Part shown: one piece after another, positions 1 to 42,523 of the stretch
Layout of the letters: the number at the start of each line of letters is the position of its first letter
Numbering within the stretch: the stretch's first letter is position 1
Assembly: GCA_002368605.1 (NCBI GenBank)
Contig: DFEB01000072.1
Coordinates: 31,687-74,209 of the forward strand
DNA length: 42,523 bases
DNA from: Treponema sp. UBA3813
GTDB taxonomy: Bacteria; Spirochaetota; Spirochaetia; Treponematales; Treponemataceae
Direction of reading: 5' to 3'
Program-made: the position numbers and the translations under genes
The notes under the pieces: generated by a model
The model's input: the letters and a program-made list of their open reading frames with translations, nothing else
Database searches by the model: none
Told to the model about the DNA's origin: nothing

Positions 1-1441
1 CTTTTGCGTGCTCGTACATGTCGTCAGAGTTTCCGTGGTCAGCGGTAAGACAGAGAATGCCGCCAGCCTCATCGATTGCGGCCTTTAAGCGGCCAAGCTG
101 CAAGTCCATTCCTTCCATAGAACAAACGACTGCGTTGAAAACGCCTGTGTGTCCGACCATATCTCCGTTGGGGTAGTTAAGGCGGATGTGGTCGTATTTT
201 CCGCTCTTGATTGCCTCGATTACCTTGTCAGTGATTTCGGCACACTTCATCCATGGGCGCTGTTCAAAAGGAACCACATCAGAAGGAACTTCGATGTAGT
301 CTTCAAGTTTTTCATCGAATTTTCCCTGCTTGTTACCGTTGAAGAAGTATGTAACATGACCGTACTTCTGTGTTTCAGAAATTGCAAGGAGCTTTACGCC
401 TGTTTTTGTGAGATACTCGCCCATTGTGCGGTCGATGCTTGGCGGATTAACAAGATACTGGGCAGGAACATGAGCGTCGCCGTCGTATTCCATCATGCCG
501 GCATATTCAACGGCAGGAACACGGACACGGTCAAATGGCAAATCTCCGCCTTTTGGTGTCTCAAAGGCTCTTGTCATCTCCAAAGCGCGGTCGCCGCGGA
601 AGTTAAAGTAAATTACAGAGTCGCCGTCTTCGATTGTACCAACAGGTTTTCCGTCTTTTTCGATTACGAATTCGTGCATGTCCTGGTCAAGGATTCCAGG
701 AATTTCTGCGCGGTAAGTTTCGATTGCTTTTGTAGCTGACTCGAATTTGCGTCCTTCGCCTAAAACATGAGCCTTCCAGCCCCGCTCTACCATGCTCCAG
801 TCTGCGTTGTAGCGGTCCATGGTCATAAACATTCGTCCGCCGCCAGAGGCAATCTGGTAGTCCACTCCTGCAAATCCAGCAAGGAATTCTTCAAGAGGAG
901 TGATGTAATTAAGAGCTGATGTGGGGTCAACGTCGCGGCCGTCAAGCAATGCGTGAACGCGGAGCTTTTTCACCCCCTCTTTTGAAGCCTGAGTAATCAT
1001 TGCCTTCAAGTGGTCAATGTGAGAGTGAACGTTTCCGTCAGAAACCAAGCCGATGAAATGCAAAGTGCTATTCTTTTCATTTACATTTTTGACGAGTTTT
1101 TTCCATGTGTCAGCGGCAAACATTGAGCCGTTGGCGATCGACTCGCCTACCAATTTTGCGCCCTGAGCGAAAACGCGGCCGCAGCCCATTGCGTTGTGAC
1201 CGACCTCGCTGTTACCCATATCATCGTCAGAAGGAAGGCCAACTGCCGTTCCGTGAGCCTTGAGTTTAGTATGAGGGCAATTTGCGGTGAACCAGTCCAG
1301 ATACTTCATTTTTGAAGCCTTAACTGCGTCTCCCTCTTCGTATTTTCCATATCCGACGCCGTCCATAATCACCAGAACTACAGGACCTCGGCGACCTTTC
1401 CAATTAGGATTTTTTTCCAATGCGTGCATTGTATCTGCCAT
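1..1441 (-). CDS. gpmI: 2,3-bisphosphoglycerate-independent phosphoglycerate mutase (3' end cut by window)
   Basis: Cytosolic glycolytic enzyme interconverting 3- and 2-phosphoglycerate, a binuclear metal enzyme of the alkaline phosphatase superfamily. The reverse strand gives MADTMHALEKNPNWKGRR, then the metal-site start VVLVIMDGVGYG and the phosphoserine motif MGNSEVGHNAMG with the catalytic serine. It continues with VSDGNVHSHIDHL, LDGRDVDPTSA and, near the window edge, the metal-binding TADHGNSDDM. About 480 residues are visible; the family usually has 510-550, so only the C-terminus is missing. ATG at 1441 is preceded by AGGAG with good spacing. The pectate lyase gene ends 18 bp upstream, so the two may be co-transcribed. 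The family assignment is firm. Confidence 0.96.
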   Translation of the reverse strand, partial: MADTMHALEKNPNWKGRRGPVVLVIMDGVGYGKYEEGDAVKASKMKYLDWFTANCPHTKLKAHGTAVGLPSDDDMGNSEVGHNAMGCGRVFAQGAKLVGESIANGSMFAADTWKKLVKNVNEKNSTLHFIGLVSDGNVHSHIDHLKAMITQASKEGVKKLRVHALLDGRDVDPTSALNYITPLEEFLAGFAGVDYQIASGGGRMFMTMDRYNADWSMVERGWKAHVLGEGRKFESATKAIETYRAEIPGILDQDMHEFVIEKDGKPVGTIEDGDSVIYFNFRGDRALEMTRAFETPKGGDLPFDRVRVPAVEYAGMMEYDGDAHVPAQYLVNPPSIDRTMGEYLTKTGVKLLAISETQKYGHVTYFFNGNKQGKFDEKLEDYIEVPSDVVPFEQRPWMKCAEITDKVIEAIKSGKYDHIRLNYPNGDMVGHTGVFNAVVCSMEGMDLQLGRLKAAIDEAGGILCLTADHGNSDDMYEHAK

Positions 1442-1459
1442 ATATTACTCCTATAAAAA

Positions 1460-2770
1460 TTAATTACCAAATTTTGTTTTCCAGACCCTGTATTTTTCAA
1501 GGGTGGAAGCAGGACTTCTAACCGTGTAAGCGTAGCCGTTTCGCCTTTCCATTGACAGGTCGTTGAAGGAAGGACAGTATTTGCATCCCCTGTCACACCA
1601 GACCGGTGAATTGACAGGCGGATATGTGCCTTGAATCGCTTTTCTGGCTCCGGTTACAAGATCAAAAGAAGAATCCAGCGCGTAAAAACGAGCCCACAAG
1701 TCAAGTGCATTTTTATCATCCACCATAATCTTCTCAAAATCATAATGGTGATTGTTCAAAACGACTGCTTCATGGGGCTTTTTGATGATTTCCTTTCCTT
1801 TTATGCGAACATCATCACTGTCAAACCATTCGCATGCAGCTGTAATCGCTTTTTTTATTTCTTCTGAAGGCTCCTGGTCTTCGATTAAAAGATTGACTAT
1901 TTTTGCAGATTCGCTTGTACAGATTGACGGAGGCTCAAATTCCCTCGCCCAAAGCGGCTCCAATGTCTCGTGGCTGTGCTGCTGCCCCCAGGCCGTCAGA
2001 ATTTTAGAGCCGTCGCTTAGGGTAATGGTAATCTGTGTTTTGAGGATGCAGTCAATTCCTTTCTGGTAGGCGATTTCTGCATTCTCCCGCATTTTTTTGG
2101 GAAAAACTCCGTAAGTTTTGTCATCCCGTGAAATATCCCGAAGAATACGGATAGTCTGTGACATCACATCATCATTGTAGGTAATTGCGTATACATCAGC
2201 CCCCGTAAAACCGCCCGACAGGGGGTGCTGTGCATTTAAAATCCATTGAAGGGCACGAACTGCACAGTCAATGTAGCGTGAATCAGGAACCTGCCTGTAA
2301 ACCTGAACAAGATATTTTATCTGCGAAAAAATGTTTCCGTTGTCGATTGTGCTTCCGTCTTTTGATGTCTGTTTTTTGTAGGTAACCGGCGGAACCGACT
2401 CGTTTTTTTTCTGAATGGCCTCCAGCTCGGTCAAAGTGTATTTTCGCTGTAAATCAAGATTTTTTGCCCAGCCGCCATCAGGATTCTGGTGATAGAGCAT
2501 ATTTTCTGCAAGACCCAGAATTTGGTCAGTCTCGTAAAGTTCCCATGGCGGAATTGAATTCGGATAGAGATAGCGCGCATGGTTAAAGCCGTCGGCAAAA
2601 TCTTTTATGCTGATTTCGCTGTAGTGTCCTGAAACTTTTTTTGAGAATTCTTCATCAGCTGAAAGTTTTTTTTCTGCCGGAGAACTGTTGTCTGACGAGC
2701 ATGAAAATGAAAAGGTCAGCAAAGCAAAGGAAATGCCGATAAGAAAAAAATTGCGCCGTGAAAAATTCAT
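1460..2770 (-). CDS. Pectate lyase, PL10 type, predicted lipoprotein
   Basis: Predicted secreted lyase cleaving polygalacturonate by beta-elimination. Residues 1-24 form a signal ending in a relaxed lipobox (SFSC, Cys24), so the enzyme is probably membrane-anchored. The mature part has the (alpha/alpha) repeat style of PL10: NPDGGWAKN (about 96-104), STIDNGNIFSQ (140-150), AITYNDDVM (195-203), AWGQQHSHETLEP (260-272), LWARFYALD (358-366) and ERRNGYAY near the C-terminus. At 436 residues it is full length. The leader contains SRRNFF, which resembles a twin-arginine motif. There is no Shine-Dalgarno before ATG 2770; instead TAAATT ends 7 nt upstream. Family from remembered motifs; the exact substrate is inferred. 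Confidence 0.85.
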   Translation of the reverse strand: MNFSRRNFFLIGISFALLTFSFSCSSDNSSPAEKKLSADEEFSKKVSGHYSEISIKDFADGFNHARYLYPNSIPPWELYETDQILGLAENMLYHQNPDGGWAKNLDLQRKYTLTELEAIQKKNESVPPVTYKKQTSKDGSTIDNGNIFSQIKYLVQVYRQVPDSRYIDCAVRALQWILNAQHPLSGGFTGADVYAITYNDDVMSQTIRILRDISRDDKTYGVFPKKMRENAEIAYQKGIDCILKTQITITLSDGSKILTAWGQQHSHETLEPLWAREFEPPSICTSESAKIVNLLIEDQEPSEEIKKAITAACEWFDSDDVRIKGKEIIKKPHEAVVLNNHHYDFEKIMVDDKNALDLWARFYALDSSFDLVTGARKAIQGTYPPVNSPVWCDRGCKYCPSFNDLSMERRNGYAYTVRSPASTLEKYRVWKTKFGN

Positions 2771-2777
2771 AGAAAAG

Positions 2778-2783
2778 AATTTA
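2778..2783 (-). promoter_or_regulatory. -10 element of the pectate lyase gene
   Basis: TAAATT on the minus strand ends 7 nt before the ATG, which would put the transcript start at or beside the start codon. The hexamer 17 bp upstream (TAGATT, 2801-2806) is a poor -35 and lies inside a palindrome. Moderate to weak support alone; it fits the pattern seen at five other genes here. Confidence 0.4.
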
Positions 2784-2800
2784 CCGCAAAATTGAAAAAT

Positions 2801-2815
2801 AATCTACCGTAGATT
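2801..2815. promoter_or_regulatory. 15-bp palindrome upstream of the pectate lyase gene
   Basis: AATCTAC-C-GTAGATT is a perfect 7-bp inverted repeat around one base. It lies 31 bp upstream of the lyase start, over the expected -35. It could be an operator for catabolic control. It could also be a weak terminator for the diguanylate cyclase gene, because a short T-rich run follows on the minus strand; the tiny loop argues against the latter. Confidence 0.45.
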
Positions 2816-2875
2816 TTCGTAAACTTGCGGGAAGCACAGATTTAGCGCGGCAAGTGTTAATCAGCACTTCCTTAA

Positions 2876-4525
2876 TCACCTGATATTTGAGATTCCGCCC
2901 TTCATGGCAACTTTTGTCTTGTACATTTCTTCGTCGGCGCGCTCGAAAACAGTCTGAAATTCCGCATCTTTTTGGACATCATAAACTGCAATTCCACTGG
3001 CGATTGAAAGTTGCTCACTGGGATTTGACCTATTTGCTTTCATATAGTCCATTTCACTACGGAATTTTGTAAGCAGCTCAGCGCGATTTTCAAAATCTTT
3101 CCCTGTAATGACAGAGACGAATTCATCTCCACCGATTCTGAATACCGGACTTTCTGAGAAAATTTGAGTGATAAGCGTGCAGGCATTCTTAATCAGGGCA
3201 TCGCCTTCTTTGTGACCAAAATTGTCATTCATAAATTTAAGGTTATTAACATCAAAGACAATTACCCCGAATTCAAAATTTTCGCCATTATCTTTTGCAG
3301 AAAGAATTTTCCGGTTGATTTCATTTCGCTCATCGATAAAGGCTCTTTTGTTCTTTACACCTGTCATAGAATCGTAGTAGACGAGAGAATTGATATATTC
3401 GAACTGAATTTTGAGAGACTTCGCCATGAAGATGAAGGTATCCATCAAATCACCGATTTCATCATTGGTTTTATGAGTGAATTTTACATCATAATTTCCA
3501 GCGATGATATGGCTCGTTGAATTCGCAAGTTCTTTAAGTGGCTGAGTCAGCCGTCGTGACACCCAAAGTGTAATAAGAGAAAGAACAAGAACGATGAGGA
3601 AAACAGCCGCAAGGGTCATAAAAATAAGACGAGTTCGCTCGCTATCAATCTCTGAAGTGGGAACACTGACTACAAGGCGCATTCCGTTCACCAGATTTTT
3701 ATAAGTCATACGGAATTTTTTTTCTTTGAAAATGTATTCATAAAAATCCGCGTTGGCAAGCCCCAGATTGAGTTGCTTAAAATCAGAAGTTTCTTCAACA
3801 ATACGAGTACCAGATGGAATAGATCGGTGATAAGTGACGACAAAGGCCTCATCCGTAAGGAAAGCATAGCCTGTTTTATAAACCGAAATTGAATTTACGA
3901 CTGAGGCAATACTGTCAAAATCAATATCCATTCCCACAACTGCGAAAAATTTACCGTTTTTATAGACAGGAATACCATAAGAAACAACATATTCTTTTAT
4001 GTCCTCGTTATAGTAAGGTTTTGTCCAAACTCCTATGCCGTATTTTCGGGCACGATAATACCAGCTGTTGTCAAAATCTGATTCATAAATTGGAAAATCA
4101 CAGAGAGAATCCTGCTCAAAAACACCATGCCGCCGAATCCACAAAATGCTGGCTACTTCATCGGTGAGTTCAGGAGCAAAGCGAACATAAACAGCCAGGG
4201 CAGCATTCGTACAATTAGCCAGATAAAAAGCGATATCCTCCAGTTTGCCTATATAACGGGAAAATCGATCCTCATTCTGGAAAATAGAAAAGTCATCCAG
4301 ATTTTCACTGACATAATGGGAAAGAACGATTGACGACTGCTCCACCTCCGAAAACATAGAATTGAGGCCGTCGGTTTGAACTTGCGCCATCAAATCAAGA
4401 ATTTGCGAAGACTCATTACGAATCGCCGTACTAGACCAAAAGACACCGAAACTACCGATGATGACTGATGATGCGATAATTCCTGTAAGAACAATGGTAA
4501 AGATTTTTGTCTTGATGGATTTCAT
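2876..4525 (-). CDS. Membrane diguanylate cyclase with dCache sensor, HAMP and GGDEF
   Basis: Predicted inner-membrane enzyme making cyclic di-GMP from two GTP in response to a periplasmic signal. It has TM1 at about 8-30, then a dCache domain whose signature is visible around 155-205 (VWTKPYY, YGIPVYKNGKFFAVVGMDID). TM2 (302-322) and HAMP (323-375) follow, then a GGDEF domain from DSMTGVKNKRAF (385-396) to an intact GGDEF at 465-469, so activity is likely. The RxxD inhibitory site expected nine residues before GGDEF is absent (FSES), so product inhibition through it is unlikely. I chose ATG 4525 (549 aa): it starts 5 bp after the MATE stop, whereas a frame start at 4615 would lie inside MATE and add a Cys-rich tail unlike any signal. 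Confidence 0.92.
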   Translation of the reverse strand: MKSIKTKIFTIVLTGIIASSVIIGSFGVFWSSTAIRNESSQILDLMAQVQTDGLNSMFSEVEQSSIVLSHYVSENLDDFSIFQNEDRFSRYIGKLEDIAFYLANCTNAALAVYVRFAPELTDEVASILWIRRHGVFEQDSLCDFPIYESDFDNSWYYRARKYGIGVWTKPYYNEDIKEYVVSYGIPVYKNGKFFAVVGMDIDFDSIASVVNSISVYKTGYAFLTDEAFVVTYHRSIPSGTRIVEETSDFKQLNLGLANADFYEYIFKEKKFRMTYKNLVNGMRLVVSVPTSEIDSERTRLIFMTLAAVFLIVLVLSLITLWVSRRLTQPLKELANSTSHIIAGNYDVKFTHKTNDEIGDLMDTFIFMAKSLKIQFEYINSLVYYDSMTGVKNKRAFIDERNEINRKILSAKDNGENFEFGVIVFDVNNLKFMNDNFGHKEGDALIKNACTLITQIFSESPVFRIGGDEFVSVITGKDFENRAELLTKFRSEMDYMKANRSNPSEQLSIASGIAVYDVQKDAEFQTVFERADEEMYKTKVAMKGGISNIR

Positions 4526-4530
4526 GACTC

Positions 4531-5892
4531 TTATTCGCCTTTCCCAAACATTGTAACAAGTTTTTTTCTGCAAGCAAAGTAGGCAGGAATAAGAAAAGAG
4601 TCCGCAAGCACCCATGCAAGAGGACTTGCAAGACAGGCCCCGGTAAAACCAAAAAGCGGAACAAAGACAAGGCCGATTACGCCCCGACCAACCAGCTCAA
4701 AAACGCCCGCAAGAATGGCCAGGCGGGAAAATCCCATGCCCTGAATCATAAATCGCACGCAGTTTACGAGAACCAGAAGCCAGTAAGTGACTCCGTTGGC
4801 CATGAGGAAGTAGAAAACATGCACGATTACAAAGGCCGTGGTATCAGCACTTTCATTCTTGCTGATAAAGAAAGCTGAAAGCTTGTCGCTGAAGAAGAAG
4901 AGAATCACGAGAGCCACAAGCGACCATGCGAAGCCGACCATGCAGCCCCAGAAAAGGCCGGGATTAAGGCGTTCGATTTTTTTGGCCCCGACATGCTGGC
5001 CGCCGTAAGTTGCCATCGTAGTTCCCAGAGCGTCAAAAGGCGTTGAGAAGAAAATGCTGATTTTTTGCGCAGTGACCATCGAAGCGACATAAACAGAGCC
5101 AAGCACATTGACCGCACTCTGAAGAATTACACTTCCGATTGCCGTGATTGAATACTGCAGGCCCATAGGCACACCGATTCCAAGCAGGGTCTTCATTTTT
5201 TTTGTTGAGGGAACTTTGTCCGCTTTTTGCAGGCGAAGAATCTCGAATTTGACCTTCATGTAGAAGAAGCAGAGCACCCCTGAAAAAAGAGTTGAGATGA
5301 CGGTGGCATAGGCAGCCCCGGGAATTCCGAGCCTGAAGACAGCAATAAAAAGCAAATCAAGGGCTATGTTCATTACGGCTGAAATCAAAAGGAAATAAAG
5401 AGGGGTCTTTGAGTCACCAACCGAGCGGATAATTCCGGAGAGGATGTTATAGAAAAAAACGACGGGAATGCCCGCAAGGATAATCTCGAAATATGAACAA
5501 GACATATCCAGAATGTTCTGGGGTGTTTTCAGGGCCACCAGCATAGGCCGGCAGAAAATAACGGTGAAAGTCGTAAGGACAACAGAAAAAAAGAGAACAA
5601 GAATCCATGAGTTGAAGATGAACTGTCGCATGGCAGTGTAATCGCCGGCACCGAACCTCTGTGCGACAGGAATCGCAAAACCAGAGCAAATTCCCATGCA
5701 GAATCCGATAATCATAAAATTGAGGCTGCCCGTAGCACCCACGGCGGCAAGAGCGTCAACACCGAGGAACTGACCTACGATGATTGTGTCTACAAGATTG
5801 TAAAACTGCTGGAAAAGATAGCCGAAAAAAACCGGGAGCGCAAAGCTGAGAATAATTTTAAGCGGATGACCGCTCGTCAAATCTTTTGTCAT
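4531..5892 (-). CDS. MATE family multidrug/organic cation exporter
   Basis: Twelve-helix inner-membrane antiporter of the MATE/MOP superfamily, exporting drugs or metabolites in exchange for Na+ or H+. The N-terminus MTKDLTSGHPLKIILSFALP and the following FGYLFQQFYNLVDTIIVG are the classic first helix of bacterial MATE proteins. VGATGSLNFMIIGF and the second-half repeat IGVPMGLQYSITAIGS are also present. At 453 residues it is full length. The ATG overlaps the stop of the preceding hypothetical gene as ATGA, and the diguanylate cyclase starts 5 bp after its stop, so the three genes form one coupled operon. The substrate cannot be told from sequence. Confidence 0.94.
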   Translation of the reverse strand: MTKDLTSGHPLKIILSFALPVFFGYLFQQFYNLVDTIIVGQFLGVDALAAVGATGSLNFMIIGFCMGICSGFAIPVAQRFGAGDYTAMRQFIFNSWILVLFFSVVLTTFTVIFCRPMLVALKTPQNILDMSCSYFEIILAGIPVVFFYNILSGIIRSVGDSKTPLYFLLISAVMNIALDLLFIAVFRLGIPGAAYATVISTLFSGVLCFFYMKVKFEILRLQKADKVPSTKKMKTLLGIGVPMGLQYSITAIGSVILQSAVNVLGSVYVASMVTAQKISIFFSTPFDALGTTMATYGGQHVGAKKIERLNPGLFWGCMVGFAWSLVALVILFFFSDKLSAFFISKNESADTTAFVIVHVFYFLMANGVTYWLLVLVNCVRFMIQGMGFSRLAILAGVFELVGRGVIGLVFVPLFGFTGACLASPLAWVLADSFLIPAYFACRKKLVTMFGKGE

Positions 5893-6452
5893 GAATAAAA
5901 CTCCGACTTAACAAGCTCGAATATTTCCTTTTCGTGAGAATCCGCGAACTGGAAACCATCTGTACGAGAAAAGCATAGCACAAAATGATTATCGATGTCC
6001 TTAAAAAAAGGTAAGAATTCCTGACAATTCTGCTCGAAAAAAAGCCAGCAGAGAAGATAAACAAACTGGCCGCCAGTGGTGTAGCTGGCCTTGTCCGCAA
6101 GAGGCGAGTAAAGTTCCACGCTTTTAATGTGAGTCGCGCCGATTTCATCCTGATTTTCCTTGTCGATGTCCATGCAGGATTTGTAAAGATTGTAGGCCTT
6201 GAGAAGATTCTGCTCGTCTTTGTCCAGGGATGCCGCCCGGTCACTCTGCTCGCCCAGAGCCTCAAAGGGAGCGCGGAATATTTTGTAAGTTGAGACCACC
6301 GAAGTACGAAGCCGCTCCCCCCGCTCCCGCAATTTTTCCTCATAGTAAGAATCTTTTGAAGGAGGAAGGGTGCGTTCTGTCTGAGAAGATTTATTGAAAC
6401 GGCTTAATCTTTGAGAAAAAGAACTGAGTACATCTTGAATGTTTTGTGCCAT
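5889..6452 (-). CDS. Hypothetical protein, first gene of the MATE-diguanylate cyclase operon
   Basis: I do not recognise this 187-residue protein. It is soluble-looking: a charged, helical N-terminal half (SSFSQRLSRFNKSSQTER, then YYEEKLRERGERLRTSVVS), a middle rich in Tyr, Lys and Asp, and a more hydrophobic segment GGQFVYLLCWLFFEQNCQ around 135-152. It has no signal peptide. ATG 6452 is favoured because GGGGAG lies just upstream; an in-frame TTG at 6470 has AGGA touching it, which is too close. Its stop overlaps the MATE ATG by 4 nt, so the two are translationally coupled. Function unknown; the context suggests a partner of the exporter or of the cyclic di-GMP sensor. Confidence 0.75.
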   Translation of the reverse strand: MAQNIQDVLSSFSQRLSRFNKSSQTERTLPPSKDSYYEEKLRERGERLRTSVVSTYKIFRAPFEALGEQSDRAASLDKDEQNLLKAYNLYKSCMDIDKENQDEIGATHIKSVELYSPLADKASYTTGGQFVYLLCWLFFEQNCQEFLPFFKDIDNHFVLCFSRTDGFQFADSHEKEIFELVKSEFYS

Positions 6453-6536
6453 GTAAAAATCACTCCCCAATCCTAAAATCTGTGGTTTCTTTTTTGAATC
6501 TGTGCTTTAATATATCACATTCACGAGGAAAATAAA

Positions 6537-7025
6537 ATGAAAAAAACGAACGCAATGCGAATTCTTGACGGATTAAAGATAAAATACGAGACCCTTTCTT
6601 ATGATGATGACGGAGAGCACGAACTTTCCAGGGGGGCGGCCAGCGGAATTGCCGAAAAACTTGGAATAAATCCCGCGGCCTGCTTTAAGACAATCGTAAT
6701 GCGAAGCGAGTCTAAGCAGATTTTCGTTTTCTGCCAGAGCGCGGAGCATGAAATCAACTTAAAAAAAGCAAGGAACGCTTGCGGCGCAAGAGAAATAAAT
6801 CCCGTAAAGCCGGAAGAATTGCTGGCCCTCACAGGCTATATCCGAGGTGGTTGCTCGCCTTTGGGAATGAAAAAGAAATTCCCCACTTTTATTGACCAGT
6901 CAGCATTACAGCACGAAAAGATTTATGTAAGCGCGGGAGTCCGTGGGGAACAAATTGTGATTGCCCCGGCAGATTTGGTAAAAGCCTGCTCCGCCGAGAC
7001 AGTTGATTTGATTCTTGAAGGTTAA
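6537..7025 (+). CDS. ybaK: Cys-tRNA(Pro)/Cys-tRNA(Cys) deacylase, YbaK/EbsC family
   Basis: Cytosolic editing factor that hydrolyses mischarged Cys-tRNA(Pro), related to the INS domain of prolyl-tRNA synthetase. The 162 residues match the E. coli YbaK layout: KLGINPAACFKTIV with the catalytic lysine (FKT), a VFCQSAEHEINLKKA segment, TGYIRGGCSPLGMKKKFPT with the Gly-rich substrate loop, and IYVSAGVRGEQIVIAP. GAGGAAAATAAA precedes ATG 6537. It stands alone on the plus strand, divergent from the MATE operon and convergent with the substrate-binding protein gene. Confidence 0.95.
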   Translation: MKKTNAMRILDGLKIKYETLSYDDDGEHELSRGAASGIAEKLGINPAACFKTIVMRSESKQIFVFCQSAEHEINLKKARNACGAREINPVKPEELLALTGYIRGGCSPLGMKKKFPTFIDQSALQHEKIYVSAGVRGEQIVIAPADLVKACSAETVDLILEG

Positions 7026-7041
7026 GTCTATAAAACTTAAC
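7021..7041. other. Inverted repeat between convergent genes
   Basis: GTTAAGT and ACTTAAC (7 bp) flank a 7-nt loop and include the ybaK stop codon. There is no T-run on either strand, so an intrinsic terminator is only weakly supported. Confidence 0.3.
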
Positions 7042-7046
7042 TGAAA

Positions 7047-7991
7047 TTAGAGATTCTCAGGAATTGTGATTCCGATTTTTGCGGCCGTGTCTTTGTTATA
7101 GGTAAAATCGAATTTTTCAAGATATTCAATTGGCATTTCAGCTGGTTTTGCTCCGTCTTTGAGGACTTTTACAGCCTGTTTGCCAGTAAGCTTTCCGAGT
7201 TCGTAGTAGTTTATGCCGTAAGTAGCCAAACCACCAGAAACGACCATGCCGTCCTCACCGCAGATAACTGGAAGTTTTGCCTCGTTTGCGACCATTGCCA
7301 CATTAGCCATACCGGCTGCCAGCATGTTGTCGGTTGGGACATAGAATGCGTCAACTTTGCCAACCAGGCTCTGGGTAACCTGCTGGATTTCGTTTGAGTT
7401 AGAAACTGAGCCTTCAACATATTCAAGACCGTTTGCTTCACATGCTTTTTTTGCGATGTCAATCTGGAAAATTGAATTTGCTTCGCTTGAGCAGTAAAGA
7501 AGACCAACTTTTTTTGCGTTCGGAAGAATTTTTTTAAGAAGCTCAATCTGGGCTGCAACTGGTGTGAGGTCTGATGTGCCGGAAACATTTGTCTCAGGCT
7601 TTTTGTTTGATTTTACAAGTTTTGCAGACTCAGGATCTGTAACAGCAGTTACGAGAATAGGAATATCTTTTGTGAGGTTTGCAACAGCCTGAGCAGCCGG
7701 AGTTGCAATTGCGAAGATAAGGTCATCTTTGTCGTTTACGAATTTGTTGGCGATTGTAACGCAATTTGCCTGTTCACCCTGTGCATTCTGGTAGTCAATA
7801 ACGATATTCTCGCCATTTTTGTAGCCAGCCTCTGCAAGTCCGTCAACGAAGCCCTGATAGCTTTTGTCGAGGGCAGGATGCTCAACAAGCTGAATTACGC
7901 CGATTTTGATTTTGCCGTTTTTCTCGTTACAAGAAGTAAGAAGAAGTGCGCCTGCAAGGAGGGCAGCAGCAACAGAAAGAAGTTTTTTCAT
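7047..7991 (-). CDS. ABC transporter substrate-binding lipoprotein (COG2984/TrpX-like)
   Basis: Predicted periplasm-facing lipoprotein that binds a small ligand, of the ABC_sub_bind family that includes TrpX. Residues 1-21 form a signal with lipobox LLTSC. The mature part opens with KIKIGVIQLVEHPALD, a hallmark of the family, followed by GFVDGLAEAGY, FAIATPAAQAVAN and VTAVTDPESAKLV. I chose ATG 7991 (314 aa): GGAG lies 7 nt before it and in fact overlaps an alternative ATG at 8003, which itself lacks a Shine-Dalgarno. No permease or ATPase gene is adjacent, although in characterised relatives they usually follow. It is therefore an orphan or works with a transporter elsewhere. Ligand unknown. 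Confidence 0.9.
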   Translation of the reverse strand: MKKLLSVAAALLAGALLLTSCNEKNGKIKIGVIQLVEHPALDKSYQGFVDGLAEAGYKNGENIVIDYQNAQGEQANCVTIANKFVNDKDDLIFAIATPAAQAVANLTKDIPILVTAVTDPESAKLVKSNKKPETNVSGTSDLTPVAAQIELLKKILPNAKKVGLLYCSSEANSIFQIDIAKKACEANGLEYVEGSVSNSNEIQQVTQSLVGKVDAFYVPTDNMLAAGMANVAMVANEAKLPVICGEDGMVVSGGLATYGINYYELGKLTGKQAVKVLKDGAKPAEMPIEYLEKFDFTYNKDTAAKIGITIPENL

Positions 7992-8057
7992 TTTTTTCTC
8001 CATGTATTTTAATGAATATATAAAGTCTATCGTGAAAAAACACGAGTTTCAAGTATG

Positions 8058-8873
8058 CTATTTCCAGGGAAATAGGAAGGAACTGAGTTTGCGGGGACCA
8101 AGGGATTCTTTATCTTCGGCCAAAAGCTCGTCCCAGGGAACTTCGTTTCGCTTGTCCCGGTTCTTTTCAAAATCCGGGTCGGTCTCGCTCATTTTTTCAA
8201 TCCAGTCGTATTTATAAAGGCGGAGACGGAGGGCATTCGTTGAAGAAAGCAGGATTCCGTTAAGCCCCGGAATAATCATAAAAGTGACGCAGGAAAGAAT
8301 AAAAAGCAGGAGATTTACGAAAAAAAGCTCGATTGAAAAACCAACATTATCATAGAAGATAAGGAAAGATTTTTTAAGGCATTTTTTGAATCCGTTATTT
8401 TCCTGCAAGAAATAAAGAGGAATGAAATATTGAAGGGCTATTGCTGAAACAAAGACAAACCAGCCAAGGGCTGCTGTAATGATAAGTCCCAGCAAACTTC
8501 CGTCATTAAAATACATAGCGAGATAGTAGGCCACGGCAAAACGGACGAGGATAAGCACTACAGAAATTAAAATGCCAAATGCAAGAGCGATTTTCCAAAC
8601 ATTCTTGAGTGCTGAGAAGAAGAGCCCGAATGACGGAGCACGGAAATCCGCTATTTTGGCCGCATTAGCTCCCCATGCGAAGAGAGAAAGCGAAAGAATA
8701 GCAGTGCATAGAATGAATGCCAACAAGACTGCATAAGGCCCAAAGGAATCCGCCGCTTTGAGGGCAAAGTAAGAGCCGACAAGCAGGAGAATCGTAATTG
8801 CGTTAGACAGCACGAGGAAGAAAAAATTGTCCCAGCCATCAGCGAAATTCTTTTTAAAGTAAAATCCGAACAT
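8058..8873 (-). CDS. Uncharacterised polytopic membrane protein
   Basis: A 271-residue protein with about six hydrophobic segments, including ones near 20-40, 45-68, 92-118, 128-155 and 178-208, and no cleavable signal. The soluble tail is charged and ends EVPWDELLAEDKES...SSFLFPWK, which I recall as typical of uncharacterised treponemal membrane proteins. No catalytic motif is visible. The ATG overlaps the fhs stop as TAATG, so translation is coupled to fhs in the aroA-fhs operon. Function unknown; the tight coupling hints at a link with one-carbon metabolism but does not prove it. Confidence 0.8.
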   Translation of the reverse strand: MFGFYFKKNFADGWDNFFFLVLSNAITILLLVGSYFALKAADSFGPYAVLLAFILCTAILSLSLFAWGANAAKIADFRAPSFGLFFSALKNVWKIALAFGILISVVLILVRFAVAYYLAMYFNDGSLLGLIITAALGWFVFVSAIALQYFIPLYFLQENNGFKKCLKKSFLIFYDNVGFSIELFFVNLLLFILSCVTFMIIPGLNGILLSSTNALRLRLYKYDWIEKMSETDPDFEKNRDKRNEVPWDELLAEDKESLGPRKLSSFLFPWK

Positions 8874-10558
8874 TAAAATAACCCCGAAATGTGACCGTCG
8901 TCGTCAATGTCAATGTTAAGGGCGGCCGGCAATTTTGGCAAGCCCGGCATAGTCATGATTTCTCCCGCGAGGGCGACAACAAAACCTGCTCCCGAATAAA
9001 GCTGTACATCCCGTATTGGGAAAACATAGTCTTTTGGCGCACCCATGAGTTTTGGATCATGGCTGATTGAATTCTGGGTTTTTGCCACGCAGACCGGCAA
9101 GTCCTTATATCCCTGCTCCTCAAATTCCCGTAATTTTTTAAGCACATTCGGGGCAAATTCCACATCCTTGGCGCGATAAATTTCTTTTGCAAGAGTGCGG
9201 ATTTTGTCAGCGAATGAAAGATTTGCCTGATAGAGGTAGTGGAAATTTGCTTGATTTGAATCAGCCACATCCGCAACGACTTTTGCAAGTTCTGTCGCTC
9301 CCTCGCCACCTTTGCCCCAGCCTTCACAGAGAACTGCTTTCGCGCCTTTTTTCGCGCAGAGTTCTTTGAGCAGGGAAATTTCTTCTTCGGTGTCGGTGAC
9401 AAAACGGTTGATTGCCACCACAGAAGGAACGCCGAACTTTGCGATATTTTCGATGTGAACGGCAAGGTTTTCAAATCCTGCCTGAAGAGCGGCAATGCTT
9501 GGAGTTGAGAGGTCGGCTTTTGCCATGCCGCCGTGCATTTTGAGGGCACGGACTGTGGCAACGATAACGACAACGCTGGGAGAAATTCCTGCAGCCCGGC
9601 ATTTGATGTCCATGAATTTTTCAGCCCCTAAGTCAGCGGCAAAACCTGCCTCTGTGACAACATAATCGCCGGTGGCAAGGGCAGAAAGAGTTGCGTTCAC
9701 TGAGTTCGTGCCCTGAGCTATGTTTGCGAAAGGCCCGCCGTGAACGAAAACAGGATTTTCTTCAAGGGTCTGAACAAGGTTCGGCTTAATTGCGTCTTTG
9801 AGAAGAACGGCAATTGCACCGGTACATTTAAGCTCGCCGAATTTTACCGGTCGCTTATCAAATGTCTTTCCGATTGTGATTGAATCCACCCGTCTTTTGA
9901 GGTCAGAAATTGAAGAAGAAAGACAGATGATTGCCATAAGTTCGCTGGCCACAGTAATGCAGAAGTGGTCTTCACGGGGCATTCCGTCGGCCACACCGCC
10001 CATGCCAACGACGATATTGCGAAGCTCGCGATCATTTAAGTCAACACAGCGTTTCCAGGTGATTGTGCGTGGGTCGATTCCCAGCTGATTTCCCTGCTTG
10101 ATGTGGTTATCGATAAGAGCTGCAATCAAATTGTTTGCGATGGAGATTGCGTGAATGTCGCCGGTAAAGTGCAGGTTAATGTCTTCCATTGGAACGATTT
10201 GGGCATATCCGCCGCCACAGGCTCCTCCTTTTACGCCAAAGCAGGGGCCGAGAGAAGGCTCACGGAGGGCGATAACTGCCTTTTTGCCGATTTTATTGAG
10301 TCCGTCTCCCAAAGCGATAGAGACAGTTGACTTTCCTTCGCCGGCAGGGGTTGGAGTGACCGCCGTAGTGAGAATGAGCTTACCCCGCCCCCGCGGATCA
10401 GAGGCTTTCTTTTGCAGACGGCGAAGCTCTTCCATGGTGATTTTTGCCTTGTATTTACCGTAAAGCTCAAGATTGTCTTCGGTGATTCCGATTTTTTTCG
10501 CCACATCGACGATTGGAATCATTTTGTTCTGCTGTGAAATCTCAATGTCTGTAAGCAT
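8873..10558 (-). CDS. fhs: Formate-tetrahydrofolate ligase
   Basis: ATP-dependent enzyme joining formate to tetrahydrofolate to give 10-formyl-THF for purine and one-carbon pathways. The ATP-binding P-loop TPTPAGEGKST is at 68-78, followed by REPSLGPCFGVKGGACGGG, NLHFTGDIHAI and the C-terminal GEIMTMPGLPKLPAA. Length 561 is typical for the family (about 556). GAGGAG precedes ATG 10558. aroA ends 4 bp upstream, and the membrane protein gene overlaps the stop by one base. There is no internal disruption. Confidence 0.98.
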   Translation of the reverse strand: MLTDIEISQQNKMIPIVDVAKKIGITEDNLELYGKYKAKITMEELRRLQKKASDPRGRGKLILTTAVTPTPAGEGKSTVSIALGDGLNKIGKKAVIALREPSLGPCFGVKGGACGGGYAQIVPMEDINLHFTGDIHAISIANNLIAALIDNHIKQGNQLGIDPRTITWKRCVDLNDRELRNIVVGMGGVADGMPREDHFCITVASELMAIICLSSSISDLKRRVDSITIGKTFDKRPVKFGELKCTGAIAVLLKDAIKPNLVQTLEENPVFVHGGPFANIAQGTNSVNATLSALATGDYVVTEAGFAADLGAEKFMDIKCRAAGISPSVVVIVATVRALKMHGGMAKADLSTPSIAALQAGFENLAVHIENIAKFGVPSVVAINRFVTDTEEEISLLKELCAKKGAKAVLCEGWGKGGEGATELAKVVADVADSNQANFHYLYQANLSFADKIRTLAKEIYRAKDVEFAPNVLKKLREFEEQGYKDLPVCVAKTQNSISHDPKLMGAPKDYVFPIRDVQLYSGAGFVVALAGEIMTMPGLPKLPAALNIDIDDDGHISGLF

Positions 10559-10562
10559 AGGG

Positions 10563-11963
10563 CTACTCCTCTTCTCTAAAGTTTGCGTTTATTTTGTTCA
10601 TCACTTCGTAGAAATGGGGGAAACTGACAGCGCAGCACTCCGCATTATTTATGATGATTCTTTCGTCTTTTGGCAAGCCCAGGGCGATTGATGCCAGGGA
10701 CATTGCCATGCGGTGATCGTCGTAGCTTTCGCAGATTGCGCCGTGAAGTTTGAAGCAGGGATTGGGAGAGCCGTCTTTGAGGAAGGGAGAGTGTCCGTGA
10801 ATAATCAGGCTGTCTTCCCTTTCTTCGATTGAAGCTCCCAGTTTTGAAAGCTCGATTGTAAGCACTTTGAGGCGGTCGGTTTCTTTTCGTCGGCAAACGG
10901 CTGCGTCTTCAATAACGACTTTTCCTTCCACAAAGCAGGCGAGGGCCGCAAGGGCGCATACCGCATCGGGAAAGCCTGAAATATTTATATGAAGCTCGCC
11001 ATTGGGAAGATTTTCGGTTGACAGGCGGCCTATTCCATCCTTTGAACACTTTCCGCCAGCGACAAAAAGTTTTTCGGCCTTTTTATCCCAGACAATATCC
11101 GCGCCCAGAGACTGTAATATAGAAACAATCGCGTCGTCTCCCTGAGTGCCGCTGGAATCCACATTCTCGATGGTGATTTTGCTGTCTGAGACAAGAGAGG
11201 CAATCAGAGGAAAAGCCACGCCCTCCCAGTCGCTGGGAATGGTCGCGTCGAAGCCTTTGAGATTCTGATTCGGAGTAACTTCAATATGCTTAAAATCCCC
11301 GGAAATTGAGCATGAGACTCCCACCTTTTCAAGCCATTTTTGAGTCATGGTGAGGTAAGGCGTTTCCTTTGGATTTGAAAGTTCGATTTTGATTGGCCCC
11401 TCCGTGAGAATTCCTGCCATCATAAGGCCTGAAATGTACTGGCTGGAAATTTCCCCCGGAGTTTTGACGATTCCGCCTTTTTTGATTGAGCCTGTAATAA
11501 CCAGCGGGCAAGCGTTAGCATTGGGACGGGTGACAAAAGATTTTGCGCCAAGCTGGTTCAAGGCATCCACAACATGGAGGACGGGGCGTTTTCGGATGCT
11601 GGCGTCTCCTGTAAAGACCGAAGTGCCCTCAAAGCAGGCTGCGACCGGCGTGAGAAAATACAAAAGCGAGCCAGAATCACCCACATTCACCACATCATCG
11701 GGAAGGTGAAGATTTTTGCCGGCTCCGTAAACAGTCCATTCGGTTCCAGGCTCGCCCTCTGCCAGAAGATTTAAGTCCACCTCTGAGCCCATGAGGGGGA
11801 CGGCAGCCGCCGTTGAAAGACAGTCTGCGCTGGGAAGAGGATTTTTTATGTGGGAAGTGCCCTCTGCCAGCGTGGCAAGTAAAAGGGCACGGATTGTATG
11901 AGACTTTGAGCCGGGAACGGTAATTGAACCCGAAAGATTTGACCTTGAAGCGATGATGTTCAT
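10563..11963 (-). CDS. aroA: 3-phosphoshikimate 1-carboxyvinyltransferase (EPSP synthase)
   Basis: Shikimate-pathway enzyme transferring enolpyruvate from PEP to shikimate-3-phosphate. Motifs in order: PGSKSHTIRALLLA near the N-terminus, GDSGSLLYFLTPVAA, SSQYISGLMMAGIL, RRKETDRL and YDDHRMAMSLA. ATG 11963 gives 466 aa, a little longer than the usual 430. Frame extension to 12041 adds a basic, aromatic stretch with no homology signature. The chosen start has no Shine-Dalgarno; TGCTACACT, an extended -10, ends 7 nt before it. It is first gene of an operon with fhs and the membrane protein, divergent from rel. Confidence 0.96.
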   Translation of the reverse strand: MNIIASRSNLSGSITVPGSKSHTIRALLLATLAEGTSHIKNPLPSADCLSTAAAVPLMGSEVDLNLLAEGEPGTEWTVYGAGKNLHLPDDVVNVGDSGSLLYFLTPVAACFEGTSVFTGDASIRKRPVLHVVDALNQLGAKSFVTRPNANACPLVITGSIKKGGIVKTPGEISSQYISGLMMAGILTEGPIKIELSNPKETPYLTMTQKWLEKVGVSCSISGDFKHIEVTPNQNLKGFDATIPSDWEGVAFPLIASLVSDSKITIENVDSSGTQGDDAIVSILQSLGADIVWDKKAEKLFVAGGKCSKDGIGRLSTENLPNGELHINISGFPDAVCALAALACFVEGKVVIEDAAVCRRKETDRLKVLTIELSKLGASIEEREDSLIIHGHSPFLKDGSPNPCFKLHGAICESYDDHRMAMSLASIALGLPKDERIIINNAECCAVSFPHFYEVMNKINANFREEE

Positions 11964-11970
11964 AGAAGAA

Positions 11971-11979
11971 AGTGTAGCA
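11971..11979 (-). promoter_or_regulatory. Extended -10 of aroA
   Basis: TGCTACACT on the minus strand (TGn plus a -10 hexamer) ends 7 nt before the aroA ATG. No good -35 is seen (TATTAT at 17 bp). The spacing predicts a leaderless or nearly leaderless mRNA. Confidence 0.5.
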
Positions 11980-12150
11980 TATTTTGGGCTTTGATAATAG
12001 TAGAACTTTTGAAGAAAAGGAAGGGAAAATCTGTTGAACAAAGCTCCAGTAAAATTAAATATAAAAGCCTTTTCCCCTACCCAATTACTAGGATTTGTGA
12101 TATTTTATTATAAGCGTTTGGGAAACCGGATTAACGGGTATGGGAGATTT

Positions 12151-13959
12151 ATGATTGATATTGCGACTAACAATAGCGAGACAGACCCTAAGATTCTCTT
12201 AGAAACTTTTTTTAAGACTTTTGATTCATTCTCAGAGGAAGACAAGGCGCTTTTTACGAAAGCATGGGATTTTCTCTGCACAAAAACAGAGGGGATTTCC
12301 CGCGCCTGTGGTCTTCCCTACATTCTCCACCCTATGCGAGTCGCGGCCATTCTTGCCCAGGGCAAACTGGACATGGACTGCGTGATTTGCGGTCTGCTCC
12401 ACGCCATTTTTGAAGTTGATGGAGTTTCCGAAGAAGAAGTTAAATCTCAGTTTGGCGAGACGGTTTTTAAAATCGTGAGGGATACTTCCAAAATCACCGG
12501 AATGAAAATCAACGCCTCCACCATTCAGCAGGCTGACGCAATCCGAAAAATGCTCTTCGCCATGATTGACGATGTGCGGGTCATACTCGTAAAACTGGCT
12601 GACCGCCTTGACCGCATGAGAAATTTAAAATCAATCGACGAAAAAAAGCAGAGGCTCGTTGCAAGCGAGGTAATCGATATTTGGGCACCACTGGCGGACA
12701 GGCTTGGTATGCAGAGCGTAAAGTCCGAGCTTGAAGATTTGAGTCTCAAATACTCAAATCCCGATGTCTTTCAGCAGATTAAGGCAATCGTCGCCCAGAA
12801 AAAGGATGAGAGGGCGGCCTATCTTGAAAAAGCCGTGAACGCAATCTACAAGTCTGCGGAAAAACTGGGAATCAGCGTGCAGATTTCCAGCCGGGCCAAG
12901 CATTTTTATTCAATTTACAAAAAGATGCAGAAAAGAAATGTGCCCGCATCTTCCCTCTATGATTTACTGGCCCTCCGCGTCATTTGCGAGACAAACGCCG
13001 AATGTTACACGCTGATTGGAATCGTTCACGGTCTCTGGAAGCCAATGGATGGCCGCTTTAAAGATTATATCGCCATGCCAAAATCCAACGGCTATCAGTC
13101 TCTTCATACCACCGTGGTCTGTGAGGGAAAGCCCCTGGAAATTCAAATCCGTACCCGTGACATGCACAATATGGCTGAGCACGGAGTTGCTTCCCACTGG
13201 CTCTACAAAAAGGGCATGAACCACGACAAGGTTGATGTGGCCTCACTGGGAATTTTCAATCAGCTGCAAAATCTCAAAAAAGAAGACCTGAGCAACGAGA
13301 CTTTTTTCTCCGAGCTTAAGGGCGAGCTTTTGGGTGACGAGATTTATGTCTTCACTCCAAAGGGTGATGTAATCCAGCTGCCTCAGGGAAGCTGCGCCAT
13401 CGACTTTGCCTATCGGGTTCACTCTGGCGTCGGGGAAAAAATCGTCGGTGCAAAAGCAGACGGAAAAATCATTCCCATTACGGCTCCATTGCAGAACACT
13501 CAGATTATCGAAATCATCACGAATCCTCAGGCGCATCCCACCGAAAACCAGCTTAAAATCGTAAAGACCAGTAAGGCCCGGCAGAAAATTCATTCCTGGC
13601 TTTTAGCAAATGACCCCACTTTTGAAGACAAGGCCGCCGCAGAGCAAAGGGCAAAGGATTTGGACGCCCAGAACGAGAGAAGCCGGGCAATTCAGGAAGA
13701 AAAACGCAAGCACCGCTCGTCAAAGGGAATGAACCCGGAACTTGCCGAAAAAAGCCGCTACACAGGAAAAATCATCGTGGAGAACACGAAAAATGTCACT
13801 TACACTCTGGCCGGCTGCTGCAATCCTTCCGTGGGAGACCCAATCGTGGCCTACATGACCAAGCGAGGGCTAAAAGTGCACAAAGCCACCTGCCTCACCT
13901 TCCAGAGGATTGAAAACATCGAAAACCGCATGTTGGAAGTTGAGTGGGAAAAGAAATAA
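12151..13959 (+). CDS. RelA/SpoT-family (p)ppGpp synthetase with degenerate hydrolase site
   Basis: Stringent-response enzyme transferring pyrophosphate from ATP to GDP/GTP. Residues are numbered from ATG 12151 (GGGAG upstream, 602 aa). The HD domain (about 50-190) keeps His60 in YILHPMRVA, but the HDxxED motif reads HAIFEV (84-89) and the usual ADRLHNM reads ADRLDRM (150-156). A metal-binding Asp and the catalytic Asn are therefore replaced, and hydrolysis is probably lost. The synthetase (245-350) looks intact: LYDLLALRVI with Asp271, RFKDYIA (302-308), YQSLHT and EIQIRT with Glu330. A TGS domain (396-456) and a Cys-rich domain (LAGCCNP at 553-559, VHKATC) follow. The C-terminal ACT/RRM domain is absent, making it about 100 residues short. 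RFKD is the form typical of bifunctional Rel proteins, suggesting decay from one. Confidence 0.92.
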   Translation: MIDIATNNSETDPKILLETFFKTFDSFSEEDKALFTKAWDFLCTKTEGISRACGLPYILHPMRVAAILAQGKLDMDCVICGLLHAIFEVDGVSEEEVKSQFGETVFKIVRDTSKITGMKINASTIQQADAIRKMLFAMIDDVRVILVKLADRLDRMRNLKSIDEKKQRLVASEVIDIWAPLADRLGMQSVKSELEDLSLKYSNPDVFQQIKAIVAQKKDERAAYLEKAVNAIYKSAEKLGISVQISSRAKHFYSIYKKMQKRNVPASSLYDLLALRVICETNAECYTLIGIVHGLWKPMDGRFKDYIAMPKSNGYQSLHTTVVCEGKPLEIQIRTRDMHNMAEHGVASHWLYKKGMNHDKVDVASLGIFNQLQNLKKEDLSNETFFSELKGELLGDEIYVFTPKGDVIQLPQGSCAIDFAYRVHSGVGEKIVGAKADGKIIPITAPLQNTQIIEIITNPQAHPTENQLKIVKTSKARQKIHSWLLANDPTFEDKAAAEQRAKDLDAQNERSRAIQEEKRKHRSSKGMNPELAEKSRYTGKIIVENTKNVTYTLAGCCNPSVGDPIVAYMTKRGLKVHKATCLTFQRIENIENRMLEVEWEKK

Positions 13960-13985
13960 TGCATAATGCACAATTTGCGCGGAAG

Positions 13986-14933
13986 TTAAAACTCTATGAT
14001 TTCCGTTGAGACAGTGCCCTTGCTTTCGTTTACAGTGAAGACCGCTGCCGCCCCATAACGAAATGACTGAATGACATCTTCCCGAAATTTCGTAAAGTCG
14101 AACCAAGTGCGGGCATGGATGTGCCCTTCATACACTTGCTTTACATTGTATTTTGCAAAATAAGAAAGAAGCATATTTCTTTCAAGAGTATTCTGGAGAC
14201 GCATGAGCAAATATTTTCCAGCTCCCGCATAAATCGGATAATGCGTGAATATGATTTTCGGACGAGAATCCGATGAAATCTTATTCTTAAAATCTTCAAG
14301 CTGGCTCGTTCCCATAGTTCCGTTTGCCGTATCCAAAAAATAAAATCCAAATCCAGAGCCAGAAAGACTGATATTAAAATAATAGCTTGAAATGTAGGGA
14401 TAACACAAATCCTCATAAGACTCAACGCCATTATTGTAAAGGTCGTGGTTTCCTAAGATTGAGTAAATTTTATAATCATCTGCTTTCTGAACGACGGTGC
14501 ATTTCACGGCCAAAGCCTTTATTTTATTTTCAAATTCCACATAATCTTTGAATTCACTGCGATGTCCACCGTCAGCCGTGTCACCAAGATTCACTATAAA
14601 ACGCGGAATTTTCTCGGCATCACCGCTTTCAAAACGCTGCTCCAGCCAGTTTAGGAAATCCCGCTCATTATCTTCTCCCCAGCCTGCCCCGTAATGCAAA
14701 TCCGTAATCACAAGGCCACTGTAAACATTACCAGAAACTTCTGGTTTTTGAGTGGAAAAATCTGGCTTTTGGGATTCCAATGAACTAAGAGAAGAAGAGC
14801 GGTCATCGACATTTTCCTCACCAAACAAGCCCCAGAAAAAGCCGTAATTACATGAAGCTATTCCGAACAAACACAAAAGCGCAAGCAAAGCTGAGAAAAT
14901 TAAAAAAAATCGTTTACAAGAGTGCTTTGTCAA
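13986..14933 (-). CDS. Metallophosphoesterase, predicted lipoprotein
   Basis: Calcineurin-like phosphoesterase predicted outside the cytoplasm: residues 1-28 form a signal ending FGIASC. All metal-binding blocks are present in order: ITDLHYG, NLGDTADGG, LGNHDLY, FTHYP and YEGHIHA. Substrate unknown (phosphomono- or diester). The start is TTG 14933, since no ATG is near the signal; GAGG sits 8 nt upstream and the codon overlaps the stop of the preceding gene by 4 nt, so translation is coupled. It is last gene of the run from the HSL-like gene, and converges on rel with a 26-bp gap. Confidence 0.9.
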   Translation of the reverse strand: MTKHSCKRFFLIFSALLALLCLFGIASCNYGFFWGLFGEENVDDRSSSLSSLESQKPDFSTQKPEVSGNVYSGLVITDLHYGAGWGEDNERDFLNWLEQRFESGDAEKIPRFIVNLGDTADGGHRSEFKDYVEFENKIKALAVKCTVVQKADDYKIYSILGNHDLYNNGVESYEDLCYPYISSYYFNISLSGSGFGFYFLDTANGTMGTSQLEDFKNKISSDSRPKIIFTHYPIYAGAGKYLLMRLQNTLERNMLLSYFAKYNVKQVYEGHIHARTWFDFTKFREDVIQSFRYGAAAVFTVNESKGTVSTEIIEF

Positions 14934-15658
14934 AATGTAAACCTCGCCGTCATACGCAAAATAAGGCTGTCAACATAGGGAGCCGTTGTGTAACCATCAA
15001 TAATACGAATTGAAGCGTCACCTCCAAAACGAAGTCCTGATTCCAGATTGATTGCAGCACCAAGAGAATAGCTTGGAGAACAAAAAACAGGATAACGATA
15101 AAAGTCATGGGTGGAATGTCTGAAATAAATTTCAAATCCGTTAGAAAAGACTTTATCGATTATTATTCCAGCATAAGGATAATGGTCATGGATGAACGGA
15201 ACATATTCTTTAAGAGCGTCGATTTGGGTAGACTTTCCGCAATAACCGCCCCAAAAAGTAATTGAAAAGCCTGAATCACTGCGATATGAAAAATTTGATG
15301 AAAACATATAATCATGCTCAGAGCTGACATTCCTGAACCGCTGAAAATGATATAAGGCACCGCATCCCAGGACAATCCGAGCCGTCTCAAAATCCCAGTT
15401 TACGCAAGGAAGCCATGCCGTTCCGGCAATCGTAAAATCAAAAACATCTTCATAATTTTGAATTCCTGCAACACAATCAAACCAGCGGGAATTAAGGCCT
15501 GCCTGACCAGAATACAAACGCTGCTCCCGTTCTATACCTCTAGTTGTTGAAGAGGACATATCGAATTCAACGAATTTTTTTATCGTGTTTTGAGGAGACT
15601 CCGCACCTAAATGAGAAAAAGCGAAAACACAAGTAAGAATAAAAAGAATCTTTTTCAT
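14930..15658 (-). CDS. Putative outer-membrane beta-barrel protein, uncharacterised
   Basis: A 242-residue protein with a clear signal peptide (MKKILFILTCVFAFSHLGAES, cleavage near 20). The mature part alternates polar and aromatic residues in short strands (FSYRSDSGFSITFWGGY, FEIYFRHSTHDF) and ends RMTARFTF, a C-terminal aromatic typical of barrels inserted in the outer membrane. No family recognised. It starts 6 bp after the U32 gene stop with no strong Shine-Dalgarno, and its stop overlaps the phosphoesterase start. The barrel assignment is inference from pattern. Confidence 0.65.
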   Translation of the reverse strand: MKKILFILTCVFAFSHLGAESPQNTIKKFVEFDMSSSTTRGIEREQRLYSGQAGLNSRWFDCVAGIQNYEDVFDFTIAGTAWLPCVNWDFETARIVLGCGALYHFQRFRNVSSEHDYMFSSNFSYRSDSGFSITFWGGYCGKSTQIDALKEYVPFIHDHYPYAGIIIDKVFSNGFEIYFRHSTHDFYRYPVFCSPSYSLGAAINLESGLRFGGDASIRIIDGYTTAPYVDSLILRMTARFTF

Positions 15659-15664
15659 TATTTA

Positions 15665-17173
15665 CTAGCGGCCTCTGTTGCGTATTTCTCCTTCCACAAA
15701 TTCCTCGTCTTTCGTGCGCACAAGGGTGTTCTCTTCGATTTTGACACCAGTGTAAATGGCGCAGTCGTGGTCGGCGTTTACCCAATCCAGTTTTTCGCCA
15801 GTCTTGGGATTGATGAATTCGTATTCCGAGCCAGTGACTTTCTGGGAAAGCACCGACGGAGAGACAAATTCAAGCTCCGTGCCTGAGTCCACCCGGTTAA
15901 GGGCATCGTAAGGATAGACCTTCCAGCCCTCGTGCTTTTCGGCAATTTTGATTTTCTTTTCTGGATGCTGCTCCAAATCCCGCTCAACGGCGGCACGGGC
16001 GCTTGGATGCATTGCGCTAAGCTCTGCCTCCCGGTCAGAGAGGAGTTTTTGACCTGCGGCAAAGATTTTTTCGGTTTCTTCGCCAGTGTAAGGAGAGCCG
16101 ATTGCGGCGGCAAGCAAGTATGGTGAATCGCTGGCACCAATCGTGGTTTTGTCAGCGTCGCCGCGGTTGTAATAGAAGCCAGTCGTTGCCTCCCGGTGAG
16201 CCACATCCTCAAGGGAAGCGATAAAGGGAGCGGCTTCCTCGGCGGAGATTTTTCCTTCGAGGGCGTCCAAAGCCTTTCGGTAGGCACGGGAAACCATTGC
16301 CACATAATAGGTAGATTTCATGCGGCCCTCGACTTTGATTGCGTCAACTCCGGCGGCTTTCATGTCGGCCAGGTGGTCAATCATGCACAGGTCTTTTGAA
16401 GAAAGGATTGCCGTAAAATCATCGCCCTCAAAAACCGGGAAAAACTCTCCCGGTCTCTGCCGCTCCTGCAGGCGCAAAATTCCCGACTGGGCGATTTCCT
16501 TGGCGGCCTCTGCCGTTATTACCCCGCCCTTTTCATTCCTAATTGCCAATTCCTCATTCTTAATTGTTCCCAAATCATATTCCCACCGGCATGAGTGAGA
16601 GCAGAATCCGCTCTGTGCGCTCCGCCCCGTAAGGTAAGCGCTCATAAGACAGCGGCCAGAATAAGCGATGCACATGGCTCCGTGGGCGAAACACTCCAGT
16701 TCCATTTCGGGGCAGGCGTCTTTAATCTCACGGATTTCGTCAAGGGAAACCTCGCGACCGAGAACTACCCGCTTGAAGCCCAGAGAATGATACATTTTGA
16801 CAGCCTCTTTGTTCATGCAGGAAGCCTGGGTTGAAAGATGGAGGTGAGTTCCGGGAAATTCTTTCTGCAAAATTGGAACCAAGCCCAAATCCTGCACGAT
16901 AAACGCATCAATAGGATAGAGCTTGAAGTAGTCCAGATTCTGCAGGAACATTTTAAGGTCGTGATTGTGAAAGGCAATGTTAAGGGCACAGAAAAGCCTC
17001 TTCTGAGGATATTTCTTTTTGAGCTCAATAACCCGCTTATACTCGTCCTCATAAAAATTGTCGGCCTTGATACGGAGGGAAAATCTTTTGAGACCGATGT
17101 AGGCCGTGTCAGCACCGTAAGCGTAGGCGTAAGAGAGTTTATCGATATTTCCAGCAGGGCAAACCAATTCCAT
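15665..17173 (-). CDS. Peptidase U32 family protein (RlhA/YegQ-like) with insertion
   Basis: Member of the U32 family, whose studied members act in tRNA or rRNA hydroxylation, or as collagenase-like proteases. The signature ECFAHGAMCIAYSGRCLMS is at 160-178, followed by further Cys residues (FCSHSCRW) that probably ligand iron-sulfur. The N-terminal MELVCPAGNIDKL and DAIKVEGRMKS are also typical. ATG 17173 follows GAGGAG (502 aa). Between WEYDL (197-201) and RPGEFFPVF (240-248), where relatives have only a few residues, this protein has about 38, including NEELAIRNEKGG. The reading frame stays open, so the protein is probably made. It follows the HSL-like gene by 16 bp. Exact substrate not assigned. 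Confidence 0.88.
   Translation of the reverse strand: MELVCPAGNIDKLSYAYAYGADTAYIGLKRFSLRIKADNFYEDEYKRVIELKKKYPQKRLFCALNIAFHNHDLKMFLQNLDYFKLYPIDAFIVQDLGLVPILQKEFPGTHLHLSTQASCMNKEAVKMYHSLGFKRVVLGREVSLDEIREIKDACPEMELECFAHGAMCIAYSGRCLMSAYLTGRSAQSGFCSHSCRWEYDLGTIKNEELAIRNEKGGVITAEAAKEIAQSGILRLQERQRPGEFFPVFEGDDFTAILSSKDLCMIDHLADMKAAGVDAIKVEGRMKSTYYVAMVSRAYRKALDALEGKISAEEAAPFIASLEDVAHREATTGFYYNRGDADKTTIGASDSPYLLAAAIGSPYTGEETEKIFAAGQKLLSDREAELSAMHPSARAAVERDLEQHPEKKIKIAEKHEGWKVYPYDALNRVDSGTELEFVSPSVLSQKVTGSEYEFINPKTGEKLDWVNADHDCAIYTGVKIEENTLVRTKDEEFVEGEIRNRGR
16460..16573 (-). repeat. Low-complexity in-frame insertion in the U32 gene
   Basis: Codons 201-238 of the U32 gene. The part at 16527-16566 reads on the minus strand as near-repeats of AATTAAGAATGAGGAATT / GCAATTAGGAATG, quite unlike the surrounding GC-richer coding sequence. 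It adds roughly 30 residues at a loop and keeps the frame. It looks like an acquired AT-rich filler repeat; no transposase or clear target duplication is visible. Confidence 0.6.
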
Positions 17174-17189
17174 AGTAATCTCCTCTTTC

Positions 17190-18170
17190 TTAATTTCTTT
17201 CCAGCTCAAGCTGAATCTCGCGCACGCTCTCGTGGGAGTGATCTTTTTCTGTAATCAGCTTGCCGATTTTCTCAACTGCAAGGTGTGCCTCACTCAACTC
17301 TTCATCAACCATCTGAAAGAGTGGCATCATATTCTTCCAAATATCAAGTTCGCACTTTCGGCCTGCATTCCGCAACATAGACTGAAACATAACCGCATCA
17401 TCATAAAAAATTTCTTTTTCACCCATTTGAATGAAAACTGGCGGAAAATCGAGAAGCAAATCCCTTGTAGCTTTGAGTGGCGAAACCAGTGGATTAGACC
17501 AATTCTCTGCGTGGGTATAATGCTCACTTGCAAGTCTTACAGACTCCGCCGTAAAGATTTCATCGCTCACTTTTTTGCTCGTGAACATATCGTTATTCTC
17601 TGAAAAATCAAGCCATGGTGAAAAAAGGACAACTTGCCGAATTGACTCACGATACTTTCCGTTTAAGCTGAACAATAATGCAAGGGCAATCGAAGCACCA
17701 CTCGTGTCGGCCATGATTATAATCTCTGGAGTTTTTGCAAATCCCTCCCCTTGAGCCGAAAGAGAAAGAGCCGTCTCTGTTTCAACAAAAACCGACTGAA
17801 AAACATGCTGAACATCTTCAAGAGCAGCTGGAAAGGGATGAGCCGGAGCAAGACGAAACTCTGGGAGATAAGCCTTGCTTGCCGTAGCGTTAGCCAATGC
17901 GGCGACAAAAGGACGGTAAGCCGCTCTGCTACCAGCAACGAAACTGCCTCCGTGAACATAAAGCAATACTCGGTTTGATGAAAACATAACAGGAGAAATA
18001 CAATCACACTTTATCGTCCGGTAAGAAGTCTCTTCATATTCGACATTGTTCGGTAAAAAGACTGATGAAAAAACATCATCCATGCGCAAGCGGAAATCAT
18101 TCAAGTCAATCTTTGGAGAAAGATACATATTCTTTAATTTTTTAAGCGCAGCTCTTCTATCACTACTCAT
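17190..18170 (-). CDS. Alpha/beta hydrolase of the HSL/acetyl-esterase fold, probably inactive
   Basis: The fold is clear: oxyanion motif YVHGGSFVAGS (71-81), EFRLAPAHPFPAAL (104-117) and FSPWLDFS (183-190) match hormone-sensitive-lipase-like esterases. The catalytic triad is damaged. The GDSAGG elbow reads ADTSGA (154-159), putting Thr156 at the nucleophile position with Ser157 next to it. The usual MPHVFQ block reads MPLFQ (282-286), with no histidine. Either it lost hydrolysis or it uses another mechanism. ATG 18170 has no Shine-Dalgarno; TATACT ends 7 nt before it. It is first gene of the run to U32, the outer-membrane protein and the phosphoesterase. 326 aa, full length for the family. 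Confidence 0.83.
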   Translation of the reverse strand: MSSDRRAALKKLKNMYLSPKIDLNDFRLRMDDVFSSVFLPNNVEYEETSYRTIKCDCISPVMFSSNRVLLYVHGGSFVAGSRAAYRPFVAALANATASKAYLPEFRLAPAHPFPAALEDVQHVFQSVFVETETALSLSAQGEGFAKTPEIIIMADTSGASIALALLFSLNGKYRESIRQVVLFSPWLDFSENNDMFTSKKVSDEIFTAESVRLASEHYTHAENWSNPLVSPLKATRDLLLDFPPVFIQMGEKEIFYDDAVMFQSMLRNAGRKCELDIWKNMMPLFQMVDEELSEAHLAVEKIGKLITEKDHSHESVREIQLELERN

Positions 18171-18177
18171 GCCAAAA

Positions 18178-18183
18178 AGTATA
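18178..18183 (-). promoter_or_regulatory. -10 element of the HSL-like gene
   Basis: TATACT on the minus strand ends 7 nt before ATG 18170; the -35 is weak (TAGCAA at 17 bp). It predicts a leaderless start and lies about 20 bp from the divergent metA -10. Confidence 0.5.
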
Positions 18184-18201
18184 GTAAAAAAACGAAAAAC
18201 T

Positions 18202-18210
18202 TGCTACACT
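18202..18210 (+). promoter_or_regulatory. Extended -10 of metA
   Basis: TGCTACACT on the plus strand, identical to the aroA extended -10. Unlike aroA, it is followed by a leader of about 40 nt that contains a good Shine-Dalgarno. No strong -35 is seen. Confidence 0.45.
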
Positions 18211-18255
18211 ATGCGAAATATTCTAAGTAATTGTGATTTTCCGTATGGGGGAAAT

Positions 18256-19164
18256 ATGCCAATAAAGATTCAATCAGATTTACCAGCCCGAACAACTCTC
18301 GAAAACGAAAACATCTTCGTTATGACCGAAAAGCGGGCCGCCACTCAGGACATCCGCCCTCTCAAAATCGCAATCGTAAACCTCATGCCCACAAAAGAAG
18401 CCACCGAAACCCAGTTGCTCCGTCTTTTGGGAAACACGCCTCTTCAAATCGACATTTCCCTGGTGCGCATGGAAGAGCACGAATCTACCCATGTGAGCGA
18501 GGAGCATCTCGAAAAATTCTACATCCCTTCAAGCGAACTCTTTAAGCACAAATACGACGGCATGATTATCACGGGCGCTCCAGTGGAGCTGCTTCCCTTT
18601 GAGCAAGTGGATTACTGGGACGAACTCTGCCGTATCATGGCCTACGCAAAAGAAAATGTCTTCTCTACCCTTTACATTTGCTGGGGAGCGCAGGCCGGCC
18701 TTTACTACAATTACGGAATCCAAAAAACTCCCCTTCCCAAAAAGCTCTTCGGAATTTTACCCAACAAAAGGGCGGTCAAATCAGACCCTCTCATGCGGGG
18801 CTTTGACGATGAATTCCCGGTTCCTACCAGCCGCCACACCACGGTTGACCGCAAGCTGATTGAAAACGAAAAAGATTTGATTATTCTCGCCCAAAACACC
18901 GAAGGCGAAGTCACTCTTTCAAAATCAAAAGATAACCGCTCAATCTTTATGATGGGGCATTTGGAATACGACACCGACACACTTTCTCACGAATACTGGC
19001 GGGATAAAAACAAAAATCTTCCGATAGACTTGCCGCAAAACTATTTTCCAAACAACGACAGCGAGCAGAAGCCTCATAATTCCTGGCGAAGCACGGCCCA
19101 TCTCTTTTATTCTAACTGGCTCAACTATTATGTCTATCAGGAAACGCCCTACAATCTTGTATAG
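18256..19164 (+). CDS. metA: Homoserine O-acyltransferase, predicted acetyl-CoA specific
   Basis: First committed enzyme of methionine synthesis, acylating homoserine. Residues 1-302 from ATG 18256 (GGGGG upstream) align with MetA throughout. Catalytic Cys142 is in YICWGAQAG, and His235 and Glu237 are in MGHLEYD. Position 111 is Glu (TGAPVELLPF). In studied MetA proteins Glu111 goes with acetyl-CoA and Gly111 with succinyl-CoA, so this one is predicted to make O-acetylhomoserine. A frame start at 18046 would lie inside the divergent gene and is rejected. Monocistronic; converges on the methyltransferase with 8 bp between. Confidence 0.95.
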   Translation: MPIKIQSDLPARTTLENENIFVMTEKRAATQDIRPLKIAIVNLMPTKEATETQLLRLLGNTPLQIDISLVRMEEHESTHVSEEHLEKFYIPSSELFKHKYDGMIITGAPVELLPFEQVDYWDELCRIMAYAKENVFSTLYICWGAQAGLYYNYGIQKTPLPKKLFGILPNKRAVKSDPLMRGFDDEFPVPTSRHTTVDRKLIENEKDLIILAQNTEGEVTLSKSKDNRSIFMMGHLEYDTDTLSHEYWRDKNKNLPIDLPQNYFPNNDSEQKPHNSWRSTAHLFYSNWLNYYVYQETPYNLV

Positions 19165-19172
19165 ATTGCAAA

Positions 19173-20216
19173 TTATTCGTTATGAATCAAAATAGTCAGC
19201 TCATGCTTGTTGTAATTGAGGTGGACTATTCTTGAACTGGGGATTTTCGCGAATTCGGCAATGAGTGGCCAGTCAATCGCTCCCTGCATTTTAATCGTGC
19301 AGATAATGTTTTTTGCCCTGTCAGCGTCAAGCCAAAGTTTTATCCACTGCAAAAGTCTGGCCGGGTAGCAGATTACATCGCTTAAAAGCCAGTCGATTTT
19401 TTCGCATTCGAGAAGAGAGCAGACTTCCTCTGGTTTTAAAGTAAAGGCATCGTGGGCCATAAAATGAACATGCTCATCCTCCATTAGACTTGGGGCAAGT
19501 TCAGCCCGGTCTACGGCAAGCACATCCGCGCCCAGCTGACGCAAAACCCAAGTCCAGCCGCCAGGGCAAGCACCTGCCTCAAAGCACTTTTCGCCCTCTT
19601 TGGGAAAATCCACGCCGAAAAATGCACGGAACAAGGAAAGGCTTTCCTGAATCTTTAAATATGCCCTGCTGGGAGGATTTTCATGATCTTCCTCAAACTG
19701 AATTCTTCCCGCCGGGAGTGGGGAATTTGTAAGGGCTGAGGCCAGCATTGTCTTGTCATCAAGCAGAGTGTACAAGCCCATTGGAGAATTTGGAATATTC
19801 ACGGGAAATTTTCTGGTCTTTAAATTGATGTAAGGAAGTTTTTCCTGAATCAAACTTGCCCTGCGGAAAAGCTGATACTGATAGGGAGCCCAGTTCCGTT
19901 GAATTTCTTTAAGGGCTGAAGCCGCCTCACCGATTGACTCAAAGCGAAGGATAAAAGGCTCAATCATGCAAGTGCTGGCAAAATACGGAAGCTCATTTCC
20001 GACATTCTCGAAGATTTCATGCTTAAAATCAGGACAATAAAGCAAATCCCCGTACCAGGAAGAAGTACCGAAAGGTGTGAAAGACAATCCGTCCACAGTT
20101 GCAGACTCAACGATTTTTCCATAGTCAAACCGCCCGGCAAGTTCTGCCGTGAGTAGATTTTTCATTTCAGGGAAAGCAAGGAAAGCAATTCCCGACAATT
20201 TTTCGATTTGAGCCAT
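19173..20216 (-). CDS. RlmM-like rRNA 2'-O-ribose methyltransferase
   Basis: SAM-dependent methyltransferase with the FtsJ/RrmJ fold, most like RlmM (23S rRNA C2498). An N-terminal THUMP-like region (1-170) is followed by the Rossmann core: EAGACPGGWTW (213-223, SAM loop), LAVDRAEL (233-240), WLLSDVICYP (276-285) and CTIKMQG (306-312). The Lys-Asp-Lys-Glu tetrad can be placed at K188, D280, K309 and E339. 347 residues, near the usual 366. It follows the PilZ gene by 12 bp in the same operon. The exact rRNA site is inferred from similarity. Confidence 0.85.
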   Translation of the reverse strand: MAQIEKLSGIAFLAFPEMKNLLTAELAGRFDYGKIVESATVDGLSFTPFGTSSWYGDLLYCPDFKHEIFENVGNELPYFASTCMIEPFILRFESIGEAASALKEIQRNWAPYQYQLFRRASLIQEKLPYINLKTRKFPVNIPNSPMGLYTLLDDKTMLASALTNSPLPAGRIQFEEDHENPPSRAYLKIQESLSLFRAFFGVDFPKEGEKCFEAGACPGGWTWVLRQLGADVLAVDRAELAPSLMEDEHVHFMAHDAFTLKPEEVCSLLECEKIDWLLSDVICYPARLLQWIKLWLDADRAKNIICTIKMQGAIDWPLIAEFAKIPSSRIVHLNYNKHELTILIHNE

Positions 20217-20228
20217 GCCGTTTCTCGC

Positions 20229-20609
20229 TTAAATAAAAAGTGATTCAGGGTCGTAAGACAAATTACTTGTTTCGTCTTCGGATTTTTTGTCTGCCTTGAG
20301 CATTTTGATATACTGATCAAGTCGGGCCGTATCTTTTGAGTGCAAGATTGAAAATCCAATTAAAGTCTTTCCGTCGATAAATTTACTCCATATTGGGCGA
20401 ACCGTAAGTTCCAAAGGCTCCGCACTGATTCTGGAAAGCCGGAGCAGCACGGTATATTCTTTTTCGACATCAACCTCGCATGGGGCATTGAATTCCGCCT
20501 TGAAGCCAGATTTACTGATATCAGTGAGAGCGCCGTACACAATACAAAGTTCCGCACATTCTATTCGGGCAAAATCATCAAAACGCTCTGCTATCCTGTT
20601 GTTCTTCAT
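20229..20609 (-). CDS. PilZ domain protein, predicted c-di-GMP receptor
   Basis: Single-domain PilZ protein of 126 residues. Both ligand motifs are intact: RIAER (5-9, RxxxR) and DISKSG (30-35, DxSxxG), followed by the beta-barrel through PIWSKF and TLIGFSI. It should bind the second messenger that the GGDEF protein of this window makes. The C-terminal tail after 105 is charged and probably unstructured. There is no useful Shine-Dalgarno; an excellent promoter ends 6 nt before the ATG. First gene of an operon with the RlmM-like gene. The output target is unknown. Confidence 0.92.
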   Translation of the reverse strand: MKNNRIAERFDDFARIECAELCIVYGALTDISKSGFKAEFNAPCEVDVEKEYTVLLRLSRISAEPLELTVRPIWSKFIDGKTLIGFSILHSKDTARLDQYIKMLKADKKSEDETSNLSYDPESLFI

Positions 20610-20615
20610 GCCTTA

Positions 20616-20644
20616 ATTATGGAGAAAATGCGCATGGCTGTCAA
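20616..20644 (-). promoter_or_regulatory. Sigma70-type promoter of the PilZ operon
   Basis: TTGACA (20639-20644, perfect -35), a 17-bp spacer and CATAAT (20616-20621) on the minus strand. The -10 ends 6 nt before the ATG, so initiation would fall on the start codon itself. This is the best promoter match in the window. Confidence 0.75.
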
Positions 20645-20668
20645 ATTAGGCAGAAAATCAAGCCTCCT

Positions 20669-23600
20669 TTATTTTACAACCATGACCTTTCGGGTTTCGT
20701 CAATGCCGTTTCCTGTAACTCGCACAAAGTATAAGCCTCGCGCTACGGAATTTCCGGCGTTATTTTTTCCGTCCCAATAGTAGAAATGAGTTCCCTCAGA
20801 GACTGTGCCCTTTTCAAGCCGCCTGATTATGTTGCCGTCCAAAGTCATAACGAAAATGTTCAGATTTCCTGCGCTTTTCATATCGACTTCAATGGCTGTT
20901 CTCTCGCCAGTCTCTGGATTAATTACATTATTAAGAATTGAAACGCCACCCCTCTGTTTTGACACTCCAGAGATTGAGAAAGACCACAAATCCACGAAAG
21001 AGAAATCACCGGCCTTTATTCGCTCCTGCGGCATCCAAAATGCATAGAGAGGAATTTTGCTTGTAAGTGAATCGCCGTCGTGGTTAATATCAATATCTCC
21101 TCCGCCTGCTGTTTTTATCTTAAAGAAGAACTGATAATCAGCGCCGTCTGACAAATGAACAAGTTCGTTCTTTAACTCAAAAGTTTGAAGCAATTCCGTC
21201 GGATCATCAAAAGTAAGAGCCATCTCTGTTTTCGTGCCGCTGTCATTGTAACTTGAGGCAAGAGAACTCATCGGCTTGTCAGTCCAAAGCCGCCAGCCAA
21301 GGGCCGTAAGCAAATTAAACCGGTCACTTACCCATGAAGACTTGAGAGAAGATTTTTTATCGTAGACAAGAGAAAGCGAATAATTCGGAGCGACTAAGCT
21401 TTCACTGGAATTGTCATAATCCGCGAATTGGATTTGGAAAGTAATATCCCTGTCATAGAGCAATTTCTGGTAGTTTCCGCCTTCCGCGCTAAAGTCATGG
21501 ACAGAATATCCTTCCGCAGCCGTCGTCCCATAAACATTTTGCTCCTGCCAGTTATCATCGTTCGGTGCAGTGTAAGCATAAATCACATCAACGGCATTCA
21601 CCGCAAAATCAGAAATTGCATGACAGGTGTGAATCGGAATGCCATTTCCGAAAAAGTCCTGGATATAAGCGACAAGATTTCCGTCTCCTGCGCTTGAGTC
21701 ACCATATTGTTTTATGCGAATCCAAATTTTTTCAACATCAGAAAGAGTGATTTTCCGGCTCAAAGTGAACAAAAGGGCGGTATAAGCATTGCTGTGAGAG
21801 GCAAGAGCCACATCCGTAACAGAAATTTCGTCAGTTCCAGAAGGCATACTTGTGGTATCGATATTGTCACCTGCTGAATAAACGAATTCTATGTTATTTA
21901 AAATGTGGTCATGTAGTTCAGAAGAAAGAGAGCCTTTTAAATACTCACCTTTATATCCGAGCGGCTTCGTAAATATCGCGAACAATTTGTCACTTCCAAC
22001 AGGGGAAACAACCATAGAGAAAGAAGGAGGCGTGATATCGAGGCCACCGAGCCTTTTGGTCAATCCGTCATCTGTTTGTGAAAGGCGGTTTCCTGCCAAA
22101 TCAGTAATGAAGGCATTTTCTTTTTTAAATGTGACCACAAATGTAGTACGCAAAGGAAGAGTCAGGTCAGACGGATTCAAGGCAAATGCGAGGTAAAGGC
22201 CGTCATTTTCGGTGTTGGTTTCACTTTCTGAATCTTGGCGGAAAAGAGCGCTTTTTGCGTTCTGCGAAACATCTTTAGCGGCGAATTCCCTTGCTTCCGA
22301 TGTCTGTAAATCAAGTTTGTATGTATAAGAGAAATTTGCATAGGCACCGTTGAGACTTGAACGGCGTATTCCGCCCTTTGTTTTTGGGCTGTCTGCAAAA
22401 GGTCGGCTTCCGCCCTCGCTTTCAGGCGTTGCATAGGCGACAGTTGAGCCAGTCATCCAGCCTTTTTGAGTAATCCATTTGTAGGTGTCAGTATCGCGGT
22501 ATTCCGGATGATTGTCGAACAAGTGCATTTCAATCCGCTCAAGATAGGCGCTTGTGTTTGATTCTACGGAACCGGCTATCTCATATTGACGGGTTGGGCT
22601 GTCACCGGTATGCCAGCACAAGTCAGGATCACTTCCATCGGTGTTGGTTACATAAGTCGCAAAGCCTGGTGGAGTGACATCCCATGAACCGTAAAGCTCA
22701 TTTGTAAGCCCCGCCGTTTGTTTTACCGCAAGAGAAGCGTTCTTTGTGTGGTTGAGGACATTTCCGTTTTTGTCGGTGATGTTTGCGTTTTCAGAAATGG
22801 CAAAAGTTCCAATCGGACATTTTGCGGAATCTATGTAGCCAATCCAGTTGTAGAAAGACGCGCCGCTCATCGTGACAGTGCCGTCAATCTTTCCTGCAAT
22901 TGAGAGCCTTACCCTGCAAGGATAAATTTCTTCGCTTCCCCCTAATGTAAGCGAGAATTTTCTGTAAAGGGCATGAGGTCTGGCAATATCGGTAGTGCCT
23001 GTAAAATTAGGGGCAGATCCGCTTTTGTAGCCTGCCGAAAGGCTTCCGTCTGAGAATGAGCCGAAGCCTGTAACGGTAAAGCCGCTGCTACCGTTGGCAA
23101 CGATTGCACCGCCATGAGAAGCCGCCGTGTCAAAAGCAGACTGAGCCTCTATGTTCAGAAGGGCATTTTCGCTTGTCTCGTCAAAAGCCAAATCTCCAAG
23201 AGAAACTGGCTCGGAATATCTGAATTCAATGAAATTGTGGGCATCATAAGGCTTTTGGACATCAGAACTATAATTGGTGGCAGAAGCCGAGCCTGCCGGA
23301 GTAACATGACCTTCCTGACCAGTGTAAACCGCAATCAAAATCGGGGGAACTCTGTCCTCAAGGTCAGTGTATGCCTTGTTGTCGGAAGAATCATAAGAAT
23401 ATTCTGCGCTCAGCGTGTAGCCGTCTTTTAAGTAGAAAAATCCCTCAATCAATGAAAGATTTATTTTTGCATCTTTTTTTACTCCAGAAAGATTCGTGCT
23501 GTCATCGCTTCCTTTTGTAGTTCCGTCTGCGTCTGTATTCCAAGTTTCTGAAGATTTTATATAGAAGATTTTTTCTGAAGAAGTAAAATTTAGTGCCGTC

Positions 23601-26600
23601 GTGCAGGCTTTGTTAGAATAGAGGCCTGAAAAAGACTTTTGCCCGTCATTATAAGAAAGGTGAGTTTTATTTGATATGGAACCATTCTGAGCAATTTTTG
23701 ACAATTCCGTGTTCAGTTCCACAGCTATAATATTGTCCGAAACAGAATAAGCCGACAGAATTTCAACAGAATCAAAAATCCAGTTTGTGTTTCCGCCACC
23801 ATCTGTCACATTCTGATGAGTAAATTTCGTTGTGGGAGAAGAAGCCGCCACATAAACAGAAGAAGTTCCGTCAGAGCATGAGGCAGAGCAATTTGCAGCC
23901 GTCATGTTGAAAGCGACTGAATAGGGCTTTCCCCACATTGTTGCCGAAGCGGCGTCCGTTGCGTTGAGAGCAGGCAGGGCCGTTTTTGCCGGGAGAATGA
24001 GCGCAAGGTCAGAAATGTCCGCACCGTTCACATAAAAATTCTCTCCCACAGTAAGGCTTCCGGAAATTGAGCCAAAAGTAGCCGAGGGCGAAGCAGGCAT
24101 GACAAAATTATCCGTGCCAGCGGGATAGGCAAAGCGAGTGTTTTCTGAAACATGCCAGTCAGAATCTTTTACGCTGTAGGCAGAACCAAATGCCGCAAAA
24201 TCTTTGGCCGCAGTAACATTTGCCGCCAAAGAAAGGCTTCCGCCTGTAAAGTAGAAATTCTCACAGGCAAGGTCTGTGGCGACAGTCCGGCTTCCGCCGC
24301 CAATCTGAAGATTGTAAAATCCGACATCAGGGAGATTCCCGCTTCCCCCAGAGTAAAGGACGAGCCCGCTAGTCATTGAAAGCGAAGAATCTGAAAAAGA
24401 AAGCTCTCCGCTTCCGTTAATTTCGATAATTCCTTCGTTAAATCCACCGTCCGTGGAAGCAACTTCAATGTTCTGAGAGCCAAGCTGCAATCTGGTGACA
24501 GTGCCGTCGTTTTTATTCGTAATTTTCAGAATCTGATTTTCAGGGATTACCGCTCCGCTGCTTCCGCTCACTGCACTGACTTTTCCGCCACCGTAATATT
24601 CAAACACGATGTCACTTCCAAAAGAAGCAGAAGCAGAAATAGAACTTGTATTTGCAGACAAGTCCGTGCCACTTCCCTGGAATTTTAAAGTTACGCCATC
24701 CCCCGCGTTAAAATCCGTAGTTGAAGAATCAGAATCATCTGCGCTTACAGAATATGCCGCGAAATCCAAAGTTTTATCGTCGTTTATTGTGAGGGATTTT
24801 ACGGAAATGTCTTTCTCAAGAATTAAATCATTTCCGGTCGTTGCGATTATAATTCTTTTTGTGCTTGCGCTTGTGTCTGAGCCGTCATTCGGAACAGAGG
24901 CCGGGTATGAAGTCGTAGTATCGTAGAACCAGTTTCCAGAATCTGCCCAAGAAGAAGATGAGACTCCAAGCCAGTAATATTTTCGCTCGAACCAGTTTGC
25001 CGTAGAAAATTTCGCAGCAGAAGGCTCTTCATTGTCATTTGCCTCGACATCGATTTTTGTAATGATGTCGGAACTTGAAGTTGAATAGGAAATAATTGCA
25101 TGAGTCACATCAACCGCTGAAAGAGGCGTGTCCAAAATCCACCATGTCGATGTATCAGAAACAAGAGGAGAAGATGCCGCCGTCGTGAGACTTATCTTGT
25201 TTGCGCTTGCGCCATTGATTTTGAATGAAGAAGTTACGGTCTGCGTTTTTCCAGCCTCGAATTTCAGGCTTGCTCCTGCCACATTACATTCAAAATTCGA
25301 AAAAGTGTTATTTCCTGAGATTGTGGCATTTCCCGTAAAAATGACAGTACCCGCACTCGCCGTAAATCCATTGCTTATAGCGTTATTTGTAAAGTCTCCG
25401 GCTACAGTAAAAGAAGAAGCCGTTTCGACAGAAGAAGAAGAGCCAATCTCAATATTGAAGAATTTCGTAGATGTGGAATTTGAAGAATCATCCGTTGTGA
25501 TTGTCTGTGGCAGGCTTCCGCTGAAAGTAATTGTTCCTGCAGTCGCTTCAAAAGAACCGCTTCCGCTTACAGTAAAATCCCCGGTCAGCAAAATGTCAGC
25601 CGTTGAGCCGGCACTTCCCGTAATAAGGAGATTTGCATAGTCAGTACCTGAAGAAGAAAAATCCGTGACGGTTTGTGCCGTGCCGCTGTAGAGGACGCTA
25701 CCATTATTATCCACATCGTTAATCGGATTTGTGCCGTCCGTGATTCTTCCCGTACTCTGATACTCGATTGTGCCGGAATTTTTTAGCGTAACGAGGGAAG
25801 AATCGGTGTTTGTGACAGGAAGTCCGCCCGTGTTGTTAATTGTGACAAGTGCATTAGCCTCAATTTCCAGCGTTCCGATACTGATATCATTTCCCTGAAC
25901 ATTAGGATAGTAAGTGCAGCCTGCAGGAATCAGAACTCTGGCTCCTACCGTGTTTCCAGAAGCGGAATTAACGCCTGGAACAATTCCCAAATCCCAGTTT
26001 TCGCCGTAAGACCAGGTTCTTTGCCCCAGAGAAGAGCCTCCGACCCAGGTATAGACAAAATCATAGTCAAGATTCCAGCCGTTTTTATAAAGAGCCAGAT
26101 AATCGCTTTGCCCGCTTCCCGTGGCTGGCAGGCCGTCCGTTACATCAAAGGCACCAGCCACAAGAGTTCCGTCAACTTTCTCGATTTTGACACTGTTTCC
26201 AATGAAAAGATTTGTCAAAGCTGCCGTTCCGCCAGTTACGACGAATGTTCCGCTTCCGTCAATTGAAAATTGGCTTGCAGGAGAAGCTGTCCCAACTGTA
26301 AGAGCAGAGCAATTTATTTTTCCGTCATTTGTGATAGAATTGCTTCCAAAAGCCAGCGAATCAGCCGTGACAGAGCCATTTGCGCCAACAACAAAAGTCG
26401 TGTATCCAAAAGAAAGATTGACTGAAGAAGCGTCAAGGCTTCCTTTTACATTGATTAAATTGGAACGATCTGAATTTGAAAAATCAGTCTGGCTTCCTGA
26501 AATCGTAATCGTTCTGTTTTCATCGACAATAAGACCAGAGCCAGAATACATTACGAAGGCAGAACCTGCGTCCAGATTACAGTCAAGTTCAAGAGTTCCA

Positions 26601-28633
26601 ACAACTCCGTTCGTATTGCTGAGTCTGGAAAGGGAAACCCCCTGAGAACAGGTGATTTTTTTGCCTCCGGTGATTTTTGCCGAAAAATCAGCAGAAAGAA
26701 AATAAGCCGCGTCGGCATACATGGCAAGAGAATTAACTGTTATGTCGCCTGCGCTCACATCAATCGTGACATTTCCGCCAAACCGAAGAATATTGAAAGC
26801 CTGACCAGCAAAAGTCGTGAGTTTTTTTGCCTCTGAAGTAATGAAGTAAACAGTTCCAGTGCCTGCGCTAAATCCAGAACAAGAAGAAAAATCCGTATTT
26901 CCGTAGAAGAAAGAGTTTCCCGAAGATACTGTAAACGAGCCTGAACCTGAATAATCCCCCTCAAATTTGGCAGAGCTATCTCTCAAAGAAATTGCTCCAT
27001 TGTTTTCCGTGTTTCCACCCACAATCAATGTCGGTTTTCCGTCTGTTCCTGTGGGGTCATCTGAAGTGAATTGAGACGAAGAATCCAAAGTAAATGTCGA
27101 AGCCACTCTCAATCCAGCGGACGCATAAGAATATTCCATGTCATTTATGGCAGAAAATTTCTTTACCTGAATTTTTGAATTGGAATTCGTCTTCGTTACA
27201 AGAGAATTTACAGCGACAGAATCAAAGAGGAAATAACCGTCAATGATAATATCCGCAGTCTCCGCATTTGCACCGTAGCCTTTTATCGTTCCACTGCCAG
27301 CAGATGAGCCTGAAGAATTCACCAGCGTCAACTTATAACCAGAGCCATCCAGTGTGAGGTCATTTGCGCTTTTTCCAGCATCAAAAACCGCAGTGTCACC
27401 GTCATCGTAGCCAGGATAACAGCCGTCATAAGCACCACCGTCATATTCCGCAACAGAAACATAGACATTTCTGTCTTTATCTTTGAAGGCCCAGTTTGCG
27501 CTTTTATTCCAAGCGCCTGAATCCGTTGTATCAGCCCCCGTCCAATAGTAAGTATGGAAATCCGCAACGACAACTTCTGTCTGATATGTGTAAGTGAACT
27601 CTCCAAGCTTAAAGGGGCGGGTATCAGGAGTGTAGATTGTAAGAGTTATTGTGTCACCGTCGGAAATATCTGTTCCATTGTAAAACTGAATGTATTGGGT
27701 CGTATCTGAAGAATCAATTCTGAAATATCCTGTGTTATTCGAGGAGTCAAGGGAAATAAACTCATCATCATAATCATTATAAAAATAAAAGGAGCCTGTA
27801 AGATCTTCTTCCAAAGACTCGGTTGTACCAGCTGTTCCTGTAAAAGAAGTAACCTCATATTTGTAATAAACAGGCCAGCCACTAGTTCCATATCTTGTAA
27901 GCTCAAGTTTTTTCGTAGATTCATTAAAGTCGAAAGTGTAATAACTCGGAGAGCCTTGATATTGTTTGACAGAAATTCCTGAGCCAAAACTGAATGCCGA
28001 GCTATCATAGAAAGTTCCGTTTTCATTTTCCATATCCTCAATCATTTCACCAGAAAATGGAAGATAAAATGTTCCGTTGCCAGTAATGCCGACTTGCCTT
28101 GCTGTATTATACTTAAATGTTAGGTATTTGCTTTTTACCGTGACCACAGAAGAGTCAGAAAGTTTGAAATCATAAGTTCGTTCATCAGAAGCAGAAGAGT
28201 CTCCGTCTGTCTCAAAAATATCACAAACAAGATTTAACCCGATGATTTCACACTTGCCTAAAGTTTCAGTATGAGGAAATTTTAAATGTACCGTATCACA
28301 TGTTAAGGTAATGCTTGAAGCAGTGTAATCTTTTTGCATACGAATCTGCTTATCATCCACACTGTTTAAATACAGCGTCCTAATCGTAATATCTTCGGTT
28401 AAATTAATAGTGATTACGCTTTCGCCTGTAAAATAAACATCCGCGCTTGAATCGTTGATTGGAGCAGTTCCTGTTGACCAATTGGCACCAGTAGACCACT
28501 TCCCGTCTCCCCCTCCCCCTGTCCAAGTATAATCCGTTGCCCATACAGTTGCGGCAGAAAAAAAAGCCGTCACAAGGAAAAAGCCCCGTAAGATTTGAGA
28601 AATTCTGCTGTTAGCGAAAGAAAAATTCTGCAC
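20669..28633 (-). CDS. Giant secreted surface protein with Trp-rich modules and a FlgD-like C-terminal Ig domain
   Basis: 2654 residues from GTG 28633 (7 nt after TATACT; an in-frame TTG precedes it). A signal peptide runs to about residue 34 (VWA-TD). Four modules share a pattern of YTW.G...W....NW....P, near residues 35-100, 362-430, 860-930 and 1219-1290; one is TWTGGGGDGKWSTGANW. Between them are long Ser/Thr/Gly-rich beta-strand repeats resembling passenger domains. The second half has segments like bacterial Ig-like (SbsA/Big_5) domains, with FIEFRYSEPV and DITPPSFSM. The last 85 residues form a FlgD-type Ig domain (YYWDGKNNAGNSVARGLYFVRV) ending RKVMVVK. No autotransporter barrel follows. 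Probably an adhesin or cell-surface filament; the role is inferred. Confidence 0.85.
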   Translation of the reverse strand: MQNFSFANSRISQILRGFFLVTAFFSAATVWATDYTWTGGGGDGKWSTGANWSTGTAPINDSSADVYFTGESVITINLTEDITIRTLYLNSVDDKQIRMQKDYTASSITLTCDTVHLKFPHTETLGKCEIIGLNLVCDIFETDGDSSASDERTYDFKLSDSSVVTVKSKYLTFKYNTARQVGITGNGTFYLPFSGEMIEDMENENGTFYDSSAFSFGSGISVKQYQGSPSYYTFDFNESTKKLELTRYGTSGWPVYYKYEVTSFTGTAGTTESLEEDLTGSFYFYNDYDDEFISLDSSNNTGYFRIDSSDTTQYIQFYNGTDISDGDTITLTIYTPDTRPFKLGEFTYTYQTEVVVADFHTYYWTGADTTDSGAWNKSANWAFKDKDRNVYVSVAEYDGGAYDGCYPGYDDGDTAVFDAGKSANDLTLDGSGYKLTLVNSSGSSAGSGTIKGYGANAETADIIIDGYFLFDSVAVNSLVTKTNSNSKIQVKKFSAINDMEYSYASAGLRVASTFTLDSSSQFTSDDPTGTDGKPTLIVGGNTENNGAISLRDSSAKFEGDYSGSGSFTVSSGNSFFYGNTDFSSCSGFSAGTGTVYFITSEAKKLTTFAGQAFNILRFGGNVTIDVSAGDITVNSLAMYADAAYFLSADFSAKITGGKKITCSQGVSLSRLSNTNGVVGTLELDCNLDAGSAFVMYSGSGLIVDENRTITISGSQTDFSNSDRSNLINVKGSLDASSVNLSFGYTTFVVGANGSVTADSLAFGSNSITNDGKINCSALTVGTASPASQFSIDGSGTFVVTGGTAALTNLFIGNSVKIEKVDGTLVAGAFDVTDGLPATGSGQSDYLALYKNGWNLDYDFVYTWVGGSSLGQRTWSYGENWDLGIVPGVNSASGNTVGARVLIPAGCTYYPNVQGNDISIGTLEIEANALVTINNTGGLPVTNTDSSLVTLKNSGTIEYQSTGRITDGTNPINDVDNNGSVLYSGTAQTVTDFSSSGTDYANLLITGSAGSTADILLTGDFTVSGSGSFEATAGTITFSGSLPQTITTDDSSNSTSTKFFNIEIGSSSSVETASSFTVAGDFTNNAISNGFTASAGTVIFTGNATISGNNTFSNFECNVAGASLKFEAGKTQTVTSSFKINGASANKISLTTAASSPLVSDTSTWWILDTPLSAVDVTHAIISYSTSSSDIITKIDVEANDNEEPSAAKFSTANWFERKYYWLGVSSSSWADSGNWFYDTTTSYPASVPNDGSDTSASTKRIIIATTGNDLILEKDISVKSLTINDDKTLDFAAYSVSADDSDSSTTDFNAGDGVTLKFQGSGTDLSANTSSISASASFGSDIVFEYYGGGKVSAVSGSSGAVIPENQILKITNKNDGTVTRLQLGSQNIEVASTDGGFNEGIIEINGSGELSFSDSSLSMTSGLVLYSGGSGNLPDVGFYNLQIGGGSRTVATDLACENFYFTGGSLSLAANVTAAKDFAAFGSAYSVKDSDWHVSENTRFAYPAGTDNFVMPASPSATFGSISGSLTVGENFYVNGADISDLALILPAKTALPALNATDAASATMWGKPYSVAFNMTAANCSASCSDGTSSVYVAASSPTTKFTHQNVTDGGGNTNWIFDSVEILSAYSVSDNIIAVELNTELSKIAQNGSISNKTHLSYNDGQKSFSGLYSNKACTTALNFTSSEKIFYIKSSETWNTDADGTTKGSDDSTNLSGVKKDAKINLSLIEGFFYLKDGYTLSAEYSYDSSDNKAYTDLEDRVPPILIAVYTGQEGHVTPAGSASATNYSSDVQKPYDAHNFIEFRYSEPVSLGDLAFDETSENALLNIEAQSAFDTAASHGGAIVANGSSGFTVTGFGSFSDGSLSAGYKSGSAPNFTGTTDIARPHALYRKFSLTLGGSEEIYPCRVRLSIAGKIDGTVTMSGASFYNWIGYIDSAKCPIGTFAISENANITDKNGNVLNHTKNASLAVKQTAGLTNELYGSWDVTPPGFATYVTNTDGSDPDLCWHTGDSPTRQYEIAGSVESNTSAYLERIEMHLFDNHPEYRDTDTYKWITQKGWMTGSTVAYATPESEGGSRPFADSPKTKGGIRRSSLNGAYANFSYTYKLDLQTSEAREFAAKDVSQNAKSALFRQDSESETNTENDGLYLAFALNPSDLTLPLRTTFVVTFKKENAFITDLAGNRLSQTDDGLTKRLGGLDITPPSFSMVVSPVGSDKLFAIFTKPLGYKGEYLKGSLSSELHDHILNNIEFVYSAGDNIDTTSMPSGTDEISVTDVALASHSNAYTALLFTLSRKITLSDVEKIWIRIKQYGDSSAGDGNLVAYIQDFFGNGIPIHTCHAISDFAVNAVDVIYAYTAPNDDNWQEQNVYGTTAAEGYSVHDFSAEGGNYQKLLYDRDITFQIQFADYDNSSESLVAPNYSLSLVYDKKSSLKSSWVSDRFNLLTALGWRLWTDKPMSSLASSYNDSGTKTEMALTFDDPTELLQTFELKNELVHLSDGADYQFFFKIKTAGGGDIDINHDGDSLTSKIPLYAFWMPQERIKAGDFSFVDLWSFSISGVSKQRGGVSILNNVINPETGERTAIEVDMKSAGNLNIFVMTLDGNIIRRLEKGTVSEGTHFYYWDGKNNAGNSVARGLYFVRVTGNGIDETRKVMVVK

Positions 28634-28640
28634 CAATCTT

Positions 28641-28649
28641 AGTATAACA
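28641..28649 (-). promoter_or_regulatory. Extended -10 of the giant surface protein gene
   Basis: TGTTATACT on the minus strand ends 7 nt before the GTG; TTTATA at 17 bp is a fair -35. There is no Shine-Dalgarno. It suggests the giant gene can be transcribed apart from the five genes upstream. Confidence 0.55.
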
Positions 28650-28679
28650 CAAATTCGATGACTTATAAACTCTTGTGTC

Positions 28680-29588
28680 CTAAGGGATTGTAAAAATTGC
28701 GGTCAGGCAACTTGAGCCTTGCACAAAATAAAGGGTGTATGTCGTGCCCGAAGTCAAAGCCGTGTAATCAAAAGAATAGCTACTAGTGGCTGAAGTCGTT
28801 TTAAGTTCTCCGTTTATAATCCAGAATCCTGCTCCGCTGGCAGTAAAAGAAAGAATCTTTGTCGTAGTGTTTTCAGTATAGCTCAGTCCGTCATCAATTT
28901 CTGAGACACAACCGTTTGCTTCCCATTGCGCATATAAATTTACGATTGCGTTCTGGGTCGTCGCAAGATTTTCGACAGAGGCGCTGTTGGAATATGGATC
29001 TCCGCTTCCATCTGCCCTTGAGGTCCATTTTTCAAAAGTGTAGCCGTTTCTAGCAAAGAGATTTGAATCCAAAGTTTTCCCGCCGTCATCATATTTAAAA
29101 CCCGACTGGCTATAATAAGTGTCTCCAGAAGAAGTTTTTCCGCCATTACCGTTGAAGCGAACCGTGTAGTCAATCTTCTCCCAGTCGTAAACATAAAGAG
29201 TGGCAGCATCTGGATAGACTTGAACAGATTGAATGTCTCCGTCAGAATTTGTACTTATATAGAAAGGAATATCCGTCGCAAGGGATGTGCTCTCATAAGG
29301 ATTGCTCCAGTAACGCAAAGCCTTGATTCTATAGCCAGTTTTTACAAGAGAAGAAGAACAAAGTGAAATCAACTGACCACCCGTAAGATAATCTCCAACC
29401 CTTAATGAAAGAGTCACGCTGCGAGGGGAAACTTCGTCTTCAGGATTGTCCATATATACAGTATAAGATGTTGTTACATCGTTTGTGATTGACTCGCCAA
29501 TATCAGAGCATGAAACGATGAATGAAAGTGTTGCAGCTAGGGCAAAAATCTTGAGAAAAAAGGAAATCCGGAATTCATTTTTTTTCAT
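28680..29588 (-). CDS. InlB B-repeat lipoprotein (paralogue 1)
   Basis: 302-residue lipoprotein: signal with lipobox FIVSC (Cys27) followed by SDIGESI. An N-terminal domain (30-135) of unknown type has YWSNPYESTS and ends LYVYDWEKID. It leads into a Listeria-Bacteroides (InlB B/Flg_new) repeat at about 138-222: YTVRFNGNGGKTSSG, GYTFEKWTSRADGSGDPY, VNLYAQWE. A C-terminal beta domain (about 230-302) has FWIINGELKTTS. These repeats occur in surface adhesins. AGGGGAG precedes the ATG. The downstream paralogue-type gene order and shared layout show tandem duplication with the next entry. Confidence 0.85.
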   Translation of the reverse strand: MKKNEFRISFFLKIFALAATLSFIVSCSDIGESITNDVTTSYTVYMDNPEDEVSPRSVTLSLRVGDYLTGGQLISLCSSSLVKTGYRIKALRYWSNPYESTSLATDIPFYISTNSDGDIQSVQVYPDAATLYVYDWEKIDYTVRFNGNGGKTSSGDTYYSQSGFKYDDGGKTLDSNLFARNGYTFEKWTSRADGSGDPYSNSASVENLATTQNAIVNLYAQWEANGCVSEIDDGLSYTENTTTKILSFTASGAGFWIINGELKTTSATSSYSFDYTALTSGTTYTLYFVQGSSCLTAIFTIP

Positions 29589-29599
29589 TATCCGCTCCC

Positions 29600-30472
29600 C
29601 TAATTTATCGTAACCTTAAATGACGATGGAGCAGCCTTTCCGCTCACAAAAAGGAAGACGGTGTAGCTTCCCGCCGAATAAGAAGAGCAATTTATCGTAA
29701 AAGAAGAAGTCTCGCTTTTGTTTCCGTTGCAAATCCAGATATTTGAGGCATAACTTGAAGTAAAAGTGACTCCAGAAACTCCGCCACTTCCGTCATCAAT
29801 CAAGGCAGCGGTCACACCTCCAGGAAGAGAATCATAGCTGATTTTAGGAAGCCAGATGGCATAAGCCGTTACGGTCACATTCGCCCTTGAGGCCAACTTG
29901 CTGACAGATCCACTATAGTAGGAAATTCCGTTTATCTTCCAGCACTTAAAAACATAGCCAGATCGCGTAAAAGTGTTGCCGGGCAAAGTGAACACCTCAT
30001 CATATTCGGCAGTTATGGAAGCCGGTGCCGTTCCGCTTCCGCCATTCGCATCAAAAACGAGGGTGTAGCTTATCTTATCGCTTTCGTAAACATAAAAACT
30101 ATCAGCGCAAGGCTTTATCGTCATTAAGCTGAAAGTGTCGTCATCATTCAAAATCACATAAGACGGAGCCTCGGTGATGTTTTCTGTAAGATTCTTGTAA
30201 TATTTCAGACTTTTGATTTCATAACCAGGCTTAAGGCTCAAAGTCATGCAATCAGAAATCAGGCGCGAAGCTGGGACTTGAGAGTCAAGCTCATATTGAA
30301 CATATACAGAATTTTCCGAGCCAGAAGGTTCGTCTGAATAAACAATCAGGCCCTGAGAAATGTCATCGTGAAGTTCCTTGCCTATATTTGAATCGCTACA
30401 AGAAAGCAAGAAGTCTGCAAAAACAGAGAGGAGAAGGCATTTTGTTAAAAAAGAAATTCTTTTTACTTTCAT
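29600..30472 (-). CDS. InlB B-repeat lipoprotein (paralogue 2)
   Basis: 290-residue lipoprotein with the same layout as its neighbour: lipobox LLSC (Cys25) followed by SDSNIGKEL, a first domain containing SLKYYKNLTENIT and ending FYVYESDKIS. A repeat follows with YTLVFDANGGSG, SGYVFKCWKINGISYY and VTAYAIWLP, then a C-terminal beta domain with IWICNGNKSETSS. ATG 30472 has AGGGGAAGG upstream; frame extension to 30508 would overlap the previous gene without a signal. It lies 10 bp after the outer-membrane protein gene and 11 bp before paralogue 1. Surface exposed by inference. Confidence 0.85.
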   Translation of the reverse strand: MKVKRISFLTKCLLLSVFADFLLSCSDSNIGKELHDDISQGLIVYSDEPSGSENSVYVQYELDSQVPASRLISDCMTLSLKPGYEIKSLKYYKNLTENITEAPSYVILNDDDTFSLMTIKPCADSFYVYESDKISYTLVFDANGGSGTAPASITAEYDEVFTLPGNTFTRSGYVFKCWKINGISYYSGSVSKLASRANVTVTAYAIWLPKISYDSLPGGVTAALIDDGSGGVSGVTFTSSYASNIWICNGNKSETSSFTINCSSYSAGSYTVFLFVSGKAAPSSFKVTIN

Positions 30473-30482
30473 GCGCCTTCCC

Positions 30483-31859
30483 CTAAAACCTGAACCCAAG
30501 ACAAGCATAAGGCGTTATAAATCCAGTAGTCATGCCAGCCGCCATAATATGATTAAAATCAAAGCCCGTCTCAAACACAAGGAATTTCCATGGAGTAAAA
30601 AACAAAGAAGCACCTGCCGAGAATTCTGGATAAGTGTATTTATCGCTTATGTCACTTGCCCTTGATAAAGAATAATACTGATAAGACACATGCTTTTCGA
30701 TATTGACTATGCCAAGTCCGCCCTTAAGCGCCAGAAAAGTCTTCTTTGAGAGTTTTCTGTGCCAGACGATACTCAAGTCAAAAACAGAGTATTCAAGTTT
30801 AAGATTGTAAGCTGAGTCTTTTTTTGTCTCAAATTCGTTAGACAAAAGTCCAAGTTGCAAGCCGAATTTATTTTTTTCACTTTTTATAGGAAGATAGGCA
30901 ATTTTCCCGCCGAGAGAAAGTGCCGCAGACTCTCCGGTATAATCCTTTATGCTCCCGTCGTAGGGCGATATCGTAAGGCCCGCACCGACCTCAAAAATGA
31001 AATCCTTGTAAATATAGGGATGAGCCGCCTTCCATTCTTCCTTAGCCTTTTTTTTCCTGAGAGCAGCCAGCTCTTCCTCAAGATTCAAGCGCTCTTTTTC
31101 ATAATTCGCGCGCTCTTTCTCAAAGTTCGCTCTCTCTTCCTCAAAACTTTTTCTTTCTTCTTCGATTTTTGCCTCAGATTCTGCAAACGCTTCTTTTTTT
31201 GCATTCTCTGCCGCTTCATCTCGGATTTTCTTAACTTCTTCATCAGAAATCGTTTTGACATCCTCGCCTTTTATCTCGATGATATCAGAGAGTGCTGAGA
31301 GTCCGCTCCCATTCGTAACTTTTAGCCGCCATTTTCCCGGCGGAACATTTTTGAAATTGAGTTTACTCACGCTGTCAGTTTCTGAACCAGTGTCAAGCTG
31401 AGCCTTAGTTTTTGAATCCACCGACCCCTGAAGGGATTCGTTCACCAATTCATAAGTAGAATTTGCGTTGATATCGGCGATGTTCACATTGATTGAGATA
31501 GAATCAGAATTCTCTGCAAGAGTGATACTTTTTTCAACGCTAGTGATTTTAGGCTTACTGGCCTTGTAAACCTCAAAATTTGTCCAAGCAGAGACACTAG
31601 CCTCTTTTCCCAAAAAATCGTAGGCATAAACGCGGTAACGATATTTTCCTGGAAGCAGAGAAATTTCAGTTGAAGTCTTTTCGGTCGTTATGAACTGTGA
31701 CTTTCCGCTGGCCGTATTCTGAATCTCTACTTTGTACTCAAGGGCATTCGCATTCGACTTCCATTCGATTTTTTGAAAGAAAGTAGCATTCTGAGAAAAC
31801 ATCGGCAGGGCAGAAAAAAGAAAAAGCAAAATCAAGAGGATTCTTGTTTTATTTTCCAT
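30483..31859 (-). CDS. Outer-membrane protein: FnIII-like domain, coiled coil, C-terminal barrel
   Basis: 458 residues. Signal peptide 1-22 (MFSQ). An FnIII-like domain at 25-98 (FFQKIEWKSNANALEYKV, KYRYRVYAYDFLG) and a second beta domain at 100-200. A charged coiled coil (205-280) contains five exact-register heptads. The C-terminal 170 residues (from DFIFEVGAGLTISP to CLGFRF) show alternating strands and a terminal Phe, typical of a small outer-membrane barrel. The coiled coil could span the periplasm and reach the FecR protein. GGGGG precedes the ATG, which overlaps the FecR gene stop by 11 nt. No named family. Confidence 0.75.
   Translation of the reverse strand: MENKTRILLILLFLFSALPMFSQNATFFQKIEWKSNANALEYKVEIQNTASGKSQFITTEKTSTEISLLPGKYRYRVYAYDFLGKEASVSAWTNFEVYKASKPKITSVEKSITLAENSDSISINVNIADINANSTYELVNESLQGSVDSKTKAQLDTGSETDSVSKLNFKNVPPGKWRLKVTNGSGLSALSDIIEIKGEDVKTISDEEVKKIRDEAAENAKKEAFAESEAKIEEERKSFEEERANFEKERANYEKERLNLEEELAALRKKKAKEEWKAAHPYIYKDFIFEVGAGLTISPYDGSIKDYTGESAALSLGGKIAYLPIKSEKNKFGLQLGLLSNEFETKKDSAYNLKLEYSVFDLSIVWHRKLSKKTFLALKGGLGIVNIEKHVSYQYYSLSRASDISDKYTYPEFSAGASLFFTPWKFLVFETGFDFNHIMAAGMTTGFITPYACLGFRF
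31059..31163 (-). repeat. Five 21-bp tandem units encoding coiled-coil heptads
   Basis: Codons 233-267 of the outer-membrane protein read as EEERKSF, EEERANF, EKERANY, EKERLNL and EEELAAL. The DNA units share GAGCGCGCGAA-type cores. Such a tract can change in copy number and so change the length of the coil. Confidence 0.75.
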
Positions 31860-34629
31860 AAAGAACCCCCGGATTTACTGCCTCAACCTTCGTAGGAGAA
31901 GCAAAATCAATTTTGAAACTTGAAGTTGCCACAGGTCCTTTCTGCTCAAGATATCCGTCTTTTGCGTAAGAATATGGCGTAACACTCCATTCAAATGAGC
32001 CTACATCAAGAATCGACAAATCTTTTATCGTAACAGAAGAAGCTTTCGTACTTCGCTCTGAATAAACCGCTTTCCTGCTTCCGTTTGACTCAACTTTATA
32101 AAGAACAAATGAGTAACTAGTCGCTCCGCTCACTTCACTCCATGAGAACTCAATCGTTCGGTGAGATTTCAGGTAAGCAGCACCAATGACAAATCCCTTC
32201 GCAGGAGATAAAAGGAGTGCCTTTTCCAAGTCAGGGATTTTTGAAATCACGAAACGAGCTTCCTTTGAATCGAGAGGGATTCCCTCTTTTGTACTCGCCG
32301 CAACCTTCCAGACATAGCTTCCTTCAGAAAGTCTGTTCATTGATGCAGATGTTTTACTGCTGCTTGTATTGCTCACGACTTTAACAGAGCCATCATTCTG
32401 TACTTTTGAGAGAATAAGCTGATACGAGTCCGCACCTTCCCGGCTTCCAGTCCATGTGAAGAGAAGAGGAGAGCGCAAAGCGGTGAGTCCGTCGATTGTA
32501 GAGCCATCAGCAGGAGTTTGTGTGACGATGACTGATGGAGAGCGCACCGTAAATGTTCGGCTTGCAATAGTTCCTGCACGAGAGCCACCCTCACCTTCAG
32601 AAACGGCCTGAATTGAGAAAGTAAATTCGCCTTCATCAAGAACAAAATCCGTTGAAGTTGAGCGGATTTCGTCCTTACTTTTAATCAAAGTTCCTGCCTT
32701 TGAGTAAATTTTCGCAGAATAATAATCTGCCCCTGAAACCTCCGACCATGAAAGCGTGACGGGACTTGCGTTATAAGCCATAAGCTCCTGATTGGGGTAA
32801 GGCACAAGGATGTCAGGAGAAGGCAAATCCGAAAGAACAGTGAACATTCTGCCTTGAGTGAATGCAATAGCCGCCCCCTCTCCGACTCGTACGCCAACTC
32901 TCCACCAATAATTTCCTGAAGGAAGAGAAATATTATCGAGGAAGGCGGCAGAAGTCGTTAGCTCCCGCTCAATCGTTGAGAATGAGGGATTTTTTGAAAT
33001 CTGGAGGACTGCTACAGAATTCGCATTGTCATATTCATCAGCAAGTTTCCACATAAAAGCCGTGCTTGTGATTTTTGACGGTTCAGCGGAGAAATTCTCT
33101 GGAGGGTAAACCAATTTATTGTCCTGAGGAATGTAGCGGACAATCTTAAAAGAACGGATTTCCGACTCAGGGGTCTTATCATCCGCATCGCCTGATTTTC
33201 TCAGAACCTTCCAATAATAAGTTCCGTCACGCAACTCGCTGGGAGTAAAATCACGGCTAAATCGATTTTCCTTCGTGATTGCACTGAAGACAACTGTAAT
33301 AAACGAAGGATCACGAGCAAGAGTCAGTTCGTAAGATGAGTTTTTAACTTCACTCTTCCAGATGAAATTCGTAGTTATGTTTTCTTTATAAATAATCTGT
33401 GCGTTTTCGGCAGGAGCAGAAAGTTCCGGCGGTCTGATTATTTCATTTCGAATCACTTTGAAAGAATAAATTTCACTTCCGCCATCATATCCGATATTGT
33501 TCTGACCATAATATGGAGTTACCTGCCAATAGTAAGTTCCCGCCTCAAGATTGTCCAGTGTCATGAAATTTCCGCTCGCCTCTGAATCAGAAACAACTGA
33601 GCGCATGTCCGGAGTCGAAGAAACAAGCAACCTGTATCGCTCTGCATTTTCATTGCCAGTCCAACGGAAAGAAACGCGGGGAAGACTTGTACGGTAGCGG
33701 AATTCACTGGCCGTGGCAGGAGAAATTCCCTGAATCGCTTCGATTTTTTCCATCAAAATTCTTCCGTCAACGGATTTATCTTTTGTCGCCTCGGTATAAG
33801 CTCTCCAATAAACAAGGCCGTCTGAAACAGGAATTGTGGCCGTGTCCTTTGATTTGAGTTTTTTATGCGTGTCGATGACAGAAAAATCCCTTGTTCGGGA
33901 AGTCTGAAGTATGACATCTTCTCCGTCAGTCGTTTTCCATTCAAATTTCACATTCATCGTTGTGCCGCGGAGATTAAGTAGCTTCAATTCTTTCGGAGGA
34001 TACACCACCGTCACAGGATTCTTTTGAATTTCCTTGCCATTTTCGACATTGACGGAGTCCCCGTAGGCGAGCATAGCCGTTTCACCACTTTCCGTAGTAA
34101 TCTGCGCACTACCGCTTTTGACTTCGACATTATGCACGCCTGTTGCAGAATCAGATTTTGCCGCAAGAGAAGAGCCAGCCTCAACATTAACGACAGAGCC
34201 ATCATCAAGTTTAACCTCGATATTCGAGTCTCCCAGCCCTGAATCAATCTGAATATCACCGCCGTTTATTGCAATCTGAAATTCGCCCTTTTCATTAGAA
34301 CCGAGCTGAATCATAGTATTTTCACCAAGTTGAATTTTCGTTTCACCAAGAACGAGAGTTACTTCAGCCAAATCCGCGGTTCGTATCGTGTCTCCGTAAT
34401 AAAGCTTCGTTTCGTTCGTAACTCGTTCCCAGACGACGCGATCATCAAATTTTCGCTGAACGACATTTTGTTTGAGAGAAATAAAACCAATTTCGGCTTT
34501 GTCGCTTCGGACTGTAAATGTGTTCAAATCCTGCCAGAAAAGATAGGCAAAGACTGCCGCTGCAGAAAGGCAGAAAAGAACGACAAAGGCATCACGGAAC
34601 AGCGACTTTAATTTTGTTCTCTTCCGCAT
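31849..34629 (-). CDS. FecR domain protein with tandem FnIII-like repeats
   Basis: 926 residues anchored by one N-terminal helix (14-32), the rest probably periplasmic. A FecR domain (about 55-190) shows YYGDTIRTADLAEVTLVL and FQIAINGGDIQID. Then come about seven repeats of roughly 95 residues, each closing on an aromatic-W-V strand: YYWQVTPYY, YYWKVLRK, YWWRVGVR, YVWKVAAS, FEWSVTPY. In its classical role FecR relays a signal between outer membrane and a sigma factor; here no sigma gene is near, and the cyclase gene overlaps upstream by 38 nt. ATG 34629 is preceded by AGG; a TTG lies directly before it. Probably a scaffold between the cyclase and surface proteins (inference). Confidence 0.85.
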   Translation of the reverse strand: MRKRTKLKSLFRDAFVVLFCLSAAAVFAYLFWQDLNTFTVRSDKAEIGFISLKQNVVQRKFDDRVVWERVTNETKLYYGDTIRTADLAEVTLVLGETKIQLGENTMIQLGSNEKGEFQIAINGGDIQIDSGLGDSNIEVKLDDGSVVNVEAGSSLAAKSDSATGVHNVEVKSGSAQITTESGETAMLAYGDSVNVENGKEIQKNPVTVVYPPKELKLLNLRGTTMNVKFEWKTTDGEDVILQTSRTRDFSVIDTHKKLKSKDTATIPVSDGLVYWRAYTEATKDKSVDGRILMEKIEAIQGISPATASEFRYRTSLPRVSFRWTGNENAERYRLLVSSTPDMRSVVSDSEASGNFMTLDNLEAGTYYWQVTPYYGQNNIGYDGGSEIYSFKVIRNEIIRPPELSAPAENAQIIYKENITTNFIWKSEVKNSSYELTLARDPSFITVVFSAITKENRFSRDFTPSELRDGTYYWKVLRKSGDADDKTPESEIRSFKIVRYIPQDNKLVYPPENFSAEPSKITSTAFMWKLADEYDNANSVAVLQISKNPSFSTIERELTTSAAFLDNISLPSGNYWWRVGVRVGEGAAIAFTQGRMFTVLSDLPSPDILVPYPNQELMAYNASPVTLSWSEVSGADYYSAKIYSKAGTLIKSKDEIRSTSTDFVLDEGEFTFSIQAVSEGEGGSRAGTIASRTFTVRSPSVIVTQTPADGSTIDGLTALRSPLLFTWTGSREGADSYQLILSKVQNDGSVKVVSNTSSSKTSASMNRLSEGSYVWKVAASTKEGIPLDSKEARFVISKIPDLEKALLLSPAKGFVIGAAYLKSHRTIEFSWSEVSGATSYSFVLYKVESNGSRKAVYSERSTKASSVTIKDLSILDVGSFEWSVTPYSYAKDGYLEQKGPVATSSFKIDFASPTKVEAVNPGVLYGK

Positions 34630-37045
34630 CAAGATTTACCTGGCCAAAATCAGGCTCCGCTATTCCAAGTATTTTCCGAAGTTCTTTGAGTGTTTTCGGA
34701 CCACGAGGACCACACGCAATCTCACAGTCAGAATCAAGCACAAACTTTGAATCATCACTTGCGAAGAATTGCTCTATATCAAAATTCGGCATGTTGACCA
34801 CGCCGTAGAAATGCTGCTTTCCTTTCCCTTTTACATCGAATTCAACAGGAATCTGCTCGACGACAATCTCATTGAGAATATTATGAGGCTTGATGATAAA
34901 CTTATTTTCTTTGCAACGGATATAGTCGTATTTGAGAATATCATAGGTATCTTGCGTGATAAGAATATCCGTTCCGCAAGGCTTGTTACTGGCTTCGGCA
35001 CGGCTTGCAAAGTTTACAGCATCACCAATAGAGGTAAATTCCATTTTATCGAAGCTTCCCATAAATCCAACAGTCGCCCTTCCTGAATTCAATCCTGCTC
35101 CAATCTGAATATGCGGCTTATATTTTGCAAGTGGATCATTCTTAAATTTTTCGGTAAAGGCCTCGGCGTCTTTGTTGTATTTCATAAGAGAGTAGCGCAT
35201 AGCAATACAGCAGGTAATCGCACTCAAGGCATCGCTTTTTACATAGGCAGAGTGAGCCTCTTCCTTCAGAATTCTAGTAACAGAATTTTTATTCATGCTT
35301 TCCCAGTCAAAGCTGTCATTTCTGAGAACTCCCCAAGCGGCCATAATCGCGTCACCTTCAAACTTATCCACAATGCCACCAGTCTTATTGATACAAGCTA
35401 CCATTCGACTCATGTAATCATTCAAGAATCCGATGATTTCTGCCGCGCTCCGCTCTCCGAAGCGTTTTTTGAATCCGTCCGAAATTGCCGTAAATCCGCG
35501 GATATCGCTGAAGAAAATCGTAATGTCCTTTAAGTGAGGCTCAAAGTCAATTTGCTTTGTGATTACCGCTTTTGTAACGCCCTTGTTGGTCAGGCGAGAG
35601 ACCATGTTAAGGATTTCCCTCTCGTTTTTAGTGCTACGCTCCAGAACACCAATTTCATCCTTTCGCTTAAGTTTAAGTTCGTCAAAAAGTTCCGTATTGA
35701 AGTTGCCTTTATTCACCTCGTTGACGACTGCCGTTAAATGACGAAGAGGATTACTCAAAGATTTTGCAAAGAAATAAATTATCATTATGGCAATCGCGAT
35801 AACGACACACATGATATAAAGATTTCTTATCGTGATTCGACGGATGCCTTCAAGAACGACAGATGTTTTTACCACGGTGATGACGCCACATGTTCCGACT
35901 TCCAGTTTTCTGAATGCGCCTATGTACTCAGCCCCCGTCTCGTCTGTAAACGGAATTTGTCCGTTACTGGAATTGCTCTCAAGCATTTCTTTTACAATCG
36001 GAGAGTCGCTCAAATCCGCGCCACCGTTCATTTTTTCCAAATCGCTGTGAACAAGGACAATTCCATCATTGTTCACGAAGAAAGACTGATTAACATTTCC
36101 TGCCGCATAGCTTTCTCCGATTCCTGAACTAGAATAAAGAAAGCCAACAAAGCGTTTTCCTGAAGTGCTCGCCACTGGACAAAAGAGTGCCATCACAGGA
36201 ATGTTAAAGAAAGGACTTGCATTCAGTATCTCAAAACTACCGCCTTTCGCTTTTTCTCCCGACTCATTTTCCTGCTCCATGTAGGCAAGAATAGTCTCAC
36301 GCTCAAGCTCATGGGCAGCAAGGAAATAATCGCTTGTAAAAAGAGCCTTTGAAACCGACTCTTCGGAAGAATCTTCAGAACTGAAATAGTAAATTGCGAC
36401 AATCTCTTTATGTCTGTCAAAGAAAAGTGTTTCGATTGTTCGACGAGCAGATTCGTTATCTCCAGAATTCGCCATCAAATCAAGGAACATAGTAACAGAA
36501 GAAATTGCCGTATTTATTCGGTTTTCGGTATCAGATGCAGTCCTGCTGTTAATGGCAAGATTGTTTTCTTCGGCATTTGAACGGGTATCCTCTGTCATTG
36601 AGCGTGAAACTGCATAAGTTACGGTTCCGACCGCAAGAACAAGAAGAAAAGATATGATGACAACAAGTTTCACACCAATCGGACGACGGATTTTATCAGC
36701 ACGCTCTTCTTCCAGCCGCTCACGCTCTTCATATTTTTTGAGCAATTTAATGGCAGCTTTTTCGATTTTTAAAGATTTTTTGTCGTCGGCAAGGAATTTT
36801 GCGATTTCATCAGAACGACGAGGAATATATTCTTCTGGTTCTTCAAATATAAAATCTTGGACGGAAGAAGAAAAGTAAACAGTCTCATCTTTTGTTTCTT
36901 TTTTTAAAGGAATCGGTGAGACCACATTATTATTTGGCTTTACGCGAACAAATGAGCCTTGTACAGGTTCAAGTTTTTGAGACGGTTTGTTTTTTTGGGG
37001 GAGTATGAATTCTCCATACTCCAGCGATTTCGGCTCTGCGTTCAA
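34592..37045 (-). CDS. Class III adenylate cyclase with Cache-like sensor and HAMP
   Basis: 817-residue inner-membrane sensor. A charged cytoplasmic N-terminus (1-122) precedes TM1 (about 125-147), a periplasmic Cache-like domain (150-400), TM2 (407-428), HAMP and a class III cyclase domain (505-750). Metal Asp residues lie in FFSDIRGFT (514) and FEGDAIMA (565), the purine-binding Lys561 in VDKFEGD, Thr671 in FTSIGD, and transition-state Asn678 and Arg682 in DAVNFASR. Lys plus Thr is the class IIIb pattern that favours ATP, so cAMP is the expected product. A 60-residue tail with CGPRGPKTLKELRKIL follows. The start is TTG 37045, 8 nt after AGGA. First gene of the surface-protein locus. Confidence 0.92.
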   Translation of the reverse strand: MNAEPKSLEYGEFILPQKNKPSQKLEPVQGSFVRVKPNNNVVSPIPLKKETKDETVYFSSSVQDFIFEEPEEYIPRRSDEIAKFLADDKKSLKIEKAAIKLLKKYEERERLEEERADKIRRPIGVKLVVIISFLLVLAVGTVTYAVSRSMTEDTRSNAEENNLAINSRTASDTENRINTAISSVTMFLDLMANSGDNESARRTIETLFFDRHKEIVAIYYFSSEDSSEESVSKALFTSDYFLAAHELERETILAYMEQENESGEKAKGGSFEILNASPFFNIPVMALFCPVASTSGKRFVGFLYSSSGIGESYAAGNVNQSFFVNNDGIVLVHSDLEKMNGGADLSDSPIVKEMLESNSSNGQIPFTDETGAEYIGAFRKLEVGTCGVITVVKTSVVLEGIRRITIRNLYIMCVVIAIAIMIIYFFAKSLSNPLRHLTAVVNEVNKGNFNTELFDELKLKRKDEIGVLERSTKNEREILNMVSRLTNKGVTKAVITKQIDFEPHLKDITIFFSDIRGFTAISDGFKKRFGERSAAEIIGFLNDYMSRMVACINKTGGIVDKFEGDAIMAAWGVLRNDSFDWESMNKNSVTRILKEEAHSAYVKSDALSAITCCIAMRYSLMKYNKDAEAFTEKFKNDPLAKYKPHIQIGAGLNSGRATVGFMGSFDKMEFTSIGDAVNFASRAEASNKPCGTDILITQDTYDILKYDYIRCKENKFIIKPHNILNEIVVEQIPVEFDVKGKGKQHFYGVVNMPNFDIEQFFASDDSKFVLDSDCEIACGPRGPKTLKELRKILGIAEPDFGQVNLDAEENKIKVAVP

Positions 37046-37062
37046 TTCAATAATCCTATTTT

Positions 37063-37071
37063 ATTATAACA
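37063..37071 (-). promoter_or_regulatory. Extended -10 promoter of the cyclase locus
   Basis: TGTTATAAT on the minus strand (perfect -10 with TGn), with TCGATA 17 bp upstream. Initiation would fall near 37056, beside the AGGA Shine-Dalgarno, leaving a leader of only about 11 nt. Confidence 0.65.
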
Positions 37072-37092
37072 GTTTTTCCTTAAATTATCGAC

Positions 37093-37120
37093 AAAAAAAG
37101 CCGGTATCACTACCGACTTT
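37093..37120 (-). terminator. Intrinsic terminator downstream of fabZ
   Basis: On the minus strand a 10-bp stem AAAGTCGGTA / TACCGGCTTT (one G-T pair) with loop GTGA is followed by seven T. It insulates fabZ transcripts from the cyclase promoter 22 bp further on. Confidence 0.85.
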
Positions 37121-37140
37121 TAAAAATTATATGAAATTTT

Positions 37141-37174
37141 ATCAGCCTGTGCACAGAGTATTTTTCAGACTGAT
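37141..37174. other. Stem-loop in the fabZ 3' region
   Basis: ATCAGCCTG and CAGACTGAT pair over 9 bp (one G-T pair on one strand) around a 16-nt loop. There is no T-run, so it is an RNA structure rather than a terminator. It lies between the terminator and the palindromic repeat. Confidence 0.5.
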
Positions 37175-37186
37175 TAATTTCCGCGC

Positions 37187-37324
37187 CCGAAGCTCAGCTT
37201 CGGACGAGACTCACTAAAAACGCTTCTCAAGCGTTTTTTTAACGCTCGCTTCCGCGGAAAAATCACAGATTTTTCCGAGACTCGCTAAAATCGCATCTCA
37301 TGCGATTTTTTAACGCTCGCTACC
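37187..37324. repeat. Two-unit palindromic repeat element at the end of fabZ
   Basis: Two units of 67 and 69 nt (37187-37253, 37256-37324) have the same order: hairpin, CGAGACTC(A/G)CTAAAA, hairpin with CTC loop, then TTTTTTAACGCTCGCT(T/A)CC. Linkers are nearly identical while stems differ but still pair: CCGAAGC/GCTTCGG against GGAAAAATC/GATTTTTCC, and AACGCTT/AAGCGTT against AATCGCAT/ATGCGATT. The fabZ stop codon and its last three codons lie inside unit 2. It resembles REP/BIME-type elements; a mobile origin is inferred. Confidence 0.8.
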
Positions 37325-37747
37325 TTTACCTACCAAACACATCCACTCTGCTTGGGCGCAGAGAGTGTCGCCGACGAAGGCTTTGCCGGCCTGGACTACC
37401 ATGTTTTTGGTGCAGCGTTTGTTTTCGATTTCCATGCGGACATTGTCGCCCGGTCGAACCTGATGCTTGAATTTTACATTGTTCACTGTGGCAAGGAAGA
37501 AAAGGCTTCCCTCATCGAACTTTTTCTGCAAGCTCAATGCAGCACCGCCGCCCTGAGCCATTGTCTCAATCAAGATAACGCCAGGAACTACTGGATATTC
37601 GGGGAAGTGTCCCTTAAAGAAAAAATCCTCGTCAGTAAATTTGCGGTGGCAGACACAGCCGTTCTCATCATAAGAGTCGATTGAATCCACGAACAAAAAA
37701 GGCTTGCGATGGGGCAAAAGCGACTCAATATCAGTAAATGCTTCCAT
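37310..37747 (-). CDS. fabZ: 3-hydroxyacyl-[ACP] dehydratase
   Basis: Hotdog-fold enzyme removing water from 3-hydroxyacyl-ACP in fatty-acid elongation. The N-terminal LLPHRKPFLFVD is typical. Catalytic His47 is in FKGHFPEYPVVPGV and Glu61 in LIETMAQ; VRPGDNVRMEI follows. 145 residues, normal size. AGGAG precedes ATG 37747. The last residues SER and the stop come from the palindromic repeat, so the natural C-terminus was probably replaced without harm to the core. It is separated from fabF by 159 bp that hold a structured element. Confidence 0.95.
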   Translation of the reverse strand: MEAFTDIESLLPHRKPFLFVDSIDSYDENGCVCHRKFTDEDFFFKGHFPEYPVVPGVILIETMAQGGGAALSLQKKFDEGSLFFLATVNNVKFKHQVRPGDNVRMEIENKRCTKNMVVQAGKAFVGDTLCAQAEWMCLVGKGSER

Positions 37748-37803
37748 ATAAATCTCCTATGTAAGATGTTTGGCACTCACAAAAGTGCTATAAAAAGAAT
37801 ATG

Positions 37804-37896
37804 CCCTAAGAGGCGTAGGCTGGGTTCCGACAAAAACTCGCTTGAACTTGTTCACCGCGAGTTTTATGACGGGTTCCAGCCGAGAGCCTCTTAGGG
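37804..37896. other. 93-nt multi-stem inverted-repeat element between fabF and fabZ
   Basis: Nested arms: CCCTAAGAGGC/GCCTCTTAGGG (37804-37814 with 37886-37896, 11 bp), GGCTGG/CCAGCC (37818-37823 with 37876-37881), AAAACTCGC/GCGAGTTTT (37833-37841 with 37857-37865), and a small TGAA/TTCA tip. Inside, GGGTTCC occurs twice as a direct repeat. It is transcribed in the fabF-fabZ region as a long hairpin. It could be a dispersed repeat, an RNA processing site or an attenuator. I see no match to a known RNA family. Confidence 0.7.
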
Positions 37897-37906
37897 TTTA
37901 TGCTAG

Positions 37907-39151
37907 TTACTGTACTTTCTTGAATACCAGACAGCCGTTGTGGCCGCCGAAGCCGAAGTTCGCGCTCATGGCTACATTTACCGGCATTTCAAGGCCCTTG
38001 TTCGGAGTGTAGTCAAGGTCACAGCCGCCTTCTACATCCGGCTCATCAAGGTTGATTGTTGCAGGAATATAGCCGTCCTGAATTGCCTTAACGCAAATCA
38101 TTGCCTCAAGAGAGCCTGCGTTACCAAGACAGTGGCCTGTCATTGATTTTGTTGAGGAAATGTGAAGTCCTTTTGCAGCCTCACCGAAAGCGATGTGGAG
38201 CATTTTTGTCTCGCCAGAATCGTTGAGTTTTGTTGAAGTTCCGTGAGCGTTGTAGTATGTGACTTCCTCAGGTTTAACGCCAGCGTCTTTCATTGCGATT
38301 GTCATACATTTAGCGCCGCAAACTCCATCCGGGTTGGGGGCTGTGAGATGGTAGCCGTCTGAAGAAGCGCCGTAGCCTGCAACCTCAGCGTAAATCTTTG
38401 CGCCGCGTGCTTTTGCGTGCTCATACTCTTCCAAAACGAGAATTGTTGAGCCTTCGCCCATGATGAATCCGTCGCGCTTTTTGTCGAAGGGGCGGCTTGC
38501 TTTTGTCGGGTCGTCAGCGTATCCAGAAGAAAGGGCGTGGAGCATTGAAAAGCCCAAGTTTGCGTAACCACACTGAGTAGACTCAGCACCACCGGCCAAG
38601 ATTACATCGTAGCGGCCAGAGCGGACTTGGTCGAAAGCGTTTCCGATTGCGTCAGTTCCTGAAGCACAAGCTGTAGCGACAGTGTGTGTGGCTCCGTGCA
38701 AGCCGAAAGCCATTGAGATGTTACCAGCTCCTTCGTTTGGAATAAGCATAGGAATTGTCATCGGAGACATGCGGGTCTGGTTTGAATCAAAGTAAGCCTT
38801 CATAGTGTTCTCTGTAACTTCAAGACCACCGATACCAACACCGAGATAAACAGAAGTGTCTTCGAGGATGTCAGCCTTTCCGAGAAGGTCAGAGTCTTCC
38901 AAAGCCATTTTTGCGGCAGCAACGGCGTACTGTGTGTACAAAGCCATTTTGCGGGCTGCGCTTGAATCCATATAATCAGCGGCCTTGAAATCTTTTACCT
39001 CAGCCGCATATTTTACCTTGAAGTTTGCATTGTCATAATGTGTGATTGTGTTGATTCCGCTTTTACCAGCTTTAAGGGCTGCCCATGTGGCGTCAACTGA
39101 ATTTCCCAATGGTGAAACACAACCAAGTCCTGTTACAACTACTCGTCGCAT
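37907..39151 (-). CDS. fabF: 3-oxoacyl-[ACP] synthase II
   Basis: Condensing enzyme extending acyl-ACP with malonyl-ACP. The Cys-His-His triad is visible: Cys162 in TACASGTDA, His in YNAHGTST and His in MTGHCLGNAGSLE. The GFGGHNGCLVF block closes the protein. N-terminus MRRVVVTGLGCVSPLG; 414 residues, normal size. AGGAG precedes ATG 39151. It has its own promoter with an overlapping palindrome. In many bacteria acpP sits just before fabF; here that place is taken by a divergent ATPase gene. Confidence 0.97.
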   Translation of the reverse strand: MRRVVVTGLGCVSPLGNSVDATWAALKAGKSGINTITHYDNANFKVKYAAEVKDFKAADYMDSSAARKMALYTQYAVAAAKMALEDSDLLGKADILEDTSVYLGVGIGGLEVTENTMKAYFDSNQTRMSPMTIPMLIPNEGAGNISMAFGLHGATHTVATACASGTDAIGNAFDQVRSGRYDVILAGGAESTQCGYANLGFSMLHALSSGYADDPTKASRPFDKKRDGFIMGEGSTILVLEEYEHAKARGAKIYAEVAGYGASSDGYHLTAPNPDGVCGAKCMTIAMKDAGVKPEEVTYYNAHGTSTKLNDSGETKMLHIAFGEAAKGLHISSTKSMTGHCLGNAGSLEAMICVKAIQDGYIPATINLDEPDVEGGCDLDYTPNKGLEMPVNVAMSANFGFGGHNGCLVFKKVQ

Positions 39152-39180
39152 ATAAATCTCCTATAATTAACTTCAATTTG

Positions 39181-39208
39181 ATTATGACAAAATATCATTT
39201 TTTGTCAT
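39181..39208 (-). promoter_or_regulatory. fabF promoter overlapped by a 25-bp palindrome
   Basis: On the minus strand ATGACA (39203-39208), 16 bp, then CATAAT (39181-39186) form a good promoter. The palindrome ATGACAAAA-7 nt-TTTTGTCAT (39184-39208) has one arm on the -35 and the other on the -10. A dimeric repressor bound there would block RNA polymerase. The regulator is unknown; it does not look like the FapR or FabT sites I remember. Confidence 0.65.
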
Positions 39209-39258
39209 TTTGTACAAGTGGGAAAAGACTCATCAATATAGAAAAATTCGCTTCCCTG

Positions 39259-39267
39259 TGCTATAAT
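39259..39267 (+). promoter_or_regulatory. Extended -10 of the AAA-ATPase/nuclease gene
   Basis: TGCTATAAT on the plus strand, a perfect -10 with TGn, ends 6 nt before ATG 39274. TAGAAA at 17 bp is a fair -35. It predicts a leaderless transcript. Confidence 0.65.
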
Positions 39268-39273
39268 TTTTCC

Positions 39274-40848
39274 ATGGCTAATCGATTTCTGCCCATCGGC
39301 ATTCAAGATTTTGAAAAACTCCGCACTTTCAACAATGTGTATGTTGATAAGACTTCATACATTTACGAGCTTACCCGCACTAGCAGCCCCTATTTTTTAA
39401 GCCGCCCCCGCCGATTCGGAAAAAGCCTTTTGCTTTCCACTCTTGAAGCCTATTTCTTAGGCAAAAAAGATTTGTTCAAGGGCCTTGCCATCGAAAATCT
39501 TGAAAAGGACTGGATTCAGTACCCTGTCATAAAAATCAGTTTTGGTGCGAACAGCTACGAAAATAACGCCCGCTTAAAGGCTCGTCTCAACGCCATTTTG
39601 ACCGAAGCTGAAGAAAAATACCAAATTCAAAAAAATAGCGAAGACGCGGCTGAAAGACTGAGCCAGATAATTCATTCCGTTACCAAAAAAACCGGCAAGC
39701 AAGTCGTCATCTTAATCGACGAATACGACAAGCCAATTTTGGACGCCCTTTACACCGAATACGAGGAGCAGAACCGTCAGGAGTTGCGCAGCTTCTACAG
39801 CCCGCTAAAGGACTGCGACCAGTACATCCGCTTTCTCTTTATCACCGGAATTACGAAAGTCAGTCATGTGAACATCTTCTCCGGACTAAACCAGCTCAAC
39901 GACATCAGCCTTACAGAAAAATATTCTTCAATCTGCGGAATTTCAGAAAGCGAACTTGAGCAATATTTTATGCCGGAGATTGAAGCCCTCGCAGAGCGTC
40001 AGGAAATGAGCCTTGAGGAAACAAAAGCAAAGCTCGCCCAGATGTACGACGGCTATCATTTTACCCACGATGTGGAAGGCGTTTACAATCCCTTCTGCCT
40101 CTTAAAGTGCTTTTCCGACAAGGATTTCGGCTCATACTGGTTTGAAAGCGGCACCCCGTCGCTCCTTGTAAAGACCTTGCAGAATCAGCCGCTGGAACTT
40201 ACAACGATAATCAACGGACGCAAGGCAAAGGAAGATCAGTTCAAGAACTATGACCCAGACTCAAAGAACATGCTCCCGGTTATTTACCAGAGCGGCTACC
40301 TTACGATTAAGGACTTTGACAAGGAAAAAAGAATTTACACGCTGGACTTTCCCAACCGCGAGATTGAAGACGGCTTTATCAACATTCTCTTGAAAAAATT
40401 CGTAACAGTCCCCTACGACGATTTGGGACTTGCCATAGGAAATTTGTGCGATGCCCTTGAACTTCATGATTTAGACCAAGCCCTCAACATCATCAAGTCC
40501 GCCATCGCAGACCTTCCCACCGTGGTCAAAAAAGATATGTGCGAAAACTACTACGAGTCCGTCACCCATTTAATGTTCCGCATGACAGGCTGGCGCGTGG
40601 TCTCGGAACTGCAGAATGTCTGTGGCCGAAGTGATGTGGTTGTGGCCTCGAAAGACAGCGTTTTCATCTTCGAGCTTAAAATGGATAAGGGGCGGCCATT
40701 TGAAGAGGTCGCAGAAGAAGCCCTGGCCCAGATTGACGCCAACGGCTACTCAGAGCGTTTTGCCGTCAGCGGAAAGAAAATGTACAAGGTGGCTCTTGTT
40801 TTCTCCAGCGAAGGGAAAGGCCTTGTGGGCTGGAAGGTAAAGGCATAA
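39274..40848 (+). CDS. AAA-ATPase-like protein with C-terminal PD-(D/E)XK nuclease domain
   Basis: 524-residue protein of the AAA-ATPase-like/DUF1703 type, often present in many copies in gut Bacteroidetes and spirochaetes. The N-terminal MANRFLPIGIQDFEKLR and NVYVDKTSYIYEL are typical. A divergent Walker A is at 44-51 (RPRRFGKS) and Walker B at 145-152 (VILIDEYD). The C-terminal PD-(D/E)XK core reads GRSDVVV then VFIFELKMD, with AEEALAQID after it. Its role is not established; defence or mobile functions are proposed for relatives. It has no Shine-Dalgarno and stands on the opposite strand between fabG and fabF, splitting the fatty-acid cluster. Probably acquired. Confidence 0.9.
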   Translation: MANRFLPIGIQDFEKLRTFNNVYVDKTSYIYELTRTSSPYFLSRPRRFGKSLLLSTLEAYFLGKKDLFKGLAIENLEKDWIQYPVIKISFGANSYENNARLKARLNAILTEAEEKYQIQKNSEDAAERLSQIIHSVTKKTGKQVVILIDEYDKPILDALYTEYEEQNRQELRSFYSPLKDCDQYIRFLFITGITKVSHVNIFSGLNQLNDISLTEKYSSICGISESELEQYFMPEIEALAERQEMSLEETKAKLAQMYDGYHFTHDVEGVYNPFCLLKCFSDKDFGSYWFESGTPSLLVKTLQNQPLELTTIINGRKAKEDQFKNYDPDSKNMLPVIYQSGYLTIKDFDKEKRIYTLDFPNREIEDGFINILLKKFVTVPYDDLGLAIGNLCDALELHDLDQALNIIKSAIADLPTVVKKDMCENYYESVTHLMFRMTGWRVVSELQNVCGRSDVVVASKDSVFIFELKMDKGRPFEEVAEEALAQIDANGYSERFAVSGKKMYKVALVFSSEGKGLVGWKVKA

Positions 40849-40880
40849 AAAAACTGGTCTCACCGAAGCAAGACCAGTTT
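40847..40880 (-). terminator. Intrinsic terminator after fabG
   Basis: A 10-bp stem AAACTGGTCT/AGACCAGTTT with a 10-nt loop (40851-40880) is followed on the minus strand by a run of seven T ending near 40847. It ends fabG transcripts; for the convergent plus-strand ATPase gene the T-run is short, so it may work weakly in both directions. Confidence 0.85.
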
Positions 40881-40900
40881 ATCCACTCAGCGGCAAGGCA

Positions 40901-41650
40901 TTAGCAGCCCATGCCACCGTCAACGCCAAGTACCTGGCCCGTGATGTATGTGCTCAAATCGCTGGCAAGGAAGAGAGCCGCATTAGCGATGTCCTCAGGC
41001 TTTCCTGCCCGCTTTAACGGCAAGCCCTCAACCCACTGAGCTTTCATGTCGTCTTTGAGAACGGCTGTCATGTCGGTTTCGATGAAACCTGGTGCGATTG
41101 CATTTACGCGAACGCCTCGGCTGCCAACTTCTTTTGCCAGAGCCTTTGTATAAGCGATGATTCCGCCCTTAGAGGCCGCATAGTTTACCTGACCGCCCTG
41201 ACCGTGAAGGCCGACGATTGAAGCCATGTTGATGATTGAGCATGATTTGTCCTTTGCGCGAATCATGTTGCCTGAAACAATCTGGCTGATTAAGAAGACG
41301 CTGGTAAGGTTGATGCGGATTACATCATCCCAGTCCTCTTTTTTCATGCGGAAAGAAAGACCGTCGCGGGTGATTCCCGCATTGTTCACAAGAATGTCGA
41401 ATGTACCGGCCTCTGCCAAAGCAGCCTTTACGACCTCTGTGACCTGCTCAGCGTTTCCAACATCAGCATAAATTTCATGGAAAGCGACTCCGTTATCAGC
41501 GGCGAGTTTTTCCAAGTCAGCTTTTGCTGCGCTAGGCTTAGAGCACAATCCCCAAACCTCAGCTCCGTTCTTCAAATATGCCTCAACAATAGCTTTGCCG
41601 ATTCCCCGGCTAGAACCCGTTACAAGTGCCTTTTTATTCTTCAACAACAT
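40901..41650 (-). CDS. fabG: 3-oxoacyl-[ACP] reductase
   Basis: NADPH-dependent short-chain dehydrogenase reducing 3-oxoacyl-ACP. The cofactor loop TGSSRGIG is at 11-18, NNAGIT at 89-94 and the catalytic Ser144-Tyr157-Lys161 lie in NMASIVG and VNYAASKGG. IAPGFIETDM follows and the protein ends LGVDGGMGC. 249 residues, normal size. AGGAG precedes ATG 41650. It follows fabD by 13 bp, so the two are one operon, closed by the intrinsic terminator at 40847-40880. Its place beside fabD supports the FabG call over other dehydrogenases. Confidence 0.95.
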   Translation of the reverse strand: MLLKNKKALVTGSSRGIGKAIVEAYLKNGAEVWGLCSKPSAAKADLEKLAADNGVAFHEIYADVGNAEQVTEVVKAALAEAGTFDILVNNAGITRDGLSFRMKKEDWDDVIRINLTSVFLISQIVSGNMIRAKDKSCSIINMASIVGLHGQGGQVNYAASKGGIIAYTKALAKEVGSRGVRVNAIAPGFIETDMTAVLKDDMKAQWVEGLPLKRAGKPEDIANAALFLASDLSTYITGQVLGVDGGMGC

Positions 41651-41663
41651 AAATTTCTCCTTT

Positions 41664-42523
41664 CTACAGTGCCTGAATAGCCTCAGCAGTATTCACCGGC
41701 GTACATGCGAGTGTTGCGCCAAGTTCTGTCTGCCCCCAGAGGCCGCTCAAAACTTTGCCAGGTCCTACTTCGAGGATAACCCACTCGTTTGCAGAATCTT
41801 CTTTAATCAAATCAGCGAGGACTTTCTCTTCGTCCGTCCAGCGAACCGGGTGAGTGAGGTGGTCAACTGCGCTTGATTTTGCAGGCGCGCCCTCAGTGAC
41901 TTTTTTGCCGGTTACATTTGAGAACAAAGTGATTTTCGGATTACAGAATGTGTATGGCTCCAAAGCGACCTTGAAATTGTCGGCGGCGCGCTGCATGAGC
42001 GGACAGTGGAAAGGACCTGCAACGGCAAGTCGGACAGTCCTTCGAGCTCCGGCGGCTTTTGCGGCTTCCTCAGCCTTTGTAAGACCGTCGGCAGTGCCCG
42101 AAATTACGGTCTGCTTTACGCTGTTGAGGTTAGCGGCATAAGCGCCTTCGATTCCGTTAGCGATTTCTTCAACTTTCTCTGGCGGAAGGCCAAGAATCGC
42201 GCTCATTCCAGGAGCATTTCCCGCGTTTTCTTCGGCAATCTGCTCGCAGACTTTCTGCATGATTGAACCGCGCTGGCAGACAACCTTGATTACATCCTCA
42301 AAAGAAAGGATTCCTGCGGCATAAAGAGCCGGGAATTCGCCCAAAGAGAAGCCCATTGCGGCACTCGGCTCGATTCCCTTGCTCTTCAAGGCTGCCATAA
42401 CGGCAAGACTTGCCGCAGTGATTGCAAGCTGGCTGTTGTCGCTTCTATTTAATTCAGTCTGCTCAGTTTCCCAGAGCAGTTTTGGAATATCTTTTCCTGT
42501 TACTTTTGAAATCTCATCAATGA
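41664..42523 (-). CDS. fabD: Malonyl-CoA:ACP transacylase (N-terminus beyond window)
   Basis: Transfers malonyl from CoA to ACP, supplying fatty-acid synthesis. The visible 286 residues start in TGKDIPKLLWETEQTEL, near the usual Q-rich segment, so about 25-40 residues are missing. The nucleophile motif reads GFSLGEFPAL; most FabD proteins have GHSLGE, so the residue before the catalytic Ser is Phe. Catalytic His is in VAGPFHCPLM, with ANLNSVKQTVISG, NVTGKKV and GPGKVLSGL in the expected order. An ATG inside the frame at 42398 is not the start, because homology continues upstream. fabG follows by 13 bp. Confidence 0.95.
   Translation of the reverse strand, partial: IDEISKVTGKDIPKLLWETEQTELNRSDNSQLAITAASLAVMAALKSKGIEPSAAMGFSLGEFPALYAAGILSFEDVIKVVCQRGSIMQKVCEQIAEENAGNAPGMSAILGLPPEKVEEIANGIEGAYAANLNSVKQTVISGTADGLTKAEEAAKAAGARRTVRLAVAGPFHCPLMQRAADNFKVALEPYTFCNPKITLFSNVTGKKVTEGAPAKSSAVDHLTHPVRWTDEEKVLADLIKEDSANEWVILEVGPGKVLSGLWGQTELGATLACTPVNTAEAIQAL

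Follow-up and report, generated by a model that had tools for sequence, protein, structure and literature searches.

In the FecI-FecR-FecA system, cell-surface signalling proceeds via the periplasmic protein FecR, an outer-membrane barrel and a sigma factor. The gene cluster described here lies in a window of 42,523 nt (the whole stretch of DNA analysed, contig DFEB01000072.1 of Treponema sp. UBA3813, positions 31,687 to 74,209). It resembles that system, in the parts of its description available, in the periplasmic FecR domain, in the predicted outer-membrane barrel and in that information is thought to pass from the surface to the cytoplasm. A classical Fec system was nevertheless rejected: the cluster lacks a normal-sized anti-sigma domain, a sigma factor gene beside it in the window and any match to a TonB-dependent receptor, and a nucleotide cyclase takes the place of the output.

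In Sinorhizobium meliloti, cAMP signalling needs the outer-membrane receptor NsrA plus CyaK or CyaD1/D2 (PMC7529298), and the host protein uL2 is a candidate signal (PMC7529298, PMC13001267); these and the following statements on published pathways hold for the available parts of the papers. The likeness to the window cluster, as judged from the published description, consists in an outer-membrane beta-barrel receptor (predicted for the window), inner-membrane cyclases (CyaK, CyaD1, CyaD2) and a CRP-family cAMP reader, Clr (PMC7529298, PMC13001267). The rhizobial cyclases carry CHASE2, whereas the window cyclase is dCache-like; the barrel portion of NsrA (residues 600-1200) is much larger than the predicted window barrel (PMC7529298), and no FecR strut is described there between cyclase and receptor. 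A FecR-domain gene of S. meliloti under Clr control is dispensable for signal perception. In Campylobacterota, cyclase and FecR-domain genes are clustered and proposed to form one pathway, but there the sensor is CHASE2, the partners are a phosphodiesterase and a TPR protein, the FecR-domain protein is itself called an outer-membrane protein, and neither a separate barrel nor an FnIII strut is mentioned (PMC9239204). Since the Campylobacterota clusters and the NsrA pathway are already in print, the statement of the initial annotation that no system with this set had been described needs softening.

All six closely packed minus-strand ORFs proposed by the initial annotation as one system were found at their places (Table 1), and the spacing it gave (-38, -11, +10, +11 and 46 nt) is reproduced with second or inner start codons. 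The cyclase and FecR genes overlap by 38 nt if counted from the ATG at 34629 and by 41 nt from the TTG at 34632, the FecR and barrel genes overlap by 11 nt, lipoprotein 1 follows the barrel gene at +10 (counted from an inner ATG at 30472), lipoprotein 2 follows at +11, and the gene of the giant protein at +43 or +46. Transmembrane and signal segments, judged by hydropathy only, agree with the suggested stepwise outward location of the products. It was also borne out that no sigma factor gene stands beside the FecR gene, as a Pfam scan of 19 ORFs of the window met with none. Scanning the window for Rfam families and tRNA genes gave no matches; a promoter consensus scan of the region found 22 sites against 13.5 expected. 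As one system, the six genes held up in part: cyclase, FecR and barrel belong together, whereas the lipoproteins and the giant protein vary between species, such that a six-gene operon as a conserved unit was rejected. What appeared as a six-gene curiosity of one rumen-type treponeme thus becomes a phylum-wide module joining three separately annotated proteins.

Table 1. Features of the gene cluster and its upstream region (window positions)
Feature	Position	Strand	Basis or remark
Two promoter-like sites upstream of cyclase gene	37063..37153	-	Ends of the -10 hexamers at 37126 and at 37063; consensus scan only
Class III nucleotide cyclase	34592..37045	-	Pfam domains, hydropathy topology, alignment
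dCache-like periplasmic sensor domain of cyclase	35900..36574	-	Pfam dCache_1, below cut-off
Cyclase catalytic domain	34904..35533	-	Guanylate_cyc
Overlap, fecR start within last cyclase codons, 38 nt	34592..34629	-	Frame comparison over family loci
FecR/FnIII strut, made of a short cytoplasmic tail, a single TM helix, the FecR domain and about 7 FnIII-like units	31849..34629	-	Pfam, hydropathy, motif pattern
FecR domain core, residues 136-185	34078..34227	-	Pfam FecR, 26.8 bits (cut-off 24)
Array of about 7 FnIII-like units, about 100 residues each	31852..33999	-	Motif spacing
Predicted outer-membrane protein	30483..31859	-	Signal peptide, FnIII/Ig-like domains, coiled coil, predicted barrel
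Predicted 8-strand beta-barrel, approx. residues 285-458	30486..31007	-	Alternating hydrophobicity and insertion pattern, 71 relatives; strands by eye
Lipoprotein 1, variable addition	29600..30472	-	One Listeria-Bacteroides repeat; lipobox LLSC by eye
Lipoprotein 2, variable addition	28680..29588	-	One Listeria-Bacteroides repeat; lipobox IVSC by eye
Giant exported protein, C-terminal FlgD_ig domain	20669..28636	-	Follows trio in some close relatives

The cyclase begins with a cytoplasmic N-terminal tail, followed by a first transmembrane helix (residues 123-141), the periplasmic dCache-like sensor (158-382), a second helix (409-427), HAMP (425-471), the catalytic domain (505-714) and a conserved C-terminal tail. 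In Pfam, Guanylate_cyc reaches 54 bits (cut-off 21.9) and HAMP likewise exceeds its cut-off; dCache_1 scores 20.6 bits against a cut-off of 45, yet spans positions 3-231 of 240. Guanylate_cyc is found in all 22 aligned cyclases and dCache_1, at E 0.01 or better, in eight of them (including that of the window); CHASE2 is not among the Pfam matches listed for the window cyclase or the 22 aligned members. Six columns are invariant in 22/22 proteins, namely D514 and D565, which we take to be the metal-binding Asp residues, K561 and T671, presumably the purine-recognizing Lys and Thr/Asp positions, and N678 and R682, presumably the transition-state Asn and Arg. In class III cyclases, a Lys/Thr pair is a rule favouring cAMP. 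Together with the labels of solved chains scoring best against the catalytic domain, among them 3r5g (CyaB), 2w01 and 1wc1 (adenylate cyclase), this pair points to cAMP as the probable product. Concerning other cyclase classes, the class IV (CYTH) profile had no match in four genomes (G000, G020, G015, G043) and the class I profile none in two (G000, G020). Domains that bind cNMP are present in all 14 genomes tested.

In the FecR protein, F/L-x-W motifs recur regularly (residues 230, 322, 423, 526, 627, 725 and 829), with Ig/FnIII-type Pfam matches all below cut-off in the window strut; the FecR domain is found in 23/23 members. Only 4-38 residues precede the transmembrane helix according to hydropathy (79 proteins scored of 80 tried, the cut L102 being unscored and the fused L047 excluded), so that an anti-sigma domain of classical size is lacking. 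Among complete, unfused ORFs of the family the strut measures 671 to 1914 aa.

The barrel protein starts with a signal-like segment (hydropathy) and contains a coiled coil at approximately residues 198-278 (by eye). Its C-terminal part is predicted to form an 8-strand outer-membrane barrel; 60 of 71 relatives end with Phe, and Pfam OMP_b-brl matches one of 22 members. A PDB sequence search with this protein yielded no barrel and only weak matches, mostly of titin or FnIII type. The N-terminal domain matches the LIC11435 family (NCBIfam NF047756), but scores only 43.4 bits where the equivalog cut-off is 380; relatives occur in 81/198 genomes of the phylum, none of the 198 reaching that cut-off.

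The gene order is not confined to the source genome, as a comparison of neighbourhoods finds the trio across spirochaetes. The gene immediately upstream of fecR is the cyclase gene in 78/80 family loci (one more having the two fused), in 30/33 loci of other spirochaete families and in 77/80 named loci; a barrel-type gene lies directly downstream in 74/80, 18/33 and 65/80, respectively. These three sets overlap and were not randomly drawn: the family loci were chosen by hand, mainly as best or longest matches, the named set comprises the best 80 of 99 and shares loci with the family set (e.g., L161/G113, L165/G096, L194/G018), rows without a recognised FecR ORF (L102, L134) were counted apart, L126 with its 100-base placeholder region was excluded, and L001-L030, L111-L120 and L241-L254 stand outside the tallies. 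With only 10 PF00211 matches in the 2.6 Mb of the source genome, a cyclase upstream in 78/80 loci is far more than chance would give. A barrel gene was absent or not recognised in 14/33 other-family loci, in 5/80 family loci and in all five short paralogous cyclase-FecR pairs looked at, so that cyclase and FecR can exist without it. A profile of the FecR N-terminus was found in 203/392 genomes of the phylum.

Within the family, the fecR start is situated inside the cyclase gene in one and the same relative frame in 78/78 loci, whereas outside it the frame differs in 12/30; overlap lengths are upper values, the longest possible ORF starts having been taken. In many of 50 rows inspected by eye, AAGG/GGAG-like ribosome sites lie within the cyclase codons, and translation of the two genes may well be coupled through the overlap. 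In the single-contig genome G066 (L047), cyclase and FecR form one ORF, a fusion from one genome with an A-rich overlap, which may owe its single frame to a sequencing error. Cyclase, FecR and barrel proteins co-evolve as a set: in a mirror-tree analysis of 71 triads (from 81 loci, after removal of incomplete, fused or split ones) the distance correlations amount to 0.83, 0.80 and 0.93, and when partners were shuffled within the 13 genomes containing several triads, the true correlation was reached in 0/500 trials for each pair.

The first three genes probably code for a relay that carries a signal across the envelope and has cAMP as its output. The barrel would show its loops at the cell surface, and its periplasmic FnIII/Ig domains would touch the FecR protein, a strut of FnIII-like units anchored in the inner membrane beside the cyclase and presumably produced with it through overlapping translation. 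Through the strut, the dCache/HAMP cyclase would learn what state the barrel is in and set the level of cAMP accordingly, to be read by CRP-type cNMP-binding proteins. Points that weigh against the relay are the loci lacking a recognised barrel gene, the differing overlap frame outside the family, the scarcity of dCache_1 and OMP_b-brl matches, the PDB search without a barrel, the literature on TP0483 and the outer membrane, the possible error at the L047 fusion and the dispensable FecR-domain gene of S. meliloti. The idea of the initial annotation that a cyclase may replace the sigma factor as output agrees with the gene's position where Fec systems have FecI.

Alternatively, barrel and strut might form a mechanical bridge, by which the cyclase senses envelope tension, spacing or faulty assembly and not an outside ligand. 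About seven tandem FnIII-like units could indeed span far across the periplasm, and strut length differs among species; the trio is kept, however, with the shortest strut (the T. pallidum-type form, 671 aa), and TP0483 peptides that map to predicted outer loops have been published as binding fibronectin, which speaks for an outside ligand, such that we consider this bridge unlikely. Quite unlikely, too, is that the cyclase senses a small molecule by itself through its dCache domain and merely shares its operon and regulation with an adhesion or assembly device made of FecR and barrel proteins. Direct binding of small ligands is usual for dCache domains, TP0483 has been published as an adhesin (in the accessible part of that literature), and the cluster often runs on into adhesin-like lipoproteins (Pfam scan of 36 of the 65 proteins of at least 300 aa encoded one or two genes behind the barrel gene). 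Sharing of an operon does not readily explain the frame-locked overlap in 78/78 loci, nor that duplicated trios co-evolve within genomes in a partner-specific way, nor the cyclase-FecR pairs kept without a recognised barrel.

FecR-type surface signalling of the classical kind, with an unlinked sigma factor encoded elsewhere, would fit the FecR domain in every one of the 23 members, its weak profile matches with solved chain 6ovk_R (E 0.015) and with the putative anti-sigma factors 4m0h/4m0n (E 0.14 and 0.2), and the seven Sigma70_r4_2 matches on other contigs of the source genome. We regard it as extremely improbable, given an N-terminal tail too short for the usual anti-sigma domain, the 19 scanned window ORFs without a sigma factor, and the window barrel protein and the 22 members without any listed Pfam match to the plug or signalling domain of TonB-dependent transducers. 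On the relay reading favoured here, a FecR-domain protein could act for a second messenger, and not for sigma factors alone.

The trio is also present in a 1.14-Mb genome taken as Treponema pallidum (L031), where the cyclase is the sole PF00211 match. The barrel protein of this locus is TP0483, since it holds both published fibronectin-binding peptides of that protein, which fall at predicted surface loops of the barrel; the genes are presumably TP0485-TP0484-TP0483 (the numbers TP0484 and TP0485 being our assumption). They are orthologous to those of the window, but the strut is shorter and both the coiled coil and the lipoprotein tail are absent. In the available parts of the literature, TP0483 is described as a fibronectin/laminin-binding protein and not as part of a cyclase system; a review mentions one study that obtained no evidence of an outer-membrane location of TP0483, and the accessible text of a paper modelling T. 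pallidum outer-membrane proteins does not mention it. A literature search, with subscription journals mostly outside it, returned no printed link between TP0483 and a cyclase and no joint occurrence of FecR, adenylate cyclase and Treponema; TP0484 appeared in one table row of T. pallidum sequence changes and TP0485 not at all in the text covered, and among papers whose text contains both T. pallidum and adenylate cyclase no title points to the trio. Through the trio, the sole PF00211 cyclase detected in this type of genome would gain a possible input from the surface, and a well-known adhesin a possible receptor role. It is a rather doubtful extension that TP0483 acts chiefly as a surface receptor for the only cyclase and less as an adhesin, that fibronectin contact alters cAMP via the FecR strut with host-matrix contact as the main cAMP input, and that spirochaetes as a phylum use FecR signalling with cyclase output instead of FecI.

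Concerning the remaining genes, the lipoproteins and the giant protein appear to be clade-specific surface-type cargo of the cluster, possibly its ligands or outputs. Behind the trio stands a giant-type ORF, both in the window and in four of the seven best-matching named loci (L164-L167 of L161-L167). These four loci end inside this ORF, and one of them (L165) has a contig as long as that of family locus L072 of G096. The giant family occurs in at least 71 of 118 genomes of the genus, mostly through its C-terminal part. Among the matches listed, 16 genomes have relatives of both P0002 and the giant protein (G000, G081, G086, G095, G096, G097, G098, G099, G102, G103, G104, G107, G109, G111, G112, G116); the two are non-adjacent in 14 and adjacent only in G000 and G096 by printed coordinates, in which contig ends may hide further cases. 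In four genomes (G052, G090, G106, G114) a relative of the giant protein occurs but no P0002 match is among those listed. Around the trios of relatives neither the upstream fatty-acid genes nor the downstream FtsJ-type gene is conserved, with the exception of L072, which retains the giant, a 126-aa ORF and FtsJ.

The six minus-strand open reading frames (ORFs) at 20669-37045, regarded in the initial annotation as one cyclase-to-surface system, were reproduced by ORF calling, as were the claimed intergenic gaps (-38, -11, +10, +11 and 46 nt), provided inner start codons are taken. Across spirochaetes, where a search for neighbouring cyclase and FecR genes had been proposed, this pair recurs in order in family, other-family, and named loci, and the conserved core consists of three genes (cyclase, FecR, barrel type). 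The claimed grouping holds for genes 1-3, whose order is kept over most loci, whereas genes 4-6 are variable between loci.

Features of the window and of individual loci
Feature	Position	Strand	Remarks
Gene 1, dCache/HAMP class III cyclase	34592-37045	-	
Gene 2, FecR/FnIII strut	31849-34629	-	
Gene 3, barrel-type protein	30483-31859	-	
Gene 4, lipoprotein 1	29600-30472	-	
Gene 5, lipoprotein 2	28680-29588	-	
Gene 6, giant exported protein	20669-28636	-	
Promoter-like site, extended -10	28641-28669	-	right before giant gene
AAA-ATPase-like + PDDEXK_9 protein	39085-40848	+	opposite strand, within fatty-acid gene cluster
5' of trio			fabZ, ketoacyl synthase, further fatty-acid genes
3' of six genes			126-aa ORF, then FtsJ-type methyltransferase
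Window genome (G000)	contig C43		2.6-Mb treponeme genome
T. pallidum-type genome (G020)	trio at L031		single contig, 1,139,633 bases
Cyclase-FecR ORF, genome G066	L047:5201-9991		1596 aa, junction in A-rich overlap

Relatives of the window's FecR/FnIII protein (query P0002) occur in 90 of 118 family genomes, the closest named ones among the matches listed being Treponema MAGs of ruminant foreguts and Treponema ruminis RU1; the N-terminal FecR profile matches 203 of 392 phylum genomes (101 of 166 genera). The fetched loci comprise 80 of the family, 40 further regions (34 usable other-family loci, five paralogous pairs and one placeholder that was excluded), plus 80 named loci (best 80 of 99); the sets share some loci and were selected non-randomly. 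Of 81 family rows, the window counted in, 80 have a recognised FecR ORF. In 78 of these 80 family loci the cyclase is the immediate upstream neighbour on the same strand (fused in L047, absent in L053); it is also upstream in 30 of 33 other-family loci (exceptions L123, L124 and L143; L134, in which the FecR ORF was not recognised, stands outside the 33) and 77 of 80 named loci (exceptions L187, L195 and L215, the last beginning close to a contig end). The barrel-type gene directly follows FecR in 74/80, 18/33 and 65/80 loci, respectively; it is fused to FecR in one family and one named locus of the same organism, was not recognised next to FecR in 5, 14 and 4 loci, and 1 other-family and 10 named loci stop after FecR. 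All five short paralogous pairs examined possess the cyclase and no recognisable barrel gene (L156-L160, FecR of 422-717 aa). The single ORF of L047 may be a genuine gene fusion or result from a sequencing error. In Brucepastera parasyntrophica (L086/L194), FecR and barrel proteins share a single ORF, inside which a signal-like segment occurs, and the cyclase is divided between two ORFs.

The gene 1 product combines two TM helices with a dCache-like domain in the periplasm (under the Pfam cut-off in the window, matched at E 0.01 in 8 of 22 members), HAMP (21/22) and a class III cyclase domain (22/22). Six positions regarded as catalytic are invariant in all 22 aligned cyclases, the T. pallidum-type one included. 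Among solved chains, CyaB 3r5g scores best, ahead of other adenylate cyclases. Two promoter-like sites (consensus matches only) precede the gene. Alignment A2 splits the cyclases into a compact subtype and one whose catalytic domain is longer, extra residues being inserted behind the second metal Asp (window, L072, L074, L077, L083, L043, L048, L059, L099). A large expansion is found in the 4.6-Mb genome G145 (family f25), with 51 class III cyclase domain, 7 FecR and 11 LIC11435-type matches. The gene 2 product contains a single TM helix close to its N-terminus, a FecR domain (23/23 members) and around seven FnIII-like units repeating every ~100 residues. The gene 3 product begins with a signal segment and continues through FnIII/Ig-like domains and a coiled coil to a C-terminal part whose pattern is predicted to be that of an 8-strand outer-membrane barrel; among 71 relatives, the coiled coil is an insertion of some clades (mean 31.6, maximum 417 residues), and 60 end with Phe.

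Taking the longest possible starts, the family fecR ORF overlaps the cyclase gene end by 17-107 nt (most often 35 or 38), in one relative reading frame in 78/78 family loci, a frame also found in 18 of 30 loci of other families. Many of 50 rows inspected carry an AAGG- or GGAG-like ribosome site within the cyclase codons for the conserved tail, and coupled translation of both genes would fit this arrangement. Distance matrices of 71 complete triads correlate at 0.83 (cyclase-FecR), 0.80 (cyclase-barrel) and 0.93 (FecR-barrel). When partners were swapped only among triads of one genome (13 genomes with more than one triad), so that shared species history could not contribute, the true values of 0.78, 0.77 and 0.91 compared with shuffle means of 0.26, 0.23 and 0.21 and highest single shuffles of 0.72, 0.66 and 0.72. 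For every pair, all 500 shuffles stayed below the true correlation, so duplicated trios retain their own partners.

The simplest reading of these sequences, and the probable one, is that the trio forms a relay from the cell surface to cAMP: barrel loops would face outside and the FnIII/Ig domains of the same protein inside, the strut would be anchored beside the cyclase, and the dCache/HAMP cyclase would end the relay with cAMP as output. Two less likely alternatives are that barrel, strut and cyclase together form a mechanical envelope sensor, and that the cyclase senses by itself, with FecR and barrel proteins only adhering; the latter is opposed by the co-evolution of the trio and the frame-locked overlap. 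The relay's layout resembles FecA-FecR-FecI, except that a cyclase occupies the output place, and its logic resembles that of NsrA signalling in S. meliloti: there, cAMP signalling by a host protein needs the outer-membrane receptor NsrA and cognate cyclases (PMC7529298). The cAMP regulator Clr of S. meliloti targets a FecR-domain protein, yet signal perception did not require it; FecR-domain genes next to CHASE2 cyclases are already noted for Campylobacterota (PMC9239204). Cyclase/FecR neighbourhoods and outer-membrane-receptor cAMP signalling being known, the trio is filed as a phylum-wide variant whose implications for the biology of T. pallidum are unusual.

In the T. pallidum-type genome, the barrel-type ORF (374 aa from an inner Met) contains both fibronectin-binding peptides published for TP0483. 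The second occupies residues 316-333, exactly where a review places it; on this agreement of peptides and position, the genome is assigned to T. pallidum or a very close relative of it. Both peptides align with predicted outer loops 2 and 3 and flanking strands (71 relatives; strands assigned by eye). In the T. pallidum-type genome a single cyclase is detected by PF00211, which has 4-51 matches in each of the 13 further genomes searched; CYTH and class I cyclase profiles found none in it. Since this cyclase is the trio's, with intact catalytic columns, the sole detected cyclase adjoins a published host-matrix-binding protein; TP0484 and TP0485 are presumably the other two trio genes. PF00027 detects five cNMP-binding domains within four ORFs. 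Two points count against this picture: according to a review, one study found no evidence for an outer-membrane location of TP0483, and a text search of a T. pallidum outer-membrane-protein modelling paper gave no mention of it. Literature searches, with subscription journals mostly outside coverage, found neither TP0483 together with a cyclase nor FecR, adenylate cyclase and Treponema together.

Behind the trio, the next gene of the T. pallidum-type locus lies on the other strand. A same-strand gene follows within 200 nt in 49 of the 74 family loci having the barrel gene; 36 of these followers begin with a signal-like segment, and lengths of 300 aa or more and of 700 aa or more are seen in 40 and 25 of them, respectively. 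In the window, genes 4 and 5 encode lipoproteins with the Listeria-Bacteroides repeat. Pfam scanning of 36 downstream proteins, selected from 65 and including both of these, detects such repeats in 13; a few exhibit BspA-type LRR, pectate-lyase-like adhesive, Chlam_PMP, beta-helix or sulfatase-modifying domains. The downstream products are a shifting collection of proteins of surface type, and a lipobox is present in many of them. Gene 6 encodes a 2655-aa exported protein ending with FlgD_ig, and the extended -10 site ahead of it suggests that it may also have its own transcription. The giant comes after the trio in the window and L164-L167; it was not found after the trio at other loci examined that extend far enough, and its relatives elsewhere lie away from the trio. 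It belongs to a widespread exported family, present in at least 71 of 118 genus genomes (e.g., G052, G090, G106, G114), whose members share mainly the C-terminal 1250 residues and whose open frames reach 5366 aa.
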